This document shows positions 1 through 64,000 of a DNA stretch of 64,000 nt, one piece after another. The notes beneath the pieces are model-generated. The model made no database searches, was not told the origin of the DNA, and was given only the letters and a program-made list of their open reading frames with translations. This DNA comes from Pimelobacter simplex (GTDB taxonomy: Bacteria > Actinomycetota > Actinomycetes > Propionibacteriales > Nocardioidaceae), in the NCBI GenBank assembly GCA_016803235.1, contig JADCLI010000010.1, forward strand, positions 80,353 to 144,352. Reading direction: 5' to 3'. Position 1 is the first letter of the stretch, and every line of letters begins with the position of its first letter. The position numbers and the translations under genes were made by a program.

Positions 1-687
1 CTGCGGCCCTACGACCTCGGCGACGCCGTGGACGCCGTCGAGCGGGTCCGGCTGGGCAGGCTGGCCCTCGACCTGCGCGAGTGGGCCGAGACGGCGCCGC
101 CGTCCGTGCGGGTGGTCAACCGGCCCTCGGCCGGGCTGAGCAACCACTCCAAGCCGCGGCAGTCACGGGTCATCGACGCCATCGGGTTCGCCGTCCCGGA
201 GACGCTGCTGACCACCGACCCGGACGCTGCCGCGGCGTTCGTCGCGCAGCACGGCCGCGCGATCGTGAAGTCGATCGGCGGCACCCGCAGCATCGTGCGC
301 ACCGTCGTGCCCGACGACGAGCTGAGCGCGGTCCGGTGGTGCCCGACCCAGCTGCAGCGGTTCGTCCCCGGGACGGAGTACCGCGTGCACGTCGTGGGGG
401 AGCGGCTCTTCACCCACCGGATCCGTACCGAGGCCGTCGACTACCGCTACGGTGGCTTCGGTCTCGAGCCCGACGACCTGCCGGAGGCCGTCGCGCAGCG
501 CTGCCGGGCACTGACCGCGGCGCTCGGCCTCGAGCTCGCCGGCATCGACCTGCGCTTCGGCGACGACGGGCGCTGGTACTGCTGGGAGGTGAACACCTCG
601 CCGGCGTACACGTGCTTCGACGGCGGCGACCGGGTGATCGCCACCGCCCTCGCCGAGCACCTCGCGAGCGGGCCCGTCCGGGGGTGA
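1..687 (+). CDS. ATP-grasp domain ligase, 5' truncated
   Basis: Last 228 residues of an ATP-grasp enzyme of the RimK-like type. The frame is open from base 1, so the start lies before the window. Members of this fold join a carboxylate to an amine or thiol through an acylphosphate made with ATP. A nucleotide-binding Lys (KSIGG), the stretch FVPGTEYRVHVVG, and a C-terminal metal-binding region GIDLRF...WEVNTSPAY (Glu and Asn as likely Mg2+ ligands) are visible. The substrate cannot be deduced. The gene ends 171 bases before rpsP on the same strand and is probably a separate unit. Confidence 0.8.
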   Translation: MRPYDLGDAVDAVERVRLGRLALDLREWAETAPPSVRVVNRPSAGLSNHSKPRQSRVIDAIGFAVPETLLTTDPDAAAAFVAQHGRAIVKSIGGTRSIVRTVVPDDELSAVRWCPTQLQRFVPGTEYRVHVVGERLFTHRIRTEAVDYRYGGFGLEPDDLPEAVAQRCRALTAALGLELAGIDLRFGDDGRWYCWEVNTSPAYTCFDGGDRVIATALAEHLASGPVRG

Positions 688-858
688 GGGTGGATTCGTC
701 CGGGAGGCCGGGCGTCTGGCAGACTGTCCGACTGAGTTCTGCGACTTCCGGTCCCTCTCAACCGGTGGTGGCAGGACCCGTCCGAGTCCGGGCGCCGGTG
801 TCCCCACCTGGCCGTCCCTGGCTCACCCACCACCAGTTCTCAAGGAGACACCACAAAC
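688..858 (+). promoter_or_regulatory. rpsP leader and probable promoter region
   Basis: Non-coding 171 bases between the ATP-grasp gene and rpsP. A CAGACT hexamer at 720-725 could be a -10 element, but no convincing -35 is seen (TTCGTC at 695-700, 19-bp spacing). A clear ribosome binding site AAGGAGA at 842-848 precedes the rpsP GTG. No riboswitch or known ribosomal-protein leader was recognised. Confidence 0.3.
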
Positions 859-1341
859 GTGGCCGTCAAGATTCGTCTGAAGCGCCTGGGCAAGGTCCGG
901 GTCCCGCAGTACCGCATCGTCATCGTCGACTCGCGCAAGAAGCGCGACGGCGCGGTGATCGAGGAGATCGGCAAGTACCACCCCAAGGAGGACCCGTCGT
1001 ACATCGACGTCGTCTCCGAGCGGGCGCAGTACTGGCTGGGCGTCGGCGCGCAGCCGTCGGAGGCCGTGGAGGCCATCCTCAAGGTCACCGGCGACTGGCA
1101 GAAGTTCAAGGGCATCGACGGCGCCGAGGGCACCCTCAAGGTCAAGGAGCCCAAGCGCGACAAGCTCGAGATCTTCAACGAGGCCCTCAAGGAGGCCGCC
1201 AGCGAGCCCAAGGCTTCGGCGACCACCGCGAAGAAGAAGGCTGAGAAGAAGGTCGAGGAGAAGGTCGAGGAGGCGCCGGCCGAGGCCGCTGCCGACGAGG
1301 CCCCCGCCGAGACCCCGGCCGACGAGAACGCCGAGGCCTGA
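859..1341 (+). CDS. rpsP: 30S ribosomal protein S16
   Basis: Small-subunit ribosomal protein that binds 16S rRNA during early 30S assembly. The first ~85 residues match the S16 fold ([39 protein letters not shown]). The total of 160 residues is about twice the core family length. The extra C-terminal ~60 residues are a low-complexity Ala/Glu/Lys tail typical of actinobacterial S16. Start GTG at 859 is fixed by AAGGAGA ten bases upstream. First gene of an rpsP-khpA unit that ends at the hairpin at 1598-1627. Confidence 0.97.
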
Positions 1342-1345
1342 GCCG

Positions 1346-1585
1346 ATGCTGGCTGACGCGCTGGAGCACCTCGTCCGCGGAGTGGTCGACCACCCCGACG
1401 ACGTGGTCGTGCGCGACAAGCAGCTGCGCCGCGGCGCCGTGCTCGAGGTCCGGGTCCACCCCGACGACCTCGGCAAGGTGATCGGTCGCAGCGGTCGCAC
1501 CGCGACCGCGTTCCGCACCGTGATCTCCGCGATCGCCGGCAACAGCAGCACCCGGATCGACTTCGTCGACACCGACCGCCGCTGA
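1346..1585 (+). CDS. khpA: KH-domain RNA-binding protein KhpA
   Basis: 79-residue single KH domain protein. The RNA-binding GxxG loop is seen as VIGRSGRT within GKVIGRSGRTATAFRTVI. In Gram-positive bacteria KhpA works with KhpB in RNA binding linked to cell elongation and division. It starts four bases after the rpsP stop, so translation is probably coupled. Its place between rpsP and rimM is the usual one in Actinobacteria and Firmicutes. Confidence 0.92.
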   Translation: MLADALEHLVRGVVDHPDDVVVRDKQLRRGAVLEVRVHPDDLGKVIGRSGRTATAFRTVISAIAGNSSTRIDFVDTDRR

Positions 1586-1597
1586 TCGTCTCGTCCG

Positions 1598-1627
1598 AGC
1601 AGCCCCGCACCGATGTGCGGGGCTGCT
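1598..1627 (+). terminator. Perfect 13-bp hairpin after khpA
   Basis: AGCAGCCCCGCAC, loop CGAT, GTGCGGGGCTGCT: a perfect inverted repeat 12 bases after the khpA stop, without a clear U-tract. It probably ends or attenuates the rpsP-khpA transcript before rimM. An upstream in-frame ATG of rimM (1615) lies inside the right arm, which argues against that start. Confidence 0.75.
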
Positions 1628-1650
1628 CGCATTTCCGGGACACTAGGGGT

Positions 1651-2202
1651 GTGGAGAGCATCGAGGTCGTCGTCGGCCGCATCGGCAAGCCGCACGGGAT
1701 CCGGGGTGAGGTGACCGTGGACGTCCGCACCGACGAGCCGGAGCGCCGGTACGCCGCCGGAGCCGTGCTGAACGTCGAGGCACCGCGCGGCTCGGCATTC
1801 GCCGCCCGCACCCTCACGGTGGCCCGCACCCGCTGGCACCAGGGCGTGCTGCTCGTGGGCTTCACCGAGCTTCCCGACCGCACCGCCGCCGAGGCCGCGC
1901 GCGGCGTGGTGCTGCGGGCCGTCGTACCCGCGGACGAGACGCCGGACGACCCGGAGGAGTTCTACGACCACCAGCTGGTCGGACTCGCGGCGCACGACCT
2001 CGAGGGCACCCACCTCGGCGAGGTGGTCGGCCTGACCCACGGCGCCCAGGACCTGCTCCGGATCAGGACCCTCGACCGCCGTGAGGCACTCGTGCCCTTC
2101 GTCAGCGCCCTGGTGCCCGAGGTCGACGTCGCCGGAGGCCGCGTGGTCATCGCCGACCGGCCCGGCCTGGTCAGCCCCTTCCCGGAGGACGACGACGAGT
2201 GA
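1651..2202 (+). CDS. rimM: Ribosome maturation factor RimM
   Basis: 183-residue 16S rRNA-processing factor that binds S19 and helps 30S head maturation. It opens with the RimM N-terminal motif [18 protein letters not shown] and carries the C-terminal PRC-barrel signature ([20 protein letters not shown]). The GTG at 1651 was chosen because an in-frame ATG at 1615 falls in the terminator hairpin and would add a non-conserved stretch. Its stop overlaps the trmD GTG (GTGA, 2199-2202), so the pair is translationally coupled. Confidence 0.95.
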
Positions 2203-3368
2203 GGCTCGACTACGTCTCGATCTTCCCCGACTTCTTCGCGCCGCTGGAGCTCTCGCTGCCGGGCAAGGCCGCCGCGAGCGGGCTGCTCGAGTTCGGCGTG
2301 CACGACCTGCGGCAGTGGACCCACGACCGGCACCGCACCGTCGACGACACCCCGTACGGCGGCGGCGCCGGCATGGTGATGAGGCCCGAGCCGTGGGGGG
2401 AGGCCTTCGACGAGCTGGTCCCGACCGGCTCGACGGCCGGCGAGCGCACGACCATCATCTTCACGACCCCGTCGGGCGAGCGGTTCGACCAGCGCCTCGC
2501 CGAGGAGCTCGCCACCCGGGAGCGCCTCGTCTTCGCGTGCGGGCGCTACGAGGGCATCGACCAGCGGGTGATCGACCACGCCCGCGAGATCGCCGACGTG
2601 CGCGAGGTCAGCCTCGGCGACTACGTCCTCAACGGCGGCGAGGTCGCCGCCCTGGCGATCACCGAGGCCGTGGTCCGCCTGCTGCCGGGCTTCATGGGCA
2701 ACGCCGCCTCGATCGTCGAGGAGTCGCACGCCGAGGGCGGCCTCCTGGAGCACCCCGTCTACACCAAGCCGCCGGAGTGGCGCGGCCACGAGGTCCCCGC
2801 CGTGCTGCGCTCCGGTGACCACGGCAAGGTGGCGGCCTGGCGCCACGAGCAGGCCGTACGACGCACCGCCGAGCGTCGCCCGGACCTGTTGGCGCCGTCC
2901 GTGCTCGACGACGGCACACCGATCGTGCGGGCCACCCCCGGCGACGCCGGCGAGATCCTGACCCTGCAGCGGGCCTGCTGGGTGCAGGAGGCCCAGGCCA
3001 ACGACACCCTCGACATCCCCGCCCTGCACGAGTCGCTCGACGACGTCCGCGCCTGGCTGGGGGAGTGGGACACCTACGTCGTGCGCCGCGCCGGCCGGCT
3101 GGTCGGCGCCGTGCGCGGCCGGCTCGAGGGCGAGCACGCCTGGGACATCGGCCGGATCATGGTCGCCCCCGACCTGCAGGGCAGCGGGCTCGGACGGATC
3201 CTGCTCGAGCACATCCAGGCCGTGGCGCCGGCCGGCGTGACGTCGTACCTGCTGTTCACGGGGGCGGCGAGCGCCCGCAACCAGCGGCTGTACAAGAAGG
3301 CCGGCTTCCGGTTGCGCGCCGACCTGCCCGCGCCGCCGCACGCCGTCGTCCTCACCAAGCGTCGCTGA
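2199..3368 (+). CDS. trmD: tRNA (guanine37-N1)-methyltransferase TrmD fused to a GNAT domain
   Basis: 389 residues against ~230-250 for ordinary TrmD. Residues 1-~235 are TrmD, the SPOUT enzyme that makes m1G37 from S-adenosylmethionine to prevent frameshifting: [13 protein letters not shown] start, [11 protein letters not shown], and the trefoil-knot stretch [11 protein letters not shown]. After RRPDLLAP a second domain (about 240-389) is a GNAT N-acyltransferase with the acyl-CoA-binding motif [14 protein letters not shown] and the late motif [11 protein letters not shown]. There is no stop or start between them. The acetyltransferase substrate is unknown. It overlaps rimM by four bases. 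Confidence 0.95.
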
Positions 3369-3510
3369 TTTCGGCGGCGGTCCGGGCTGTGCGAGGATTG
3401 CTGGTCGGTGTCACGGACGCTTCTGCCACAGGGGAACCGCCGATCGTGACGCCTGATCCGAGTCCATCACCACCACCGCGGCTGACCTGTGCGCACTCGC
3501 GAGGAGAATC

Positions 3511-3873
3511 ATGAGCAACCCCACCCCCGCCGTGGTCACCGACCTCGGCAACGCCGCCAAGCGCGCCGACGTCCCGGCCTTCCGCGCCGGTGACACCGTC
3601 AAGGTCCACGTCAAGGTCATCGAGGGCAACCGCTCGCGTGTCCAGGTGTTCCAGGGCGTCGTGATCCGCATGCACGGTGCCGGCATCGGCCGTACCTTCA
3701 CCGTCCGCAAGATCTCCTTCGGCGTCGGTGTCGAGCGGACCTTCCCGCTCCACTCGCCGATCTTCGAGTCCATCGAGGTCGTCACCCGCGGTGACGTGCG
3801 TCGCGCGAAGCTCTACTACCTGCGCAACCTCACCGGCAAGAAGGCCAAGATCAAGGAGCGCCGCGAGGCCTGA
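3511..3873 (+). CDS. rplS: 50S ribosomal protein L19
   Basis: 120-residue large-subunit protein located at the 30S-50S interface. The family core is clear ([60 protein letters not shown]). ATG at 3511 follows CGAGGAGAATC. It is preceded by a 142-base gap after trmD that contains no recognised gene and probably its own promoter. It is followed by two hairpins. Confidence 0.97.
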
Positions 3874-3883
3874 GCCGCCCACT

Positions 3884-3901
3884 CGGAGGCCTGAGCCTCC
3901 G
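3884..3901 (+). terminator. Short hairpin after rplS
   Basis: CGGAGGC, loop CTGA, GCCTCCG: 7-bp stem 10 bases after the rplS stop, just upstream of the longer hairpin at 3915-3950. Likely part of the transcription stop. Confidence 0.45.
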
Positions 3902-3914
3902 CGAGCAGCGCTAC

Positions 3915-3950
3915 CACGAAGGCCCGACCGGACACGGTCGGGCCTTCGTG
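3915..3950 (+). terminator. Perfect 16-bp hairpin terminator after rplS
   Basis: CACGAAGGCCCGACCG, loop GACA, CGGTCGGGCCTTCGTG. The stem is long and perfect but has no U-rich tail, as is common in Actinobacteria. It separates the rplS unit from lepB. An in-frame GTG at 3948 lies in this stem and was rejected as the lepB start. Confidence 0.8.
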
Positions 3951-3972
3951 CGTCCGGCGTGGGGCGTGCTCC

Positions 3973-3978
3973 TAGACT
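3973..3978 (+). promoter_or_regulatory. -10 element of lepB (leaderless)
   Basis: TAGACT eight bases before the GTG at 3987. The TANNNT hexamer this close to a start codon without a ribosome binding site is the leaderless promoter pattern of Actinobacteria. It supports the 3987 start. Confidence 0.55.
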
Positions 3979-3986
3979 CGTGTCTC

Positions 3987-4859
3987 GTGACGACCGACGA
4001 CTCCGCCGCGGACTCCGCCGCCCAGGTCCCCGACCCGGAGGCGACCGAGCCGGCGGGCTCCCGGTCCTCCGCCGCCCCGCGCAAGCACCTGCCGGTGTGG
4101 CAGGAGAGCATCCTGCTGCTGGCCGTGGCGCTGGGCCTGGCGGTCGTGATCAAGGCGCTGTTCGTCCAGGCGTTCTACATCCCGTCGGAGTCGATGGAGC
4201 CGGGCCTGGTCAAGAACGACCGGATCCTGGTCCAGAAGGTCTCCTACTGGTTCGGGCGCACGCCGCAGCGCGGCGACGTCGTCGTCTTCGAGGACCCCGG
4301 CGAGTGGCTCGGGCCGACCGACACCCAGGGGCCGACCGGCGTGGCGAACCTGCTGTCCAAGATCGGGCTCTACCCGACGGGCGGGCACCTCGTGAAGCGC
4401 GTCATCGGCACCGAGGGCGACGTGGTCGAGTGCTGTGACGAGCAGGGCCGGATCAAGATCAACGGCAAGCCCGTCGACGAGTCCGACTACCTCGGTCCCG
4501 ACCCCGGTGAGTGCAACGCCGAGATCGACGACTTCATCAGCGAGCGCGAGTCCAACCTGTCCCGGCCCTGCGACTGGATCATCGGGCCGATCCCGGAGGG
4601 CAAGCTCCTCGTGCTGGGCGACAACCGCGGCCACTCCGCCGACTCGCGGGCGCACCTGTGCAGCCCCGGCGAGGACCCCTGCACCCAGAGCCCGTGGGTC
4701 GACAGCGACCTCGTCGTGGGCAAGGTCTTCACGCTGATCTGGCCGCGCGACCGCTGGCGCTGGATCACCCGCCCCGAGGTCTTCGAGGGCGTTCCCGACA
4801 ACCCGCCGGCCGACCTGCTCGACAAGGCGAAGAAGGCCGACGCCGTCCCCGGCGCCTAG
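3987..4859 (+). CDS. lepB: Signal peptidase I
   Basis: 290-residue membrane serine protease that removes signal peptides from exported proteins. It has a disordered acidic N-terminus, one membrane segment (about 41-63, ILLLAVALGLAVVIKALFV), then the catalytic Ser in PSESM (Ser69) and the general-base Lys in LVKRVIG (Lys137), followed by the late box GDNRGHSADSR. GTG 3987 is preferred over GTG 3948 because the latter lies in the rplS terminator. rnhB follows after 17 bases on the same strand, so the two are probably co-transcribed. Confidence 0.95.
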   Translation: MTTDDSAADSAAQVPDPEATEPAGSRSSAAPRKHLPVWQESILLLAVALGLAVVIKALFVQAFYIPSESMEPGLVKNDRILVQKVSYWFGRTPQRGDVVVFEDPGEWLGPTDTQGPTGVANLLSKIGLYPTGGHLVKRVIGTEGDVVECCDEQGRIKINGKPVDESDYLGPDPGECNAEIDDFISERESNLSRPCDWIIGPIPEGKLLVLGDNRGHSADSRAHLCSPGEDPCTQSPWVDSDLVVGKVFTLIWPRDRWRWITRPEVFEGVPDNPPADLLDKAKKADAVPGA

Positions 4860-4876
4860 GACGGAGGGACGAGGGC

Positions 4877-5554
4877 ATGTCCACGCTGCCCAGGGGAGCG
4901 ACGGTACGACGCGACGCCGGCATCTACGGCTACGAGCGTGCCCTGCGCCGGCACGGCTTCGAGCCGGTCGCCGGCGTCGACGAGGCCGGCCGCGGAGCCT
5001 GCGCCGGCCCGCTCGTCGCCGGGGCGGCGATCCTGCCCGCCGGCAAGGCCGGCATCGTCCCGGGCCTCGCCGACTCCAAGCTGCTGACCGCGGCCGCTCG
5101 CGAGCGATGCTACGACCAGATCCTCCGCCGGGCACTGGCGTGGTCGGTCGTCGTCATCCCGCACGACGAGTGCGACCGGCTGGGGATGCATGTCGCCAAC
5201 GTCGAGGCGCTGCGCCGGGCCGTCGCGAAGCTCGACCTGCCGGCGTCGTACGTGCTGACCGACGGGTTCCCCGTCGACGGGCTCGGCGTCCCCGGCCTCG
5301 CCGTGTGGAAGGGCGACCGGGTCGCCGCCTGCGTCGCGGCCGCGTCGGTGCTGGCGAAGGTCACCCGGGACCGGATCATGCTCGACCTCGACGAGCAGTG
5401 GCCGGCGTACGACTTCAAGACGCACAAGGGCTACATCACCGCCACCCACACCACGGCCCTCGAGGAGCACGGACCCTCGCCGGTCCACCGGATGCGGTTC
5501 GTCAACGTGCGACGCGCGGCGGGACTCGAGCCGCTGCCTGGGGGAGAGGACTAG
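4877..5554 (+). CDS. rnhB: Ribonuclease HII
   Basis: 225-residue enzyme that cuts the RNA strand of RNA-DNA hybrids and removes misinserted ribonucleotides. The active-site signature VDEAGRG is at residues 34-40, with further acidic residues in DGF and DLDEQW. The ATG at 4877 has a strong ribosome binding site (ACGGAGGGACGAGGG). It lies between lepB and a DUF2469 gene, a usual actinobacterial order. Confidence 0.95.
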   Translation: MSTLPRGATVRRDAGIYGYERALRRHGFEPVAGVDEAGRGACAGPLVAGAAILPAGKAGIVPGLADSKLLTAAARERCYDQILRRALAWSVVVIPHDECDRLGMHVANVEALRRAVAKLDLPASYVLTDGFPVDGLGVPGLAVWKGDRVAACVAAASVLAKVTRDRIMLDLDEQWPAYDFKTHKGYITATHTTALEEHGPSPVHRMRFVNVRRAAGLEPLPGGED

Positions 5555-5557
5555 AGT
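5552..5557 (+). promoter_or_regulatory. -10 element of the DUF2469 gene
   Basis: TAGAGT, seven bases before the GTG at 5565, overlapping the stop codon of rnhB. Leaderless-type arrangement. Read-through from rnhB is also possible. Confidence 0.45.
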
Positions 5558-5564
5558 CGCCCTC

Positions 5565-5873
5565 GTGAGTGCCGAGGAGCTCGAGAAGTACGAGACCGAG
5601 CAGGAGCTGAACCTCTACCGGGAGTACCGCGACGTCGTCGGCATCTTCAAGTACGTCGTGGAGACCGACCGTCGCTTCTACCTGTGCAACTCGGTCGACG
5701 TGAAGGCCCGCTCCGAGGGCGGCGACGTGTTCTTCGAGGTCACCATCGCCGACGCCTGGGTCTGGGACATGTACCGCCCGGCGCGCTTCGCCAAGAACGT
5801 CAAGGTGCTCACCTTCAAGGACGTCAACGTCGAGGAGCTCGCGACGTCCGACCTGGAGCTGCCGAAGTCCTGA
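5565..5873 (+). CDS. DUF2469 family protein
   Basis: 102-residue soluble protein of the actinobacterial DUF2469 family, regularly found next to rnhB and often near yraN-comM-dprA. The sequence starts MSAEELEKYETEQELNLYRE and ends FKDVNVEELATSDLELPKS. It is rich in acidic and aromatic residues and has no membrane segment. The biochemical function is unknown. It is convergent with the Tad-type gene that ends 21 bases downstream. Confidence 0.88.
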   Translation: MSAEELEKYETEQELNLYREYRDVVGIFKYVVETDRRFYLCNSVDVKARSEGGDVFFEVTIADAWVWDMYRPARFAKNVKVLTFKDVNVEELATSDLELPKS

Positions 5874-5894
5874 CCTGGCCGCGTCGGCTCGTCC

Positions 5895-7172
5895 TCAGTC
5901 GCTGAGGTGCAGGCCCGCCGGCGGGCGGCGCCACTCGCGGTCGAGGCCGTTGGTGACCTTCAGGTGGGAGTTCTGGCCGTTCATGTAGAGGTCGTTGACG
6001 ACGATCGAGCCGCTGGTGACGCCGTTGCCCGAGTTGCCGTTCGCGTAGAGCATCGAGCTCAGTGCGTAGATGCTGCCGTTGATGTTGGTCTCGCCGTTGC
6101 CCTGGACGTGGATCGAGCTGGTGTTGTGCCGGTCGTAGACGATCGCCAGGTCGCTGAAGCCGAGTGCGCCGGCCGTGAGCGTCAGCTCGTTGCCGTTGCT
6201 CGCGTCGAACTTGCCGCCGGCCTCGCCGGCCGTGGCACAGAACCGCGGGGCCGTGGGCGTGCCGCACACGGCGTACAGGGTCACGCCGTTGCCGCGGAAC
6301 ACGGTGTTGTTGCCCATGTCCCAGGTGCCGGTGAGCACGTACAGGCCGGGGGAGAGGACGCAGGTCTCGTTGCTGCCGAAGGACCGGGCGCCGTAGACCC
6401 CGGGGCCCTGGGTGCAGGGGTCGGTCCGGGCCACGCCCGCCGGGGTCGGCAGGACCAGGTGGCCGAGCGGGTCGCCCATCTTGGTCGACACGGGCTCGGC
6501 CGGCGGGTCGTAGTTGCCGGTGGCGGTGTCCTCGACCGTGATCTCGTTGCCGTCGCCGATCGCCTCCACGATGCCGTTCGGCCCGGTCGACACGCTGCCG
6601 TTGAAGTGCACGCTGCTGGCCGTCACGGTCGCGTCGCCGTTGCCCAGCGTGTGCAGGCCCTCGCCGAGCACGCACAGTGAGCACTTGAAGACGACACCCG
6701 GGTCGATGGTCGCGGTCGCCTGGGCGCCGATGTGGAACTCGCTGACCCCGACCAGGCCGGCGAGCGCGGTCTTCACGTCACGATGTGGGACCCGCACCCG
6801 GACCCGGCTCGGGCGGTCGGGGTCGTCGAAGGAGATGCACTGCGAGGTCGGGGCGTAGGGCAGGTGCCCGGGGTCCTTGCAGCCTCCCCACTCGGCCGCG
6901 GCGACGTCGAAGTTGTCGGCGGCGTAGTCCTGCGCGGCGGTGATCGCCACCGGGACCTGGGGCTCGCCGTCGGCGTCGTAGAGCACGTTCGCGGCCGCCA
7001 GCGCCGAGGCGTCGGCCGCGTTCTGTGCCTGGCCACGGACGTCGCGGGCCAGGCCGAGGTCGATGACCAGGGACGCGGCCATCAGCAGTGCCACGGCGAC
7101 GAGGGCCACCAGGACGGCGACGGCTCCTCGCTCGTCGCCCTCGCACCGGCGGGCGTTGCTCAGTCGCACCAT
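5895..7172 (-). CDS. TadG-like pilus/secreted protein with beta-helix-like region
   Basis: 425 residues. N-terminal TadE/TadG-type membrane anchor (DERGAVAVLVALVAVALLMAA, about 14-34) is followed by a DADGEP/ADNF extracytoplasmic part. The C-terminal half is rich in Asn/Gly/Thr/Val turns (GNGDATVT, GNEITVEDTATGNY, NNTVFRGNGVTLYAV, GNGETNINGSIYA) that suggest a right-handed beta-helix. Such proteins sit at the surface of Flp/Tad pilus systems. Start ATG (codon complement at 7170-7172) overlaps the upstream TadE-like gene by 13 bases. No TadA ATPase or flp pilin gene is in the window. Confidence 0.75.
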   Translation of the reverse strand: MVRLSNARRCEGDERGAVAVLVALVAVALLMAASLVIDLGLARDVRGQAQNAADASALAAANVLYDADGEPQVPVAITAAQDYAADNFDVAAAEWGGCKDPGHLPYAPTSQCISFDDPDRPSRVRVRVPHRDVKTALAGLVGVSEFHIGAQATATIDPGVVFKCSLCVLGEGLHTLGNGDATVTASSVHFNGSVSTGPNGIVEAIGDGNEITVEDTATGNYDPPAEPVSTKMGDPLGHLVLPTPAGVARTDPCTQGPGVYGARSFGSNETCVLSPGLYVLTGTWDMGNNTVFRGNGVTLYAVCGTPTAPRFCATAGEAGGKFDASNGNELTLTAGALGFSDLAIVYDRHNTSSIHVQGNGETNINGSIYALSSMLYANGNSGNGVTSGSIVVNDLYMNGQNSHLKVTNGLDREWRRPPAGLHLSD

Positions 7173-7669
7173 GACCAGCTCTGTCCTGTCGGTGCGGCCT
7201 CCGCCGTCCCGGTCCCCGTCGGCTTGGTGGCGTCCGCCTCGATGGACATCCGCAGGCTCGCGCGCACGTAGCCACCGTTGGGCATCGGCAGCATGCCGAA
7301 GTCGCCCCGTGAGCGCACCAGGACGCAGACCTGCAGCAGGTTCCCGCGTGCCCAGCCGTCCGGTGCGGAGACGTTCACGTAGGTGTCCGCCGGCGCCCGG
7401 TCGACCATCTTCTCGACGGTGCACGAGATGCCGGACCAGCCGGGCGTCGTACCGCAGCCGGGGGAGTTCTTGCCGACCACCGACATCCGGGCGGTCTCCC
7501 GCACGCCCTGGTTGGCGTTGAGGGAGTCGTCGAAGTACAGGCCGTACTGGAGGATCCCGAAGATGATCGCCACGAGCAGGCCCCCGACGAGGGCGAACTC
7601 CAGCGCCGCCGCACCGCGTGCGTCGTCGGACCGGGCCGTGCGAAGCGCACGTCGTCGTCCCAGAGCCAT
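7160..7669 (-). CDS. TadE-like pseudopilin
   Basis: 169 residues. It shows the TadE signature: a basic N-terminus, then DARGAAALEFALVGGLLVAIIF with the conserved Glu inside a single membrane helix (about 18-42), followed by a periplasmic/extracellular domain with paired cysteines. TadE proteins are minor pseudopilins needed for Flp pilus assembly. The ATG at 7669 is preceded on the minus strand by GGGGGAGGCAGGA. It overlaps the TadG-like gene downstream and is divergent from a second TadE/TadG pair at 8029. Confidence 0.8.
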   Translation of the reverse strand: MALGRRRALRTARSDDARGAAALEFALVGGLLVAIIFGILQYGLYFDDSLNANQGVRETARMSVVGKNSPGCGTTPGWSGISCTVEKMVDRAPADTYVNVSAPDGWARGNLLQVCVLVRSRGDFGMLPMPNGGYVRASLRMSIEADATKPTGTGTAEAAPTGQSWSWCD

Positions 7670-8028
7670 TCCTGCCTCCCCCTCGTCGGCCCGAGCCGAC
7701 CGAAACTCCCCACTCGATTGTCGGCACCCGGGGCGCTGCAGCGAAGCCCGAACGGGCGCCATTTGCCCTCGGGGGCGAAGTCGGGCCGACCGGCAGGGAC
7801 CCTGGTGACGTGGGCGCACCATGCCCGGTCCCCGAACGGGCCAGACGGATCAGGACCATCGTCCCGGACCCCCAGGACCACGGGGGCCTAGTCCCAACGA
7901 ACTAGCCCGCCCTCGTCGTCCGAGTGGAATGACCCGGGATTCGTTCCCCGGGCGTTCGAGGCGCCACTACTGTGTGCGGAACGCCGCTCGGGGGCGTCAT
8001 GGGAGCGAGTCCGGGGGAGGCCGGCCGA
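7670..8028. promoter_or_regulatory. Divergent control region between two TadE/TadG-like pairs
   Basis: 359 non-coding bases between divergent genes. It holds two direct copies of CAGGACCA (7851-7858 and 7873-7880) spaced 22 bp start to start, two helical turns, and the short inverted element CTAGTCCCAACGAACTAG at 7888-7905. These could be activator sites for both Tad operons, but no named regulator motif was recognised. Confidence 0.35.
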
Positions 8029-8520
8029 ATGAGGCGTTGTGTGCGAGGGACGGGTGCCGTGCTGCGCCGTCGACGGGCGACCGATCGGGGCGCGGCGGCG
8101 GTCGAGTTCGCGCTGATCCTGTTCCCGCTGATGCTGATCGTGTTCGGCATCGTCAACTACGGAGACATGCTGAGCGTGCGCCAGTCCGTCAGCCAGGCCG
8201 CGTCCGAGGGCGCCCGTGCGGCGGCGGTCGAGATCGATCCCGCCCAGCGCACCACTGCGGCCGAGTCCGCGCGCAGCGCCGCCCTGAACGCCCAGGGCCA
8301 GACCTGCAACTCCGCCTGCGAGGTCGTCGTCGACGACTGTGCCGACGCCACCACACTGGCCAAGGGTGCCCTCCCCGCCGGCGGCACCAGCAACTCCGCC
8401 GCCGACCCGATCGACTGCGTGTGGGTCAAGGTCGAGATCGACTACGACGGGCTGATCCCGGGCTTCGGCCCGGTGCTTCCCGACACGCTCCGGTACACCG
8501 CCGTGGCGCGGGTGAGCTGA
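8029..8520 (+). CDS. TadE-like pseudopilin
   Basis: 163 residues. A basic N-terminus leads to DRGAAAVEFALILFPLMLIVFGIVNYG (TadE signature with Glu in the membrane helix, about 20-45), then SVRQSVSQAASEGARAAA and a Cys-containing outer domain. Two in-frame ATGs are possible. The one at 8029 was preferred because GGGGGAGG lies nine bases before it; 7999 is the alternative. The next gene starts one base after the stop. Confidence 0.78.
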   Translation: MRRCVRGTGAVLRRRRATDRGAAAVEFALILFPLMLIVFGIVNYGDMLSVRQSVSQAASEGARAAAVEIDPAQRTTAAESARSAALNAQGQTCNSACEVVVDDCADATTLAKGALPAGGTSNSAADPIDCVWVKVEIDYDGLIPGFGPVLPDTLRYTAVARVS

Positions 8521-8521
8521 C

Positions 8522-10345
8522 GTGCGCGGCTTTCGGCCCGACGAGCGCGGCGCGACCGCCGTCCTGGTCGCGGTCCTGATGTCGGGCGTCCTGCTCGTGT
8601 CGGCCGCGTTCGCGGTCGACCTCGGACAGCAGCGCGTCGTACGGCGCGACGTGCAGGCGGTGGCCGACGTCGTCGCCCTCGACATGGCCAGGGAGCTGGA
8701 CGGGCGCAAGGCGTACCTCTACAACCAGTCCGCCATGAACGACGTGCTCAAGGCCAGCCTGGCGCGCAACCACACCGCCCTCGGCGGCGAGATCACGCAG
8801 AGCGACGTCACCTGGGAGTTCCTCTCGGCGGGCGTTGGCGGCGCGTGGGTCACGGTCGACAAGACCTCCACGACGGGTGTGCCGACCGCGATCCGGGTCC
8901 TCGCGACGTCCGACACCTCCCTGGCCTTCGGGGGTGTCACCGGTGAGGGCCGCGGCGCCGCGAGCCGGGTCGCGATCGCATCCTCGAGCGAGCCCTCGGT
9001 GTGCTTCTCGGTCGGCACCAACCTGCTGGACCTGAACACCGCGGACAACTTCCTGGTCCAGATGCTCAACGGCATCCTCGGCATCAACCTGCTGGACGTG
9101 TCCACGTCGGTCGTCGGGCCGGGCGGCATCGTCGCGCTGGAGAAGGCCCAGATCCCCCTGCTCGACCTGTCCGCCGCCCTCGGCGTCGGCACGGTCGACG
9201 GACTGGTGACCTCGACCGAGCCGATCACGATCGGCGCCCTGCTGAGCGCCTCGGCGGACGTGCTCCGCAAGGATCCGTCCAACCTCGTGAACCTCAACGC
9301 GGCCGCGATCCTCGATGCGCTGGCGCTGCGGGCCACGCTCGCGACGCCGACCGTGGTCCTGTCCGACATCCTCGACCTGGGGCCCGACCCGAGCAGCGCG
9401 CTCCACGCCCGGCTCGGCGTGCTCGACCTGCTCAACGCCTTCGTGTACGTCGCGGGCAAGGACGCCGCGGGCGACCCCCACGCCGTCGGTGCGAGCCTGC
9501 CGCTCGACCTCGGGGCGCTGGGCACGCTCGACACCCAGGTGACGATCATCGAGCTCCCCAAGATCACCTGCGGCAACCCGAACCGGCCCGGCCCGACGCC
9601 GGTCACGGCCTCCTCGGCGCAGATCCGGCTGACGACCACCCTCAACCTGCCGGCGGGCAGCGGCCTGCTCACCGACCTGCTGACCGGGCTCAGCAACACC
9701 CTGACCCAGCTGCTGACCCTCGGCGGGCTGTTCGAGTCGACCCAGGAGCGGATCAAGACCGGCTCCCTCTCCTCCACGCTGAAGCTGACCATCACCACGG
9801 CGAAGTCGACGGCCACGCTGAAGTCGGCCTCGGGCAACCCGTGCAGCGGCGCGGGAGGCGTCTCCTTCGACGTCCTCCCGAGCATCCTGGCGGCCGGGGT
9901 CAACCTGGACCTCGCCTACACGGTCGAGCAGCGCAAGAAGCAGCCGCCGCTCTACCTGACGTGGGGCAGCTGGACCGAGAAGTCCAAGGTGAACGCCACA
10001 CTGCTCGGGCTGGTGGCCAACGTCGGCGACCCGGCGGCGTACCCCGTCACGCTGAGCTACGCCGCGCCGCCGTCGGAGGACATGCCCCAGCACACCAAGG
10101 CGGTGAACCCGCTGAACCTCCAGTTCCAGGTGACCTCGTCGGACAAGAACTTCATCGGCGGGATCGTCGGCGACCTGCTCACCCCCGTGCTCGACAACCT
10201 CGTGACGCCGGTGGTCGGGATCCTCAACACGGCCCTGCTGCCCGGACTCACCAACCTGCTGGCCGACCTCGGGATCGAGCTGGGCAAGACGACGCTGCGC
10301 GCGAGCGGGCGGCCGGGCTGCGGGACTCCCAAGCTCGTCGGCTGA
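8522..10345 (+). CDS. TadG-like large surface protein
   Basis: 607 residues. The N-terminus has the same anchor logic as its neighbours (DERGATAVLVAVLMSGVLLVSAAF, about 7-30), followed by the AVDLGQQRVVRRDVQAVADVVALDMARELDG region of TadG-like proteins. The long C-terminal part is repetitive in Leu-Asp and Thr (LLDLNTADN, LLDVSTSVVGPGG, LTDLLTGLSNTLTQLLTLGG) and looks exported. Start GTG one base after the TadE-like stop indicates an operon. The role in pilus assembly or adhesion is inferred from the N-terminus and context only. Confidence 0.7.
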   Translation: MRGFRPDERGATAVLVAVLMSGVLLVSAAFAVDLGQQRVVRRDVQAVADVVALDMARELDGRKAYLYNQSAMNDVLKASLARNHTALGGEITQSDVTWEFLSAGVGGAWVTVDKTSTTGVPTAIRVLATSDTSLAFGGVTGEGRGAASRVAIASSSEPSVCFSVGTNLLDLNTADNFLVQMLNGILGINLLDVSTSVVGPGGIVALEKAQIPLLDLSAALGVGTVDGLVTSTEPITIGALLSASADVLRKDPSNLVNLNAAAILDALALRATLATPTVVLSDILDLGPDPSSALHARLGVLDLLNAFVYVAGKDAAGDPHAVGASLPLDLGALGTLDTQVTIIELPKITCGNPNRPGPTPVTASSAQIRLTTTLNLPAGSGLLTDLLTGLSNTLTQLLTLGGLFESTQERIKTGSLSSTLKLTITTAKSTATLKSASGNPCSGAGGVSFDVLPSILAAGVNLDLAYTVEQRKKQPPLYLTWGSWTEKSKVNATLLGLVANVGDPAAYPVTLSYAAPPSEDMPQHTKAVNPLNLQFQVTSSDKNFIGGIVGDLLTPVLDNLVTPVVGILNTALLPGLTNLLADLGIELGKTTLRASGRPGCGTPKLVG

Positions 10346-10482
10346 CGTCCCAGCAGCCCCGACCGCACCACCAGTCCGGCGCCGAGCCGGTCCTCCTCCC
10401 CAGGTGCCTCCGCGCCCCTCCCTGTCCACAGCCGGCGTCCCCGTGAACGCCCCTCGTCCGCCCCGGTGGCGACCATCGGAGC

Positions 10483-10848
10483 ATGACGACAGCACAGGCC
10501 CGCCGGGCGATCGGCGCCTACGGCGAGGACGTGGCGGTGCGCCACCTGACCGGTCTCGGCATGGTCCTGCTCGAGCGCAACTGGCGTTGCGCCGACGGCG
10601 AGGTCGACGTGCTGCTGCGCGACGGCGCGACCCTGGTGGTCTGCGAGGTCAAGACCCGGACCTCCCTCGTGGCCGGCACGCCGCACGAGGCGATCTCGGC
10701 CGCCAAGCTCGACCGGCTGCGGCGGCTGGGGGAGCGGTGGGTGCTCGAGCGGGGGATCCGGCCCGACGGGATCCGGGTCGACCTGGTCGCCGTCCTGCGC
10801 CCGCCCCGCGGACCCGCGGTCGTCGACCACGTCCGAGGGCTGTGCTGA
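10483..10848 (+). CDS. YraN/UPF0102 family protein
   Basis: 121 residues with an endonuclease-like fold of the UPF0102 family: AIGAYGEDVAVRHLTGLGM, then the PD-(D/E)xK-like core GEVDVLLRDGATLVVCEVKTR. Substrate and role are not established. It is regularly encoded beside rnhB, comM and dprA. Its stop overlaps the comM ATG by one base (TGATG). Confidence 0.88.
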   Translation: MTTAQARRAIGAYGEDVAVRHLTGLGMVLLERNWRCADGEVDVLLRDGATLVVCEVKTRTSLVAGTPHEAISAAKLDRLRRLGERWVLERGIRPDGIRVDLVAVLRPPRGPAVVDHVRGLC

Positions 10849-12464
10849 TGCCCTTCGCGACCGCACGCTGCGTGGCCCTCGACGGGGCCGTGGGGCATTT
10901 GATCGACGTCCAGACCGACGTCTCGGTCGGGCAGCCCACCACCGTCGTCGTCGGCCGGGCCGACACGTCGCTGCGCGAGGGCGTCGACCGGGTGCGGATG
11001 GCCCTGGTCAACACCGACCTCGCCTGGCCCGCGACCAAGCGCTGCACCTTCCTGTTCTCGCCCGCCGACCTGCGCAAGTCCGGCACCCACTTCGACCTGG
11101 CCATGGCGGTCAGTCTGCTGGCCGCCGACGGGCAGCTGGAGCCGCAATGGCTCGACGGCACCGTCTTCATCGGCGAGCTGACCCTCGCCGGCGGGCTGCG
11201 ACCGACGCTCGGCGTGCTGCCGATGGCGCTGGCCGCGGCGGCGGCCGGCATCACCCGGGTCTACGTCCCCGAGCCGCAGGTCGCCGAGGCGACGATGGTG
11301 CCGGGCATGGAGGTGATCGGCGTCCGCTCGCTGGGGCAGGTGGTCGCCGAGCTCCGCTGCGACGAGCTGCCACTCGCGCCGCCGGTGGCCGCCGCCACCG
11401 GTCTCCGGCTGCTCTCCTGGCGCGGCGACGACCGGCTCGACGAGCTCGACCTCGCCGACCTGCGCGGCATGACCGAGGAGAAGTACGCCGTCGAGGTCGC
11501 CGCTGCCGGCGGTCATCCGCTCCAGCTCTCCGGGCCGAAGGGTTGCGGCAAGACCAGCCTCGCCGAGCGGGTGCCGACCATCCTCCCCGACCTCACCCCC
11601 GAGGAGTCGCTCGAGCTCACGGCGCTGCACTCCCTGGCCGGTGTGCTCGCCCCCGGCGACGGGATGGTGCTGCGGCCGCCCTTCGCCGCGCCCCACCACG
11701 ACGCGAGCAAGGTCAGCGTGATCGGCGGCGGTTCGGGCCGGGTGCAGCCCGGCGAGCTCAGCCGGGCGCACTGCGGGGTCCTGTTCCTCGACGAGTTCCC
11801 GCTGTTCCGCTCCGACGTCATCGAGGCGCTGCGCCAGCCCCTCGAGAGCGGCGACATCACCATCGCGCGTCGCGACGAGTCCGTCACGCTGCCGGCTGGT
11901 GCCCTCCTGGTGATCGCCAGCAACCCGTGCCCTTGCGGCAACTGGACCGCCGCGTCGCGGTCCAACCGGTGCACCTGCGCCGAGACCGTCCGGCGCGCCT
12001 ACCGGGCCAGGCTGTCCGGCCCGATCGTCGACCGCATCGACATCGTCCGCCACGTCCAGCCGGTCTCGCCGTCGAGCCACGACCCGTTCCGCACCGTCGA
12101 GTCCTCGGCCGAGGTCCGGCTGCGGGTGGCCGCGGCGCGGCAACGGCAGCGGCAGCGCTACGACGGCCGGGCGTGGCGGCTCAACGGTCACGTGCCGAGC
12201 CCACGGCTCAAGGACACCTGGCCGCTGCCATCCGCCGCCCAGCAGGTGCTGGACACAGAGATGCTCACCGGGCGGCTCAGCGCCCGGGGCGCGGTCCGGG
12301 TGCACCGGGTGGCCTGGACGATCGCCGACCTGCGCTCGGTGCGGACCGGCCACGACGTCACGCCCGGCGTCGACGAGGTGCGCACCGCGCTGCGGCTGCG
12401 TTGCGGCCAGCCGCTCGACCTCGCGACGTTCCGCTTCGACGCACCCGGCGAGGACATCGCATGA
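10848..12464 (+). CDS. comM: ComM/YifB family AAA+ ATPase (Mg-chelatase-like)
   Basis: 538 residues. Residues 1-~170 are the N-terminal Lon-like domain; the AAA+ core has a Walker A (GPKGCGKT, 229-236), Walker B-like LFLDEF, a sensor region LVIASNPCPCGN, and a C-terminal Mg-chelatase domain with clustered Cys. In transformable bacteria ComM is a hexameric helicase that extends branch migration of incoming DNA. ATG 10848 was chosen at the yraN overlap. The stop overlaps the dprA ATG (ATGA). No competence-pilus genes are in the window. Confidence 0.92.
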   Translation: MPFATARCVALDGAVGHLIDVQTDVSVGQPTTVVVGRADTSLREGVDRVRMALVNTDLAWPATKRCTFLFSPADLRKSGTHFDLAMAVSLLAADGQLEPQWLDGTVFIGELTLAGGLRPTLGVLPMALAAAAAGITRVYVPEPQVAEATMVPGMEVIGVRSLGQVVAELRCDELPLAPPVAAATGLRLLSWRGDDRLDELDLADLRGMTEEKYAVEVAAAGGHPLQLSGPKGCGKTSLAERVPTILPDLTPEESLELTALHSLAGVLAPGDGMVLRPPFAAPHHDASKVSVIGGGSGRVQPGELSRAHCGVLFLDEFPLFRSDVIEALRQPLESGDITIARRDESVTLPAGALLVIASNPCPCGNWTAASRSNRCTCAETVRRAYRARLSGPIVDRIDIVRHVQPVSPSSHDPFRTVESSAEVRLRVAAARQRQRQRYDGRAWRLNGHVPSPRLKDTWPLPSAAQQVLDTEMLTGRLSARGAVRVHRVAWTIADLRSVRTGHDVTPGVDEVRTALRLRCGQPLDLATFRFDAPGEDIA

Positions 12465-13609
12465 GCGTCAGCGACCAGGAGCGGCTGGCGCGGGTCACGA
12501 TCAGCGTCGTCGCCGAGCCCGGCGACGTCCGGTGCCTCGGCCTGACCCGTGAGCTCGGCGGGATCCGGTTCCTCGAGGTGCTGCGGGACCAGCCCGACCT
12601 GCGACCGGAGCTGCGCGCAGCCGCCGGCCGGCTGGCCGAGGTGCAGCCGGAGCGGGTCCTCGAGGGTGCCGTGCGGCGGGGGATCAGGTTCGTGGTTCCC
12701 GGCGACGACGAGTGGCCGTCCTCGCTCGACGACCTGGCTGGCGCGGGGGCCTTGCACGCCCGCGGCGAGGTCCCCGCCGGCCTGTGGGTGCGCGGCCCGC
12801 TCCGGCTCGACCGCCTCGGCGCCGCCGTGGCCGTCGTCGGCTCGCGGTCGTCGACCGGCTACGGCGACCAGGTGGCGGGCGAGGTGGCGGGCGTCCTCGC
12901 TACGGCCGGGCAGACGGTCGTGTCGGGAGCGGCGTACGGCGTCGACTACGCCGCCCACCGCGGCGCCGTCGCCGCCGAGGGCCGCACCGTCGCGGTGCTG
13001 GCGTGCGGCGTCGACAAGGCCTATCCGGCCGCCCACCGGCAGATGATCGACCACCTCGCCGAGCACCACGCCGTCGTGTCGGAGGCGCCGCCCGGCGCGG
13101 CACCGCTGCGGATCAGGTTCCTGGCCCGCAACCGGCTCATCGCCGCGCTCACCCAGGGCACCGTGGTGGTCGAGGCGGCCCTGCGCAGCGGTGCGCTCAA
13201 CACCGCGTCCTGGGCGGACCGTCTGCACCGTGCGGTGATGGGCGTGCCCGGGCCGGTCCACAGCGCCGCGTCCGAGGGAGTCCACGAGCTGCTGCGGGGT
13301 GGTGGCGCGTCGGTCGTCACCAGGGGCGAGGACGTGCTGGAGCTCGTCGCCCGCTCCGGCGAGCACCTCCTCGACGTCCGGCGCGCGCCGGACGGGCCCC
13401 GGGACGGGCTGACCATCCGCGCCCGCCAGGTGCTCGACGCCGTCCCCGTCTCCTCGCCCGCGCCCGCCGTGTCGGTCGCCCGGGTCGCCGGGCTCGGTCT
13501 GGACGAGGTGGAGGTCCTGCTGGCCGGGCTGGCCCTGGACGGCCACGTCGAGCGGCTGCCGGCGGGTTGGCGTCTGGGAGGAGGTGGTCGACCTACGATC
13601 GAGCGGTGA
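12461..13609 (+). CDS. dprA: DNA-processing protein DprA
   Basis: 382 residues. DprA loads RecA on single-stranded DNA in transformation. The Rossmann-like DNA-binding core is clear ([83 protein letters not shown]). The C-terminal winged-helix-like region may be a DprA-type DML1 domain. It overlaps comM at ATGA and xerC at GTGA (13606-13609). Confidence 0.94.
13594..13599 (+). promoter_or_regulatory. Possible internal -10 element for xerC
   Basis: TACGAT six bases before the xerC GTG at 13606, inside the end of dprA. It fits the leaderless TANNNT pattern and may allow xerC expression apart from dprA. Confidence 0.35.
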
Positions 13610-14580
13610 GCGTTGATCCGGCGAGTGCTGCTGGCGAGGGGGAGCGGGCCGACGAGTCGTCCGAGGCGCTGCCCGAGGCGTTCGCGCGCATCCTGGGCGA
13701 CTACGAGCGCCACCTCGTCTCCGAGCGGGACCTGACCAGGCACAGCGTCCGCGCCTACCTCGGCGACATCGCCGGGCTGCTCGAGCACGCCGCCAGGCTC
13801 GGCCTTGACCACATCGACGAGCTGGACCTGCGCACACTGCGCAGCTGGCTGGCCAAGCAGCAGACCCTGGGCCTGTCCCGGACGACCCTCGCCCGGCGGG
13901 CCACGGCCGCGCGGGTCTTCACCGGGTGGCTGGCCCGGACCGGCCGGACGCCGAACGACGTCGGCTCGGCACTGGGCTCACCGCGTCCCCACCGCACCCT
14001 GCCGGACGTGCTGCGGGTCGACGAGGCCAGCCGGCTGATCGGCGCCGCGACCGAGCTCGCCGACGACGGGAGCCCGATCGGCCTGCGCGACGTGGCGATG
14101 CTCGAGCTGCTGTACGCGACGGGCATGCGCGTGGGCGAGCTCTGCGGGCTCGACGTCGACGACCTGGACCGCGACCGCAACGTGGTGCGGGTCTTCGGCA
14201 AGGGCCGCAAGGAGCGCACGGTGCCGTTCGGCCAACCGGCCGCGGCCGCCCTCGACCGGTGGCTCGGCCAGGGCCGGGTCGCGCTGGCCCGCCCGGGGTC
14301 GGGGCCTGCCCTCTTCCTCGGAGCCCGGGGCGGGCGGATCGACCAGCGCGCGGTCCGCACCCTGGTGCACCGCCGCCTCGCCGACGTCCCCGGCGCCCCC
14401 GATCTCGGACCCCACGGGCTGCGCCACACCGCCGCCACCCATCTCCTCGAGGGCGGGGCCGACCTGCGGTCGGTGCAGGAGCTGCTCGGGCACGCCTCGC
14501 TGGCAACCACGCAGCGCTACACCCACGTCACCACCGACCGCCTGAGGCGCGCCTACCAGCAGGCGCACCCGCGGGCGTGA
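13606..14580 (+). CDS. xerC: Tyrosine recombinase XerC
   Basis: 324-residue site-specific recombinase that, with XerD, resolves chromosome dimers at dif. N-terminal SAM-like core-binding domain (about 25-110) and a catalytic domain with all expected residues: Arg175 (GMRVGEL), Lys199 (FGKGRKER), His270/Arg273 ([11 protein letters not shown]), His296 ([11 protein letters not shown]), nucleophile Tyr305 (QRYTHV). Location between dprA and rpsB is the standard actinobacterial place for xerC, so this is housekeeping rather than an integrase. It is convergent with the M23 peptidase gene. Confidence 0.94.
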
Positions 14581-14792
14581 GACCCGGTCAGCCCGGCGGG
14601 GCGCGTCGAGCAGACCGACCGCCTCGAGGTCCTCGGTGACGCGACTCCGGCCGACGCCGCTGAAGGTCACCACTCGTCGGGCCTCCGTCTCGAGCAGGCT
14701 GGAGGCGCAGAGCTGGAACCGAGCAGGATGGCTGGCGGGTGACGGCCGAAGGCAACCGACTCGTCCTCGGCCCGCTCCTGACGATCGCCCCT

Positions 14793-15392
14793 TCATCGGG
14801 TCGCCCCGACGTCTGTCGCAATCGTAGCCACCCCACGGCGGGTGATCGCCCGCGCGACGGGCAGGTCCCGCCACAGCGGCAGCAGCCGGACCGGACCGGC
14901 GCCGACCAGGCGCAACGGGTCGAGGTAGGTGTCGCCCGCGACCAAGCCCCAGTGCAGGCAGGCGCGCGGGAAGCAGTGCGACCCCGGCAGCTGGAGCGTT
15001 CCGATGACGCCGCCGGCGGCGAGGGTGGTGCCGACCGTGACCGTGGCGGCGACCGGCTCATAGGTCGTGCGGGTGGCGCCGTGCCCGACGACGACCACGC
15101 CCCGGCCGGCGATCGGGCCGACGAACACGACGCTCCCGGGCAGGGCGGTGCGGACGGGCTGGCCGGCGCGCCCCGCGAGGTCGACACCGCGGTGCCCGGA
15201 GCCGTAGGGCGAGTCGGGCGGGTCGAAGTGGCGCACGACCTCGGGCTCAGGCTGGAGCGGCCAGACCCCGACCGGGTCGTCGACCGGGCCGTCGGCCGGC
15301 GCGGCCCGGGCCGGAGGAGGGCCCGGGAGCGCCGCGAGGAGGACGCCCAGCAGGGCCAGGAACAGGGTGAGGGTCGGACGGGACCGGGTCAT
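14793..15392 (-). CDS. Secreted M23 (LytM-type) peptidase
   Basis: 199 residues. N-terminal signal peptide (TLTLFLALLGVLLAALPGPPPARA, about 6-29) and a LytM/M23 domain of zinc endopeptidases that cut or bind peptidoglycan: SGHRGVDLAGRAGQPVRTALPG gives the first HxxxD metal site, and HCFPRACLHWGLVAGD the late HxH-like region. The final motif is LHWG rather than the classical HxH, so catalysis is uncertain. It is divergent from rpsB. The 212 bases between its end and xerC hold no recognisable gene. Confidence 0.85.
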   Translation of the reverse strand: MTRSRPTLTLFLALLGVLLAALPGPPPARAAPADGPVDDPVGVWPLQPEPEVVRHFDPPDSPYGSGHRGVDLAGRAGQPVRTALPGSVVFVGPIAGRGVVVVGHGATRTTYEPVAATVTVGTTLAAGGVIGTLQLPGSHCFPRACLHWGLVAGDTYLDPLRLVGAGPVRLLPLWRDLPVARAITRRGVATIATDVGATR

Positions 15393-15699
15393 GGCACGAG
15401 CCTGCGGGGGAGCTCCGGCACCGGGGCGTGGGAGCGGACGGGCCTGTGGAGGAGGAGGGGGAGGACCGGGGTTGTGGATGGCTCAGGTCACGGATTGGTA
15501 CGACGAGCGCCCGACGCCGTACGCTTGGAGGCACCGGTCCGCCCTGGGCCGGAATTCGCTCGTCCGCAGACCACGACGGCTCCGCTCCGGAGCCGGTCGC
15601 CCGTGGGCGTCGATCCTCAGTCCGCCAGACCTCCGGGTCGGGCGGTCGGATCGCGTGCAGACGACAGGACCAACTGAAACAAGGCAATAGGAGAAAATC
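15393..15699 (+). promoter_or_regulatory. rpsB promoter and leader
   Basis: 307 non-coding bases. A possible -10 TACGCT at 15520-15525 has a poor upstream -35 (TTGGTA, 15495-15500, 19-bp spacing). The leader then contains a perfect hairpin GGCTCCG-CTC-CGGAGCC at 15578-15594, which could be an S2 feedback site; this is a guess from position only. AGGAGA precedes the ATG at 15700. Confidence 0.35.
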
Positions 15700-16584
15700 A
15701 TGGCTGTCGTGACCATGCGCCAGCTCCTCGAGAGCGGCGTCCACTTCGGACACCAGACCCGTCGTTGGAACCCGAAGATGAAGCGATTCATCCTCACGGA
15801 CCGCAACGGCATCTACATCATCGACCTGCAGCAGTCGCTGGCCTACATCGACCGCAGCTACGCCTTCGTCAAGGAGACCGTGGCCAAGGGCGGGACGATC
15901 ATGTTCGTCGGCACCAAGAAGCAGGCCCAGGAGGCGATCGCCGAGCAGGCGACGCGCGTCGGCATGCCCTACGTCAACCAGCGCTGGCTGGGCGGCATGC
16001 TCACCAACTTCTCGACCGTGCACCAGCGGATCAACCGCCTCAAGGAGCTCGACGAGATCGACTTCGACGACGTCGCCGGTTCCGGCCGCACGAAGAAGGA
16101 GCTCCTGCAGATGAAGCGGGAGCGCGACAAGCTCGACAAGACCCTGGGCGGCATCCGCGAGATGTCCCGGGTCCCGTCGGCCGTGTGGATCGTCGACACC
16201 AACAAGGAGCACCTCGCCGTCGAGGAGGCGCGCAAGCTGCGCATCCCGATCATCGCGATCCTCGACTCCAACTGCGACCCCGACGACGTCGACTTCCCGA
16301 TCCCGGGCAACGACGACGCCATCCGCGCCGTGGGCCTGCTGACCCGCGTCATCGCGGACGCCGCGGCCGACGGCCTGATGTCCCGCTCCGGCGCCGGCTC
16401 GGCCTCGAGCCCCGCCGCCGAGGAGCCCCTCGCCGCGTGGGAGCGCGAGCTCCTCGAGGGTGACGCCGCCGCCGCCGCTGCTCCGGCCGCCGAGGCCGCT
16501 GCCGAGGAGGCCCCGGCCGCCGAGGCTGCTCCCGAGGCTGCTGCCGAGGAGACCCCCGCGGCCGACGCTCCGGCCGAGGCCTGA
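15700..16584 (+). CDS. rpsB: 30S ribosomal protein S2
   Basis: 294 residues. S2 fold from the start ([73 protein letters not shown]). The last ~55 residues are an Ala/Glu/Pro-rich tail like the one on S16 in this genome. ATG at 15700 is preceded by AATAGGAGAAAATC. It is followed after 42 bases by tsf. Confidence 0.97.
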
Positions 16585-16626
16585 GCCTCCCTCTCCGTCC
16601 ACCCCTTCGAGAAACAACGAGGATCC

Positions 16627-17436
16627 ATGGCATTCACTGCTGCTGACGTCAAGAAGCTCCGCGAGCTGACCAGCGCCGGCATGATGGACTGCAAGAAGGC
16701 GCTCGACGAGACCGACGGCGACTTCGACAAGGCTGTCGAGCTGCTCCGCGTCAAGGGTGCCGCCAAGGCGGCCGCCCGCGGCGCCGAGCGCGAGACCTCG
16801 GCCGGCCTGGTGGCCAACGCCGGTGGCGCGCTCATCGAGCTGAAGTCGGAGACCGACTTCGTCGCGAAGAACGAGGAGTTCATCAAGGCCGCCCAGCAGA
16901 TCGCCGAGGCGATCGACGCGGGCAAGGCCACCGACACCGAGTCGGCCAAGGCGCTCCCGCTGGGCGACAGCACCGTCGGTGCGGTCGTCGAGGGCCTCGC
17001 CATCACCATCGGCGAGAAGATCGAGCTCGGCAACGTCGCGTACTTCGACGGCCCGGTCGCGGTCTACCTGCACAAGCGTGCGGCCGACCTCCCGCCGGCC
17101 GTCGGCGTCATCGTCGAGTACGACGGCGACGAGGCCGCCGCTCGCGGCGCCGCGATGCAGGTCGCCGCGCTCAAGGCGCAGTACCTCACCCGCGACGAGG
17201 TCCCCGCGGACATCGTCGAGGCCGAGAAGGACGTCCTGACCAAGAAGACGATCGAGGAGGGCAAGCCGGAGGCTGCCGTCGCGAAGATCGTCGAGGGTCG
17301 CCTGGGCGGCTTCTTCAAGGAGCTCGTGCTCCTCGAGCAGGAGTCGGTCTCGGAGTCGAAGAAGACCGTCAAGGCCGTCCTCGACGCCGCCAACACGACC
17401 GTGAAGCGCTTCGCCCGCTTCGAGGTCGGCGCCTGA
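16627..17436 (+). CDS. tsf: Elongation factor Ts
   Basis: 269-residue guanine nucleotide exchange factor for EF-Tu. Family signatures are [27 protein letters not shown], the core [15 protein letters not shown], and the C-terminal [20 protein letters not shown]. Start ATG has an AACGAGGATCC context. It is the last gene of the rpsB-tsf unit, ended by a strong terminator. pyrH, usually next, is displaced by about 2.9 kb. Confidence 0.97.
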
Positions 17437-17447
17437 CCTGACGCACC

Positions 17448-17493
17448 GACGGCCGGTGGCCACCTTCGGGTGGCCGCCGGCCGTCTGCTTTTT
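17448..17493 (+). terminator. Rho-independent terminator after tsf
   Basis: GACGGCCGGTGGCCACC, loop TTCG, GGTGGCCGCCGGCCGTC (17448-17485; one mismatch in a 17-bp stem), then TGCTTTTTCG with five T. The only textbook stem plus U-tract in the window. It isolates rpsB-tsf from the SPFH cassette. Confidence 0.93.
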
Positions 17494-17606
17494 CGCCTGT
17501 ACGGGCGTGGCCCAGGCGGTAGGTTTGTGCCGCCCGGCCATCGGACATGTGTCGGACCTGCGCCCGCGCTCGCGGGCGCACCTCGGTGTCAGAAGGAGAG
17601 CGTCAC

Positions 17607-18806
17607 GTGGGACTCATCCAGGCTGCAATCGGTGCCATCGGCGGCACCCTCGCCGACCAGTGGGTCGACTTCTACGGCGTCCCGGACGGCGTCGGCTCGA
17701 CGGTCGCCGTCTTCCCGGCGGTCGCCAAGGGGCAGAACGCCGGCCGCGGCAGCAACACCCAGGGGTCCGAGGGCGTCATCACCAACGGCTCGAAGATCAT
17801 CGTGCCGGAGGGATACGGCCTGGTGCTGATGGAGGACGGCGCCTTCACCGGCTTCGCCGCCGAGCCGGGCGCCTACATCTGGAACTCCGAGGACCCGGCG
17901 TCCCAGTCGATCTTCACCGGCGGCGGCCTGGTCGACTCGCTGATCAAGCAGAGCTGGGAGCGCTTCAAGTTCGGCGGCCGGCCGTCCGCGCAGCAGTCCG
18001 CGATCTTCGTGACGCTCAAGGAGCTGCCCAACAACAAGTTCGGCACCCAGTCGGAGATCTACTGGGACGACGCCTTCCTCAACACCCAGGTCGGCGCGAT
18101 CACCCGCGGCACCTACACCCTGAAGATCACCGACCCGCTGACCTTCATCCGCAACTTCGTGCCGGCCGACGTGATCGGGGGGCGCAAGCAGTTCGACTTC
18201 ACCGACATCGACAACCCGGCCGGCGAGCAGCTGTTCAACGAGGTCGTCGGGTCGCTGGCCCCGGCGTTCTCGATGTACACCAACGACCCCGCGAAGGGGA
18301 ACCGGATCTCGCGCCTCCAGCAGGACTCGATCGGCTTCGCCCAGTCGCTGTCCGCGGCGGTCGAGCAGAACTACCAGTGGCGCACCGACCGCGGCCTGGA
18401 GATCGTCAAGACCGCGATCATCTCGATCGAGTACGACGCCAACACGCGTGAGCTCCTCAAGAACGTCCAGCGGGCCGATGCCCTGTCCGGGTCGCGCGGC
18501 AACTCCAACCTCCAGGCGTCGGTCGCGGCCGGCATCGAGGCGGCCGGCGAGAACGCCGGCCCGGGTGGGCTGATCGGCATGGGCATGGCGACCGGCGGCA
18601 TGGGCCTCGGCGGCCTCCAGCAGCCCGCCACCCCGGCCCCGGCCGCCCCGGCTCCCGCCGCCCCGGCGGCGGCCCCCGCGGCCCCCGCGGCTCCCGCCGC
18701 CGAGGACCCGATGGCGGTGCTCAAGCGCGCCAAGGAGATGCTCGACGCCGGGCTGATCACCCAGGAGGACTACGACGCGGCGAAGGCGAAGGCGCTCGGT
18801 CTGTGA
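17607..18806 (+). CDS. SPFH-domain protein with C-terminal SHOCT domain
   Basis: 399 residues. Residues ~1-300 resemble the SPFH/band-7-like family often labelled virion core protein (IIVPEGYGLVLMEDGAF, EPGAYIWNS, SEIYWDDAFLNTQVG, GTYTLKITDPLTFIRNFVP). An Ala/Pro-rich linker (~335-365) leads to a short oligomerisation SHOCT domain (AVLKRAKEMLDAGLITQEDY). GTG 17607 is fixed by AGAAGGAGAG. The next gene overlaps at GTGA. The cellular role is not known; SPFH proteins generally scaffold membrane or protein assemblies. Confidence 0.8.
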   Translation: MGLIQAAIGAIGGTLADQWVDFYGVPDGVGSTVAVFPAVAKGQNAGRGSNTQGSEGVITNGSKIIVPEGYGLVLMEDGAFTGFAAEPGAYIWNSEDPASQSIFTGGGLVDSLIKQSWERFKFGGRPSAQQSAIFVTLKELPNNKFGTQSEIYWDDAFLNTQVGAITRGTYTLKITDPLTFIRNFVPADVIGGRKQFDFTDIDNPAGEQLFNEVVGSLAPAFSMYTNDPAKGNRISRLQQDSIGFAQSLSAAVEQNYQWRTDRGLEIVKTAIISIEYDANTRELLKNVQRADALSGSRGNSNLQASVAAGIEAAGENAGPGGLIGMGMATGGMGLGGLQQPATPAPAAPAPAAPAAAPAAPAAPAAEDPMAVLKRAKEMLDAGLITQEDYDAAKAKALGL

Positions 18807-20059
18807 GCCAGGACCCCACCGAGCCGAAGCAGCCCACCTTCGACGGGCCACCCCTGTCGCTGGAGGAGGAGCTCGCTGCGGCCAAGGCCGAGCCCGAGCA
18901 GGGCCCGAGCATCGAGACCGTCAACGACTCGCTCAAGGACGGCCTCAACCGCTGCCCGAAGTGCGGCTCGACCGACGTCCGGCTGCGCGGCTCGACCGGC
19001 ATGCTGGTGTGCCTGTTCTGCCGCAACGAGTGGCAGGAGGCGCGCGTCGAGGAGGAGTTCGGCCTCGGCGAGGGCATCGACCAGCTCGAGGGCACGGTCA
19101 TCGCGACCGGGGCGGGTGACATCGTCGCCGACGCGGCCGACCAGCTCACCTTCAAGTGCGAGGCGTGCGGTGCCGAGGTCGTGGTCGACACGGCCCACGC
19201 GCTCAACGCCCGCTGCCACTGGTGCCGGCACACCCTCAACGTCAACCAGCAGATCCCCAACGGCGCGGTGCCCGACGCGGTCCTGCCGTTCCGGCTGACC
19301 AAGGACGAGGCCGTCGAGAAGATCCGGGAGTTCGCCTCCAAGCGACGGCTCTTCGCCCACAAGCGGTTCAAGAAGGAGTTCGTGCCCGAGAACGTCCTCG
19401 GCGTCTACCTTCCCTACCTCGTCATCGATGCGCGGGTGGAGACGCAGTACTGGGGCAAGGGCGAGGTGCAGACCCGGCGCTGGACCGAGAAGCAGGGCGA
19501 CAACAACGTCACCTACTACGCGGCCGACGTCTACCAGGTCGCCCGGCAGGTGGCGTTCACGGTCGACGACCTGACCGTCGAGGGCTCCTCCGAGCGGGCC
19601 CAGATGGGCCCGGCCAACACCAACAACATCATCAACACGATCCTGCCGTTCGACACGAAGAACGCGGTGAAGTGGAACGCCAGCTACCTGGTCGGCTTCA
19701 CCAGCGAGAAGCGCGACCTCAACGTCGAGGCGATGAAGCCCGTCCTGGCCGACCAGGCGCTGTCGATCGGGCGCTCGCAGGTCCGGGCGTCCCTGGGCAG
19801 GTTCGACCGCGGCGTGCGGTGGGAGCAGGAGAAGGTCGACGTCGCCGGCTCCCGCTGGGTGTCGATGTACCTGCCGGTGTGGCTCTACTCGTACCGCCAG
19901 GAGAGCAACGGCCTGCTCCACTACATCGCGGTCAACGCGCGCACGGGGGAGACGATGGGCAGCATCCCGGTCTCCCAGCCCAAGCTGCTCCTGGCGGCGT
20001 TCACGGTCGGCACCTTCCTCGAGGGCATCGCCGGCGCGATCCTGGTGGCGACGGCATGA
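18803..20059 (+). CDS. Double zinc-ribbon membrane protein
   Basis: 418 residues. Two zinc ribbons are visible: Cys51/54/70/73 (CPKC...CLFC) and Cys119/122/138/141 (CEAC...CHWC), like TFIIB-type ribbons. A basic stretch, a long soluble domain, and one hydrophobic C-terminal segment (about 394-418, LLLAAFTVGTFLEGIAGAI) follow. It overlaps the SPFH gene by four bases and the 94-residue gene by four bases, so the three are translationally coupled. Substrate or partner is unknown; a functional link to the SPFH protein is inferred from coupling. Confidence 0.75.
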   Translation: MSQDPTEPKQPTFDGPPLSLEEELAAAKAEPEQGPSIETVNDSLKDGLNRCPKCGSTDVRLRGSTGMLVCLFCRNEWQEARVEEEFGLGEGIDQLEGTVIATGAGDIVADAADQLTFKCEACGAEVVVDTAHALNARCHWCRHTLNVNQQIPNGAVPDAVLPFRLTKDEAVEKIREFASKRRLFAHKRFKKEFVPENVLGVYLPYLVIDARVETQYWGKGEVQTRRWTEKQGDNNVTYYAADVYQVARQVAFTVDDLTVEGSSERAQMGPANTNNIINTILPFDTKNAVKWNASYLVGFTSEKRDLNVEAMKPVLADQALSIGRSQVRASLGRFDRGVRWEQEKVDVAGSRWVSMYLPVWLYSYRQESNGLLHYIAVNARTGETMGSIPVSQPKLLLAAFTVGTFLEGIAGAILVATA

Positions 20060-20340
20060 CACTCGACCTGATCACGGCCCTCGTCCCGCTCGCCTCCGAC
20101 GACGGGGCGATCTGGCTGCTCGCCGCCGGTCCGGCAGGCGGCGTGGCGACGTACTGGGCCTTCTACCGCTACTACCGCAACACCGACAAGTCCCACCAGT
20201 TCGAGCGGGACACGATCATCGAGGCGCAACCCGTCCAGGGCGGCGAGGAGAAGGTCGGGCACATCTCGCGGACCCGGGACTCCGACATCGACGGCGACAA
20301 CAGCGGCAACTACCGCCAGCGGGTGCAGCGGGTCCAGTGA
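20056..20340 (+). CDS. Small single-pass membrane protein of the SPFH cassette
   Basis: 94 residues. One membrane segment (about 18-38, AIWLLAAGPAGGVATYWAFY) is followed by a charged cytoplasmic tail with many Arg/Asp (RTRDSDIDGDNSGNYRQR). No known domain recognised. It begins inside the stop of the zinc-ribbon gene (ATGA at 20056-20059), which places it in the same operon. It ends 44 bases before pyrH. Confidence 0.7.
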   Translation: MTLDLITALVPLASDDGAIWLLAAGPAGGVATYWAFYRYYRNTDKSHQFERDTIIEAQPVQGGEEKVGHISRTRDSDIDGDNSGNYRQRVQRVQ

Positions 20341-20372
20341 GGTGCAATGAGGAGGTGCCGCGCCCGCCCCGG

Positions 20373-20378
20373 TAAGGT
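20373..20378 (+). promoter_or_regulatory. -10 element of pyrH
   Basis: TAAGGT six bases before the pyrH GTG (20385): leaderless-type promoter, indicating that pyrH does not rely on the rpsB-tsf promoter here. Confidence 0.5.
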
Positions 20379-20384
20379 CGCCTC

Positions 20385-21098
20385 GTGCCCGGTTACAAGC
20401 GCGTCCTGCTGAAGCTGTCCGGTGAGGTCTTCGGTGGCGGCAAGGTCGGTGTCGACCCCGACGTCGTGCAGGCGATCGCCCGCGAGGTGAAGGCCGTCGC
20501 GGACGCGGGCGTCCAGATCGCGGTGGTCACCGGCGGTGGGAACTTCTTCCGCGGTGCCGAGCTCCAGACGCGGGGCATGGACCGGGTCCGGGCCGACTAC
20601 ATGGGCATGCTCGGCATCGTCATGAACTGCCTCGCCCTGCAGGACTTCCTGGAGAAGCAGGGTGTCGAGACGCGCGTGCAGACCGCGATCACGATGGGCC
20701 AGGTGGCCGAGCCCTACATCCCGCGGCGCGCGATCCGGCACATGGAGAAGGGCCGCGTGGTCATCTTCGGCGCCGGCATGGGCCTGCCGTACTTCTCGAC
20801 CGACACCGTCGCCGTCCAGCGTGCGCTGGAGAGCAAGTGCGACGTCGTCCTGGTCGCCAAGAGCGGCGTCGACGGCGTCTACAGCGCCGACCCCAACGTC
20901 GACCCGACCGCGACGAAGTACGACGAGCTGACCTATGACGACGCGATCGCCCAGGGCCTGCGGATCATGGACCAGACCGCGTTCGCACTGTGCGGCGAGA
21001 ACAAGCTCCCGATGATCGTCTTCGGCATGGAGCCCGAGGGCAACATCCTGCGGGTCGTGCAGGGTGAGAAGATCGGCACGCGGGTCAGCGCAGGCTGA
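20385..21098 (+). CDS. pyrH: UMP kinase
   Basis: 237 residues. Hexameric amino-acid-kinase-fold enzyme making UDP from UMP. Motifs: [64 protein letters not shown] 20385 is preceded by TAAGGT rather than a ribosome binding site. frr follows after 58 bases that contain a repeat fragment. Confidence 0.96.
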
Positions 21099-21115
21099 GA
21101 AGACCCAGCAGGCGT

Positions 21116-21135
21116 GGTCTCGACAGGCTCGACCA
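21116..21135 (+). repeat. REP-like repeat fragment
   Basis: GGTCTCGACAGGCTCGACCA between pyrH and frr. It resembles the TCGAC-AGGCTCGACC core common in actinobacterial extragenic repeats and differs from the larger arrays at 50.1 and 50.7 kb. A single copy only; no gene attached. Confidence 0.4.
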
Positions 21136-21156
21136 GCTTTAGACGAAGGAGAACCG

Positions 21157-21714
21157 GTGATCAACGACACCCTCAACGAGGCCGACCAGAAGATGGGCAA
21201 GTCGGTCGACGCGACCCGTGAGGAGTTCGCGGCGATCCGCGCCGGGCGTGCGCACCCCAGCATGTTCAGCAAGATCCTGGTCGACTACTACGGCACCCCG
21301 ACGCCGCTGCAGCAGCTGGCGTCCTTCGCCTCGCCCGAGGCGCGGATCATCATCGTGTCGCCGTACGACGTGGGCGCGCTCAACAACGTCGAGAAGGCGA
21401 TCCGCGACTCCGACCTGGGCGTCAACCCGTCCAGCGACGGCAAGCAGCTGCGCTGCGTCTTCCCCGAGCTGACCGAGGAGCGCCGCAAGGAGTTCATCAA
21501 GCTCGCCAAGGAGAAGGCCGAGGGCGGCAAGGTCGCCGTGCGCCAGGTGCGCCAGAAGGCCAAGCAGAACCTCGAGAGGCTCGAGAAGGACGGCGAGGTC
21601 GGCAAGGACGACGTCACCGGTGCCGAGAAGCGTCTCGACGGGCTCACCAAGAAGCACACCGACGCTATCGACGAGCTGCTCAAGAACAAGGAGGCCGAGC
21701 TGCTCGAGGTCTGA
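21157..21714 (+). CDS. frr: Ribosome recycling factor
   Basis: 185-residue protein that, with EF-G, splits post-termination ribosomes. Family motifs: FAAIRAGRAHPSMFSKILVDYYG, LVSPYD-like IIVSPYDVGALNNVEKAIRD, LGVNPSSDGKQLRCVFPELT, VRQVRQKAK. GTG 21157 follows GAAGGAGAACC. An upstream in-frame start (21064) would cross the pyrH end and was rejected. Confidence 0.96.
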   Translation: MINDTLNEADQKMGKSVDATREEFAAIRAGRAHPSMFSKILVDYYGTPTPLQQLASFASPEARIIIVSPYDVGALNNVEKAIRDSDLGVNPSSDGKQLRCVFPELTEERRKEFIKLAKEKAEGGKVAVRQVRQKAKQNLERLEKDGEVGKDDVTGAEKRLDGLTKKHTDAIDELLKNKEAELLEV

Positions 21715-21740
21715 GGACCTCGAACGCGCTCCCGTCCTCC

Positions 21741-22628
21741 ATGTCCTCGACGTCGACCCCGCCCTCGAACGGCGCTGCCCCGAAGAAGGACCACGGCCGC
21801 GCCGGCCGGGACCTGAAGGCGGCGATCGGTTCAGCAGTCGTGCTGCTGGGCGCGATCGCTGCCTCGCTGCTGTTCTGGAAGCCCGCGTTCATGGTGATCG
21901 TCGCGATCGCCGTGGTCGTCGCGGTGTGGGAGCTGCGCAAGGGGCTGCTGGCCAAGGACATCGACCTGCCCGAGCAGCCGCTCATGGTCGGCGGCGTCGT
22001 GATGGTCGTCGTCGCCTACCTCTGGGGCTCCGCGGCCCTGGTGACGGCGACCGCCGTCAGCGCGCTCGTGATCATGCTGTGGCTGCTGCGCCGCGGCATC
22101 GACGGCTACGTCAAGAACGCCACCGCGTCGGTGTTCGCACTGATCTACGTGCCCTTCCTGGGCTCCTTCGTCGCGTTGATGCTCGCCGAGGGCGGCCGCG
22201 ACGGCGGGGGCCTCGACGACCCGGGCGTCAAGGGCATCATCACCTTCATCCTGGTCACGATCGCCTCCGACATCGGCGGGTACGTCGCCGGCGTGCTCTT
22301 CGGCAAGCACCCGATGGCGCCGGTCATCTCGCCCAAGAAGTCCTGGGAGGGCTTCGCCGGGTCGACCCTGGCGACCGTGGGCGCCGGCGTGGCGCTGGTG
22401 GTCTACCTGCTCGACGGCGAGTGGTGGATCGGCGTCGCCCTCGGCCTGATCGCCGTCGTGATGGCCACCCTCGGGGACCTGTGCGAGTCGGTCATGAAGC
22501 GCGACCTCGGCATCAAGGACATGAGCCAGGTCATCCCGGGCCACGGCGGCCTGATGGACCGACTCGACTCGCTGCTCGCCACCATCGCGCCGATCTGGCT
22601 GCTGCTGCACTACGGCATCTTCACCTGA
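21741..22628 (+). CDS. cdsA: Phosphatidate cytidylyltransferase
   Basis: 295 residues, multi-pass membrane enzyme making CDP-diacylglycerol from CTP and phosphatidate. About eight hydrophobic segments; the family signature is the C-terminal GDLCESVMKRDLGIKDMSQ...PGHGGLMDRLDSL. It starts 26 bases after frr and belongs to the usual frr-cdsA pair. Its end overlaps the end of the convergent kynureninase gene by eight bases. Confidence 0.95.
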   Translation: MSSTSTPPSNGAAPKKDHGRAGRDLKAAIGSAVVLLGAIAASLLFWKPAFMVIVAIAVVVAVWELRKGLLAKDIDLPEQPLMVGGVVMVVVAYLWGSAALVTATAVSALVIMLWLLRRGIDGYVKNATASVFALIYVPFLGSFVALMLAEGGRDGGGLDDPGVKGIITFILVTIASDIGGYVAGVLFGKHPMAPVISPKKSWEGFAGSTLATVGAGVALVVYLLDGEWWIGVALGLIAVVMATLGDLCESVMKRDLGIKDMSQVIPGHGGLMDRLDSLLATIAPIWLLLHYGIFT

Positions 22629-23745
22629 TCCGCCCGAGGCCGGCCGCGGCCTCCCCGAGCACACCCATCGCGGTGGTGAGCTGCTCGTCCGAGAGGTACG
22701 GCGCCGGACCCAGCCGCAGGTGCTGTCCCCGGTGGTCCGCGTGCACGCCGCGCTCGGTGAGCGCCGCGCGCAGCTGTGCCGCGTGCGGTGTGCGCAGCGC
22801 CAGGAAGCCGCCGAACCCCTCGGCCGGGGTCTCCCGGTCGCGGGTGAGGATCGCGTCGGGCAGGTCGAGCGCGTCGAACTCGCGGGCGAGCAGCCCGCGC
22901 TGGCGCAGCGAGATCCCGCGCAGGACCGGCGGAGTCAGGCCCTGCTCGTCGAAGAAGTCGAGCACCCGGGCGGCGCGGTAGTGGCTCGTCGGGTCGTAGG
23001 TCGACCCGGCGAACCGGTCGCCGTCGTGGGCGAACCAGCCGGTGACCACCGGCTCCATGCCGCTCGCGTGCGGCGGGACGCGCAGGAAGCAGTTGCCCTC
23101 CCCGAGCTGGAGGTACTTGTAGCCGCCGCCGAGGATCCACGCCTCGCCCAGACCGTCCGTGTCGACGGACAGGGGCACGACCCCGAGCTGGTGGTAGGCG
23201 TCGACCAGCAGCTCGGCGCCGACGCGCTCGCAGGCCTCGGCCACCGCCGCGAGCCCCGGCACGACCTGGGAGGTCTCGAACAGCACGGACGAGATGACCA
23301 CGCCCGCGGTGCGGCCGTCGACCGCGTCCGCGACCCGCTGGGCCAGGGTGTCCACGGGTCCCACGGGCACCCGCAGCACCTCGACCCCGGCCTCGGCGAG
23401 TCGGTCGAGCTGACGGCGGGCCGAGTCGAACTCACCGTCGGTGGTGACCAGCCGGGGCCGGGTGCGCAGCGGGAGCGCGGACAAGAAGCGCACCAGCAGC
23501 TCGTGGGCGCTGGCGCCGAGGGCCACCTCCGCGGTGGGGTCGCCGACGAGCATCCGCACCCCGGCCCGCAGGCGCTGCGCGCGGTCCTCGGCCCTGGCCC
23601 ACTTGCGCTCGACGGCGAGCGCGGCGTCGTCGTACGCCTCGAGGACGCCCTCGCGGGCGACGTCGGGCCAGGCCTGGTGGGAGTGGCCCGTGAGCAGCAG
23701 CCGGTCGGCGACCCGGAACCGGGTGTAGTGACCGGCCAGGCTCAC
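22621..23745 (-). CDS. kynU: PLP-dependent class V aminotransferase-fold enzyme, probable kynureninase
   Basis: 374 residues. Fold-type I PLP enzyme with a cofactor Asp in LLVDAYHQLG (Asp182) and the Schiff-base Lys in GGGYKYLQLGEGN (Lys210). Kynureninase converts kynurenine to anthranilate and alanine. The assignment rests on the direct coupling (GTGA overlap) with tryptophan 2,3-dioxygenase; the loop around Asp182 differs from the classical kynureninase motif, so other carbon-carbon lyase activity is possible. Confidence 0.72.
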   Translation of the reverse strand: MSLAGHYTRFRVADRLLLTGHSHQAWPDVAREGVLEAYDDAALAVERKWARAEDRAQRLRAGVRMLVGDPTAEVALGASAHELLVRFLSALPLRTRPRLVTTDGEFDSARRQLDRLAEAGVEVLRVPVGPVDTLAQRVADAVDGRTAGVVISSVLFETSQVVPGLAAVAEACERVGAELLVDAYHQLGVVPLSVDTDGLGEAWILGGGYKYLQLGEGNCFLRVPPHASGMEPVVTGWFAHDGDRFAGSTYDPTSHYRAARVLDFFDEQGLTPPVLRGISLRQRGLLAREFDALDLPDAILTRDRETPAEGFGGFLALRTPHAAQLRAALTERGVHADHRGQHLRLGPAPYLSDEQLTTAMGVLGEAAAGLGRIR

Positions 23746-24533
23746 ATCTCGCTCCGGATCGCCCACAGGTCGGGGAACAGGGCACGGGTCACGGTGCTCC
23801 ACAGGTACGTCGCGCCGGACGACCCGCCGGTGCCGGGCTTGGCCCCGATGGTCCGCTCGACCATCTTCACGTGCCGGTAGCGCCACTCTTGCAGGCCCTC
23901 GTCGAGGTCGACGAGGCGCTCGGCGACCTGCGCGGCGCCGCCGTCGTCGGCGTACGCCGCCAGCAGCAGCCGCTGGACCTCGGGCGACGGCTCCCACGGG
24001 GCGGTCAGGTCGCGCTCGAGCACGGCCGCGGGGACGTCGTACCCCTGGGTGACGAGATAGCGCAGGAAGGAGTCGAAGATCGACGGACGCGACATCGCCG
24101 CGGAGATCCGGGTCCGGCCGTCGCTGCCCTCGGGGTAGTGCTCGAAGACCCGCGGGTCGCGCCGCCCGAGCGTGGCCTCGAGCTCGCGGAACTGCGCGGA
24201 CTGGAAGCCGCTGGAGGCGTCGAGGCGGCCGCGGAAGCTGGTGAACTGGCGCGGGGTCATCGTCTCGAGCACGTCGACCTGGGCGACGTTGACCTTGAGG
24301 ATGCTGCGGACCCGGCCGAGGGTGTGCAGTGCGCGGGGGGTGTCGCCCGCCTCGAGGCGCTGCTGGAGGCCGGTGATCTCGTGGAGCATCTGCTTGAACC
24401 AGAGCTCGTAGACCTGGTGGATCACGATGAAGAGGAGCTCGTCGTGCTCGTCCGAGCGGGGGTGCTGCGCGGAGAGGACGTCGTCGAGGGCGAGATAGCT
24501 GCTGTAGGTCAGCGACGGGTGTGGATCGGTCAC
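23742..24533 (-). CDS. kynA: Tryptophan 2,3-dioxygenase
   Basis: 263-residue haem dioxygenase opening the indole ring of tryptophan to N-formylkynurenine. Motifs: LTYSSYLALDDVLSAQ, DELLFIVIHQVYELWFKQML, ETMTPRQFTSFRGRLDASSGFQS-type core, and the C-terminal WRYRHVKMVERTIG...GTGGSSGATYLW. GTG 24533 is the start that preserves the TDO N-terminus. First gene of a two-gene minus-strand operon. No kynurenine formamidase gene is nearby. Confidence 0.93.
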   Translation of the reverse strand: MTDPHPSLTYSSYLALDDVLSAQHPRSDEHDELLFIVIHQVYELWFKQMLHEITGLQQRLEAGDTPRALHTLGRVRSILKVNVAQVDVLETMTPRQFTSFRGRLDASSGFQSAQFRELEATLGRRDPRVFEHYPEGSDGRTRISAAMSRPSIFDSFLRYLVTQGYDVPAAVLERDLTAPWEPSPEVQRLLLAAYADDGGAAQVAERLVDLDEGLQEWRYRHVKMVERTIGAKPGTGGSSGATYLWSTVTRALFPDLWAIRSEM

Positions 24534-24617
24534 CGGGCCACTCTCACAGAGCAGCCGGTCCCGCGGCCAGTACGGACCGACACATCGCCGGATGCCCGAT
24601 CCTTGGTGCACGGCCGC

Positions 24618-24623
24618 TACGAT
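24618..24623 (+). promoter_or_regulatory. -10 element upstream of the 123-residue membrane protein gene
   Basis: TACGAT nine bases before the ATG at 24633, a leaderless-type arrangement in the 99-base divergent gap after the tdo start. Confidence 0.4.
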
Positions 24624-24632
24624 CGCCCGGAC

Positions 24633-25004
24633 ATGAGTGACGCAGGTGACGCCCGCGCGGGCGGTGAGGTGGACGCGCCCGACGAGAGGTCTCGGCGCCC
24701 CGACTGGTTCCACCGCGGGCACCCCGTCTTCTTCCCCCTCGCCGGGTTCTTCACCGGCATGGTCGCGATCATCGTCGTCCCCGGCCTGTACGCCGCGATC
24801 ATCAAGTGGGTGGCCGGCTACAAGCGGGTCGAGGAGCTGTTCCCGTTCGTCCTGCTGATGTTCGTCGTGCCGATCGGGCTGCTGGTCCCGCAGCACACCC
24901 GGCGGTTCGGGCGCTACATGCTGCTCGGGATGGTGACGACCGTCCTCGTGGTGGTCGGCGTCGGCGTGGCGGTCGTCTGGTTCCTGCTCAACAAGGACGC
25001 CTGA
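24633..25004 (+). CDS. Small three-pass membrane protein
   Basis: 123 residues. A charged N-terminal ~30 residues with Pro-Asp-Trp, then three hydrophobic segments: [36 protein letters not shown] and [20 protein letters not shown]. It resembles small integral proteins often seen near rlmN in Nocardioides-like genomes; no domain with known activity. Divergent from the tdo-kynU operon and followed by rlmN after 56 bases. Confidence 0.7.
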
Positions 25005-25060
25005 GCACCGCTGTCGGGGGATTGGGCCACCGCGCTCCCGGGTGGGAGAATCGTCCGGTC

Positions 25061-26200
25061 ATGTCCGAGCAGCCCGACGCGCAGCCCCGCACCCTCCCCC
25101 TCGTCTTCACCGAGCCGCGGGGGCGCAAGAAGCCACCCCGGCACCTGGCGGACCTGACCGAGGCCGAGCGCAAGGACCTGCTGGTCGAGATGGGCCTGCC
25201 CGGCTTCCGGGCCAAGCAGCTCGGCATGCACTACTTCGGCCGGCTGGTCCACGACCCCGCCGAGATGACCGACCTGCCGGCCACCCAGCGCGCCGAGCTG
25301 GTCGGCGCCCTGCTGCCGGACCTGATGGACCCGATCCGGCAGCAGAGCGCCGACAAGGGCAAGACCGTCAAGACGCTGTGGAAGCTGTTCGACGGGTCCC
25401 TCGTCGAGTCGGTGCTCATGCGCTACAAGGACCGCGCCACGATCTGCATCTCGAGCCAGGCCGGCTGCGGCATGGCCTGCCCGTTCTGCGCCACCGGCCA
25501 AGGTGGCCTGCAGCGCAACATGTCGACCGCCGAGATCGTCCACCAGGTCGTCGTCGGCGCCCGGGCCATGGCCAACGGTGACGTCGCCGGCGGCCCGGGG
25601 CGGCTCTCGAACGTCGTCTTCATGGGCATGGGCGAGCCGCTCGCCAACTACAAGGCGACCCTGGGCGCCGTACGCCGCCTCACCGAGCCGGCACCGTCCG
25701 GGCTCGGCCTGTCGGCCCGCCACGTGACCGTCTCGACCGTCGGCCTGGTGCCGCGGATCAAGCAGCTCGCCGACGAGGGCATCCCCGTCACGCTGGCCTT
25801 GTCGCTGCACGCGCCCGACGACGAGCTGCGCAACGACCTGGTGCCGATCAACACCCGCTTCTCGGTCGCCGAGACCGTCGACGCGGCGTACGAGTACTTC
25901 GAGAAGACCGGTCGCCGGGTCTCGATCGAGTACGCCCTCATGCGCGACATCAACGACCAGGGCTGGCGTGCCGACCTGCTGGCCGACGTGCTCTCCGGCG
26001 ACGGCCGCGGCACGGGCTGGGTCCACATCAACCCGATCCCGCTCAACGAGGTCCGGGGATCGCGCTTCACCCGCTCGCGCGAGGAGGACATGGACGAGTT
26101 CGTCCGGCGCCTCGAGGCCAAGGGCATCGCGACGACCATGCGCGACACGCGGGGCAGCGAGATCGACGCGGCCTGCGGGCAGCTCGCCGCCGCGGAGTAG
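25061..26200 (+). CDS. rlmN: Dual-specificity RNA methyltransferase RlmN
   Basis: 379-residue radical-SAM enzyme methylating C2 of A2503 in 23S rRNA and A37 in tRNA. The cluster motif [11 protein letters not shown] gives the three Cys; the SAM region [10 protein letters not shown] and the late CxxC-independent methyl-carrier region [16 protein letters not shown] are present. ATG 25061 was chosen on N-terminal length. No TANNNT -10 element is evident close to it. A GNAT-type gene follows after seven bases. Confidence 0.96.
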
Positions 26201-26207
26201 GTCCCGC

Positions 26208-27008
26208 GTGCCGGCTCGGGAGCGGGTGCACGCCGCGAGCGCGGCGTGGGTCTTCGTGCCGGCCGGTGCGCCGCGGCTCGAGGCGGCGGAGTACCTCGTC
26301 GTCCGGCACCCCGACTGGAACGAGCGTCCGGTCCAGGTCGCTCGGACGTCGACCGGACGCGCCGTCCGGGAGGTCGTCGACGAGGTGCTCGCCCGGGCTT
26401 GCGGGCTGGTGGACCCGGCGGTCCCGGCCACGGCGCAGCTGGCCTGGTGGGTGCGACTCGACGCACCGGAGGGCCTGGAGCAGGAGCTGGTGGGCCGCGG
26501 CGCGGTGCTCGACGAGACGGTCGACGTACTGGCGCTGGACCTCGCCGAGGCCGACCCGACGGCGCTGGCGCCCGCGGCGGACCTCGAGCTGCGGTGGAGC
26601 GACGAGCTCGACGTGTTCGTCGACGCGGTCCGCCTGACCACCGAGGTGCTGGGCGGCACGCCCACCGACCGCCCGGTGCTCGAGGCCACCTTCCCCGGGG
26701 AGGCGGCCAAGGTGCGCGGGGGTGGCGGCGGCGCGGTGGTGGCTTACGTCGACGGCCGGCCAGTCGGGGCCGGCGGCCTCACGGTCGTCGCGGCGGACGG
26801 GCGGCTGTGGGGCGGCGCGGTGCTGCCCGAGGCGCGCGGGCACGGCGTCTACCGGGCGGTGCTCGCCGCCCGGCTGCGGTACGCCGTCGCGCACGGCGCC
26901 GACCTGGCCATCGTGAAGGGCCGGGTGCAGACGTCCGGACCGATCCTGCGCCGTGCGGGCTTCACCGCGCACGGGCAGGAGCGGTCCTGGCTGCTGCCGC
27001 TTCGCTGA
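26208..27008 (+). CDS. GNAT-like N-acyltransferase
   Basis: 266 residues. The second half is a GNAT fold: VAYVDGRPVGAGGLTVVAADGRLWGGAVLPEARGHG (beta4 and the acyl-CoA loop GHGVYRAVLAARL), then ILRRAGFTAHGQERSW. The first half has no clear homologue and may be a second, degenerate GNAT half. GTG 26208 is likely; GTG 26226 is possible. Substrate unknown. Probably co-transcribed with rlmN. Confidence 0.75.
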   Translation: MPARERVHAASAAWVFVPAGAPRLEAAEYLVVRHPDWNERPVQVARTSTGRAVREVVDEVLARACGLVDPAVPATAQLAWWVRLDAPEGLEQELVGRGAVLDETVDVLALDLAEADPTALAPAADLELRWSDELDVFVDAVRLTTEVLGGTPTDRPVLEATFPGEAAKVRGGGGGAVVAYVDGRPVGAGGLTVVAADGRLWGGAVLPEARGHGVYRAVLAARLRYAVAHGADLAIVKGRVQTSGPILRRAGFTAHGQERSWLLPLR

Positions 27009-27015
27009 CCGCACA

Positions 27016-27218
27016 TGTAACTAAGTGTTACGTCGGAAATTCACTGCAACGACGCCCGGGTAGTGACAACAGCGCCCGGGTAGCTGCGGACGGAGCACTC
27101 CCGACGTCGGCGACCGCGCTCCTCCGGGCGAACCGGTCGCCCAGACCGCCTACCTCGGTGTTGTGACACCCACCCGGGCGCTGTTGCACCGGATTTCGTG
27201 ACGTAACACGTAGTTACA
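27016..27218. repeat. 203-bp inverted-repeat element (MITE-like candidate)
   Basis: Between two convergent genes. Ends are inverted copies: TGTAACTAAGTGTTACGTC at the left (27016-27034) and the complement of GACGTAACACGTAGTTACA at the right (27200-27218), each itself a GTAAC-N5-GTTAC palindrome. Inner arms also match in inverted order around the shared stretch AACAGCGCCCGGGT. No ORF fills it and no clear target-site duplication is seen. It could be a non-autonomous mobile element, a bidirectional terminator, or a pair of operators. Confidence 0.6.
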
Positions 27219-27224
27219 AGCAGG

Positions 27225-28952
27225 TCAGGCCAGCGGGTTGCCCACCAGCAGCTCGACGTTGCGGTCGTCCGCGGTGCCGAGGCCGCCGCTGTGGTCGTGC
27301 CAGTCGTTGGCGGCGAGCTCGCGGGCGAGGCCGGCGAGCCGCACGGCGCTCTCGGTGCCGGCACCGGCCGACGGCGGGCCGGCGTGGTCGACCATGGTGG
27401 TGAAGATGGACAGGGTGCCGTCCTGGTTGTCGGCGACCTCGATGATCCGCGCCTGCTGCGGCCAGTCGATGTGCGAGGCGGTCGTGATCTCCCACAGCCC
27501 GCCACCGGCGGGCCGGGGACGTGGGGTGATCTTGTTGCGGTGGGTGTGGCCGTTGATCCAGGCGACCACGGACGGTGCCGCGAGCAGCGCGTCGAGGACC
27601 TTGGCCCCGGTCACCCGGGTCTCCAGCGAGCCGCCGGTGGCGACCAGCGGGTTCCCCATGGTGTCGGAGGTGTGGTGGCTGAAGACGAGGACCACCTTGT
27701 CCGACGACTGAGCGAGCAGGGCGGTGAGCCAGGCGAACTGGGTCTTGTCGAGCGAGCCGTCGGCGTACCCGTTGGGGTTGACCGTGTCGAGCACGACGAA
27801 GCGGAACTGGCCCTGGTCGAAGGAGTAGTACGCCGTGCCCTGCTGCCGGTTCGTGCTCGTGAAGCCGTGTCCGAAGGGCGCGCCGCCGAGTGCGAAGTGC
27901 TGCTCGACGATCTGCTTGCGGGTGAGCAGGCGCCGGTTCAGGTCGGGCGTCACGGCGCGGACGCCGGCGTTGGTGACGCCGCTGAGCAGGCCGGTGAGCA
28001 CGGCGGCCGGATCGGTGGTGAGGTCCTGGAGCAGCTGGCCGGGGTCGAGGCCGATCGGCGGCGAGACGATCTTGAGGGCGCCGAGCGCGATCAGGTTGAG
28101 CTGCAGGGTGGAGGCGGGGAAGTTGCCCTGCGCGAGCCCGTCGTGGTTGCCGAAGACCGAGTACCACGGGATCTCGAGGCCCTCCGCGGTGAACGGGCGG
28201 CGGGCGGCGTCGAGCAGGCCGGGGACGACCGGGAAGCCGTACTCCGAGCGCGGGTGGTCGACCGGCTTGCCGGCCGGGTTGCCCTCGGGGTGCCAGTACG
28301 CCGGGTCGTAGGTCAGCGGGGCGCTGTCGGCCACGCCCTCCCACCGGGTCAGGTTGCCGGAGTCGACACGCACCGGGCCGCCGTTGAGGACGTTGATGTT
28401 CCAGCGGACCTCGTTGAGCTGCGAGTTGTCCGAGTTGTCGCCGGTCTGGATGGCGAGCGCGAACCGCCTGCCGGTGACCGGGCCGCTGCCGATCCGGTTG
28501 ATCGCCCGGACCATCGAGTCGGCGACCTGGCCGGTGAGCATCTCCTGGGGCCGGTACGACGACGTGAACAGCCCGGTCGCGGGCAGCGGGCTGGGGTCGT
28601 CGAGCCGGTCGGTCCACTCCAGGCGCAGCGGCGACTGCGCGTCGACGACGTGGATGTCGCTGAGCTGCACGAAGGAGATCAGCCCCTGGCGGCGGGTCGC
28701 GCGGCCGGCGTCGCTGAGCACGCCCAGGGCCGTGCGCGTCACGTGGGGCTCGCCCGAGGCGGTGATCACGGCGCGGTAGCCGTTCGCGCCGGCGGGTCCG
28801 GTGGCGAAGGTCTGGCCGAGGGTCGCGGGCCCGGTCGCGACGGGGTCGGCGGAGGCGGGGGAGCGGAGCACGCCCGGGAGCGTGGTGGCCGCGGCGGCGA
28901 GGCCGCCGGCGGCGATGGCGTTGCGGATCAGGTTTCGGCGAGAGATCTCCAC
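27225..28952 (-). CDS. Tat-exported TIGR03767-type metallophosphoesterase
   Basis: 575 residues. The N-terminus is a twin-arginine signal (SRRNLIRNAIAAGGLAAAATT) with a cleavage-like SPASA near 34. The calcineurin-like metal site is spread as LSDIHVVDAQ, QTGDNSDNSQ, FGNHDGLAQGN, FSHHTSDT and NGHTHRN. Members of this family are actinobacterial secreted phosphoesterases of unproven substrate. Convergent with the GNAT gene across the inverted-repeat element, divergent from the GT4 gene. Confidence 0.88.
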   Translation of the reverse strand: MEISRRNLIRNAIAAGGLAAAATTLPGVLRSPASADPVATGPATLGQTFATGPAGANGYRAVITASGEPHVTRTALGVLSDAGRATRRQGLISFVQLSDIHVVDAQSPLRLEWTDRLDDPSPLPATGLFTSSYRPQEMLTGQVADSMVRAINRIGSGPVTGRRFALAIQTGDNSDNSQLNEVRWNINVLNGGPVRVDSGNLTRWEGVADSAPLTYDPAYWHPEGNPAGKPVDHPRSEYGFPVVPGLLDAARRPFTAEGLEIPWYSVFGNHDGLAQGNFPASTLQLNLIALGALKIVSPPIGLDPGQLLQDLTTDPAAVLTGLLSGVTNAGVRAVTPDLNRRLLTRKQIVEQHFALGGAPFGHGFTSTNRQQGTAYYSFDQGQFRFVVLDTVNPNGYADGSLDKTQFAWLTALLAQSSDKVVLVFSHHTSDTMGNPLVATGGSLETRVTGAKVLDALLAAPSVVAWINGHTHRNKITPRPRPAGGGLWEITTASHIDWPQQARIIEVADNQDGTLSIFTTMVDHAGPPSAGAGTESAVRLAGLARELAANDWHDHSGGLGTADDRNVELLVGNPLA

Positions 28953-29061
28953 GAAGCAGGCAACGACGCGATGGTGAGCCGGGTCACGTCGTACCCCGGC
29001 CGTTCACGAAGGAGACGCCCGACACTCGCGCAAGTCCGACCTCGTGTTGACGCGCGATTCC

Positions 29062-29067
29062 TAGCGT
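29062..29067 (+). promoter_or_regulatory. -10 element of the GT4 gene
   Basis: TAGCGT seven bases before the ATG at 29075, leaderless-type promoter in the 122-base gap between divergent genes. Confidence 0.5.
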
Positions 29068-29074
29068 CGACGCC

Positions 29075-30226
29075 ATGAGTGAGGCCGAGCAGTCGGGGAG
29101 CAGGCTCCGCGTCCTGGTGGTCGCCGAGTCCTTCCTCCCACAGGTCAACGGGGTGACCAACTCCGTCCGCCGGGTGCTCGAGCACCTCGCGGCCGAGGGC
29201 CACCACGCCGAGCTCGTCGCGCCGACCGGCCCGGACACCTACGCCGGCTTCCGGGTCCGGCGCGCCCGCGGCGCCAACCTGCCGTTCTACCCGGACTTCC
29301 GGCTCGGCCTGGAGACCCGCCGCCGGCTGCGGCAGCGGATGCTCCGGTTCCGCCCGGACGTCGTCCACATCGCGTCGCCAGCGACGCTCGGATTCCAGGC
29401 CGCTCGTGCCGCCGGGGAGCTGGGCATCCCGACCGTCGCGATCTACCAGACCGACCTGGTCGGCTTCGCCGAGCGGTACGACGTGCCCGGTGGTGTGCGT
29501 GCGGCGGCGGGCCTCACGCGGCGCATCCACCAGCACGTCGACCGGACGCTCGCGCCGTCGACCGCGAGCATCGAGCAGCTCGAGGGCCTCGGCGTCCCCG
29601 AGGTGCACCGCTGGGGTCGCGGCGTCGACCTGGTCGCCTTCCACCCGCGGCACCGCGACGACGCCCTGCGGCAGCGGCTCGCGCCGGACGGCCGCCTCCT
29701 CGTCGGGTACGTCGGCCGGCTGGCCGCCGAGAAGGAGCTGGACCTGCTCACCCACCTCGCCGACGACCCGCGCTACGCGCTCGTGGTCGTGGGCGGCGGA
29801 CCCGAGGAGCAGCGGCTGCGCGGCCTGCTCGGGGACCGCGCGAGCTTCCTCGGGCTGCTGCACGGCGACGAGCTGAGCCGGGCGTACGCCTCGCTCGACG
29901 TCTTCGTGCACACCGGACGGTACGAGACCTACTGCCAGTCGGCGCAGGAGGCGCTCGCGTCCGGCGTACCGGTGGTGGCCCCGGCCGCCGGTGGTCCGGT
30001 CGACGTGGTCGCCCATGGTGCCACCGGCCTGCTCTACCGCCCCGGCGACGGCGCGGACCTCGCGGCCTCGGTCGACCGCCTGGCCGGCGACCCCGCGCTG
30101 CGCGGTCGGATGGGCGCGACGGCGGTCCGGGCCGTGCAGGAGCGGTCCTGGTACTCGATCAACGAGCAGCTGGTCGCCCACTACCGCGCCGTGCTCGGCC
30201 GGCAGGTCAGCGCACGGGCTGCGTGA
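29075..30226 (+). CDS. GT4 glycosyltransferase, MgtA/PimB-like
   Basis: 383 residues, GT-B fold. N-terminal RVLVVAESFLPQVNGVTNSVRRVLEHL and the C-terminal donor-site region LVGYVGRLAAEKELDLL, FLGLLHGDELSRAYASLDVFVHTGRYETYCQSAQEALASGVPVVAP are typical of retaining GDP-mannose-dependent alpha-mannosyltransferases that build lipomannan or phosphatidylinositol mannosides. The exact acceptor cannot be read. Its last 20 bases overlap the 3' end of the LOG gene on the other strand. Confidence 0.88.
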   Translation: MSEAEQSGSRLRVLVVAESFLPQVNGVTNSVRRVLEHLAAEGHHAELVAPTGPDTYAGFRVRRARGANLPFYPDFRLGLETRRRLRQRMLRFRPDVVHIASPATLGFQAARAAGELGIPTVAIYQTDLVGFAERYDVPGGVRAAAGLTRRIHQHVDRTLAPSTASIEQLEGLGVPEVHRWGRGVDLVAFHPRHRDDALRQRLAPDGRLLVGYVGRLAAEKELDLLTHLADDPRYALVVVGGGPEEQRLRGLLGDRASFLGLLHGDELSRAYASLDVFVHTGRYETYCQSAQEALASGVPVVAPAAGGPVDVVAHGATGLLYRPGDGADLAASVDRLAGDPALRGRMGATAVRAVQERSWYSINEQLVAHYRAVLGRQVSARAA

Positions 30227-31169
30227 TCTCGACGAACAGCTCGGCCGCCTCCTCGACCGTGTCGACGAGATGGACGTGTTGCTCCATCGCGCGACCGCGG
30301 GCGAGGGCCTGCAGCAGCGGCCAGGCCGGTAGGTCCTCGGTCCAGTAGCGGCGGCCGACGAGGACCATCGGCGCGACCGCGTCCTGGCTCGCGTAGTAGT
30401 TCTCGCACGCGTCCTGGAAGATCTCCTGGACCGTGCCGCCGGCGCCCGGCAGGAACACGATGCCGGCGTCGCACACCATCAGCAGGATCGCCTCGCGCAG
30501 CGCGTTGCGGAAGTACTTCGCGATCGCCGTGGCGAACAGGTTCGGCGGCTCGTGGCCGTAGTGCCAGGTCGGGACGCCGAGCGACGGCGTCGGATCGCCG
30601 CCGAGCGACAGGGCGTCGCGGGCCGCGGTCACCCAGTCGTCCACCGACGGCCGGAAGGACGGTACGGCGGCCACGAGTCGCAGGGCCTCGGCGAGCGCCT
30701 CCGGGGGAGCCGCCGCCATCCGGCAGCCGAGGTTGGCCGCCTCCATCGCGCCCGGGCCGCCGCCGGTGGCCACGACGTGGTCACGGCCGAGCAGGGCACC
30801 GAGGCGGGCCGCGTCGTCGTACGCGGCGGTGCCGCGGTCGGCGGCGTGTCCGCCCATCACCCCGACCAGGCCGCGGCCGACGCCGGCGACCCAGGCGCCG
30901 AGGGCGTTGTCGATCGCCTGGTCGTGCAGCACCTCGGCCAGGGCCTCCGCGGGGCCCGAGGTCGAGAGCGCCCAGCGGTAGGCACGGCCGTCGAGCGTGT
31001 CGGCGTAGCGGGCGGTGTCGTACAGCTCGCCGGCGGTGTAGAGGCGGGTGCGGGCGATGTCGAGGCCGGCGACGTGCGTGCCGGCCACGGCGCCCGCGCC
31101 GGCCTCGAGGGCGTGGTCCTCGTCGGTGCGGCACTCGACGACGACGCTGCGGGTGCGGGGTCTCCTCAC
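30207..31169 (-). CDS. LOG family protein (lysine-decarboxylase-like fold)
   Basis: 320 residues. LOG/TIGR00730-type signature in scattered form: ATGGGPGAMEAANLGCRMA and the late FLPGAGGTVQEIFQDACENYY (PGGxGT-like motif as PGAGGT). Plant and bacterial LOG enzymes release cytokinin nucleobases from their ribotides; longer bacterial members such as this one are of uncertain function. GTG 31169 (codon complement 31167-31169) is the likely start. Divergent from metY, 105 bases apart. Confidence 0.8.
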   Translation of the reverse strand: MRRPRTRSVVVECRTDEDHALEAGAGAVAGTHVAGLDIARTRLYTAGELYDTARYADTLDGRAYRWALSTSGPAEALAEVLHDQAIDNALGAWVAGVGRGLVGVMGGHAADRGTAAYDDAARLGALLGRDHVVATGGGPGAMEAANLGCRMAAAPPEALAEALRLVAAVPSFRPSVDDWVTAARDALSLGGDPTPSLGVPTWHYGHEPPNLFATAIAKYFRNALREAILLMVCDAGIVFLPGAGGTVQEIFQDACENYYASQDAVAPMVLVGRRYWTEDLPAWPLLQALARGRAMEQHVHLVDTVEEAAELFVEITQPVR

Positions 31170-31189
31170 GCTCGGGACGGTACCGGAGT

Positions 31190-31241
31190 CCGACAGGCGG
31201 ATGCGCTTACCCGTATAACTTGACTGACTAACTACAGTTAG
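31190..31241 (+). promoter_or_regulatory. metY promoter with a 14-bp palindromic operator
   Basis: Candidate -35 CCGACA (31190-31195), 18-bp spacer, -10 TATAAC (31214-31219). Immediately downstream lies CTAACTACAGTTAG (31228-31241), a 6-bp inverted repeat around AC, placed at about +1 to +15, where a repressor would block metY. The regulator is unknown; the site does not match the McbR consensus. The LOG gene diverges from the same region. Confidence 0.5.
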
Positions 31242-31274
31242 GCCGGACAAGCCATCGCCGACAAGGAGCCCCCG

Positions 31275-32561
31275 ATGACCCACCGCCCCGAGACCCTCGC
31301 CGTGCACGCCGGCCAGGAGCAGCCCGACCCCGCGACCAACGCGCGGGCGGTGCCGATCTACCAGACGACGTCGTACGTCTTCAACGACACCGAGCACGCC
31401 GCCAACCTGTTCGCGCTGGCTGAGCCCGGCAACATCTACACGCGGATCATGAACCCGACCCAGTCGGCGTTCGAGGAGCGCGTGGCGCAGCTCGAGGGCG
31501 GCGTGGGGGCCCTCGCCGTGGCGTCCGGCTCGGCCGCGATCACCTACGCCGTGCTGAACCTGACCTATGCCGGGGACAACATCGTCGCCATCTCCACGCT
31601 GTACGGCGGCACCTACGCCCTCTTCGCGCACACGCTGCCGCAGTACGGCATCGAAGTCCGCTTCGTCGACCCGAACCGGCCCGAGGACCTCGCCCAGCAC
31701 GTCGACGAGAAGACCAAGCTGGTCTTCGCCGAGACCGTCGGCAACCCCAAGGTCAACGTCGTCGACATCCGCGCCTGGGCCGACGCCGCCCACGCCGAGG
31801 GCCTCCCGCTGGTCGTGGACAACACCGTCACGACGCCCTACCTGGAGCGGGTCTTCGAGCACGGCGCCGACGTGTCGGTGCACTCGGCCACGAAGTACAT
31901 CGGCGGCCACGGCACCTCGATCGGCGGCGTGATCGTCGACTCCGGCAACTTCGACTGGGCCGCGCACTCCCAGCGCTTCCCGGGGCTCACCACGCCGGAC
32001 GGCGCCTACCACGGGGTGGTCTGGACGGAAGCGGTCGGAAACCTCGCCTACATCATCCGCGCGCGCACGGTGCTGCTGCGCAACACGGGCGCCGCGATCG
32101 CGCCCCTCAACTCCTTCCTGTTCCTGCAGGGCCTCGAGACCCTGCACCTGCGCCTGGAACGGCACAGCGAGAACGCGCTCGCGGTCGCGAAGTACCTCCA
32201 GGGGCACGAGGCCGTGGCCTGGGTGAGCTACCCCGGGCTGGAGACCGACCCGTCGCACGCCACCGCCAACCGGCTCTTCACCGGCAAGGGGTACGGCGGC
32301 CTCGTCTCCTTCGGCCTGAGGTCCGGGCGCGACGGCGGCAAGCGGTTCATCGAGTCGCTGGAGCTGTTCAGCCACCTGGTCAACATCGGTGACGCCAAGT
32401 CGCTGGCGGTGCACAACGCGACCACCACGCACTCGCAGCTCACGGCCGAGGAGCTCGAGGCCGCCGGCGTACCCGAGGACCTCGTGCGGCTCTCGGTGGG
32501 CATCGAGAACGTCGACGACATCATCGCCGACCTCGAGCAGGCGCTGATCGCGGCCAAGTGA
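31275..32561 (+). CDS. metY: O-acetylhomoserine aminocarboxypropyltransferase (MetY)
   Basis: 428-residue PLP enzyme of the Cys/Met metabolism family, adding sulfide to O-acetylhomoserine to give homocysteine. Motifs: PIYQTTSYVFNDTEHA, NPTQSAFEERVAQLEGG, and the PLP-Lys region SVHSATKYIGGHGTS. Ribosome binding site AAGGAGCC before ATG 31275. Its stop overlaps the metX GTG, so sulfhydrylase and acetyltransferase are made together, giving direct sulfhydrylation of homoserine. Confidence 0.95.
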   Translation: MTHRPETLAVHAGQEQPDPATNARAVPIYQTTSYVFNDTEHAANLFALAEPGNIYTRIMNPTQSAFEERVAQLEGGVGALAVASGSAAITYAVLNLTYAGDNIVAISTLYGGTYALFAHTLPQYGIEVRFVDPNRPEDLAQHVDEKTKLVFAETVGNPKVNVVDIRAWADAAHAEGLPLVVDNTVTTPYLERVFEHGADVSVHSATKYIGGHGTSIGGVIVDSGNFDWAAHSQRFPGLTTPDGAYHGVVWTEAVGNLAYIIRARTVLLRNTGAAIAPLNSFLFLQGLETLHLRLERHSENALAVAKYLQGHEAVAWVSYPGLETDPSHATANRLFTGKGYGGLVSFGLRSGRDGGKRFIESLELFSHLVNIGDAKSLAVHNATTTHSQLTAEELEAAGVPEDLVRLSVGIENVDDIIADLEQALIAAK

Positions 32562-33667
32562 GCACCACTGCCGCGACCGGGTCGGTCGGGCTCGTCAGCA
32601 CCCGGCGGGCCGTGCTCACGCAGCACGGCCCGCTGGTGCTGGCCTCCGGGGCCCGGCTGGACCACGTCGAGGTCGCCTACGAGACCTACGGCGAGCTGTC
32701 GGCCGACCGCGACAACGCGGTGTTCGTCTGTCACGCCCTGACCGGCGACGCCCACGCCGCGGGGTGGCACGAGGGCGCACGCCGCCCCGGCTGGTGGGAC
32801 AACCTGGTCGGTCCGGGCAAGGCGCTCGACACCGACCGCTTCTTCGTCCTCAGCGCCAACCTGCTGGGCGGCTGCTCGGGGACGACGGGCCCGCTCTCGG
32901 TCGACCCCGGCACCGGCCGCGCGTACGGGCCGGACTTCCCGGCCCTCGACGTCGCCGACCTCGTCACCGCCCACCGCGGCCTGCTCGATCACCTCGGCAT
33001 CGACCGCCTGCACGCGGCCGTCGGCGGATCGCTGGGCGGGATGCAGGTCCTCGAGTGGGCGCTGCAGGAGCCGGACCGGATCGACCGCGCCGTGGTGATC
33101 GCGGCCAGCTCGCGGCTGACGACCGAGAACATCGCCTTCTCCGCGGTGGCCCGGGCCGCGATCCTCGAGGACCCCGAGTTCCACGGCGGCCGGTACGCCG
33201 AGCACGGCGTCACCCCGCGCCACGGCCTCAAGGTCGCGCGGATGATGGCCCACATCACCTACGTCTCGGCGCAGTCGCTCGCGGAGAAGTTCGGCCACGC
33301 CCGCGACACCGCCGGGGGCGACAAGCGGCTGGCCGCGGACTTCGAGGTCGAGCACTACCTGCAGCACCAGGGGGAGAGCTTCCTGGCCAGGTTCGACGCG
33401 CTGTCCTACCTCCACCTGACCCGGCCGATGGACTACTTCGACCCGTTCGCGGCCCACCCGGACGCCGTACCGTCGACCCGGTTCCGGCTGGTCTCCTTCG
33501 ACTCCGACTGGCGCTTCCCGACCGCGCACTCGCTGCGCATCCGCGACCAGCTCGCGGCCCGCGGCGTCGCCGTCGACCACACCGAGGTGGTCTCGCCGTG
33601 GGGCCACGACTCGTTCCTGCTCGAGCCGCCGGGCTACCACGACCTCGTGCGGTCGTTCCTCGGCTGA
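32558..33667 (+). CDS. metX: Homoserine O-acetyltransferase
   Basis: 369 residues, alpha/beta-hydrolase fold. The acetyl-accepting Ser is in AVGGSLGGMQVLEW, with the conserved CHALTGDAHAAG and the late Asp/His in FDSDWRFPT and SPWGHDSFLLE. It makes O-acetylhomoserine for MetY. Coupled to metY at GTGA (32558-32561). The next gene is a maleylacetate-reductase-like gene 22 bases on. Confidence 0.95.
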   Translation: MSTTAATGSVGLVSTRRAVLTQHGPLVLASGARLDHVEVAYETYGELSADRDNAVFVCHALTGDAHAAGWHEGARRPGWWDNLVGPGKALDTDRFFVLSANLLGGCSGTTGPLSVDPGTGRAYGPDFPALDVADLVTAHRGLLDHLGIDRLHAAVGGSLGGMQVLEWALQEPDRIDRAVVIAASSRLTTENIAFSAVARAAILEDPEFHGGRYAEHGVTPRHGLKVARMMAHITYVSAQSLAEKFGHARDTAGGDKRLAADFEVEHYLQHQGESFLARFDALSYLHLTRPMDYFDPFAAHPDAVPSTRFRLVSFDSDWRFPTAHSLRIRDQLAARGVAVDHTEVVSPWGHDSFLLEPPGYHDLVRSFLG

Positions 33668-33689
33668 GTCCGTCGGGCACACTTGCGTC

Positions 33690-34730
33690 GTGCTCGTCCA
33701 CGATGCCCTGCCCATGCGGGTGGTCTTCGGCCCCGGCGCCGTCGACCGCGTCGCCGAGGAGGCCGACCGGCTCGGCCTGCGCCGGCTGCTCGTGCTGTCC
33801 ACACCTCGGCAGGGCGGGCTCGCCGCGCGGGTCGCCGACCTGCTGGGGGACCGTGCGGTCGGGACCTTCGACGGCGCCCGGATGCACGTGCCGGTGACGA
33901 CGGTCGCCGCCGCCGAGGACGTGGCGGCAGCGGTCCGCGCCGACGGTTGCCTCGCGATCGGCGGCGGCTCGACCATCGGGCTGGCCAAGGCACTCTCGCT
34001 GCGGCTGGGCCTGCCGTCCGTCGTCGTGCCGACGACCTATGCCGGCTCGGAGATGACGCCCGTCTGGGGCCTGACCGAGGCCGGGCGCAAGACCACCGGT
34101 CGTGACCCGGTCGTGCTGCCGAGCTCGGTCGTCTACGACCCCGAGCTCACCCACGCCCTGCCGGCAGCCGTGTCCGGGCCGAGCGGGCTCAACGCGGTCG
34201 CCCACGCCGTCGAGGCGCTCTACGCACCCGACGGGACGCCGGTGATCAGCGCGATGGCCGAGCGTGGGGTGCGTGACCTGGCCGCTGCACTGCCACTCGT
34301 CGTGGCCGACGGCGCCGACGCGTCTGCACGGAGCGTGGCCCTGGAGGGTGCGTGGCTGTGCGGCGCCTGCCTCGGCGCCACCACCATGGGCCTGCACCAC
34401 AAGCTGTGCCACGTGCTCGGCGGGATGCTCGACCTGCCGCACGCCGAGACGCACGCGATCGTGCTGCCGCACGTCGCCGCCTTCAACCTGCCCGCCGCCC
34501 CCGAGGCCGATGCCGTGCTGCGGCGTGCGCTCGGCACCGACGACGTCCCCGGCGCCCTGCGCGCGCTGGCTCGCGCGGTCCGGGTGCCGGACGGACTGCA
34601 GGCGCTCGGGGTGCGGCACGAGGACCTCGCCCGGGTCGCGGACGAGGTCCTCGCGGCGCCGTACAGCAACCCGCTCGCGCCGACCCGGGCCGACCTCGAG
34701 ACGATCCTCGAGGCCGCCTGGCGGGGCTAG
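33690..34730 (+). CDS. Maleylacetate reductase-like iron-type alcohol dehydrogenase
   Basis: 346 residues. NAD(P)-binding GGGSTIGLAKAL and the maleylacetate-reductase core VVPTTYAGSEMTPVWGLTE, with His-rich metal region NAVAHAVEALYAP and GLHHKLCHVLGG. Maleylacetate reductase turns maleylacetate to 3-oxoadipate at the end of hydroxyquinol or chlorocatechol pathways. No hydroxyquinol dioxygenase is in the window. Convergent with the RIO kinase gene; their ends overlap by four bases. Confidence 0.88.
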   Translation: MLVHDALPMRVVFGPGAVDRVAEEADRLGLRRLLVLSTPRQGGLAARVADLLGDRAVGTFDGARMHVPVTTVAAAEDVAAAVRADGCLAIGGGSTIGLAKALSLRLGLPSVVVPTTYAGSEMTPVWGLTEAGRKTTGRDPVVLPSSVVYDPELTHALPAAVSGPSGLNAVAHAVEALYAPDGTPVISAMAERGVRDLAAALPLVVADGADASARSVALEGAWLCGACLGATTMGLHHKLCHVLGGMLDLPHAETHAIVLPHVAAFNLPAAPEADAVLRRALGTDDVPGALRALARAVRVPDGLQALGVRHEDLARVADEVLAAPYSNPLAPTRADLETILEAAWRG

Positions 34731-35668
34731 AACGCCTCGGCCATCAGGTCGCCGAACAGGTCCTGCGGGTCGACCTCGAGCCCGCGCCGCTGGAACCACG
34801 TGCACACATTGGTGCAGTCGCGCAGCAGGAAGTCGAAGCCCTGGACGTTGCCGACCAGGTCGACGAGCTGGGGCAGGTCGATCACGACGAGCCGATCACC
34901 GGCGGCGAGGATGTTGTACGGCGACAGGTCGCCGTGCACCAGCCCGGACCGCACCAGGGTGCGCATCGCCTCGCGCAGCTGGTCGAAGTACGACGCCAGC
35001 AGCGCCGGCTCCGGCCGGGTCTGCGCCAGCCGGGGCGCGGTGTCGGTGCCGTCGGGACCGTCGACGCTGATCCACTCCATCAGGATCTCGGTCCCGTCGA
35101 TCTGCACCGGGTAGGGGACCGGCAGGCCGAGCGACCAGCAGCGGTTGAGCGCCGACCACTCCGAGATCGCCCACTCGCCGGCGGCGACCTCGCGGCCGAA
35201 GGTGCTCTTGCGCTTGATCGCCCGCTCGTCCCGGGAGCGCTTCATGCTCCGGCCCTCGGTGTAGGCGGCCGAACGGTGGAAGCTGCGGTGGTCGGGGGAG
35301 CGGTAGCGCTTCGCCGCCATCACGACGCTCTGCGCCGGGTCGTGCGGATCGGTGCGGTCGAGCAGGAAGACGTCGGCCTCCTTGCCGGTCTTCAGGATGC
35401 CCAGGTCGGTGTCGACCGCTCCCTGGGACGTGACGACCCAGTCGGGGCGCGGCTCGGGACCGCGGGACAGCGGCTCGACGTCGAGCCAGGTGGACCAGCG
35501 CTGGCCGGCGTCGAGGTCGTCGTACGCCTCGAACTCGAAGACGAAGCGCGGATCGATGTCAGCGGTGCTGACGTCAGGGGTGGAGGTGTTCTCCTGGAAC
35601 AAGGTGATTCCTCGGGGTCGAGAGGGTGCGGACTGAGGGCAGGCCGACGACAACGATCGACATGTCAC
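34727..35668 (-). CDS. RIO-type atypical serine kinase
   Basis: Up to 313 residues. RIO1-like kinase: ATP-binding and hinge region with EWISVDG, catalytic loop LVHGDLSPYNILA (Asp and Asn), and metal-binding VIDLPQ. In eukaryotes and archaea RIO1 acts in small-subunit maturation; the bacterial role is unknown. The start is uncertain: GTG 35668 gives the longest form, but a TTG near 35603 with GAGG upstream would start the conserved part (LFQENTSTPDVS) and leave a short overlapping leader ORF before it. Confidence 0.85.
   Translation of the reverse strand: MTCRSLSSACPQSAPSRPRGITLFQENTSTPDVSTADIDPRFVFEFEAYDDLDAGQRWSTWLDVEPLSRGPEPRPDWVVTSQGAVDTDLGILKTGKEADVFLLDRTDPHDPAQSVVMAAKRYRSPDHRSFHRSAAYTEGRSMKRSRDERAIKRKSTFGREVAAGEWAISEWSALNRCWSLGLPVPYPVQIDGTEILMEWISVDGPDGTDTAPRLAQTRPEPALLASYFDQLREAMRTLVRSGLVHGDLSPYNILAAGDRLVVIDLPQLVDLVGNVQGFDFLLRDCTNVCTWFQRRGLEVDPQDLFGDLMAEAF
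35574..35663 (-). CDS. Possible 29-residue leader ORF before the RIO kinase
   Basis: ATG (complement at 35661-35663) preceded by GAGAGGAG six bases away, the strongest ribosome binding site of this unit. The reading frame starts MSIVVVGLPSVRTLS and ends in a stop inside the N-terminal region of the RIO gene in another frame. It may couple or regulate kinase translation, or be accidental. Confidence 0.3.
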   Translation of the reverse strand: MSIVVVGLPSVRTLSTPRNHLVPGEHLHP

Positions 35669-35807
35669 GCTCCTCTCGACGGGTCCGCGGGACGTCGCGG
35701 ACGAACGGGACCAGCCTGCCTGCCGCCGGCAGCCCGCTGCAACCGAATTAGCGGCGTCCGCTCCCGGTGACAGGGAACGGGCGGGCCGGAGGAGCTCCGC
35801 CCTCGCC

Positions 35808-35813
35808 TACCGT
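35808..35813 (+). promoter_or_regulatory. -10 element of the SDR gene at 35820
   Basis: TACCGT six bases before the ATG at 35820, leaderless-type. Confidence 0.45.
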
Positions 35814-35819
35814 GCGGCC

Positions 35820-36677
35820 ATGGCAACCGCGACCGGCCGCAGGACGGGACGAAGGACGGCGCTGGTCACCGGCGCCAGCCGGGGGATCGGGCGGGACACG
35901 GCACTGGCCCTGGCCGAGGCGGGATACGACGTCGCCTTCACCGCCCGCACGGTCCACGAGGGCGAGGGCACCGTCGCGGCCCGGACCTCCCGTGAAGGCG
36001 GGGTGATGCACGCCGTCGCCGGGAGCCTCGCGACCACGGCCGCCGAGATCGAGGCCAGGGGAGTGCGCGCCCTGCCGCTCCGGATGGACCTCACCGACCC
36101 CACCGCGGCGACGGCGGTCGCCGGCGAGCTCCTCGAGACCTGGGGCGCGCCGTACGTGCTGGTCAGCAACGCCGTGCACCACGTCCCGCACGCACGCTTC
36201 CTCGAGCTGGACCTCGCCGCCCTGCGCGAGAGCCTGGAGGCGAACCTCGTGCACCAGGTGAGTCTCGTCCAGGCCCTCCTGCCGGCGATGGTGGACGCCG
36301 GCGGCGGCGTCATCGCCAACATGTGCTCGGGATCCGCCGTTCACGACCCGCCGGCACCCCCCGGGGAAGGCGGTTGGGGTCTCGCCTACGCGGCGGCGAA
36401 GGCGGCCTTCGGCCGGGTCGCCGGCGCGGTGAACGCGGAGTACCGCCGGGCCGGGATCCGCGCCTTCAACATCGAGCCGGGCTTCGTCGTCACCGCGTCG
36501 GGGCTCGCCCGCGGCGGGACGGAGGAGATCGAGGCGAGAGCGGTCGCCAGCTCGAGCAGCGACGCGTCGGGCCGGGTGATCGCCTGGCTCGCCGCATCGG
36601 ACGCCGAGGACGCCGAGGTCAACGCGCTGCTCGGCACCGTGATCGCGGCGCCGCAGCTGGCCGCGCGCCTGGCCTGA
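35820..36677 (+). CDS. Short-chain dehydrogenase/reductase
   Basis: 285 residues. Classical SDR: TGASRGIG cofactor site (Gly-rich, about 18-25), NAV(H) after the central strand, active-site YAAAKAA (Tyr-x3-Lys) near residue 190. A basic, Arg-rich N-terminal extension of about 13 residues precedes the core. Substrate unknown. It has its own promoter and is followed by an M1 peptidase gene after 33 bases. Confidence 0.88.
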   Translation: MATATGRRTGRRTALVTGASRGIGRDTALALAEAGYDVAFTARTVHEGEGTVAARTSREGGVMHAVAGSLATTAAEIEARGVRALPLRMDLTDPTAATAVAGELLETWGAPYVLVSNAVHHVPHARFLELDLAALRESLEANLVHQVSLVQALLPAMVDAGGGVIANMCSGSAVHDPPAPPGEGGWGLAYAAAKAAFGRVAGAVNAEYRRAGIRAFNIEPGFVVTASGLARGGTEEIEARAVASSSSDASGRVIAWLAASDAEDAEVNALLGTVIAAPQLAARLA

Positions 36678-36698
36678 TCGGGCCGGCCGGCGTGGGCG

Positions 36699-36704
36699 TA
36701 GATT
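36699..36704 (+). promoter_or_regulatory. -10 element of the M1 peptidase gene
   Basis: TAGATT six bases before the GTG at 36711, leaderless-type. A leaderless message is typical even for genes with signal peptides in this genus. Confidence 0.5.
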
Positions 36705-36710
36705 GACCGC

Positions 36711-38159
36711 GTGCGCCGACTCGCTGCCCCGCTGGGACTCCTGCTCGCCCTCCTGCTGTGCCTGCCCGGCGGCGTACCCGCCTCGGCCCTCCCGGGCGTC
36801 GAGGCGAGCGACTACGGGGCCGGCGCCGCCCAGGGCACCGACTCGTACTGGCCGCTGGACGGCAACGGGGGCACCGACGCGCGGCATTACGACGTCCGGG
36901 TGCGCTACGACTTCGCGAGCGGGCGCCTGCGCGGGCGGACCGCGATCACGATGACCGCGACCGCCGACCTGCGCAGCTTCTCCCTCGACCTGCTGCTGCC
37001 CACCACCGGGGTGAAGGTCGACGGGCGCAAGGCCCGCTTCCGCACGTCCGGAAAGCACGAGCTGCGGGTGCGGCCGAAGACCCCGATCGCGGCCGGTCAG
37101 GCGTTCCGGGTCGTGGTGCGGTACGCCGGCAAGCCGGGCGAGCACCGCTACGCCGGCGAGCGCAACTGGCTGGCCAGCCGCAGCGAGGTCGTCGCGATGA
37201 ACCAGCCGCACATGGCGCCGTGGTGGTTCCCGTCCAACGACCACCCCAGCGACAAGGCCACCTTCGACGTACGGGTCACCGTGCCGAAGGGCAAGCAGGT
37301 CGTCGGCAACGGCGTCCGCGTGAGCCGCAAGGTCAAGCGCGGCCTCGCCACCACGCACTGGCGGATGAGCGACCCGATGGCGACCTACCTCGCCTTCTTC
37401 GCGGCCGGACGCTACGTCATCGACCAGGGCACGACCGCCGCCGGGATCCCGTACTACAACGCCGTCTCCCGCGGCCTCGAGCCCAAGCTGCGCGGCTACG
37501 TGCGCGGCCAGCTCGCCCGCACCGGCGCGATCACCGACTGGCTGCAGACCCAGCTCGGGCCCTACCCGTTCGCGACCACCGGTGGCCTGGTGACCGGCCT
37601 CGACGTCGGGTTCGCGCTGGAGAACCAGTCGCGGCCGACGTACGGCGGCTGGATCTACCCGGGCGTGATCGTGCACGAGCTGGCCCACCAGTGGTTCGGC
37701 GACAGCGTCGCCGTGCAGCGCTGGCGCGACATCTGGCTCAACGAGGGCTTCGCGACCTACATGGAGGCCGCGTACGCCGCCGCCCACGGCGGGCCGTCGG
37801 TCGTGGCCTACCTCGACAAGATGTACGACAGGGAGTGCACCTTCCCCGCCTCGGACTTCTGGCGGCTCGACATCGCCGACCCGGGTGCCGACCACATCTT
37901 CGACGAGGCCGTCTACGACCGCGGCGCGATGACGGTCGCCGCGCTGGGCAACCGGATCGGCTTCGACGAGCTCGCGACGCTGCTGCGGAAGTGGGTCGCC
38001 GACCACCACGACGGCAACGCGACGGTCGAGCAGTTCGAGGCGCTCGCCGAGAGCGTCTCCGGCGAGGAGCTCGACGGATTCTTCGCTGCCTGGCTGCGCG
38101 AGGGGAAGGTGCCGCCCGCGACCCTTGCGAACGGGCTGCAGAACGTCACCTGCGGCTGA
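36711..38159 (+). CDS. Secreted M1-family zinc metallopeptidase
   Basis: 482 residues. Signal peptide (about 1-25, LAAPLGLLLALLLCLPGGVPASA). M1 catalytic site HELAHQWFGDSV with the zinc Glu 18 residues later in NEGFATYMEA, and the N-terminal beta-domain motifs NQPHMAPWWFPSNDHPSDKA. It lacks the usual GAMEN sequence; GLDVGFALENQSRPTYGG is the equivalent region. Probably an exported aminopeptidase. Start GTG 36711 fits the -10 element and signal peptide. Confidence 0.9.
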   Translation: MRRLAAPLGLLLALLLCLPGGVPASALPGVEASDYGAGAAQGTDSYWPLDGNGGTDARHYDVRVRYDFASGRLRGRTAITMTATADLRSFSLDLLLPTTGVKVDGRKARFRTSGKHELRVRPKTPIAAGQAFRVVVRYAGKPGEHRYAGERNWLASRSEVVAMNQPHMAPWWFPSNDHPSDKATFDVRVTVPKGKQVVGNGVRVSRKVKRGLATTHWRMSDPMATYLAFFAAGRYVIDQGTTAAGIPYYNAVSRGLEPKLRGYVRGQLARTGAITDWLQTQLGPYPFATTGGLVTGLDVGFALENQSRPTYGGWIYPGVIVHELAHQWFGDSVAVQRWRDIWLNEGFATYMEAAYAAAHGGPSVVAYLDKMYDRECTFPASDFWRLDIADPGADHIFDEAVYDRGAMTVAALGNRIGFDELATLLRKWVADHHDGNATVEQFEALAESVSGEELDGFFAAWLREGKVPPATLANGLQNVTCG

Positions 38160-38258
38160 CCCGGGCGCGCCTCCCGGGTGGTCCCTGGTGCCTTTGGTAC
38201 CAATGTGGGGATCTGTGCCCTCGGGGCGCACCTGCTACACGGATGGAGACGCCCGCAC

Positions 38259-38429
38259 ATGGACACCAAGAAGCTGATCGCGCTCGTGGTGATCGTGTTC
38301 CTCGGGTTCTGGATGTTCACCGACCCGTCCGGGCTCGCGGACACCTCGAAGTCCGCGGCCAGCGGCGGTTGGGACCTCACGACCCAGGCGTTCAACGGGG
38401 TCATCGACTTCGTCGGCGCGATGGACTGA
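38259..38429 (+). CDS. Small membrane protein
   Basis: 56 residues, one membrane helix (MDTKKLIALVVIVFLGFWMF, about 5-20), then a short acidic/hydrophobic tail ending VIDFVGAMD. No known domain. ATG 38259 has a GGATGGAGACG context. It lies 16 bases before the PH-domain gene and may share its transcript. Confidence 0.6.
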   Translation: MDTKKLIALVVIVFLGFWMFTDPSGLADTSKSAASGGWDLTTQAFNGVIDFVGAMD

Positions 38430-38445
38430 CCCGCGGCGCCGACCG

Positions 38446-38988
38446 ATGGTCCTGTCCTTCGCCTCCGGCGTCGTCGCCCGGCTGGGTGACCCGAGGATCG
38501 GCAAGCACCTGCTGCGCGAGGAGGGCGAGGTCGTCGTCGACGAGGTGACCCACCACTGGTTCGCCTACGTGCGGCCCGCGCTGGAGACCGGGCTCGCGCT
38601 GGTGCTGCTCGTCGGCAGCTGGTTCGTCAACGTGCACGTCGCGTGGGTGCTCATCGTGGCTGCGGCGGTGCTCCTGCTCCGGGCCGGCTGGATGGCGCTC
38701 GGCGTGCTCCGCGACCGGTTCGTGATCACCAACATGCGGGTGTTCCGGGTCCACGGCGTGCTGTCCCAGAGCCTGGCGACCATGCCGCTGAGCCGCATCC
38801 TCGACATCTCGGTGCAAAAGCCGCTGCACGGCCGGCTGCTGGGCTTCGGCCACTTCTGCTTCGAGTCCGCCGCGCAGGAGCAGGGCCTGCGCGACATCCG
38901 GTACGTCGGCCGGCCCGACGACCGCGACCTCGCCATCCAGCGCGTCGTCCAGCGGGCCGGACTCCGGGGACCGCGCGTCCCCAACTGA
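38446..38988 (+). CDS. Bacterial PH-domain membrane protein
   Basis: 180 residues. Two close membrane helices (about 43-77, GLALVLLVGSWFVNVHVAWVLIVAAAVLLL) precede a bacterial PH (bPH2) domain: DRFVITNMRVFRVHGVLSQSLATMPLSRILDISVQKP...GHFCFESA. Function unknown; these domains usually form membrane-associated oligomers. It is followed by the thioredoxin/TPR gene after 24 bases. Confidence 0.82.
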   Translation: MVLSFASGVVARLGDPRIGKHLLREEGEVVVDEVTHHWFAYVRPALETGLALVLLVGSWFVNVHVAWVLIVAAAVLLLRAGWMALGVLRDRFVITNMRVFRVHGVLSQSLATMPLSRILDISVQKPLHGRLLGFGHFCFESAAQEQGLRDIRYVGRPDDRDLAIQRVVQRAGLRGPRVPN

Positions 38989-38999
38989 GGCGGGGTTCG

Positions 39000-39005
39000 T
39001 AGGAT
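39000..39005 (+). promoter_or_regulatory. -10 element of the YbbN-like gene
   Basis: TAGGAT seven bases before the ATG at 39013, leaderless-type. Confidence 0.45.
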
Positions 39006-39012
39006 TGCGCCC

Positions 39013-39981
39013 ATGACGCAGCAGCCGTTCTCCCGCCCCGGAGCGATCGACCTGTCCGCGCTGAAGCGCACCTCGCCGGCCGGTGCCGGTGCCGGTGCCG
39101 CGGGGGCGCCCGCGGGTGGAGCCGCGACGGGCGGCGGCTCGACGTCGGCGTACTCCGTCGCGGTGGACGAGGCGAACTTCCAGGCCGTGCTCGAGGCGTC
39201 GATGACGGCGCCGGTCGTGCTGGTCTTCTCCTCGCCGTCGCAGTCGCCGGAGAGTGCCCAGCTCGCGCTCGACGTGGCCACCGTCGCCGACGAGTACGAC
39301 GGCCGGTTCCTCGCCGCGACCATCGACGTCGACGCCGTCCCGCAGATCGCGCAGGCGATGCAGATCCCGCAGGTGCCGCTGATGCTGGTGCTCCTCGACG
39401 GCCGCCCGGCGACGCAGCCGATCCCCGGCGCCGCGCCGATCGACGACATCCGGGCGCTGTTCAACCAGCTCGCCCAGCAGCTGACGGCGCAGGGCATCTC
39501 CGGGCGCCACCAGCCCAACGCCTTCGGCGCTGCCGGCGGCGAGCTCGCCGAGGGCGAGGAGCCGGAGATCGACCCGCGCTACGTCCCGGCGCAGGACGCG
39601 CTCGCGGCCGGCGACATCGACGCCGCCGTCGCGGAGTACCAGAAGCTCGTCGACGCCAACCCCGCCGACCACGAGGCCGCCGCCGGCCTGGCCATGGCCA
39701 AGGTGCTGCAGCGCACCCAGGGCGTCGACCTCAACGCGGCCCGTGCCGCGGCGGCCGCCCACCCCGACGACGTCGACGCGCAGACCATGGTCGCCGACAT
39801 GGACATGCTCGGTGGCCACGTCGAGGACGCCTTCGCGCGGCTCGTCGAGCTGGTCCGGCGTACCTCCGGCAAGGAGCGCGACCGGGCCCGCGAGCACCTC
39901 GTCGGGCTCTTCGCCGCGGTCGGCAACGACGACCCGCGGGTCCTCAAGGGCCGTCAGGCGCTGGCCTCCGCCCTGTTCTGA
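39013..39981 (+). CDS. YbbN-like thioredoxin-fold/TPR co-chaperone
   Basis: 322 residues. A disordered Ala/Gly N-terminus is followed by a thioredoxin-like fold (VVLVFSSPSQSPESAQLALDV...IPQVPLMLVLLDGRP) in which the CxxC site is replaced by SPSQ, so it is not a redox enzyme. Then tetratricopeptide-like helices (DAVAEYQKLVDANPADHEAAAGLAMAKVLQRTQG...LVRRTSGKERDRAREHL). It resembles YbbN/CnoX, a chaperone-linked protein. Start ATG 39013. Confidence 0.85.
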   Translation: MTQQPFSRPGAIDLSALKRTSPAGAGAGAAGAPAGGAATGGGSTSAYSVAVDEANFQAVLEASMTAPVVLVFSSPSQSPESAQLALDVATVADEYDGRFLAATIDVDAVPQIAQAMQIPQVPLMLVLLDGRPATQPIPGAAPIDDIRALFNQLAQQLTAQGISGRHQPNAFGAAGGELAEGEEPEIDPRYVPAQDALAAGDIDAAVAEYQKLVDANPADHEAAAGLAMAKVLQRTQGVDLNAARAAAAAHPDDVDAQTMVADMDMLGGHVEDAFARLVELVRRTSGKERDRAREHLVGLFAAVGNDDPRVLKGRQALASALF

Positions 39982-39993
39982 GCGGCTGCTGAC

Positions 39994-40731
39994 ATGGGCT
40001 TCGGGCGCGGTGCCCGGTACCTCCTGCGTGGGCTCCGGCTCTGGCGGGAGCGCCCGGCGCTGATGCTCCTGGGGATCGTCCCGGCCCTGATCGTCGCGGC
40101 ATTCGTGGCCGCGGCCCTCGTCGTCCTCGTGCTGTACGCCGACGACGTGGTCGGCTGGGCCACCCCGTTCGCCGACGACTGGGACGACGCCGTGCGCGGC
40201 CTGTTCCGGGGCGCGCTCTACGTGCTGGTGCTGGTGGGCGCGGTCATGCTGGCGATCGTCACCTTCACCGGCCTCACCCTGGCCGTCGGCGACCCCTTCT
40301 ACGAGAAGATCTGGAAGGAGGTCGAGCTCTCCCTCGGCGGCGACGTGCCCGACCGGGGCGTGGGCTGGATCCGGGGTGCGATCGACGGCCTCGTGCTGGT
40401 CGCGCTCGGCATCGGTACGGCGATCGTGGTCTTCGTGGTCGGGCTGCTGCCCGTCATCGGCACCGTCGTCGGTGCCGTGCTCGGCCTGGTCGTGGCCGGT
40501 CGGCTGCTCGCCGGTGAGCTCGTCTCCCGCCCGCTGGAGGCGCGCGGCATGGACCGCGCGGCCCGTGCGGCGCTGATGCGCCGCCACCGCGGCGCGATGC
40601 TCGGCTTCGGGGTCTGCGTCCAGGCCTGCTTCTTCGTGCCGTTCGGCGGGATCCTGGTGATGCCCGCGGCCGTGGCCGGGGCGACGTACCTGGCTCGCGA
40701 GGCGCTGGAGGGTCAGCCCGGCGGGAGCTGA
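39994..40731 (+). CDS. EI24-domain membrane protein
   Basis: 245 residues with four to five membrane segments (LLGIVPALIVAAFVAAALVVLVL; YVLVLVGAVMLAIVTFTGLTLAVG; VLVALGIGTAIVVFVVGLLPVIGTVV; late FFVPFGGILVMPAAVAGATYL). The EI24/CysZ-like family includes a sulfate transporter in enterobacteria, but the actinobacterial members are uncharacterised. 12 bases after the YbbN-like gene. Its end overlaps the convergent NTF2-like gene by 19 bases. Confidence 0.85.
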   Translation: MGFGRGARYLLRGLRLWRERPALMLLGIVPALIVAAFVAAALVVLVLYADDVVGWATPFADDWDDAVRGLFRGALYVLVLVGAVMLAIVTFTGLTLAVGDPFYEKIWKEVELSLGGDVPDRGVGWIRGAIDGLVLVALGIGTAIVVFVVGLLPVIGTVVGAVLGLVVAGRLLAGELVSRPLEARGMDRAARAALMRRHRGAMLGFGVCVQACFFVPFGGILVMPAAVAGATYLAREALEGQPGGS

Positions 40732-41204
40732 CCCAGCGCGCCGGTGCGCAGCAGGCCGTGCGCGAGCTCGGCACCGTCGAGGAGTCGTCCGGTGCGCACG
40801 GTCGCGCGCCAACCCTCGTCGGTGCGGCGCAGCTGCCAGTGGTTGGCGGTCGCGCGGTTCACCCGGAACGCGCCGTCCTCGTGCAGCACCATCAGCGAGT
40901 GGGTGACCGCGACCGCGGTGTCGCCGTCGACCCGCACCGAGACCGGCCCGTTGAAGTGGGCGCAGCCACCGGCGATGAAGCCCTGGTGGGACGCGGAGCG
41001 GACCATCGCGCGGATCTCCTCGCGGCCGGTCATCACGATGACGTCGTTGTCGTAGACGCCGTCCTCGGTCCAGATCGCCGCCACCTCGTCGGCACAGCCG
41101 GAGTCGACCAGCGGCCCGTACGTCGTGAGCAGCTGCACGATCTCGCGCTCGTCCTCCAGTCGCTGGAGCCGGCGCTCGAGTGCGGCCAGGCGGTCGTCGG
41201 TCAT
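40713..41204 (-). CDS. SnoaL/NTF2-like protein
   Basis: 163 residues. Helical N-terminus (DRLAALERRLQRLEDEREIVQLLTTYGPLVDSG) and a nuclear-transport-factor-2-like fold (VAAIWTEDGVYDNDVIVMTGREEIRAMV...VSVRVDGDTAVAVTHSLMVLHEDGAF). The family includes ketosteroid isomerases and polyketide cyclases, which would fit the steroid cluster, but no catalytic residues can be assigned. It overlaps the LLM-oxidoreductase gene (ATGA) and is its operon partner. Confidence 0.8.
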   Translation of the reverse strand: MTDDRLAALERRLQRLEDEREIVQLLTTYGPLVDSGCADEVAAIWTEDGVYDNDVIVMTGREEIRAMVRSASHQGFIAGGCAHFNGPVSVRVDGDTAVAVTHSLMVLHEDGAFRVNRATANHWQLRRTDEGWRATVRTGRLLDGAELAHGLLRTGALGQLPPG

Positions 41205-42058
41205 CGGATCTCCTTCGCGAGGACGGCCAGCGTCTCGAGCTGGTCGCAGTAGTGGTCGGCCGAGGTGGCCTCGACGGCCGTGGTGACGAGGGTGGCGCCG
41301 GCGTCGCGGACCCGGGCCAGGCGGCTCGTCGTACCGCTGGGGTCGCCGATCGGGTCGACCATCCGGCCGGGGGAGAGGATCACCTCGAAGCCGTCGGGGA
41401 GCTCGCGGCCGGCGAGCATCGTGCGCAGCTCGTCGAGGCCGAGACCGAAGGGCACCCAGCCGTCGCCGAGCTCGACGGCGCGGCGCAGGCTGCGCGCCGT
41501 ACGGCCGCCGATGAGGAGCGGCACCCGCTCCTGGACGGCGTGCGGCTCGACGACGAGTCCGTCGAAGTCGTAGTGGGTGCCGTGGTACGACGGCTCGCGC
41601 CGGCCCAGGCTGGCGCGCAGGGCGCGCAGCGCGTCGTCGGCCCGGTCGCCCCGCCCGGCGAAGGGGGCGCCGAGCAGCGCGAACTCCTCCTCGAGCGAGC
41701 CGACCCCGATGCCGAGCATCAGCCGGCCGCCGCTGACCAGGTCGAGGGTGCCGTAGCGCTTCGCGATGGCCAGCGGGTGGTGGTAGCCGATGACGAGCAC
41801 CTGGGTCATCAGGCGCAGCCGCTCGGTGACGGCGGCGAGGTGGCCGAAGGTCGCGAGCGGGTCCCAGTAGGTGCCGCCGCGCTGCGCGGCGGCCTCGGTC
41901 GGGACGGCGACGTGCTCGCTGCAGGTCAGGTGGTGGAAGCCGAGGCGGTCGGCGGCCTGCGCGACCTGCACCAGCTCGGCGATGCCGGCCTTCTCCTCCC
42001 ACGGCGCATGGGCGCCGGGATTGGCGGTCACGATCGGGCTGACGATGCCGAGCTGCAC
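41201..42058 (-). CDS. F420-dependent LLM-class oxidoreductase
   Basis: 285 residues, luciferase-like monooxygenase/F420-dependent dehydrogenase fold: QLGIVSPIVTANPGAHAPWEEKAG, RLGFHHLTCSEHVAVP, VLVIGYHHPLAIAKRYGTLDLVSGGRLMLGIGVG. Actual substrate unknown. GTG 42058 is preferred over an earlier ATG because GGAAGGAAG lies just upstream. A site of the shared dyad (42125-42139) with a -10-like TTGACT (42089-42094) precedes it. Confidence 0.85.
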   Translation of the reverse strand: MQLGIVSPIVTANPGAHAPWEEKAGIAELVQVAQAADRLGFHHLTCSEHVAVPTEAAAQRGGTYWDPLATFGHLAAVTERLRLMTQVLVIGYHHPLAIAKRYGTLDLVSGGRLMLGIGVGSLEEEFALLGAPFAGRGDRADDALRALRASLGRREPSYHGTHYDFDGLVVEPHAVQERVPLLIGGRTARSLRRAVELGDGWVPFGLGLDELRTMLAGRELPDGFEVILSPGRMVDPIGDPSGTTSRLARVRDAGATLVTTAVEATSADHYCDQLETLAVLAKEIR

Positions 42059-42124
42059 GGGTGCTTCCTTCCGGTGGGGACGGCGGGGAGTCAAGCACTC
42101 CCGGGCACGACGGGTGGGCCGTGC

Positions 42125-42139
42125 TCCCGCTGAGTGGCG
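42125..42139 (-). promoter_or_regulatory. Dyad operator G, upstream of the LLM/NTF2 operon
   Basis: TCCCGCTGAGTGGCG on the plus strand; a weaker copy of the TYCCRST-S-ASYGGRA dyad seen seven times in this cluster. A TTGACT -10-like hexamer (minus strand, 42089-42094) is 30 bp away, the same spacing as at the other copies. Confidence 0.5.
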
Positions 42140-42212
42140 GCGTCGACCCGCAGCGGCGGTGAAGAGGGGGCTTGTGATGACCGTCTCTGCTTGCTACCTT
42201 CGGACCACCGGA

Positions 42213-42232
42213 AACTAGAATGTATTTCAGTT
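42213..42232 (+). promoter_or_regulatory. 20-bp pseudopalindrome upstream of the IclR gene
   Basis: AACTAGAATGTATTTCAGTT: arms AACTNNAAT and ATTNNAGTT around GT. It resembles the KstR-type TNNAACNNGTTNNA layout but with AAT/ATT instead of AAC/GTT. 20 bases before the IclR start; a candidate autoregulatory operator or a site for a steroid-responsive repressor. Confidence 0.5.
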
Positions 42233-42251
42233 TTGATCGAGGGGAGCAGTC

Positions 42252-43151
42252 ATGAGCGCTCAGATCGTCGAGCCGGTCGCCGAGGGTTCCGCCGCCGCGG
42301 GCCGCGACCTGCCGCCGTCCATGGTGGAGCGGATGTCACTGATCCTGGACGCGTTCGAGTCGCCGGCCGCACGGCTGACCCTCGAGCAGGTCTCGCGGGC
42401 CACGCACCTGCCCCGCTCGACCGCCCACCGGATCCTCGACCAGCTGGTCCGGCTGGAGTGGCTCTCCCACACCTCGTTCGGCTTCTCCCTCGGCCCGCGC
42501 TCGCTCGGCCTCGGCGGCGGCGGCCGTGCCGACACCGAGCTGCGGGAGGCGGCGGCGCCGTACCTCCACGAGCTGCAGGTGCGCACCGGCCTGGTCGCCC
42601 ACCTCGCCGTCCTCGACGGACCGGACGTGCGCTACCTCGACAAGATCGGCGGCCGCTTCGCCGTCAGGGTGCCCTCGCGCGTCGGCGGCCACGCCGCGGC
42701 CCACGCCACCGCGCTCGGCAAGGCGATCCTCGCCTGGCTGCCCGCGGAGCGGGTCGACGAGATCGTCGAGGCCCGGCCCGCCCGGCTGACGAAGTCCACC
42801 ATCACCGACCTCGCCCTGCTCCACCAGGAGCTGCACCGGGTCCGCGGCCGGCACGGCGTCGCCTACGAGCGCGGCGAGGCGCACCCCGACATCGCCTGCG
42901 TCGCGGCCGCGATCCGCAGCCCCGAGGGCGCGGTCGGCGCGGTGTCGCTGGTCGGCGACCTGCGCGCACCCGTCGAGCGGGTCGCCCCGCTGGTGCTCCG
43001 CGCCGCCCGGCAGACCGCGGCCGACCTCTTCCCCGAGCCCGAGCCCGCCCCGGCGCCCGTCCGCGCGTCCACGGCGCCCGCACAGCCCACCTGGTCGCCC
43101 GCCACCATGGACCGTCTCGTCGCCGACGCGGCCTCCGGCGCCTGGGCCTGA
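42252..43151 (+). CDS. IclR-family transcriptional regulator
   Basis: 299 residues. Winged helix-turn-helix (about 28-90: MSLILDAFESPAARLTLEQVSRATHLPRSTAHRILDQL) and a C-terminal IclR effector domain (YLHELQVRTGLVAHLAVL, ATALGKAILAWLP, GVAYERGEAHPDIACVAAAI). The last ~40 residues are Pro/Ala-rich. IclR regulators often control catabolic operons; the ligand is unknown. It is the only gene here carrying the AACTAGAAT operator upstream. Confidence 0.9.
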   Translation: MSAQIVEPVAEGSAAAGRDLPPSMVERMSLILDAFESPAARLTLEQVSRATHLPRSTAHRILDQLVRLEWLSHTSFGFSLGPRSLGLGGGGRADTELREAAAPYLHELQVRTGLVAHLAVLDGPDVRYLDKIGGRFAVRVPSRVGGHAAAHATALGKAILAWLPAERVDEIVEARPARLTKSTITDLALLHQELHRVRGRHGVAYERGEAHPDIACVAAAIRSPEGAVGAVSLVGDLRAPVERVAPLVLRAARQTAADLFPEPEPAPAPVRASTAPAQPTWSPATMDRLVADAASGAWA

Positions 43152-43168
43152 CCGCCCGATGGGCGGCC

Positions 43169-43705
43169 TCAGCCCCAGTGGTCGCCCCAGCCCCACAGGT
43201 CGGGCGCGACCTGCTCGTGCTGGTCCTCGATGCCGAACTTCCCCCGGAAGAACAGCATCGGGGTGGCGCGGTGCGGGGTCTCCAGCCGGGTGACCCGGCC
43301 GATGACGACGTCGTGGTCGCCGGCCACGACGACGTTCTCGACGGTGGCGTGCACCCGCATGAGAGTGCCGGGCAGGCTGGGGGTCCCCTCGGCGGAGAGC
43401 TCCCACGCGAGGTCCTCGAACTTCCGGCCCCGACTGGAGCCGAAGCGCTGGCACAGGTCCGCCTGGTCCTCGCCGAGCACGTTGACGGTGAAGCGTCCCG
43501 AGCGCCGGATCCGCGGCCAGGCGCGACCGCTGTGGTCGGCGCAGAAGAGCACGAGCGGCGGCTCGAGGGACACCGAGGCGAAGGACTGGCAGGCGAAGCC
43601 GACCGGCTCGCCGTCGTCCAGGCCGGTCACGATCGTCACGCCGGTCGCGAAGTTGCCCATCGCGGCCCGCATCTCCAGCGGGGACGGCTCGATTGCGGTG
43701 CTCAT
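43169..43705 (-). CDS. hsaB: Flavin reductase, HsaB-like
   Basis: 178 residues. Short-chain flavin reductase fold: MRAAMGNFATGVTIVTGLDDGEPVGFACQSFASVSLEPPLVLFC, FTVNVLGEDQ, and the end TPMLFFRGKFG that is characteristic of HsaB. HsaB supplies reduced flavin to the oxygenase HsaA in the hydroxylation of 3-HSA during steroid degradation. The ATG at 43705 has TAGCGT seven bases upstream (minus strand), and the dyad F at 43748. It is divergent from hsaD-kstD-hsaA-hsaC. Confidence 0.85.
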   Translation of the reverse strand: MSTAIEPSPLEMRAAMGNFATGVTIVTGLDDGEPVGFACQSFASVSLEPPLVLFCADHSGRAWPRIRRSGRFTVNVLGEDQADLCQRFGSSRGRKFEDLAWELSAEGTPSLPGTLMRVHATVENVVVAGDHDVVIGRVTRLETPHRATPMLFFRGKFGIEDQHEQVAPDLWGWGDHWG

Positions 43706-43712
43706 GTCGACG

Positions 43713-43718
43713 ACGCTA
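43713..43718 (-). promoter_or_regulatory. -10 element of hsaB
   Basis: TAGCGT on the minus strand, seven bases before the ATG at 43705; leaderless. The dyad F (43748-43762) is 29 bp upstream. Confidence 0.6.
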
Positions 43719-43747
43719 GCGACGGATCCTCCCGGAGGCGACGGGCG

Positions 43748-43762
43748 TCCCGCTGAGTGAGG
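43748..43762 (-). promoter_or_regulatory. Dyad operator F, upstream of hsaB
   Basis: TCCCGCTGAGTGAGG, a degenerate right half of the shared dyad. Centre 50 bases from the hsaB start; gap to the -10 TAGCGT is 29 bp. Confidence 0.55.
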
Positions 43763-43828
43763 GTGCGGGCCGCAGTCGGCCGCCGGGCGTCGTACGGCGA
43801 GCGGCGAATCGCCCGTACTGACAGGGCT

Positions 43829-43843
43829 TTCCGGTCACCGGGA
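43829..43843 (+). promoter_or_regulatory. Dyad operator E, upstream of hsaD
   Basis: TTCCGGTCACCGGGA, near-perfect dyad around C. Its centre is 51 bases before the hsaD GTG, and 30 bp separate it from the -10 TAGCGT. Same centre-to-start distance as dyad C before the SDR at 54179. No -35 consensus follows, which suits activation. Confidence 0.7.
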
Positions 43844-43873
43844 GGGACGCGGGCCCGTTCGCGCACGGCCACC

Positions 43874-43879
43874 TAGCGT
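43874..43879 (+). promoter_or_regulatory. -10 element of hsaD
   Basis: TAGCGT seven bases before the GTG at 43887; leaderless promoter of the hsaD-kstD-hsaA-hsaC operon. Confidence 0.6.
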
Positions 43880-43886
43880 GCGGAGC

Positions 43887-44783
43887 GTGACCGACCTGAC
43901 CCACGACTCCACGCGACGCGAGCTGGCCACCGACGCCGGCGTGCTGCGCTACCACGAGGCCGGCGACGGCCCCCCGCTGCTCATGCTGCACGGGTCGGGC
44001 CCGGGCGTCACCGGGTGGCGCAACTTCGGCGACAACCTCCCGGCCTTCGCCCCGCACTTCCGATGCCTGGTGCTGGAGCTGCCGGGCTTCGGCGTCAGCG
44101 ACACCACCGACCAGCATCCGATGGTGGCGGCGCTGCCGGCGGTGCAGCGCTTCCTCGACGGGCTCGGCCTCGACCGGGTCGACGTCATCGGCAACTCGAT
44201 GGGCGGCGGCGTCGCGACGCGGCTCGCGATCAGCCAGCCGGACCGGGTACGCCGGCTGGTGACGGTCGGCGGCGTCGGCCGCAACGTCTTCAGTCCCGCG
44301 CCGGGTGAGGGGATCAACCTGCTGGTCGAGTTCGTCGAGGACCCCACGCGCGACAAGCTCGTGGCCTGGCTCCGCTCGATGGTGTTCGACCAGACCATGG
44401 TCACCGACGAGCTGGTCGAGCAGCGCTGGGCGCTGGCCACCGAGCCGGACACCCTCGAGGTCGCCCGCCGGATGTACGGCCGCGACGCGATCGCCGCGGC
44501 CTTCGCCGGCGCCGGCAGCTCGGCCCACGCGACGCCCGGCTGGGCACAGTTCGACCAGATCAAAGCGCGCACCCTGCTCACCTGGGGCCGCGACGACCGG
44601 GTCAGCCCGCTCGACATGATGCTCATCCCGATGCGCACGATCCCCGACGTCGAGGTGCACGTGTTCGCCAACTGCGGCCACTGGGCGATGATCGAGCAGA
44701 AGCGCGCCTGGGAGCGGACCGTGCTGGCCTTCCTCACCGAGCAGGACCAGCAGGACGAGCAGCACGAGGAGGGCGCCGCGTGA
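43887..44783 (+). CDS. hsaD: Meta-cleavage product hydrolase HsaD
   Basis: 298 residues, alpha/beta hydrolase. HsaD hydrolyses the carbon-carbon bond of the steroid ring-cleavage product (DSHA). Oxyanion region LHGSGPGVTGW; catalytic Ser104 (GNSMGG), Asp237 (GRDDRVSP) and His265 (NCGHWAMIE). GTG 43887 is fixed by the -10 TAGCGT; an upstream GTG at 43878 lies in that element. Its stop overlaps the kstD start (44780-44783). Confidence 0.88.
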   Translation: MTDLTHDSTRRELATDAGVLRYHEAGDGPPLLMLHGSGPGVTGWRNFGDNLPAFAPHFRCLVLELPGFGVSDTTDQHPMVAALPAVQRFLDGLGLDRVDVIGNSMGGGVATRLAISQPDRVRRLVTVGGVGRNVFSPAPGEGINLLVEFVEDPTRDKLVAWLRSMVFDQTMVTDELVEQRWALATEPDTLEVARRMYGRDAIAAAFAGAGSSAHATPGWAQFDQIKARTLLTWGRDDRVSPLDMMLIPMRTIPDVEVHVFANCGHWAMIEQKRAWERTVLAFLTEQDQQDEQHEEGAA

Positions 44784-46501
44784 GTGCCTGGACCGACGAG
44801 TACGACCTCGTCGTCGTCGGCAGCGGTGGCGGTGGGATGACAGCCGCACTCGCGGCGGTCGACGCCGGCCTCTCGGTCGTCGTGATCGAGAAGGGCACGA
44901 AGTTCGGCGGCAGCACCGGGATCTCCGGCGGCGGCATCTGGGTGCCCAACAACCCGACCCTGCGCAAGGCCGGGCACGACGACTCCCGCGCGTCGGTGCT
45001 GGAGTACCTGACCACGATCACCGGCGGGAAGGTCCCCGCGACCCGGCTGGCGGCGTACGTCGACCACGGCCCGGCCGCGATGGCGCTCCTCGAGCGGTCG
45101 CGATGGGTGAGCTTCGCCTGGACCCGGGGCTACGCCGACTACCACCCCGAGCTGCCCGGCGGCCGGCCCGCGGGCCGGTCGATCGAGGCCAAGCCGTTCG
45201 ACACCCGCAAGCTGGGGGAGGACGAGGCCTACCAGCGGCCGAACAACATGAAGGGTCCGCTCGGGCTGTGGGTGACCGCGAAGGACTACCACGACCTCGC
45301 CATGGTCAAGCGGACCTGGCAGGGCCGTCGTGCCTCGCTGCGTGCGGCCTGGCGGGTCAGCTCGAACGCCGTCCGTCGCCGCCACATGGCGACCGGTGGC
45401 CGGGCGCTCGTCGCCCGGATGCGGATGGCGCTCAAGGACGCCGGCGTCCCGCTGTGGCTGGAGACGTCGATGACGTCGCTGGTCGTCGAGGACGGCCGGG
45501 TGACCGGTGTCGTCGCCGTCCGTGACGGGGCCGAGATCCGGATCCGGGGCCACAAGGGCGTCCTGCTCGCGGCCGGCGGCTTCGACCACAACCCCGCGAT
45601 GCGCGAGCGGTACCTCCCCGCCGGTGCGCGTCCCGACCACAGCCTCGGCGCCGTCGAGAACACCGGCGACGCCATCGTCGCGGGCCAGGCTGTCGGCGGC
45701 GCGGTCGACCTGATGGACGACGCGTGGTGGATGCCCTCGGTCACCCACCCGGCCGGTGCCACCATCCCCCTGGTCTCGGAGCGGGCGATCCCCGGCCAGG
45801 TCATCGTCGGGTCCGACGGACGCCGGTTCACCAACGAGGCATCGCCGTACGTCAACTTCGTCCACGACCAGCTCGCCAGCGGCAACGAGAAGGCCTGGCT
45901 GGTGATGGACTCGCGGGCCCGTTCGCGCTACCCGTTCGCGCAGATCCTGCCCGGAGCCCCCTTCCCGCAAGGGTTCTACGACCAGGGGATCGTGCACCGC
46001 GCCGACACCGTGGCGGCCCTGGCGGCGGCGATCGGCGTACCGGTGGACGCGCTCTCGGCGACCGTCGAGCGGTTCAACGGCTACGTCCGCGCCGGCAAGG
46101 ACGAGGAGTTCGGCCGCGGCGAGAGCGCCCACGACCGCTACTACGGCGACCCGACGCTGGCCAACCCGAACCTGGACCTGATCGACCGGGCGCCGTACTA
46201 CGCCGTGCGGATCGAGGTGGGCGACCTCGGCACCAAGGGCGGGCTCGTCACCGACGACCGCGGCCAGGTGCTGCGCGAGGACGGCTCGGTCGTGGCCGGT
46301 CTGTACGCGACCGGCAACTGCGCCGCGTCGGTGATGGGCAACGACTACGCCGGGCCCGGCGCCACGATCGGCCCCTCGATCGTCTTCGGCTACCTGGCCG
46401 CGCGCCACGCGGCCGGCCTCTCCGACCACCGGGAGGACCCGCCCGCCGCAGCCGCGCCGGGCGCCACCGTGCAGACCACCGCTGAGGAAGTGAGCTCGTG
46501 A
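44780..46501 (+). CDS. kstD: 3-ketosteroid delta1-dehydrogenase
   Basis: 573 residues. FAD site VVGSGGGGMTAALAAVDAG; steroid-site residues as in KstD proteins: DYHPELPGG (Tyr equivalent to Tyr119 in the Rhodococcus enzyme) and the C-terminal NDYAGPGATIGPSIVFGYLA (Tyr and Gly of the keto-binding pair). It introduces the 1,2 double bond that with KshA opens ring B. Operon with hsaD (four-base overlap) and hsaA. A Ser-rich C-terminal tail is not conserved. Confidence 0.85.
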   Translation: MSAWTDEYDLVVVGSGGGGMTAALAAVDAGLSVVVIEKGTKFGGSTGISGGGIWVPNNPTLRKAGHDDSRASVLEYLTTITGGKVPATRLAAYVDHGPAAMALLERSRWVSFAWTRGYADYHPELPGGRPAGRSIEAKPFDTRKLGEDEAYQRPNNMKGPLGLWVTAKDYHDLAMVKRTWQGRRASLRAAWRVSSNAVRRRHMATGGRALVARMRMALKDAGVPLWLETSMTSLVVEDGRVTGVVAVRDGAEIRIRGHKGVLLAAGGFDHNPAMRERYLPAGARPDHSLGAVENTGDAIVAGQAVGGAVDLMDDAWWMPSVTHPAGATIPLVSERAIPGQVIVGSDGRRFTNEASPYVNFVHDQLASGNEKAWLVMDSRARSRYPFAQILPGAPFPQGFYDQGIVHRADTVAALAAAIGVPVDALSATVERFNGYVRAGKDEEFGRGESAHDRYYGDPTLANPNLDLIDRAPYYAVRIEVGDLGTKGGLVTDDRGQVLREDGSVVAGLYATGNCAASVMGNDYAGPGATIGPSIVFGYLAARHAAGLSDHREDPPAAAAPGATVQTTAEEVSS

Positions 46502-47682
46502 TGAGTGACGTGCTGGAGAAGATCGAGGCCCGCGCGGAGGAGATCGCCGCGCTCGGACCGAGCAACGAGAAGCTGGGCCGGCTCGACGACCGGACCGCGG
46601 AGCTGCTGCGGGAGTCGGGCGTGATCCGGATGCTGCAGCCCGCGAAGTACGGCGGCGCCGAGGCGCACCCCGCCGACTTCGCCGAGGCCGTGATGCGGCT
46701 GGCGAGCCTGGACGGCTCGACCGGCTGGGTCGCCGGGATCGTCGGCGTGCACCCGTGGGAGATGGCGATGTGCGACCCCCGGGTCCAGGAGGAGATCTGG
46801 GGCGAGGACCACGACACCTGGATCGCCTCGCCGTACGCGCCGATGGGCGTCATCCGACCGGTCGACGGCGGCTACGTGTTCAACGGCCGCTGGCAGTTCT
46901 CGTCGGGCACCGACCACTGCGACTGGATCTTCCTCGGCGCCTACCTCGGCGACGAGAGCGGCGAGGCGATCATGCCGCCGCGGGTGCACCACGTGATCCT
47001 GCCGCGCTCGGACTACACGATCGTCGAGGACTCCTGGGACGTCGTCGGCCTGCGGGGCACCGGCTCCAAGGACATCGTCGTCAAGGACGCGTTCATCCCG
47101 GACTACCGCGTCGTCGAGTTCTCCCGGTTCACCGACGGCAGCCAGCCTCGCGACGCGGGGCTGACCAACCCGACGTACCACATCCCGTTCACCACGGCCT
47201 TCCCGCTCGGCATCACCTCGGCGGTCATCGGCATCGCCGAGGGCGCCCTCGCCGCGCACCTGGCCTACCAGCGCACCCGGGTGCAGATCACCGGCACCAA
47301 GGTGAAGGACGACCCGTACGTCCTCTACGCGATCAGCCAGGCGGCGGCGGAGATCCACGCCTCGCGGGTCACCATGCTCGACAACGCGCGCCGGTTCTAC
47401 GACAAGGCGGTCCGGGGCGAGGAGGTCAGCTTCGCCGAGCGGGCCGAGTCGCGTCGTACGCAGGTCTCGGCGGCGTGGCGCGCGGTCAACGCGATGGACC
47501 AGGTCGTCGCCCGCTCCGGCGGCAACGGCCTGCGGATGGACAACCCGATCCAGCGCTTCTGGCGCGACGGCCACATGGGCCTCGCGCACGCCATCCACGT
47601 GCCCGGCTCGGTGTTCCACGTGCAGTCGCTGACCGCGATGGACGTGACCCCGCCGCCCGGGCCGATGCTCTCGATGATCTGA
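46501..47682 (+). CDS. hsaA: 3-HSA hydroxylase, oxygenase subunit HsaA
   Basis: 393 residues, acyl-CoA-dehydrogenase-like flavin monooxygenase. It hydroxylates 3-HSA to 3,4-DHSA using reduced flavin from HsaB. Family stretches: LRESGVIRMLQPAKYGG, GSTGWVAGIVGVHPWEMAM, FNGRWQFSSGTDHCDWIFLG, WDVVGLRGTGSKDIVV, HMGLAHAIHVPGSVFHVQSL. ATG 46501 with GAGGAAGTGAG upstream; GTG 46498 would add one residue. It overlaps the kstD stop. Confidence 0.9.
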   Translation: MSDVLEKIEARAEEIAALGPSNEKLGRLDDRTAELLRESGVIRMLQPAKYGGAEAHPADFAEAVMRLASLDGSTGWVAGIVGVHPWEMAMCDPRVQEEIWGEDHDTWIASPYAPMGVIRPVDGGYVFNGRWQFSSGTDHCDWIFLGAYLGDESGEAIMPPRVHHVILPRSDYTIVEDSWDVVGLRGTGSKDIVVKDAFIPDYRVVEFSRFTDGSQPRDAGLTNPTYHIPFTTAFPLGITSAVIGIAEGALAAHLAYQRTRVQITGTKVKDDPYVLYAISQAAAEIHASRVTMLDNARRFYDKAVRGEEVSFAERAESRRTQVSAAWRAVNAMDQVVARSGGNGLRMDNPIQRFWRDGHMGLAHAIHVPGSVFHVQSLTAMDVTPPPGPMLSMI

Positions 47683-47714
47683 CCCTTCCCCGACTGAGAC
47701 GTGAGGAGACTGAC

Positions 47715-48626
47715 ATGACCGCGATCCGTGGCCTCGGCTACCTGATCGTGCAGAGCCAGGACCTGCCCCGCTGGCGCGAGCTGACGGTGGACTGCCTGGC
47801 GATGCAGGAGACCACCGGGCCGGTGGCCGACGGCCTCTACCTGCGGATGGACGAGCGGTGTGCGCGCCTCGTCGTCCTGCCGGGCGACGTCGACCGCGTG
47901 GTCGCCGTCGGCTGGGAGGTGCGCGACCAGTTCGGCCTCGCCGAGGTCGCGGCCGCGGTCGAGGCCGCCGGCGTGCCCTTCAAGGAGCTCGGCCAGGAGG
48001 AGTGCGACGAGCGACGGGTCGAGGCTGCGATCCGCTTCGACGACCCCGCCGGTACGCCGGTCGAGGTGTTCTTCGGCCCCGTGCTCGACCACAGCCCGGT
48101 CCTCACCGGCCACGGCCAGGCCTTCGTCACCGGTGAGCAGGGGATGGGCCACGTCGTCCTCCCGACCACCGCCGCCGAGGAGACGGTCGCCTTCTACACC
48201 GAGGTGCTCGACTTCCTGCCCCGTGGCGCGATCCGGATGGGTGCGGCCCTGCCGCCCCGACGGGTGCGGTTCATGGGCGTCAACCAGCGTCACCACAGCC
48301 TCGCGGTCTGCCCCGCCCCCCACGGCGAGGCGCCCGGCCTGGTGCACCTGATGATGGAGGTCGACAGCCTCGACGCGGTCGGCCGCGCGCTCGACAAGGT
48401 CAACAGGGCCGGCTTCTCGCTGTCGTCGACCCTGGGCCGGCACACCAACGACAAGATGGTGTCGTTCTACGTGCGTGCGCCCGGTGGCTGGGACCTGGAG
48501 TACGGCTGCGAGGGCGTGCTGGTCGACGAGGCGTTCTACACCGCCGAGGAGATCACCGCCGACAGCTACTGGGGCCACGACTGGTCCGGGTCCGAGCCGC
48601 TCGCCGCCTTCCTCCCGCCGGCGTGA
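47715..48626 (+). CDS. hsaC: Extradiol dioxygenase HsaC
   Basis: 303 residues, two-domain type I extradiol dioxygenase cleaving 3,4-DHSA next to the hydroxyls (meta cleavage). Iron ligands are His146 (MGHVVLP), His211 (VHLMMEV) and Glu262 (LEYGCEG), with the catalytic His in RHHSLAV. Strong match to the mycobacterial HsaC end region (TLGRHTNDKMVSFYVRAPGG, WGHDW). ATG 47715 after GTGAGGAGACTGAC. Its stop overlaps the next GTG. Confidence 0.93.
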   Translation: MTAIRGLGYLIVQSQDLPRWRELTVDCLAMQETTGPVADGLYLRMDERCARLVVLPGDVDRVVAVGWEVRDQFGLAEVAAAVEAAGVPFKELGQEECDERRVEAAIRFDDPAGTPVEVFFGPVLDHSPVLTGHGQAFVTGEQGMGHVVLPTTAAEETVAFYTEVLDFLPRGAIRMGAALPPRRVRFMGVNQRHHSLAVCPAPHGEAPGLVHLMMEVDSLDAVGRALDKVNRAGFSLSSTLGRHTNDKMVSFYVRAPGGWDLEYGCEGVLVDEAFYTAEEITADSYWGHDWSGSEPLAAFLPPA

Positions 48627-50137
48627 GCGACTCCGTCCCGGGCTCCGCCGAGGCCGGCGTCGTCACCGATGTGGTGGTCGTCGGCTTCGGCTGCGCCGGC
48701 GGTGCCGCGGCCCTCGAGGCGCGGCGCGCCGGCGCGTCCGTGGTCGTCCTCGAGCGTGCCAGCGGTGCGGGTGGCTCGTCCGCGCAGTCCGGCGGCGAGC
48801 TGTACCTCGGCGGAGGGACCGACGTGCAGCGCTCCCTGGGCTTCGACGACGACGCCGACAACATGTTCGCCTTCCTCCGCGCCGCGCTCGGCCCGCACGC
48901 CGACGAGGAGAAGCTGCGGCTCTACTGCGACGGCAGCGTGGAGCACTTCGAGTGGTTCTGCTCGTTGGGGATCGACTTCGAGAGGTCGCTCTACGACGCG
49001 CCCTCCTGGATGCCACCCACCACCGACGGGTTGATGTGGCTGGGTGAGAACGCCTGGCCGTACGACGAGCTCGCCCGTCCCGTCCCGCGCGGGCACCGGC
49101 CCGCCACCGGCGGCTTCGGCGGCTGGCTGCTGATGGACCGCCTGGTCGCGGCGTGTGCGTCCGCCGGGGTGGTGGCCGAGACCGACACCCGCGCGCTGTC
49201 GTTGGTGGTCGAGGCGGGTCGGGTGGTCGGCGTACGCGCCCGACGGTTCGGCGAGGACGTCACCTATCGCGCCCGGCGCGGAGTGGTCGTCACCACGGGC
49301 GGCTTCGCCGACAACGCCGCCATGCTCGCCGCGCACGCGCCGGACCTGCTCGGCCACGGCGTGGTGAGCGACGGGGGAGACGACGGCAGCGGCATCCTGA
49401 TGGCCCAGGCGGTCGGTGCCGCCGTACGCCGCATGGCGGTGGTCGAGGTCGCCTACACCGCGCTCCCGGCGCTCGCGTGCCGCGGCATGCTGGTCAACGC
49501 GCGCGGCGAGCGGTTCATCAACGAGGACGTCTACCCGGGGCTGTACAGCCACGCCGCGCTCCACGAGCCCGGCCCCTGCTGGGTGGTCGTCGACGCCCAG
49601 GCGCTCGAGGAGGTCGGCGACGCCGAGCTGTGGGGGACCGTGCCGTCGTACGTCGCCGAGACGATCGAGGAGCTCGAGGCCGACCTCGCCATGCCGGCCG
49701 GCTCGCTCGCCCGGACGGTGGCTGCCTACAACGCGGGTGCCGCTGACGGAGGCGACCCGCTGTTCCGCAAGAACCCGCGCTGGACGCGGGTGCTGACCGG
49801 TCCGTTCGCGGCGATCGACCCGCGGATCGGATTCCACAACCCGACCCACCGTGCCGCCCCCGGCGCCACCGGATTCGCGGGCTTCACCCTCGGCGGCCTG
49901 CACACGACCGTCGACGGCTCGGTCCTCGACCTCGCCGGTGCCGCCATCCCCGGCCTGTACGCCGCCGGCCGCGCCAGCTCGGGCATCCACGGCCACGGCT
50001 ACATCTCTGGCACCTCGCTCGGCGACGGCACGTTCTTCGGGCGCCGCGCCGGCCGCGCGGCCGCTGAGCTCGAGCAAGGCGAGGTGTCGCATGAGTTCGT
50101 CGAGCAAGGCGAGGCGTCGCGTGAGTTCGTCGAGTAG
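48623..50137 (+). CDS. FAD-dependent KstD-like flavoprotein with repeat-derived C-terminus
   Basis: 504 residues. Fumarate-reductase/KstD-type flavoprotein: VVGFGCAGGAAALEARRAGA, GVVVTTGGFADN, and the late FTLGGLHTTVDGSVLDLAGAAIPGLYAAGRASSGIHGHGYISGTSLGDGTFFGRRAG. Steroid dehydrogenase function is likely from context, but the substrate position is not assigned. After residue ~480 the protein ends in two 10-residue repeats, (E)QGEVSHEFV and EQGEASREFV, encoded by the 30-bp repeats at 50072-50131, with the stop in the third. It is coupled to hsaC (GTGA). Confidence 0.82.
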   Translation: MSDSVPGSAEAGVVTDVVVVGFGCAGGAAALEARRAGASVVVLERASGAGGSSAQSGGELYLGGGTDVQRSLGFDDDADNMFAFLRAALGPHADEEKLRLYCDGSVEHFEWFCSLGIDFERSLYDAPSWMPPTTDGLMWLGENAWPYDELARPVPRGHRPATGGFGGWLLMDRLVAACASAGVVAETDTRALSLVVEAGRVVGVRARRFGEDVTYRARRGVVVTTGGFADNAAMLAAHAPDLLGHGVVSDGGDDGSGILMAQAVGAAVRRMAVVEVAYTALPALACRGMLVNARGERFINEDVYPGLYSHAALHEPGPCWVVVDAQALEEVGDAELWGTVPSYVAETIEELEADLAMPAGSLARTVAAYNAGAADGGDPLFRKNPRWTRVLTGPFAAIDPRIGFHNPTHRAAPGATGFAGFTLGGLHTTVDGSVLDLAGAAIPGLYAAGRASSGIHGHGYISGTSLGDGTFFGRRAGRAAAELEQGEVSHEFVEQGEASREFVE

Positions 50138-50191
50138 CCCGAGGCGTCGCATGAGTTCGTCGAGTAGCCCGAGACGTCGCGTGAGTTCGTC
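50072..50191 (+). repeat. Four tandem 30-bp repeats invading a coding end
   Basis: Units at 50072, 50102, 50132 and 50162; consensus GAGTAGCCCGAGGCGTCGCR then TGAGTTCGTC. The first two begin GAGCAAGG and are in frame with the flavoprotein; the third and fourth begin GAGTAG and supply its stop. They run into the REP-like array that follows. Confidence 0.9.
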
Positions 50192-50269
50192 GAGTAGCCC
50201 GAGGCGCTAGCCGAGGGCGTATCGAGACGCCTCGCCGCGTCTCGATACGCCGCTCGCTGGCGCTCGCGG
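50189..50269 (+). repeat. 81-bp direct repeat, left copy (REP-like)
   Basis: Identical, base for base, to 50711-50791. Contains a perfect 15-bp hairpin GGCGTATCGAGACGC, loop CTCGCC, GCGTCTCGATACGCC (50216-50251), then GCTCGCTGGCGCTCGCGG. The pair encloses the GIY-YIG gene. Confidence 0.92.
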
Positions 50270-50302
50270 CTACTCGACGACCTCGGGCGCTGGCGCTCGC
50301 GT
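50270..50302 (+). repeat. CTACTCGACGA-type repeat unit next to the nuclease gene
   Basis: CTACTCGACGA at 50270-50280, followed by CGCTGGCGCTCGCG; a second copy at 50303-50313 lies in the 3' end of the nuclease gene and encodes its last residues EVVE and stop. Confidence 0.8.
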
Positions 50303-50623
50303 CTACTCGACGACCTCGGGAGGATTCCTGCGTCGCCTGTCGAAGTCCTTCCTCGCCAGCGCCGGGAGAGCGGCGTAGTCTCCACGGATCAGCGCTTCGC
50401 GCTTGGCGCGGGACCAGCCCTGAATCCGCTTTTCGAAGTTGAATGCCTCGCGGATGTGGGCGCACTCGAACGACCAGGCCAGCTCGACCGGTCGACGTCC
50501 CGGACGGCGGGTGTACGCCGACCCCAGACCGCTGTTGTGCTCCCACAGCCGCTTGTCGAGCGCGTGAGTGCTGCCCACGTAGTAGGAGCCGTCGGCGCAC
50601 CGCAGGATGTAGACGAAAGCCAT
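50303..50623 (-). CDS. Single-domain GIY-YIG nuclease
   Basis: 106 residues. Minimal GIY-YIG fold of the UPF0213/YhbQ type: FVYILRCADGSYYVGST (Tyr5, Tyr15), Arg25 (KRLWEHN), and the metal Glu64 (FNFEKRIQGW). Such single-domain nucleases cut DNA, but physiological targets are mostly unknown. It is enclosed by the 81-bp direct repeats and the two repeat arrays; its stop codon and last residues are repeat sequence. ATG 50623 starts at the conserved MAFVYIL. Confidence 0.88.
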   Translation of the reverse strand: MAFVYILRCADGSYYVGSTHALDKRLWEHNSGLGSAYTRRPGRRPVELAWSFECAHIREAFNFEKRIQGWSRAKREALIRGDYAALPALARKDFDRRRRNPPEVVE

Positions 50624-50689
50624 GCAGAGGACGATGGGACATCCGTGTGTCGCTGTCGAACGGTCCTCCACAGGGCTTGCCTCGGGGAG

Positions 50690-50978
50690 CCTGAGGCGCT
50701 GCCCGAGCTCGTCGAGTAGCCCGAGGCGCTAGCCGAGGGCGTATCGAGACGCCTCGCCGCGTCTCGATACGCCGCTCGCTGGCGCTCGCGGAGGGCGTAT
50801 CGAGACGCCTCGCCGCGTCTCGATACGCCGCTCGCTGGCGCTCGCGACTACTCGACGAACTCAGGCGCTAGCCGAGGGCGTCTCGATACGCCGCTCGGCT
50901 GGCGCTCGCGGCTACTCGACGAGCTCTGGCGCTCGCGGCTACTCGACGAGCTCAGGCGCTCGCAGCTACTCGACGAGC
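50690..50978 (+). repeat. REP-like array on the right side of the GIY-YIG gene
   Basis: Runs from the end of the nuclease upstream region to the SDR stop. Holds the right 81-bp copy (50711-50791), a 56-bp tandem duplication (50735-50790 and 50791-50846), and four forward CTACTCGACGA cores (50848, 50912, 50939, 50966) within CTCGCGGCTACTCGACGAGC units. No gene. Confidence 0.88.
50711..50791 (+). repeat. 81-bp direct repeat, right copy
   Basis: Identical to 50189-50269, including the 15-bp hairpin. Same orientation as the left copy, so recombination between them would delete the nuclease gene. Confidence 0.92.
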
Positions 50979-51779
50979 TCAGGTACTGGAGGGCGGCAGG
51001 AGCTTCCTCGACTTCTCCAGTGCGTCGCGCACGAGTGCGGACCGGTCGTGGCCACTGCGGATCTCGGCGAGCCGCTCGTTCCCGGCGGCGACGTGGACCG
51101 GGCCGTCCTGGAGCAGGGACAACGCCTGGCGAGCGACGTCGTCGGGCTCGGAGACGTGCATGCCGGGGATGTCGAAGTTGAGACCGGCGCGCTCCATGGC
51201 GGGGGTGCGGGTGACGCCGAGGACGAACTCGAGGACGTCGACGTCGTGCTCCTGCATCTCCAGCCACAGGCCCTCGGCGAAGACCCGGCAGAACGACTTC
51301 ACCGCGGCATAGATGCTGATCTGGGCCGAGCCCATGTAGCCGGCCAGGGAGCCGATCAGCAGGATGCCGCCGCGGCGCCGCTCGCGCATCGGCGCGCCGA
51401 AGAGCTGGACGAGGGCGAGCTGGGCGGTGACGTTGAGGTCGATGACGCCCTGGAACCGGTCGAGGTCGCCGGTCACGAACTCGTGGCCGTAGCTGTTGGC
51501 GCCGGCGTTGAAGACGAGCAGGCCGACCTCGAGGTCATCGGTGACCTCGGCGACCCGCTTGATCGCGTCCGGGTCGGTGAGGTCCACCGCCAGGGTGCGT
51601 ACGTCGACCCCGAGCTCGCGGCACGCGGCGGCGGTCTCCTCGAGCGGGCCGGGCTTGCGGGCCAGCAGCACCAGGTTGAGGCCGGTCTCGGCGAGCTGCC
51701 GGGCGAAGGACGCGCCGACCCCCTCCGAGCCGCCGGCGATGACGGCCCAGGGGCCGTGGCGATCCAGGTCGACGCCCAT
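50979..51779 (-). CDS. Short-chain dehydrogenase of the kshA operon
   Basis: 266 residues. SDR core: VIAGGSEGVGASFARQLAE, LLVFNAGANSYG, active site YAAVKSF. Possibly a steroid or hydroxyacyl-CoA dehydrogenase by context; not provable. Last gene of the minus-strand operon kshA-109 residue protein-SDR; its ATG overlaps the stop of the 109-residue gene (ATGA). Its stop touches the REP-like array. Confidence 0.85.
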   Translation of the reverse strand: MGVDLDRHGPWAVIAGGSEGVGASFARQLAETGLNLVLLARKPGPLEETAAACRELGVDVRTLAVDLTDPDAIKRVAEVTDDLEVGLLVFNAGANSYGHEFVTGDLDRFQGVIDLNVTAQLALVQLFGAPMRERRRGGILLIGSLAGYMGSAQISIYAAVKSFCRVFAEGLWLEMQEHDVDVLEFVLGVTRTPAMERAGLNFDIPGMHVSEPDDVARQALSLLQDGPVHVAAGNERLAEIRSGHDRSALVRDALEKSRKLLPPSST

Positions 51780-52108
51780 CAGGCGTGCACCTCCGTGTCG
51801 TACTGGTCGGGATGGTGATCGGGATTGGTCTTGAGCGGCTCGTCGTCCACGACGTCCAGCAGGCCGCGGACGGCGGCCTCGCGGATCGCGTCGCGCAGGG
51901 CGGCGCAGCCGGTGAAGGTGGCGCCGTTGGGCCCCGGCCTCGGGGACGAGGCCCGCCGCTCCATGCAGGCCGCCAGTGCGTCGTCGTTCCACTGGATGCT
52001 GGTCTGGTCCCACGAGCTCTTCCGTGCCTCGACGACCGCCCCGCAGGTCCCGCACGAGACGGGCTGCATGGGGGCGTCGTCGAGCCGGACGTCGGGCCGG
52101 ACGGCCAT
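51779..52108 (-). CDS. 109-residue four-cysteine protein coupled to kshA
   Basis: Cys19, Cys22, Cys48 and Cys68 (C-x2-C-x25-C-x19-C) may bind zinc or an Fe-S centre; the middle part has SSWDQTSIQWND and the end KTNPDHHPDQYDTEVHA. No family recognised. ATG overlaps the kshA stop and its stop overlaps the SDR start, so it is made with KshA and the SDR. An electron-transfer or chaperone role for the Rieske protein is only a guess. Confidence 0.65.
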   Translation of the reverse strand: MAVRPDVRLDDAPMQPVSCGTCGAVVEARKSSWDQTSIQWNDDALAACMERRASSPRPGPNGATFTGCAALRDAIREAAVRGLLDVVDDEPLKTNPDHHPDQYDTEVHA

Positions 52109-53265
52109 CAGACCGGCTGGCCCGAGGCGGCCGCCCTCTTGGCGATGTTCTGCTCGACCTCGTGGCGCCAGGCCTCGTTGGGCTTCGTGGTGTCGATCTC
52201 GAACTCGAAGCGGTCGGTCATCTCGGGCTTCACGTCGGCGACGTCGACGTAGAACTGCTCGTACCAGCGGCGCAGCTGGTAGACGGGACCGTCCTCCTCG
52301 CACAGCAGCGGGTTCTCGATCCGCGCCTTGTTGCGCCAGATCTGCACGTCCTGCTCGAACCCGATCCGGATGAAGTCGCCCAGCTTGCGGGCGGTCGCGG
52401 TCGCGGCCTCGTCATCGACGCCCGCTGGCTTCTTCGTCATGATCCCGTACTGCAGCACGAACGAGTTCGCGTCGATCGGGTAGTGGCAGTTGATCAGCGT
52501 CGTGGGCATGTCGTTGCCGTCGCTGTAGTGGTAGGTGACGTCGTCGATCATGAACGACGGGCCGTAGTACGCCGCCGTGGACGTCGTGCCGGTGCTCTTC
52601 GGGCCGTTGCCGCTGTTCTGCGGGCGGGCGACGTCCTCGCGGCCCTGGCCGGTCATCAGCTGGGTGGCGACGGTGCCCTCGAAGATGTTCTTGAAGTACG
52701 TCGGGAAGGTGAAGTGCACGTAGAAGAAGTGCGCCATGTCCACGACGTTGTCGACGATCTCGCGGCAGTTGGAGCCCTCGATCCTCGTGGTGTACCAGAC
52801 CCAGTCGGTCCACTCGGGGTTGTCGTAGCCCTCGATCCGCGGGATGACGGCGTCCTCGGTCGGCGGATTGCCCTCGGGGTCGTTCCAGACGAAGAGCATG
52901 CCGTCCTGGGTCATCGTCGGCCACGCGGCGGTACGGGCGCGCAGCGGGACCCGGCGGGCGTAGGGGATCTGCTTGCAGCGGCCGTCGCCGCCCCAGCGCC
53001 AGTCGTGGAACGGGCAGGCGATCTCGTTGCCCTTGACCTCGCCCTGCGACAGGTCGCCACCCATGTGCCGGCAGTACGCGTCGAGCACGTTGATCGCGCC
53101 GTCCTCGCCCGCGAAGACCACGAGCTTCTGGCCGAACGCGTTGACCTGGTGGGGCTTCCCGTCGTCGAAGTCGCGGACCAGGCCCAGGCAGTGCCAGCCA
53201 CGGGCGAAGCGGGTGGGCGGCGGACCCGACTCGATGTGGCGGACCTCGTCTCCGACTGCGGTCAT
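52108..53265 (-). CDS. kshA: 3-ketosteroid 9alpha-hydroxylase, oxygenase KshA
   Basis: 385 residues, Rieske non-haem iron oxygenase. Rieske ligands Cys65/His67 and Cys84/His87 (CRH...CPFHDW); mononuclear iron His179 and His184 in DMAHFFYVHF, with an Asp later in the protein. KshA hydroxylates C9 so that, with KstD, ring B opens. The reductase KshB is not in the window. ATG 53265 has GGGGAGAT upstream; the dyad A (53381) and a CAGACT -10 (53344-53349) precede it. Confidence 0.9.
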   Translation of the reverse strand: MTAVGDEVRHIESGPPPTRFARGWHCLGLVRDFDDGKPHQVNAFGQKLVVFAGEDGAINVLDAYCRHMGGDLSQGEVKGNEIACPFHDWRWGGDGRCKQIPYARRVPLRARTAAWPTMTQDGMLFVWNDPEGNPPTEDAVIPRIEGYDNPEWTDWVWYTTRIEGSNCREIVDNVVDMAHFFYVHFTFPTYFKNIFEGTVATQLMTGQGREDVARPQNSGNGPKSTGTTSTAAYYGPSFMIDDVTYHYSDGNDMPTTLINCHYPIDANSFVLQYGIMTKKPAGVDDEAATATARKLGDFIRIGFEQDVQIWRNKARIENPLLCEEDGPVYQLRRWYEQFYVDVADVKPEMTDRFEFEIDTTKPNEAWRHEVEQNIAKRAAASGQPV

Positions 53266-53380
53266 GTGCGGATCTCCCCTCGAGGATTCGTCGCGCCGGT
53301 GCGTGCCGTGGGGGTACGCCGGGCGCGGATGTCTGGTCCGGCGAGTCTGTCCGCCGCCGTACGACGGCCGGTGCCGCCGG

Positions 53381-53395
53381 TCCCACTCACCGGAA
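53381..53395 (-). promoter_or_regulatory. Dyad operator A, upstream of kshA
   Basis: TCCCACTCACCGGAA. A CAGACT -10-like hexamer on the minus strand (53344-53349) is 31 bp away. 46 bp from operator B in the divergent kshA-TetR region. Confidence 0.6.
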
Positions 53396-53426
53396 GGGTC
53401 GTGACGCCCGATCCACCGGTCCGGGG

Positions 53427-53441
53427 TCCCACTGACCGGTA
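53427..53441 (+). promoter_or_regulatory. Dyad operator B, upstream of the TetR gene
   Basis: TCCCACTGACCGGTA. A weak -10 GACCAT (53472-53477) follows after 30 bp; the TetR start is at 53507 with GGAGGGAG before it. Suggests autoregulation. Confidence 0.6.
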
Positions 53442-53506
53442 ACATGCGACGCGATCGCCCCCGTCTGGTCCGACCATCGGGACGCAGCCACCGGAGGGAG
53501 TCAGCA

Positions 53507-54136
53507 GTGCCACGGATCGCCGAGGGCAGGCCCGCGGCCAAGCCGAGCTCGACCGTCCAGAAGGACCGCTACCAGCGGATCCTGCGGGCGGCCGCCAAGC
53601 TCGGCGCCGAGCACGGCCTCGAGCACGTCCAGATGAACGACGTCGCCAAGCAGGCGAACGTCGCCATCGCCACGCTCTACCGCTACTTCCCGTCGAAGGT
53701 CGACCTGTTCAGCTCGGTGATGCGCTGGCGGGTGGGGGAGTACGACCAGCAGTCCGACCCCGTCGCGGTGGCCGACCCCGCAGCCGGCGTCGCCGACCTG
53801 CTGATCCGGATCAGCCGCGAGATGGCCCGGATGCCGAAGCTGTCGCTGGCGATGATCCAGGCCAACAGCCAGGCCTACGCGATGGGCTCCCAGGAGTCGG
53901 CCTTCGACGACGTGCGCTTCGCGCGGATCGTCCAGCGCGCGGCCGGCATGACCGACGTGACCGAGGAGGGTGAGCGGCAGATCCGGCTGATCGTCTCCTG
54001 CTGGTTCGGAACCCTGGTCTCCCTGCTCAACAACCGGTTCTCGATCGACGACGCCGAGGACGACATCCGGGCCGCCTGCGCGCTGCTGCTGCGTCCCCTC
54101 GACGACGGAGCACCCGCCACTCCCACTGACCGGTGA
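53507..54136 (+). CDS. TetR-family transcriptional regulator
   Basis: 209 residues. Helix-turn-helix at about 20-66 (RYQRILRAAAKLGAEHGLEHVQMNDVAKQANVAIATLYRYFPSK), and an effector-binding helical domain. GTG 53507 is fixed by GGAGGGAG ten bases upstream; an ATG at 53444 would place the start in the dyad region. It is flanked by the shared dyad on both sides (B before it, C overlapping its last codons), so it is the first candidate for the factor that reads the site. Confidence 0.9.
   Translation: MPRIAEGRPAAKPSSTVQKDRYQRILRAAAKLGAEHGLEHVQMNDVAKQANVAIATLYRYFPSKVDLFSSVMRWRVGEYDQQSDPVAVADPAAGVADLLIRISREMARMPKLSLAMIQANSQAYAMGSQESAFDDVRFARIVQRAAGMTDVTEEGERQIRLIVSCWFGTLVSLLNNRFSIDDAEDDIRAACALLLRPLDDGAPATPTDR
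54121..54135 (+). promoter_or_regulatory. Dyad operator C, upstream of the SDR at 54179
   Basis: TCCCACTGACCGGTG at the 3' end of the TetR gene. Centre 51 bases before the SDR start and 30 bp before the -10 TAGTCT, the same centre-to-start distance as dyad E. Confidence 0.65.
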
Positions 54137-54165
54137 TCGCGGCGGCCCCGGAGCGCGATCGTCCC

Positions 54166-54171
54166 TAGTCT
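54166..54171 (+). promoter_or_regulatory. -10 element of the SDR at 54179
   Basis: TAGTCT seven bases before the ATG at 54179; leaderless. Confidence 0.6.
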
Positions 54172-54178
54172 CCGGGCC

Positions 54179-54925
54179 ATGCAGAGGTTCAGCGGGACCA
54201 ACGTCGTCGTCACCGGCGCCGCGTCGGGCATCGGCCAGGCCACGGTCGTGCGGCTGGTCGCCGAGGGCGCGGCCGTGGTGGCCCTCGACCGCGACGCCGT
54301 GGGCCTCGCCGACACGGTGGCGACGTCGGTCGGCACCGGCCGGGTCGCCACCGCGGTCGTGGACGTGACCGACGAGGCCGCGGTGGTCGCCGCGGTCCGG
54401 GCCGCGCACGCCGACCTCGGCAGCATCGAGGTCCTCGTCAACGTCGCCGGCGCCCACCGCACCACCCCGATCGGGTCCCTGTCGGTCGCCGACCTGCGGG
54501 ACCTCTTCGAGATCAACCTGGTCGGCACGGCGGTCTTCTGCCGTGAGGTCGTGCCGCTGCTGCCCGACGGCACCGGTGTGATCGTCAACGTCGCCTCGAC
54601 GTCCGCGGCCCACGGGAACCCCTACATGTCGGCGTACTCCGCGTCGAAGGGCGCCGTGCTCGCCTTCTCACTGAGCCTCGCCGCCGAGCTGGTCGGTCGC
54701 GGGATCCGGGTCGTCCCGCTCTCGCCGGGCACCGTCGACACCCCGCTGACCCGTGGGGTCGCGGTCGAGCCGGGCCTCGACCTCAGTGCCTTCGACCGGA
54801 TCCGCTCGCCCCTCGGCCCGGCCCGTCCCGAGCAGATCGCGGCCGCGATCGCCTTCGCCGCCTCGCCCGACGCGTCGTACCTCACCGGCCTCGACCTGCG
54901 AGTCGACGGCGGCTCCCACATCTGA
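54179..54925 (+). CDS. Short-chain dehydrogenase/reductase
   Basis: 248 residues. Classical SDR: VTGAASGIGQATVVRL, central VNVAGAH, YSASKGA active site, and the C-terminal SYLTGLDLRVDGGSH. It belongs to the steroid or side-chain group by neighbours; the substrate cannot be named. First of SDR-SDR-MaoC-thioesterase, four genes on one strand. Confidence 0.87.
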   Translation: MQRFSGTNVVVTGAASGIGQATVVRLVAEGAAVVALDRDAVGLADTVATSVGTGRVATAVVDVTDEAAVVAAVRAAHADLGSIEVLVNVAGAHRTTPIGSLSVADLRDLFEINLVGTAVFCREVVPLLPDGTGVIVNVASTSAAHGNPYMSAYSASKGAVLAFSLSLAAELVGRGIRVVPLSPGTVDTPLTRGVAVEPGLDLSAFDRIRSPLGPARPEQIAAAIAFAASPDASYLTGLDLRVDGGSHI

Positions 54926-54950
54926 TCACCCCGACAGCACGGAGGAATCC

Positions 54951-55727
54951 ATGTCCCGCACCATCGCCGTCACCGGTTCCGCCTCCGGGATCGGCGCCGC
55001 GCTCACGAGGATCCTCGAGGCCCGTGGCGACCGCGTCATCACCGTCGACCGGGTCGACGCGGACCTCGTCGCCGACCTCGCCACCGCCGAGGGCCGGGCG
55101 GCCGCCGTCGCCGGCATCACCGAGCGGTGCGACGGGGTCCTCGACGGCCTGGTCACCTGCGCCGGCACCTCGGTCCCGAGCCCGCTGATGGTCGAGGTCA
55201 ACTACTTCGGCACCGTCGAGCTGGTGCTCGGCCTCCAGTCGGCGCTGGCCGCGTCGAAGGCCGGCCGGGTCGCGGTCGTCGGCTCCATCTCCGGCACCCA
55301 GCCCAACGACCCCGAGCTCGTCGAACTCCTCCTCGCCGGCCGTACGACGGCCGCCACCGACCGCGCAGCAGCCCTGGTCGAGGAGGACGCACCGACCCGG
55401 ATCTACCCCTCCACCAAGGCGGCCCTCGCCCGGTGGGCACGCGCCACCTGCGTCGCGCCCGGCTGGGCCGATGCCGGCGTACCCCTCAACGTGATCGCCC
55501 CCGGCGTGATCCTCACCCCGATGAGCGCCGGCCTGATGGATGACCCGAGGATGCGCGCCGTCATGGACGCGGCCGTGCCGATGCCCCTCAACGGCTACGC
55601 CGAGCCCGAGGCACCCGCCGAGCTGCTCGCCTGGCTGGTGAGCGAGGCCAACAGCCACGTCACGGGCCAGGTGATCTACGTCGACGGCGGTGCCGAGGCG
55701 ACGCTGCGCCCGGCCGAGCACTACTGA
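54951..55727 (+). CDS. Short-chain dehydrogenase/reductase
   Basis: 258 residues. Cofactor site VTGSASGIGAALTRIL, central VTCAGTS, active site YPSTKAALARW. A long insertion around 115-150 (PNDPELVELLLAGR) is of the carbonyl reductase/3alpha-hydroxysteroid dehydrogenase type. ATG 54951 is preceded by CACGGAGGAATCC. Same operon as the preceding SDR (25 bases). Confidence 0.87.
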   Translation: MSRTIAVTGSASGIGAALTRILEARGDRVITVDRVDADLVADLATAEGRAAAVAGITERCDGVLDGLVTCAGTSVPSPLMVEVNYFGTVELVLGLQSALAASKAGRVAVVGSISGTQPNDPELVELLLAGRTTAATDRAAALVEEDAPTRIYPSTKAALARWARATCVAPGWADAGVPLNVIAPGVILTPMSAGLMDDPRMRAVMDAAVPMPLNGYAEPEAPAELLAWLVSEANSHVTGQVIYVDGGAEATLRPAEHY

Positions 55728-55739
55728 GCGGGGGCCCGG

Positions 55740-56612
55740 ATGCCGATCGACCTCGCCACCGCACTCGCCGCCCCGCCGGCGCTCCGCACCATCACGTGGA
55801 CCCGGCGCGACGTGCTGCTCTACCACCTCTCGCTCGGCGCCGGCCGGCACGCGGACGTCGACCCCGAGCTGGCCTACACCTTCGAGCGCGACCTGCAGGT
55901 GCTGCCGACCTTCGCGGTCGTCGCGGGCAGGACGATCTCGGCAGGCGACGAGCAGGGCTCCCCGGCGATGCGGATGCCCGGCATCGACGTCGACCTGCGC
56001 CGGGTCCTGCACGGCGGGCAGGCACTCAGCGTGCACCGGCCGATCCCCGCCTCCGGCGCCGCCGAGCTGAGCACCCGGGTCGCCGACGTCTGGGACAAGG
56101 GCAAGGCCGCCGTGGTGGTCCTCGAGCACCGGGTCTCGGACGCCGACGGTCCGCTGTGGACCGCCCGGATGCAGGTGTGGGCGCGCGGCGAGGGCGGTTT
56201 CGGCGGCGAGCCGGGACCCGACACGACCTGGCAGGCACCGGACCGCGCTCCCGACCACGTCCTCGACAGCCCCACCGACCCGGGCCAGGCGCTGCTCTAC
56301 CGCCTCAACGGCGACCTCAACCCGCTGCACGCCGACCCGGCCTTCGCCGCGTCCGCCGGCTTCGACCGGCCGATCCTGCACGGTCTCGCCTCGTACGGCA
56401 TCGTCGCGAAGGCACTCGTCGACGGGCTCCTGGACGGCGACGCCACCCGGCTGCGCAGCATCGCGGTCCGCTTCGCCGGCACGCTGGTGCCGGGGGAGAC
56501 CATCCGCACCTCGGTCTGGGGCGACGGCGACCGGCTCGTGCTGGCGGCGTACTGTCCCGAGCGGGGCGACCAGCCGGTGCTCAGCCACGCTGTCGCAGAG
56601 GTGGCCCGGTGA
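55740..56612 (+). CDS. MaoC-family dehydratase (double hot dog)
   Basis: 290 residues, like the hydratase part of peroxisomal 17beta-HSD4. Active-site region GDLNPLHADPAFAASAGFDRPILHGLASYG (Asp, His). It hydrates enoyl-CoA, probably a steroid side-chain or ring CoA ester in this context. Its stop overlaps the thioesterase GTG (56609-56612). Confidence 0.88.
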   Translation: MPIDLATALAAPPALRTITWTRRDVLLYHLSLGAGRHADVDPELAYTFERDLQVLPTFAVVAGRTISAGDEQGSPAMRMPGIDVDLRRVLHGGQALSVHRPIPASGAAELSTRVADVWDKGKAAVVVLEHRVSDADGPLWTARMQVWARGEGGFGGEPGPDTTWQAPDRAPDHVLDSPTDPGQALLYRLNGDLNPLHADPAFAASAGFDRPILHGLASYGIVAKALVDGLLDGDATRLRSIAVRFAGTLVPGETIRTSVWGDGDRLVLAAYCPERGDQPVLSHAVAEVAR

Positions 56613-57256
56613 CGTCGCCCGGGCTCACCGAGCTCACCGCCCGCCCGGACGACTCGGGGATCGACACCGCGGTGGGCGCGGTACGCCGCCTCGCGGCTGC
56701 GCTCCTCGCCGCCGGCGGCCGGGTCGACCTCGACCTCGACGACCTGGCGCGCCGGCTGACCGCGATGGCCGGCGAGGTCGAGGAGCTGGCGCCCGAGCTC
56801 GCCGACCGGATGGTCGACATGTGGTCGGGGGAGGGCGTCACGCGGCACGACCCGGTCACCGGGCCGGAGAACGCCATTGCGCCCCCGCTGGTGCTCTCCG
56901 CCGAGCCGGACAGCCCGGACGGTGCCGTGTCGGGCACGGTGAACCTCGGCATCTCCTACCAGGGACCGCCGGGCTGCGTGCACGGCGGGATCAGCGCGCT
57001 GCTGCTCGACCACACCCTCGGCGTCGCCAACGCGCACGCCGGGACGTCGGGCATGACCGGCACCCTCACGCTGCGCTACGAGCGCCCGGTGCCGTTGCAC
57101 ACGGACCTCGTCGTGCGCGGCTGGCAGGAGCGGGTGGAGGGCCGCAAGATCTGGTCGCACGGCACCATCACGAGCGGCGACGAGGTGCTCGTGCGGGCCG
57201 AGGGACTGTTCATCGACAAGCACGTGGAGCGGCCCCGTCGAGGCCCTTCCCAGTGA
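56609..57256 (+). CDS. PaaI-type hot-dog thioesterase
   Basis: 215 residues. An N-terminal helical region of about 90 residues, then a hot-dog fold with CVHGGISALLLDHTLGVAN, GTLTLRYERPVPLHTDLVVRGWQE and an end GLFIDKHVERPRRGPSQ. It may release CoA from an overloaded pathway. Last gene of the SDR-MaoC unit; the shared dyad D overlaps its stop. Confidence 0.85.
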   Translation: MTSPGLTELTARPDDSGIDTAVGAVRRLAAALLAAGGRVDLDLDDLARRLTAMAGEVEELAPELADRMVDMWSGEGVTRHDPVTGPENAIAPPLVLSAEPDSPDGAVSGTVNLGISYQGPPGCVHGGISALLLDHTLGVANAHAGTSGMTGTLTLRYERPVPLHTDLVVRGWQERVEGRKIWSHGTITSGDEVLVRAEGLFIDKHVERPRRGPSQ

Positions 57257-57262
57257 GTGGGA
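57248..57262 (+). promoter_or_regulatory. Dyad operator D, upstream of the ABC transporter operon
   Basis: TCCCAGTGAGTGGGA: halves TCCCAGT and AGTGGGA around G, the most symmetrical copy. A TACGCT -10 (57294-57299) lies 31 bp downstream, so transcription would start near 57306. Confidence 0.65.
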
Positions 57263-57293
57263 GCCGTCTCGTCGCCGGCCGTCGCGGCCGACC

Positions 57294-57299
57294 TACGCT
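57294..57299 (+). promoter_or_regulatory. -10 element of the ABC transporter operon
   Basis: TACGCT, 31 bp after dyad D. A GGGGG-N7-CCCCC hairpin (57312-57328) sits in the new leader. Confidence 0.5.
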
Positions 57300-57354
57300 G
57301 CCTCACGTCCTGGGGGAATGTGACCCCCGACACCGTCTGAAGGGATGCGCCCGG

Positions 57355-57399
57355 ATGTCCTTCGATCCGATGCCAGCCGAGCCGGAGGCGGCCCGATGA
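57355..57399 (+). CDS. Possible 14-residue leader peptide
   Basis: ATG to TGA encoding MSFDPMPAEPEAAR; its stop TGA overlaps the permease ATG (57396, ATGA). May couple translation of the first permease or be fortuitous. Confidence 0.3.
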   Translation: MSFDPMPAEPEAAR

Positions 57400-58349
57400 G
57401 CCGCCGGCTGGTGCTGCGGCTCGGCGAGCTGGTCGCCGTACTGCTGCTGGTCAGCTTCGGCGTGTTCATGATGGTGTCGCTGATGCCCGGCGACCCGGCC
57501 GTGGCCGTCCTCGGCGAGGGCCACACCGCCGAGGAGTACGCCGCCAAGCGCACCGAGCTCGGCCTCGACGGCAATGTGTTCGCCCGGTACGTCGAGTGGC
57601 TCGGCAACGCCCTGACCGGCGACCTGGGCCGCTCGTTGGTGCCCCCGGAGAACGACGTCGTCGGCCGGGTCCTGGCGGCCCTGCCCGTCAGTGTCGAGCT
57701 CGCGACCATGGGCCTGCTGATGGCCCTGCTGCTGGCGATCCCGCTCGCGATGTGGAGCGCCTCGCACGAGGGCGGTCTCGTCGACCGGGCGATCGGGGCC
57801 TCGATGTTCGCGATCCTGTCGGTGCCGTCCTTCCTCGGTGGCCTGCTGCTGATCGCGATCTTCGCCAACGGCCTGGGCTGGTTCCCGCGCGCCCAGTGGG
57901 TGCGCTTCGGCGACAGCCCGCTCGACAACCTCTACCACGCGTTCCTGCCGGCACTGACGATCGCGCTGATGGAGCTCGCGCTGTTCACCCGGGTGCTGCG
58001 CAACGACCTGCTGGTGACCCTGCACGAGGACTACATCCTCGCTGCCCGCGCCAAGGGCATGCCGCCGCTGCGGATCCTGCTCCGCGACGCGCTGCGCCCG
58101 TCGTCGTTCTCGCTGGTCACCCTGCTCGGCATCAGCCTCGGCCGGTTGATCGGCAGCACCGTGATCGTGGAGTACCTCTTCGCGCTGCCGGGGATGGGCA
58201 GCCTGGTGATCAAGTCCGCCAACCAGGGTGACTTCCCCATGGTGCAGGGAGCGGTGCTCCTCATCGCCGCGATCTACGTCGTCATCAACGCCGGGATCGA
58301 CCTCTCCTATGGCTACCTCGACCCAAGGACCCGCCGTGCTCATGCCTAG
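57396..58349 (+). CDS. Opp/Dpp-type ABC transporter permease (DppB-like)
   Basis: 317 residues, six membrane segments, the first LVLRLGELVAVLLLVSFGVFMMVSL. Typical EAA loop ILAARAKGMPPLRILLRDALRPS and end VVEYLFALPGMGSLV-like IVEYLFALPGMGSL. Imports peptides, nickel or other small amphipathic solutes in characterised systems. ATG 57396 was chosen at the leader overlap; the GTG-rich upstream part is not needed. No binding-protein gene is present in the window. Confidence 0.9.
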   Translation: MSRRLVLRLGELVAVLLLVSFGVFMMVSLMPGDPAVAVLGEGHTAEEYAAKRTELGLDGNVFARYVEWLGNALTGDLGRSLVPPENDVVGRVLAALPVSVELATMGLLMALLLAIPLAMWSASHEGGLVDRAIGASMFAILSVPSFLGGLLLIAIFANGLGWFPRAQWVRFGDSPLDNLYHAFLPALTIALMELALFTRVLRNDLLVTLHEDYILAARAKGMPPLRILLRDALRPSSFSLVTLLGISLGRLIGSTVIVEYLFALPGMGSLVIKSANQGDFPMVQGAVLLIAAIYVVINAGIDLSYGYLDPRTRRAHA

Positions 58350-59376
58350 GAAGAACCCCGTCGGGTCGAAGCTCTCGGCCCCCCGCCTCGGCGGCGTCGG
58401 CGCCGGGCTGGTCGTCGCCGGCATCGTCCTGCTGGTCGTCGGCTGGAGCGCCCCGCTGCTGCTGTTCCTGAAGGCCGTGGTCTTCCTGGTCGGCGTCATC
58501 GTGCTCGCCCAGGGCCTGTCCCGGGTGGTGTGGGCGGCGCGCGGGACCCGTCCCGACATCCTGCTCTGGCTGTGCTGCGGCTGGCTGGTGCTGCTGACGG
58601 TCGTCGCCCTGCTCGCTCCGCTGCTGCCGCTCGGCGAGCACGTCGACGTGGTCAAGGCGCTGGACGCACCGATCTACCAGACGCCGGAGCTGCTCTCGGA
58701 GTACCCGCTCGGCACCAACAACTACGGCCTCGACATGCTGGCCCGCTCGATCTACGGTGCCCGTACCTCGCTCGTGATCGCGCTCTCCGCGGTCGCCGTC
58801 GGCACCGTGGTCGGCGGCAGCATCGGTGTCGTCGCCGGCTTCCTGCGCTCCGGCGTCGACAGCGTGATCGGCATCCTGACCAACGCGCTGCTCGCCGTGC
58901 CGCCGCTGGTGCTGCTGATCGCGCTCGCGACGGTGCTCGAGCCGAAGCTGCGCAACGTCGCCCTCGCGCTCGCCCTGCTCACGATCCCGAGCATGATCCG
59001 CCTCGCGCGCGCCAACACGATCGCCTTCGCCCAGCGTGAGTTCGTCCTCGCGGCACGGGCGATGGGAGCCACGAGGCTGCGCATCATGGTGCGCGAGCTG
59101 GTGCCGAACGTCGTGCTGCCGATCTTCTCGATGATGGTCGTGATGATCTCGGTGCTGATCGTGGCCGAGGCCTCGCTCAGCTTCCTCGGGTTCGGCGTCC
59201 AGGCGCCCGAGCCGACGTGGGGCAACATGATCGCGGAGGCCGAGGGCGGCACCATGGAGGAGTACCCACACATCGTGCTGGTGCCCGGCGTGTTCCTCTT
59301 CCTGACCGTGTTCTCGTTCAACCTGCTGGGCGAGAAGGCCCAGAAGCGCTGGGACCCGAGGAGTGCGAAGCTGTGA
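58342..59376 (+). CDS. Opp/Dpp-type ABC transporter permease (DppC-like)
   Basis: 344 residues. Two hydrophobic segments near the N-terminus, then a soluble stretch and the usual permease helices; EAA loop EFVLAARAMGATRLRIMVRELVPN. C-terminal SFLGFGVQAPEPTWGNMIAEAEG is typical of DppC. ATG 58342 is within the end of the first permease (stop 58349). GTG 58336 is possible. Confidence 0.9.
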   Translation: MPRKNPVGSKLSAPRLGGVGAGLVVAGIVLLVVGWSAPLLLFLKAVVFLVGVIVLAQGLSRVVWAARGTRPDILLWLCCGWLVLLTVVALLAPLLPLGEHVDVVKALDAPIYQTPELLSEYPLGTNNYGLDMLARSIYGARTSLVIALSAVAVGTVVGGSIGVVAGFLRSGVDSVIGILTNALLAVPPLVLLIALATVLEPKLRNVALALALLTIPSMIRLARANTIAFAQREFVLAARAMGATRLRIMVRELVPNVVLPIFSMMVVMISVLIVAEASLSFLGFGVQAPEPTWGNMIAEAEGGTMEEYPHIVLVPGVFLFLTVFSFNLLGEKAQKRWDPRSAKL

Positions 59377-60419
59377 GCGACCAGACCGTCCTCGAGGTCG
59401 AGGACGTCCGTACCGAGTTCCAGACCGCCCGCGGCGTGGTCCGCGCCGTCGACGGCGTCTCGCTCAGCCTGCGCGCCGGCGAGACGCTCGGCATCGTCGG
59501 CGAGTCCGGCTCGGGCAAGTCCGTCCTCGGCCGGACCATCATGGGCCTGATCACGACCGGCCACACCACGCAGGTGCACGGCTCGGTCCGGATCGCCGGC
59601 CAGGACGTGCACGCGAGCAGCCCGAAGGAGCGGCGCAGGCTGTGGGGCTCCGAGGTCGCGATGGTCTTCCAGGACCCGATGACCTCGCTCAACCCGGTGA
59701 AGCGGGTCGGCACCCACATCACCGAGGCGCTGCGCCTGCACCTGGGACTGGACAAGAAGGCCGCGGCCGAGCGGGCGATCGACCTGCTGCGCCAGGTCGG
59801 GATCCCGGAGCCCGCCCGCCGGATGAGCCAGTTCCCTCACGAGCTCTCGGGTGGCATGCGGCAGCGGGTCGTGATCGCGATGGCGTTGTGCTGCGACCCG
59901 AAGCTGCTGATCGCCGACGAGCCGACCACGGCCCTCGACGTCACCGTGCAGAAGCAGATCCTCGACCTGCTCACCTCGCTGGCCGAGAGCCGCCAGATGG
60001 CGACCATCCTGATCAGCCACGACCTCGGTGCCGTCGCCGGGCGGACCGACCGGGTCCAGGTGATGTACGCCGGCCGCGTGGTCGAGAGGTCCGCCACCGG
60101 CGAGGTGTTCGAGGGACCGCGGCACCCCTACACGGAGGGCCTGCTGGCCTCGATCCCACGTCTGTCCGATCCGCCGCACACGACGCTGCGGGCGATCGTC
60201 GGATCGCCGCCGAACATGGCGAACCCGCCCGACGGCTGCCGGTTCGCGCCCCGCTGCCCCTACGTGCAGGACCGCTGCCGCACGGAGCAGCCCGAGCTGC
60301 TGGAGATCGGCGTGCGTCGTACCTCCCACGTGGCGGCCTGCCACTACCCGCTGCCCGACGTCGACACCGCCGGTGACGCCGCGCCGCCGCGGGCCGCCCT
60401 CGCAGAGGAGATCAGCTGA
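59373..60419 (+). CDS. ABC transporter ATPase, DppD-like
   Basis: 348 residues. Walker A GESGSGKS, signature LSGGMRQRV, Walker B LLIADEPTTALD, and the C-terminal oligopeptide-binding tail with GCRFAPRCPYVQDRC Cys motif (Fe-S-like in some DppD). It overlaps the second permease (GTG 59373). Partner of the DppF-like ATPase. Confidence 0.92.
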   Translation: MSDQTVLEVEDVRTEFQTARGVVRAVDGVSLSLRAGETLGIVGESGSGKSVLGRTIMGLITTGHTTQVHGSVRIAGQDVHASSPKERRRLWGSEVAMVFQDPMTSLNPVKRVGTHITEALRLHLGLDKKAAAERAIDLLRQVGIPEPARRMSQFPHELSGGMRQRVVIAMALCCDPKLLIADEPTTALDVTVQKQILDLLTSLAESRQMATILISHDLGAVAGRTDRVQVMYAGRVVERSATGEVFEGPRHPYTEGLLASIPRLSDPPHTTLRAIVGSPPNMANPPDGCRFAPRCPYVQDRCRTEQPELLEIGVRRTSHVAACHYPLPDVDTAGDAAPPRAALAEEIS

Positions 60420-61414
60420 TGGCCGGAAGCGGAACCGCGCACCTGCGCCCTGAGCAGGCGCCGGTCCTCACCGTCGACGACATGGTGGTCGAGTTCCCCG
60501 TCGGGCGCGGGCAGAAGGTGCACGCGGTGTCGGGGCTCAGCCTCGACCTGCTGGCGGGGGAGACCCTGGGCATCCTCGGCGAGTCCGGCTGCGGCAAGTC
60601 CACCGCCGGCCGCGCAGTGATGCAGCTGCCGTCGCCGACGTCCGGCAGGGTCCGGCTCGGCGAGCGCGAGCTGACCGGCCTCACCTCGCGCCCGCTGCGC
60701 AAGGCGCGCTCGCGGATGCAGATGATCATGCAGGACCCGACGTCCTCGCTGAACCCGCGCCGCAAGGTGAAGGACCTGGTCACCGAGGGCCTGGCGATCT
60801 GGGGCTTCGAGGGCACCAAGCAGGAGAAGGAGGAGCTCGTCCGCGAGACCCTCTCCGCCGTCGGCCTCGATCCCGACGTGGTCTGGGACCGCCGCCCGCA
60901 CGAGCTGTCCGGAGGCCAGTGCCAGCGGGTGTGCATCGCCCGCGCGCTGATGATGAACCCCGAGGTCCTCATCTGCGACGAGCCGGTCTCCGCGCTCGAC
61001 GTCTCGGTGCAGGCCCAGATCCTCAACCTGCTCGAGCGCACCAAGGAGCGCTACGACCTGAGCATGGTCTTCATCGCGCACGACGTGTCGGTCGTGAAGA
61101 ACATCAGCGACCGGGTGATGGTGCTCTACCTCGGCAAGACCTGCGAGGTCATCCCCTCGGGCCGGATCGACAGCGACGCCGCCCACCCCTACACGCAGAT
61201 GCTCCTGGCCTCGATCCCCGGCGCCGGTGACCGCGAGCTGAGCGACTCGGCCGCCGCCGTCGAGCTGCCCTCGCCGCTCGACCCGCCCTCGGGCTGCCGC
61301 TTCCGCACCCGCTGCCCGCTGGCCACCGAGCGCTGCGCCGCCGAGGAGCCGGAGCTGCGCGAGGTCCGTCCCGGGCAGTACGTCGCCTGCCACCACCCGA
61401 TCATCGAGGAGTGA
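60419..61414 (+). CDS. ABC transporter ATPase, DppF-like
   Basis: 331 residues. Walker A GESGCGKS, signature LSGGQCQRV, Walker B LICDEPVSALD; C-terminal GCRFRTRCPLATERC. Both ATPases carry the peptide-importer tail, so the transporter is of the peptide class. ATG 60419 overlaps the DppD-like stop (TGATG). Confidence 0.92.
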   Translation: MAGSGTAHLRPEQAPVLTVDDMVVEFPVGRGQKVHAVSGLSLDLLAGETLGILGESGCGKSTAGRAVMQLPSPTSGRVRLGERELTGLTSRPLRKARSRMQMIMQDPTSSLNPRRKVKDLVTEGLAIWGFEGTKQEKEELVRETLSAVGLDPDVVWDRRPHELSGGQCQRVCIARALMMNPEVLICDEPVSALDVSVQAQILNLLERTKERYDLSMVFIAHDVSVVKNISDRVMVLYLGKTCEVIPSGRIDSDAAHPYTQMLLASIPGAGDRELSDSAAAVELPSPLDPPSGCRFRTRCPLATERCAAEEPELREVRPGQYVACHHPIIEE

Positions 61415-61419
61415 CCCAG

Positions 61420-62847
61420 ATGAGCAGCGCCGCACTTCCCGACGCGATCGCCACCGCCGCCGCGATCCGCAGCGGCGAGACCAGCGCCCGCGAGGTGGTC
61501 GAGGAGAGCATCCGCCGCATCGAGAAGCTCGACCCGCAGCTCAACGCGATGGTCGGCACCCGGTACGACGAGGCGCTGGCCGAGGTCGACGCCGGGCTGC
61601 CCGACGGTCCGCTGACCGGGGTCCCGGTGGTCATCAAGTCACTGGCCGCCGACGTCGCCGGGCTGCCCACCACCGGCGGCAGCCGGCTGTGGGCCGACAA
61701 GGTCGCGAGTGCCGACAGCGAGCTCGTCCGGCGCTACAAGGCCGCAGGCATGGTGGTGCTGGGCACCACCAACACCCCCGAGCTCGGCAAGAACGCGAGC
61801 ACCGAGCCGGTCCTGCACGGCGCCTGCCACAACCCGTGGTCGCTCGAGCACTCGACCGGCGGGTCCAGCGGCGGCTCGGCCGCCGCGGTCGCGGCGGGGC
61901 TGGTGCCCGTCGCCCACGGCAACGACGGCGGTGGCTCGGTGCGGATCCCGGCCGCGGTGTGCGGCCTGTTCGGACTCAAGCCGAGCCGCGGTCTGATCCC
62001 CGGGGCGCCGTACCCCTCGACCATCTCGTCGCCCACCAGCGTCCACGGGGCGCTGACCACCACCGTCCGCGACTCCGCGCTGATGCTCGACATCTCCGCC
62101 GGTCGGGCGCCGGGGCAGGCGACCTTCGGCGCCACGCCGCCCACCGGCGGCTACCTCGGTTGCGTCGACCAGGACCCGGCCCGCCTGCGGATCGGCATCG
62201 CCACCGTCGTCCCCGACGGACCGGCGGTCGACCCCGAGGGTGTCGCGGCCGCTCGTCGTACGGCGGATCTGCTGACCGACCTCGGGCACGAGGTCGTCGA
62301 GACCACCCTGCCCGTCGCCTATCCCGACTACGCCCGCCACTCGGGCGTGATCATGGGGGCCAACCTGGTCGCGCACGTCGACGACCGCCTCGCCGAGCTC
62401 GGGCGGGAGCTGCGCGACGACGACATCGAGCCGTTCACGCGGGTGATGTACGACCGCTACTCCTCGATGCCGATGGCGGACCTGCTGCGGGCGCTCGAGG
62501 GCTTCGAGCAGGTCGGCTTCGCCACCTCCGCGCTCTTCCGCGGCGCAGACGCGTTCGACGTCGTGCTCACACCCGTGCTGTGCCTGCGGACGCCGAGGCT
62601 GGGGGTGCTCGACACGACCACCCCCGAGGTCATGTACACCGTCGCGCCCGGCATGGCGGGCTTCACGAGCCTGGTCAACGTCACCGGCGGCTCGGCGATG
62701 TCGGTGCCGGCGGGCTTCGACTCCGAGGGCCTGCCGCTCGGCGCGCACTTCTTCACCGACCTCGGCGGCGAGCCGCTGCTGCTCTCGCTCGCGGCCCAGC
62801 TGGAGCGGGTCGCGCCCTGGCCGCGGCACGCGCCCCTCGCCGGCTGA
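61420..62847 (+). CDS. Amidase-signature hydrolase
   Basis: 475 residues. Ser-cisSer-Lys triad: Lys73 (VVIKSLAA), cis-Ser149 in GGSSGGS, nucleophile Ser173 (GGGSVRIPA). Hydrolyses amide bonds of unknown acyl group. ATG 61420 follows GAGGAG with eight-base spacing; the GTG at 61411 lies within the DppF stop and would add three residues. Part of the ABC operon, so amide import and hydrolysis may be linked. Confidence 0.9.
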   Translation: MSSAALPDAIATAAAIRSGETSAREVVEESIRRIEKLDPQLNAMVGTRYDEALAEVDAGLPDGPLTGVPVVIKSLAADVAGLPTTGGSRLWADKVASADSELVRRYKAAGMVVLGTTNTPELGKNASTEPVLHGACHNPWSLEHSTGGSSGGSAAAVAAGLVPVAHGNDGGGSVRIPAAVCGLFGLKPSRGLIPGAPYPSTISSPTSVHGALTTTVRDSALMLDISAGRAPGQATFGATPPTGGYLGCVDQDPARLRIGIATVVPDGPAVDPEGVAAARRTADLLTDLGHEVVETTLPVAYPDYARHSGVIMGANLVAHVDDRLAELGRELRDDDIEPFTRVMYDRYSSMPMADLLRALEGFEQVGFATSALFRGADAFDVVLTPVLCLRTPRLGVLDTTTPEVMYTVAPGMAGFTSLVNVTGGSAMSVPAGFDSEGLPLGAHFFTDLGGEPLLLSLAAQLERVAPWPRHAPLAG

Positions 62848-62867
62848 GCCCCGCCGACAAGCCCGCC

Positions 62868-63587
62868 GTGGTGGAGCTGCTCGTCCTCGCCGCGGTCGCG
62901 GCGGTGGTCTTCGTGGTGGCCGCACTGGTCCAGGCGGTGACCGGCTTCGGCTCCGCACTGGCCGCCGTACCCGGCCTGCTGCTCGTCACCGACCCGGCCC
63001 GGGCGGTGGTCGCGGCGACCGTCGTCAGCCTGGTCCTGACGGCGGGCATCGCGGTGCGGGAGCGGGAGCACGTCGACCGGCGGGACGCGGCCGTGCTCAC
63101 TCTCACCGGCCTCGTCGGCATGCCCGTCGGGCTCGTGCTGCTGGCGGTCGCCGCCGAGGGACCGCTGTCGGCCGGGATCGCCGTCGCGATGCTGGTGATG
63201 GTCGCGCTGCTGGTGGCCGGGCTCCGCGTCGGCCGGCGTGGCCTGCCGGTCGTCGGCGTCGTCAGTGGGGGACTGCTGACCTCGACCGGGATGAACGGGC
63301 CACCGCTGGTGATGGCGCTCGTCGACCGGGAGCCGCGGCGCTACCGGGCCACCCTGCAGGCCGTCTTCGCCGGCCAGGACGTCGTCGCGGTCGCGGCCTT
63401 CGTGGTCCTCGGCCACGTCGACTCCGAGGTGCTGGCGCTCGCTCTCGGCGGGGTCGCCGGCCTGCCGCTCGGCTGGCGCCTGGGCGACGCGGTCTTCCAC
63501 CGGGTCTCGCCGGTCCAGCTGCGCCCGCTCGTCATCGCCACGCTCCTCGCCTCGGCGCTCGCGGTGCTGGGGACCGCGGTGGCTTGA
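62868..63587 (+). CDS. TauE/SafE-family membrane permease
   Basis: 239 residues with six to seven membrane segments; family pattern VQAVTGFGSALAAVPGLLLV at the N-terminus and a repeated half beginning GMNGPPLVMALV. The family includes sulfite or organosulfonate exporters. Short end of the usual length; GTG 62868 or 62871. It may belong to the amidase unit (20 bases downstream of the amidase stop). Confidence 0.82.
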   Translation: MVELLVLAAVAAVVFVVAALVQAVTGFGSALAAVPGLLLVTDPARAVVAATVVSLVLTAGIAVREREHVDRRDAAVLTLTGLVGMPVGLVLLAVAAEGPLSAGIAVAMLVMVALLVAGLRVGRRGLPVVGVVSGGLLTSTGMNGPPLVMALVDREPRRYRATLQAVFAGQDVVAVAAFVVLGHVDSEVLALALGGVAGLPLGWRLGDAVFHRVSPVQLRPLVIATLLASALAVLGTAVA

Positions 63588-63625
63588 GGAGCTCCGCGGG
63601 TCCGGCCAACGGACATGCCTGCGTC

Positions 63626-63649
63626 CCCGCAGACGTGGGGTCCTGCGGG
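63626..63649. terminator. Hairpin between TauE and HNH genes
   Basis: CCCGCAG, 10-base loop, CTGCGGG. No U-tract. It lies between convergent genes and may act as a bidirectional stop. Confidence 0.35.
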
Positions 63650-63665
63650 ATGTGGGGCGGGGTCG

Positions 63666-64000
63666 CTACTCGTCGGGCGGGCTGGTGTCGTGGATGGGGT
63701 GGGTGCCGCGGTGGTCGACGCGGAACCGGTGGCCGTTGGGGCTGGTCCACACGTAGGAGCCCGGCATCACGGTGTCGTAGTGCCAGGTGGAGTGGGTCTT
63801 GGCCCGGTGGTGCCGCCTGCAGAGGGGGACGAGGTTGCACGGGCAGGTCGGTCCGCCGTCGGCCCAGGGTTGGTGGTGGTCGATGTCGCACCTGGTCGCC
63901 GGACGCGAACAGTGCGGGAACCGGCAGGTGTGGTCACGCAGCTGCACGCGGGTCTTGTGCCGGTCGGGGACCTCGTAGGCGGTGATCGGGACGTGGTCGG
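63666..64000 (-). CDS. HNH endonuclease, DUF222-type, C-terminal part
   Basis: The frame runs off the right end of the window, so only about the last 111 residues are seen. HNH site: DHHQPWADGGPTCPCNLVPLCRRHHRAKTH, with surrounding zinc-like Cys (CRFPHC). Upstream in frame is EVPDRHKTRVQLRDHT, typical of the DUF222-HNH (13E12-like) proteins that are abundant in Nocardioides-like genomes. Function in the cell is unknown. Confidence 0.8.
   Translation of the reverse strand, partial: DHVPITAYEVPDRHKTRVQLRDHTCRFPHCSRPATRCDIDHHQPWADGGPTCPCNLVPLCRRHHRAKTHSTWHYDTVMPGSYVWTSPNGHRFRVDHRGTHPIHDTSPPDE

Follow-up and report, generated by a model that had tools for sequence, protein, structure and literature searches.

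Accounts of steroid catabolism in Actinobacteria have centred on the repressors KstR and KstR2. Where the bile-acid genes of Nocardioides are concerned, the available text of a study on N. simplex VKM Ac-2033D gives a motif and no proven regulator (PMC7593942). This motif, Lcin1 (TCCCGGT[C/G]ACCGGGA), was found upstream of lithocholate-induced genes, including the kshA gene of the lithocholate-induced cluster E, and before the HsaEGF operon; the TetR KR76_18060 was suggested as the regulator (PMC7593942). A KstR3 repressor was described in M. neoaurum (PMC10398937). In a steroid-induced island of Pimelobacter simplex the site of the TetR protein SRTF1, a 22-bp palindrome, lies upstream of the gene of SRTF2, an IclR protein (PMC7062782). 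Apart from SRTF2, the accessible parts of the literature searched name no IclR regulator of the steroid cluster studied here. The SRTF1 site is Acin1 of the named motifs Acin1-3 (PMC7807495), and Acin2 or Acin3 may be identical with the dyad described below.

The window (the whole 64,000-nt stretch of P. simplex DNA that was analysed) contains a dyad, TYCCRSTSASYGGRA, which is already published as Lcin1: both are 15-bp palindromes preceding bile-acid genes, our consensus matches the published text, and an HsaE-like gene lies behind a dyad on C42 of the genome studied here as the HsaEGF operon does there (PMC7593942). The two accounts differ in that the available text of that paper reports no fixed distance to the -10 element, whereas such a spacing was found here, and in that we favour an IclR protein over the TetR as the regulator. 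In our reading, to which we assign a probability of roughly 0.7, the dyad is the operator of the IclR encoded at 42252-43151, which would activate the steroid operons and would itself stand under a KstR-type repressor.

Dyads and their distance from -10-like hexamers

All seven 15-bp dyads listed in the preliminary description were found in the window. The sequence TYCCRSTSASYGGRA is matched exactly at 43829, 53381 and 57248, with one mismatch at 53427 and with two mismatches at 42125, 43748 and 54121. Each of the hexamers named earlier is also present, at a gap of 29-31 nt, and six of the seven fit xAxxxT. Three sites are on the minus strand: 42125-42139, with one degenerate half, upstream of an LLM oxidoreductase gene (TTGACT at 42089-42094, gap 30); 43748-43762, upstream of an hsaB-like gene (TAGCGT at 43713-43718, gap 29); and 53381-53395, upstream of kshA (CAGACT at 53344-53349, gap 31). 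The kshA gene (52108-53265, minus strand) codes for the oxygenase of 3-ketosteroid 9alpha-hydroxylase and carries the Pfam domain KshA_C.

The plus-strand site at 43829-43843 (TAGCGT at 43874-43879, gap 30) precedes hsaD-like, kstD-like (44780) and hsaA-like (46498) genes (43887-47682, plus strand), named after their best NCBIfam matches, whose scores are all under the curated cut-offs. The other plus-strand sites are at 53427-53441, upstream of tetR (GACCAT at 53472-53477, gap 30), at 54121-54135, upstream of SDR-SDR-MaoC-thioesterase genes (TAGTCT at 54166-54171, gap 30), and at 57248-57262, upstream of an operon for an Opp/Nik-type ABC transporter and an amidase (57345-62847, plus strand; TACGCT at 57294-57299, gap 31). 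The genes starting with GTG at 43887 and with ATG at 54179 are leaderless, and simple arithmetic places the centre of the dyad 51 nt ahead of the start codon in both, as previously given; the hsaB-like gene is leaderless too, its ATG lying 7 nt past TAGCGT. Two of the hexamers, TTGACT and GACCAT, fit a -10 element poorly. The right end of the site at 53427 doubles as TAACAT (53440-53445).

Within the window, the word on its own gave a weak signal. Matches with up to three mismatches were fewer than in shuffled sequence (45 versus 65 expected); TCCCRCTSAS occurred six times versus 2.4 expected, a count reached by 4 of 100 shuffles. In the whole genome 47 dyads were found with at most one mismatch versus 7 for the reversed pattern. 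Since 9-57 matches occurred in every one of 59 genomes drawn, including genomes without this IclR, the word is unspecific on its own, and counting bare motifs per genome was rejected as a measure of the regulon on account of the high background. Covariation between the dyad halves was dropped as evidence as well: the halves vary independently, with no compensatory change beyond column composition.

Word and hexamer taken together are specific. In 132 flanks of 66 sites from 19 loci of relatives, NANNNT occurred 9, 42, 22 and 0 times at 29, 30, 31 and 32 nt, respectively, versus 2.4 per offset elsewhere. Deduplication left 163 sites in loci of genomes with the IclR, and 90 of these had YANNNT 29-31 nt away on at least one side (control windows, 3-18); the rule extends to other Nocardioides. 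In three sampled genomes without this IclR only 4 of 55 examined sites had it, which is not above the controls (Fisher p 5e-11 for the two groups). The preliminary description had held that a motif frequent at random distances would refute the regulon; the bare motif is indeed frequent everywhere, whereas a fixed distance to the hexamer was seen where the IclR is present and was missing from the three sampled genomes that lack it. That the sites form a genuine regulon of the steroid genes is supported by the spacing peak in relatives and the 90/163 versus 4/55 contrast. Chance matches of a GC-rich palindrome, which the background in all genomes drawn and the low loose count in the window could suggest, are a negligible explanation for the set as a whole, against which spacing and conservation both speak. 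Individual sites can still be chance matches. In the P. simplex genome outside the window, 19 of 31 examined sites had no YANNNT at 29-31 nt; these are probably background.

Promoter architecture and mode of action

Among 98 dyad promoters, 39 showed a leaderless layout, with ATG or GTG 4-8 nt past the hexamer, compared with 3-19 in later 5-nt windows. The absence of a -35 consensus, used earlier as an argument for activation, is true of the dyad promoters (7 of 98 have a TTGACA-like hexamer), but carries little weight because 20 of 118 control promoters have one and neither set shows information at that position. It was therefore dropped as strong evidence. By its geometry, the fixed spacing between dyad and hexamer argues for activation. 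An IclR dimer would sit on the dyad some 50 bp ahead of the transcription start, the dyad ending 29-31 nt short of the -10 element, and would recruit or position RNA polymerase at promoters having only a -10 and no visible -35, many of them leaderless. This would turn on operons for steroids, probably bile acids, both within the cluster and, in trans, outside it.

The IclR could also bind as a repressor, the inducer freeing the promoters, as the family includes both repressors and activators (PMC8222616). At tetR, a script found the end of the dyad overlapped by a TANNNT in 13 of 19 loci, which would fit repression of that gene. At the other operons both the -10 and the -35 position lie outside the dyad, and the strict 29-31 nt spacing also speaks against repression, which needs no such strictness. 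We regard general repression by the IclR as quite unlikely and retain activation as the preferred mode.

The candidate regulators

The protein encoded at 42252-43151 (plus strand), the best candidate for the dyad-binding protein, belongs to the IclR family by its Pfam domains HTH_IclR (43.8 bits, cut-off 22) and IclR_C (118, cut-off 24); its best NCBIfam match, PcaR/PcaU/PobR (TIGR02431), scores 116.6 bits, below the curated cut-off of 284.75. The dyad looks like IclR-family operators, for which a group-1 consensus GKTYCRYW3-4RYGRAMC, an NdgR motif KTYCRSMWYSYGRRM and a PobR motif TTGTCCGATSATCGGACAR have been given (PMC8222616). By eye, 12 of 13 core positions are compatible with TYCRYW3-4RYGRA, the codes being degenerate and the centre S instead of W. 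With the sites of PobR, PcaU and PcaR, IclR proteins of aromatic catabolism, the dyad shares an odd length and a similar core: PobR has CCGATSATCGG (PMC8222616), and some sites at paralogue loci here read CCGATSACCGG. The differences are the score under the subfamily cut-off and the steroid genes. IclR proteins generally control themselves and one or two adjacent operons (PMC8222616), whereas about 15 spaced sites were seen here in one genome.

The closeness of the NdgR motif KTYCRSMWYSYGRRM to the dyad (PMC8222616) could also mean that an unlinked NdgR-type regulator binds it. NdgR is widespread in Actinobacteria, yet the spacing is absent from the three sampled genomes without this particular IclR; such a binder is very improbable.

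The alternative put forward in the preliminary description, and for Lcin1 in PMC7593942, is that the KstR-like TetR (53507-54136, plus strand) binds the dyad. This protein is a TetR-family member (TetR_N 57.6, cut-off 24; TetR_C_20 69.7, cut-off 26.5; Pfam) and not a KstR equivalog (NF033703, 102.6 versus a cut-off of 280); its best structure-sequence matches were 3bjb (6.7e-43) and then a KstR structure (3.6e-20). Lithocholate induces KR76_18060, the KstR3 orthologue of N. simplex (PMC7593942). In a draw of 293 genomes the IclR (E<=1e-60) was present in 22, and all 22 also had the TetR (E<=1e-36). A dyad was found no more than 140 nt from where the TetR gene starts in 19 of 27 TetR loci at up to two mismatches, and at up to three mismatches in all 23 loci from IclR genomes, as autoregulation by the TetR would also give. 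Because of these 23 of 23 loci tetR is, going by its upstream sequences, at least a regulon member.

The two proteins are separable only by four genomes with TetR and no IclR match (G034, G202, G210, G276) and by the paralogue loci. In none of these four was a dyad with hexamer found near the TetR; three of them were searched for the IclR at E<=1e-60, and weaker relatives may be present. In the tetR promoter, a script found NANNNT 29-31 nt past a dyad-like word in 20 of the 23 loci from genomes with the IclR and in 0 of 4 TetR-only loci; in the other three of the 23, it had picked the kshA-side copy of the dyad. At up to one mismatch the dyad was present in 20 of 22 IclR-orthologue loci (3.8-3.9 kb) and in all 8 paralogue loci. 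The comparison of 20/22 IclR loci with 18/23 TetR loci at one mismatch was discarded as a discriminator, as there is no real difference at up to three.

Spaced dyads were found in stretches with an IclR paralogue and no match to this TetR (tblastn, E<=1e-15) on C29 of the P. simplex genome, in a second cluster of G003, and in G018 and G036; G051, whose best TetR is 33% identical, had them in four of five stretches. In the G036 stretch the spaced hexamer is CANNNT only. G003, G036, G018 and P. simplex itself carry the TetR elsewhere, and it may act in trans; on C29 an unrelated TetR-family gene adjoins a dyad. Two IclR-paralogue stretches (L072 of G036 and L031, on C49 of P. simplex) had one site each with no hexamer at 29-31 nt, and a kshA-paralogue stretch (L071) had no site at up to one mismatch.

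The recognition helix of the IclR, RS[ST]xHR, was kept in all IclRs compared from dyad loci. A P. simplex paralogue on C41 has RSTTFR, and its 20-kb stretch contains no dyad at up to one mismatch; one site with two mismatches has a hexamer. The TetR helix VAIATLYRYFPSK does not differ between genomes that have dyads and genomes that lack them, and a KstR-like paralogue has a helix close to it; nor does the dyad look like the sites of KstR type, which are ACTAGAACnnGTTCTAGT-like words. With the TetR-only loci and the apparent resemblance to IclR operators, this makes binding by the TetR unlikely: the earlier proposal of an activator regulon with the TetR as first candidate regulator is supported for the regulon, and was probably wrong about the regulator.

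A second dyad in the iclR promoter

By eye, iclR was assigned a promoter at 42172-42200 (plus strand), with TTGTGA (42172), 17 nt and TACCTT (42195). Between this -10 and the start codon lies a different dyad, ACTAGAATGTATTTCAGT (42214-42231, plus strand), probably the operator of a KstR-type repressor. With up to three mismatches it was present in 22 of 22 orthologues and in none of 8 paralogues. It has the layout of sites of KstR, the TetR repressor of cholesterol genes, except that AAT..ATT replaces AAC..GTT.

This dyad suggests a hierarchy in which a TetR-type repressor controls the gene of an IclR activator. The iclR gene would be transcribed from its own -35-like and -10 hexamers, with the KstR-like dyad just downstream, and a KstR-type repressor, perhaps the TetR encoded at 53507, would keep it off until the steroid or its CoA ester releases the repressor. 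It is tentative, at somewhat less than an even chance, that many Nocardioides possess such a two-tier switch, in which a KstR-type TetR acts on iclR only and the IclR acts on about 15 or more steroid promoters at scattered positions, with the rigid dyad-30-nt-hexamer layout replacing the -35, and on the tetR promoter, and in which IclR paralogues, themselves under other operators of TetR type, recognise a near-identical dyad.

Should the IclR reading be true, the activator of these clusters would be identified, along with its binding site and a rule for its promoters, the published TetR guess would need revision, and the regulon would exceed the family norm in size and be unusually strict in promoter spacing. 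The TetR-before-IclR order proposed here is also that of SRTF1 and SRTF2 (PMC7062782).

Fixed distance between dyad and -10 element

Seven copies of a 15-bp dyad (at 42125, 43748, 43829, 53381, 53427, 54121 and 57248) had been described in the window, each followed 29-31 nt downstream by a -10-like hexamer, and inspection of the sequence confirmed every dyad and hexamer. The dyad motif is already published: it is Lcin1, the palindrome preceding lithocholate-induced genes of N. simplex, according to those parts of PMC7593942 that were available. Neither its fixed spacing, nor the assignment to IclR, nor the second dyad discussed below was found reported in the literature searched (main texts without supplements, few of them subscription papers). 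Taken alone, the dyad in the window is modest evidence against chance. The possibility that the motif is frequent genome-wide at random distances was borne out only in its first half: background matches to the bare word occur in all genomes drawn, but in the IclR-bearing ones the distance is fixed. It is this distance, not the bare word, that decides between a real signal and chance. In 19 relatives' loci (66 sites, 132 flanks) NANNNT started at offset 30 after the dyad in 42 flanks and at offset 31 in 22, as compared with 2.4 per offset elsewhere. Among 163 sites deduplicated at <80% identity over 175 nt, 90 carried YANNNT at 29-31 on one or both sides, whereas 18 control windows gave 3-18. 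These sites came from loci of IclR-carrying genomes (presumably also in the case of Nocardioides sp. SLBN-35) and include own-genome loci outside any steroid cluster and three hand-added window sites with 2 mismatches. In three control genomes without this IclR the spacing was found in 4 of 55 sites (of 116 matches with at most one mismatch; control windows 0-5), and the difference in frequency from the IclR genomes gave a Fisher p of 5e-11.

The 163-site count omitted loci L001-L019, L055, L057, L065-L068, L074 and L075, as well as L043, L119, L121, L129 and L133 from genomes with a TetR match and no IclR match (TetR-only). All of these except L001-L019 were inspected on their own. The omitted TetR-only loci had no spaced dyads. 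With at most one mismatch, L043, L065-L068, L074 and L075 showed the spacing in a single flank, in L065, which belongs to a genome without this IclR; L055 and L057 had no spaced site when 1 mismatch was allowed, and each had one when 2 were allowed.

In most fetched stretches having them (genomes with a TetR 40-60% identical), the kshA, tetR, ABC operon, hsaD operon, MaoC and iclR/LLM promoters kept the dyad. The dyad centre lies near -50, a -10 element is present and no -35 is detectable. The start codon follows the hexamer by 4-8 nt (leaderless) in 39 of 98 dyad promoters, compared with 3-19 in later windows of equal width. Judged from the sequence, this layout is the geometry of an activator and not that of a blocking repressor. 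The preliminary description had taken the missing -35, together with the dyad's placement just upstream of its position, as a sign of activation; the absence was confirmed, but it carries little weight, since 118 control promoters likewise lack a visible -35.

The protein recognizing the dyad

The KstR-like TetR (53507-54136, plus strand) had been proposed as regulator of the dyads, and the available parts of PMC7593942 likewise suggest a KstR3-like TetR for Lcin1. Four lines of evidence point instead to the IclR encoded at 42252-43151 (plus strand) as the probable binder, although TetR may still be the binding protein because all IclR genomes in the draw also hold it. Among 293 genomes of the order IclR was detected in 22 (E<=1e-60) and TetR in 26 (E<=1e-36), and every genome with IclR is among those with TetR. 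The four TetR-only genomes had no dyad with hexamer near TetR, only a single bare match in one, which argues against TetR. Spaced dyads were also present where a stretch carries an IclR paralogue but gave no match to the 53507 TetR (tblastn, E<=1e-15): own contig C29, the second cluster of G003, G018 and G036 (CANNNT only). Genome G051, with three IclR matches and a TetR only 33% identical, had spaced dyads in four of five stretches. Two stretches, L072 (G036, IclR 57%) and L031 (own C49, IclR 45%), contained one dyad each without hexamer. Every IclR inspected from a dyad locus keeps the motif RS[ST]xHR in its recognition helix; a paralogue on own contig C41 has RSTTFR, and its 20-kb stretch contained no dyad at up to one mismatch and one at 2 mismatches. 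The TetR recognition helix is identical in genomes with and without dyads, which also speaks against TetR. Compared by eye with the sites given in PMC8222616, the dyad is odd in length like the group-1 operators of the IclR family and appears to have a large part of its core in common with the PobR and NdgR sites. We regard the system as a probable IclR-family catabolic regulon.

The iclR and tetR promoters

By eye, the iclR promoter is TTGTGA-17-TACCTT, and it is followed by a second dyad, ACTAGAATGTATTTCAGT (42214). With up to three mismatches this was present at 22 of 22 IclR orthologues, duplicated at 15 of them, and at none of eight paralogues; in the own genome its single occurrence at 0-1 mismatch is the iclR site. 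In L088-L102 the paired copies are 45-69 nt apart, which suggests cooperative binding or a loop. It is arranged like the KstR-type sites, except that AAT/ATT stands where those have AAC/GTT. A KstR-type TetR, perhaps 53507, would thus repress iclR; the repressor may also be KstR itself. Directly upstream of the TetR gene of the TetR-only genome G276 there is a similar word, with 3 mismatches. Promoters of IclR paralogues (L021 from own C29, L103, L104, L106, L110) have different palindromes (AGCAAGTGCTTGCT; TACCTAGCAATTGCTTGGTAGGTT and variants), presumably resembling the KstR2 site, and each paralogue may be under its own distinct TetR repressor.

At the tetR promoter all 23 loci from IclR genomes had a dyad-like word (up to three mismatches), 20 of them with NANNNT at 29-31; for the remaining three the script picked the kshA-side copy. 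None of the four TetR-only loci had such a word with this spacing. The right end of the tetR dyad makes TAnnnT in 13 of 19 loci (script), which would allow for activation of tetR, blocking, or a combination of the two. In the window (53427-53445) and in L111-L137 it mostly ends CGGTAnnnT, with conservation extending past the dyad (TCCCACTSASCGGTAGCNTG-like); this end could be an extra half-site, or a second -10 lying under the regulator when it is bound. L119, a TetR-only locus, keeps GGTAGCCTG but has no dyad. The two kshA-tetR dyads of SLBN-35 (L040), whose TetR is 90% identical to that of the window, are 56 bp apart versus 46, about one helix turn extra.

Gene content of the regulon

The 5.36-Mb genome carrying the window (contig C1, 80353-144352) contains 47 matches to the dyad at up to one mismatch, counting five in the window. 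Of the 31 examined outside it, 12 had YANNNT at 29-31 on one side, and a few of these may be chance. On C35, spaced dyads precede a KstD-like gene and a kshA paralogue, the latter assigned because its product is 66% identical to KshA of the window; on C29 they precede genes for an Opp/Nik-type substrate-binding protein and a BaiCD-like reductase. Dyads before an HsaE-like hydratase (C42) and an LLM oxidoreductase (C19) have poorer hexamers (GAGAGT, GAGGCT). Except for the LLM, NCBIfam scores of the genes behind these dyads were under the curated cut-offs. At 51914 of C29 (L021) a dyad precedes another TetR-family gene (194 aa), unrelated to the 53507 TetR at the search threshold.

The steroid-degradation genes of the window are kshA (Pfam KshA_C) and hsaB-, hsaD-, kstD- and hsaA-like genes, the latter four named by NCBIfam best matches that all fall under curated cut-offs. 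The region also encodes IclR, TetR, SDR, MaoC, a thioesterase and an Opp/Nik-type ABC transporter with amidase. The thioesterase has a Pfam domain named for RHA1_ro05818, a gene of the Rhodococcus cholate cluster. As regulon members, the transporter and amidase (57345-62847) could serve uptake and cleavage of conjugated bile salts. Between operons, the stretch 50700-50990 is densely packed with GC-rich repeats, parts of them inverted (CGTCTCGATACGCC, GGCGTATCGAGACG, CTACTCGACGAGCTC), and resembles a dispersed intergenic repeat.
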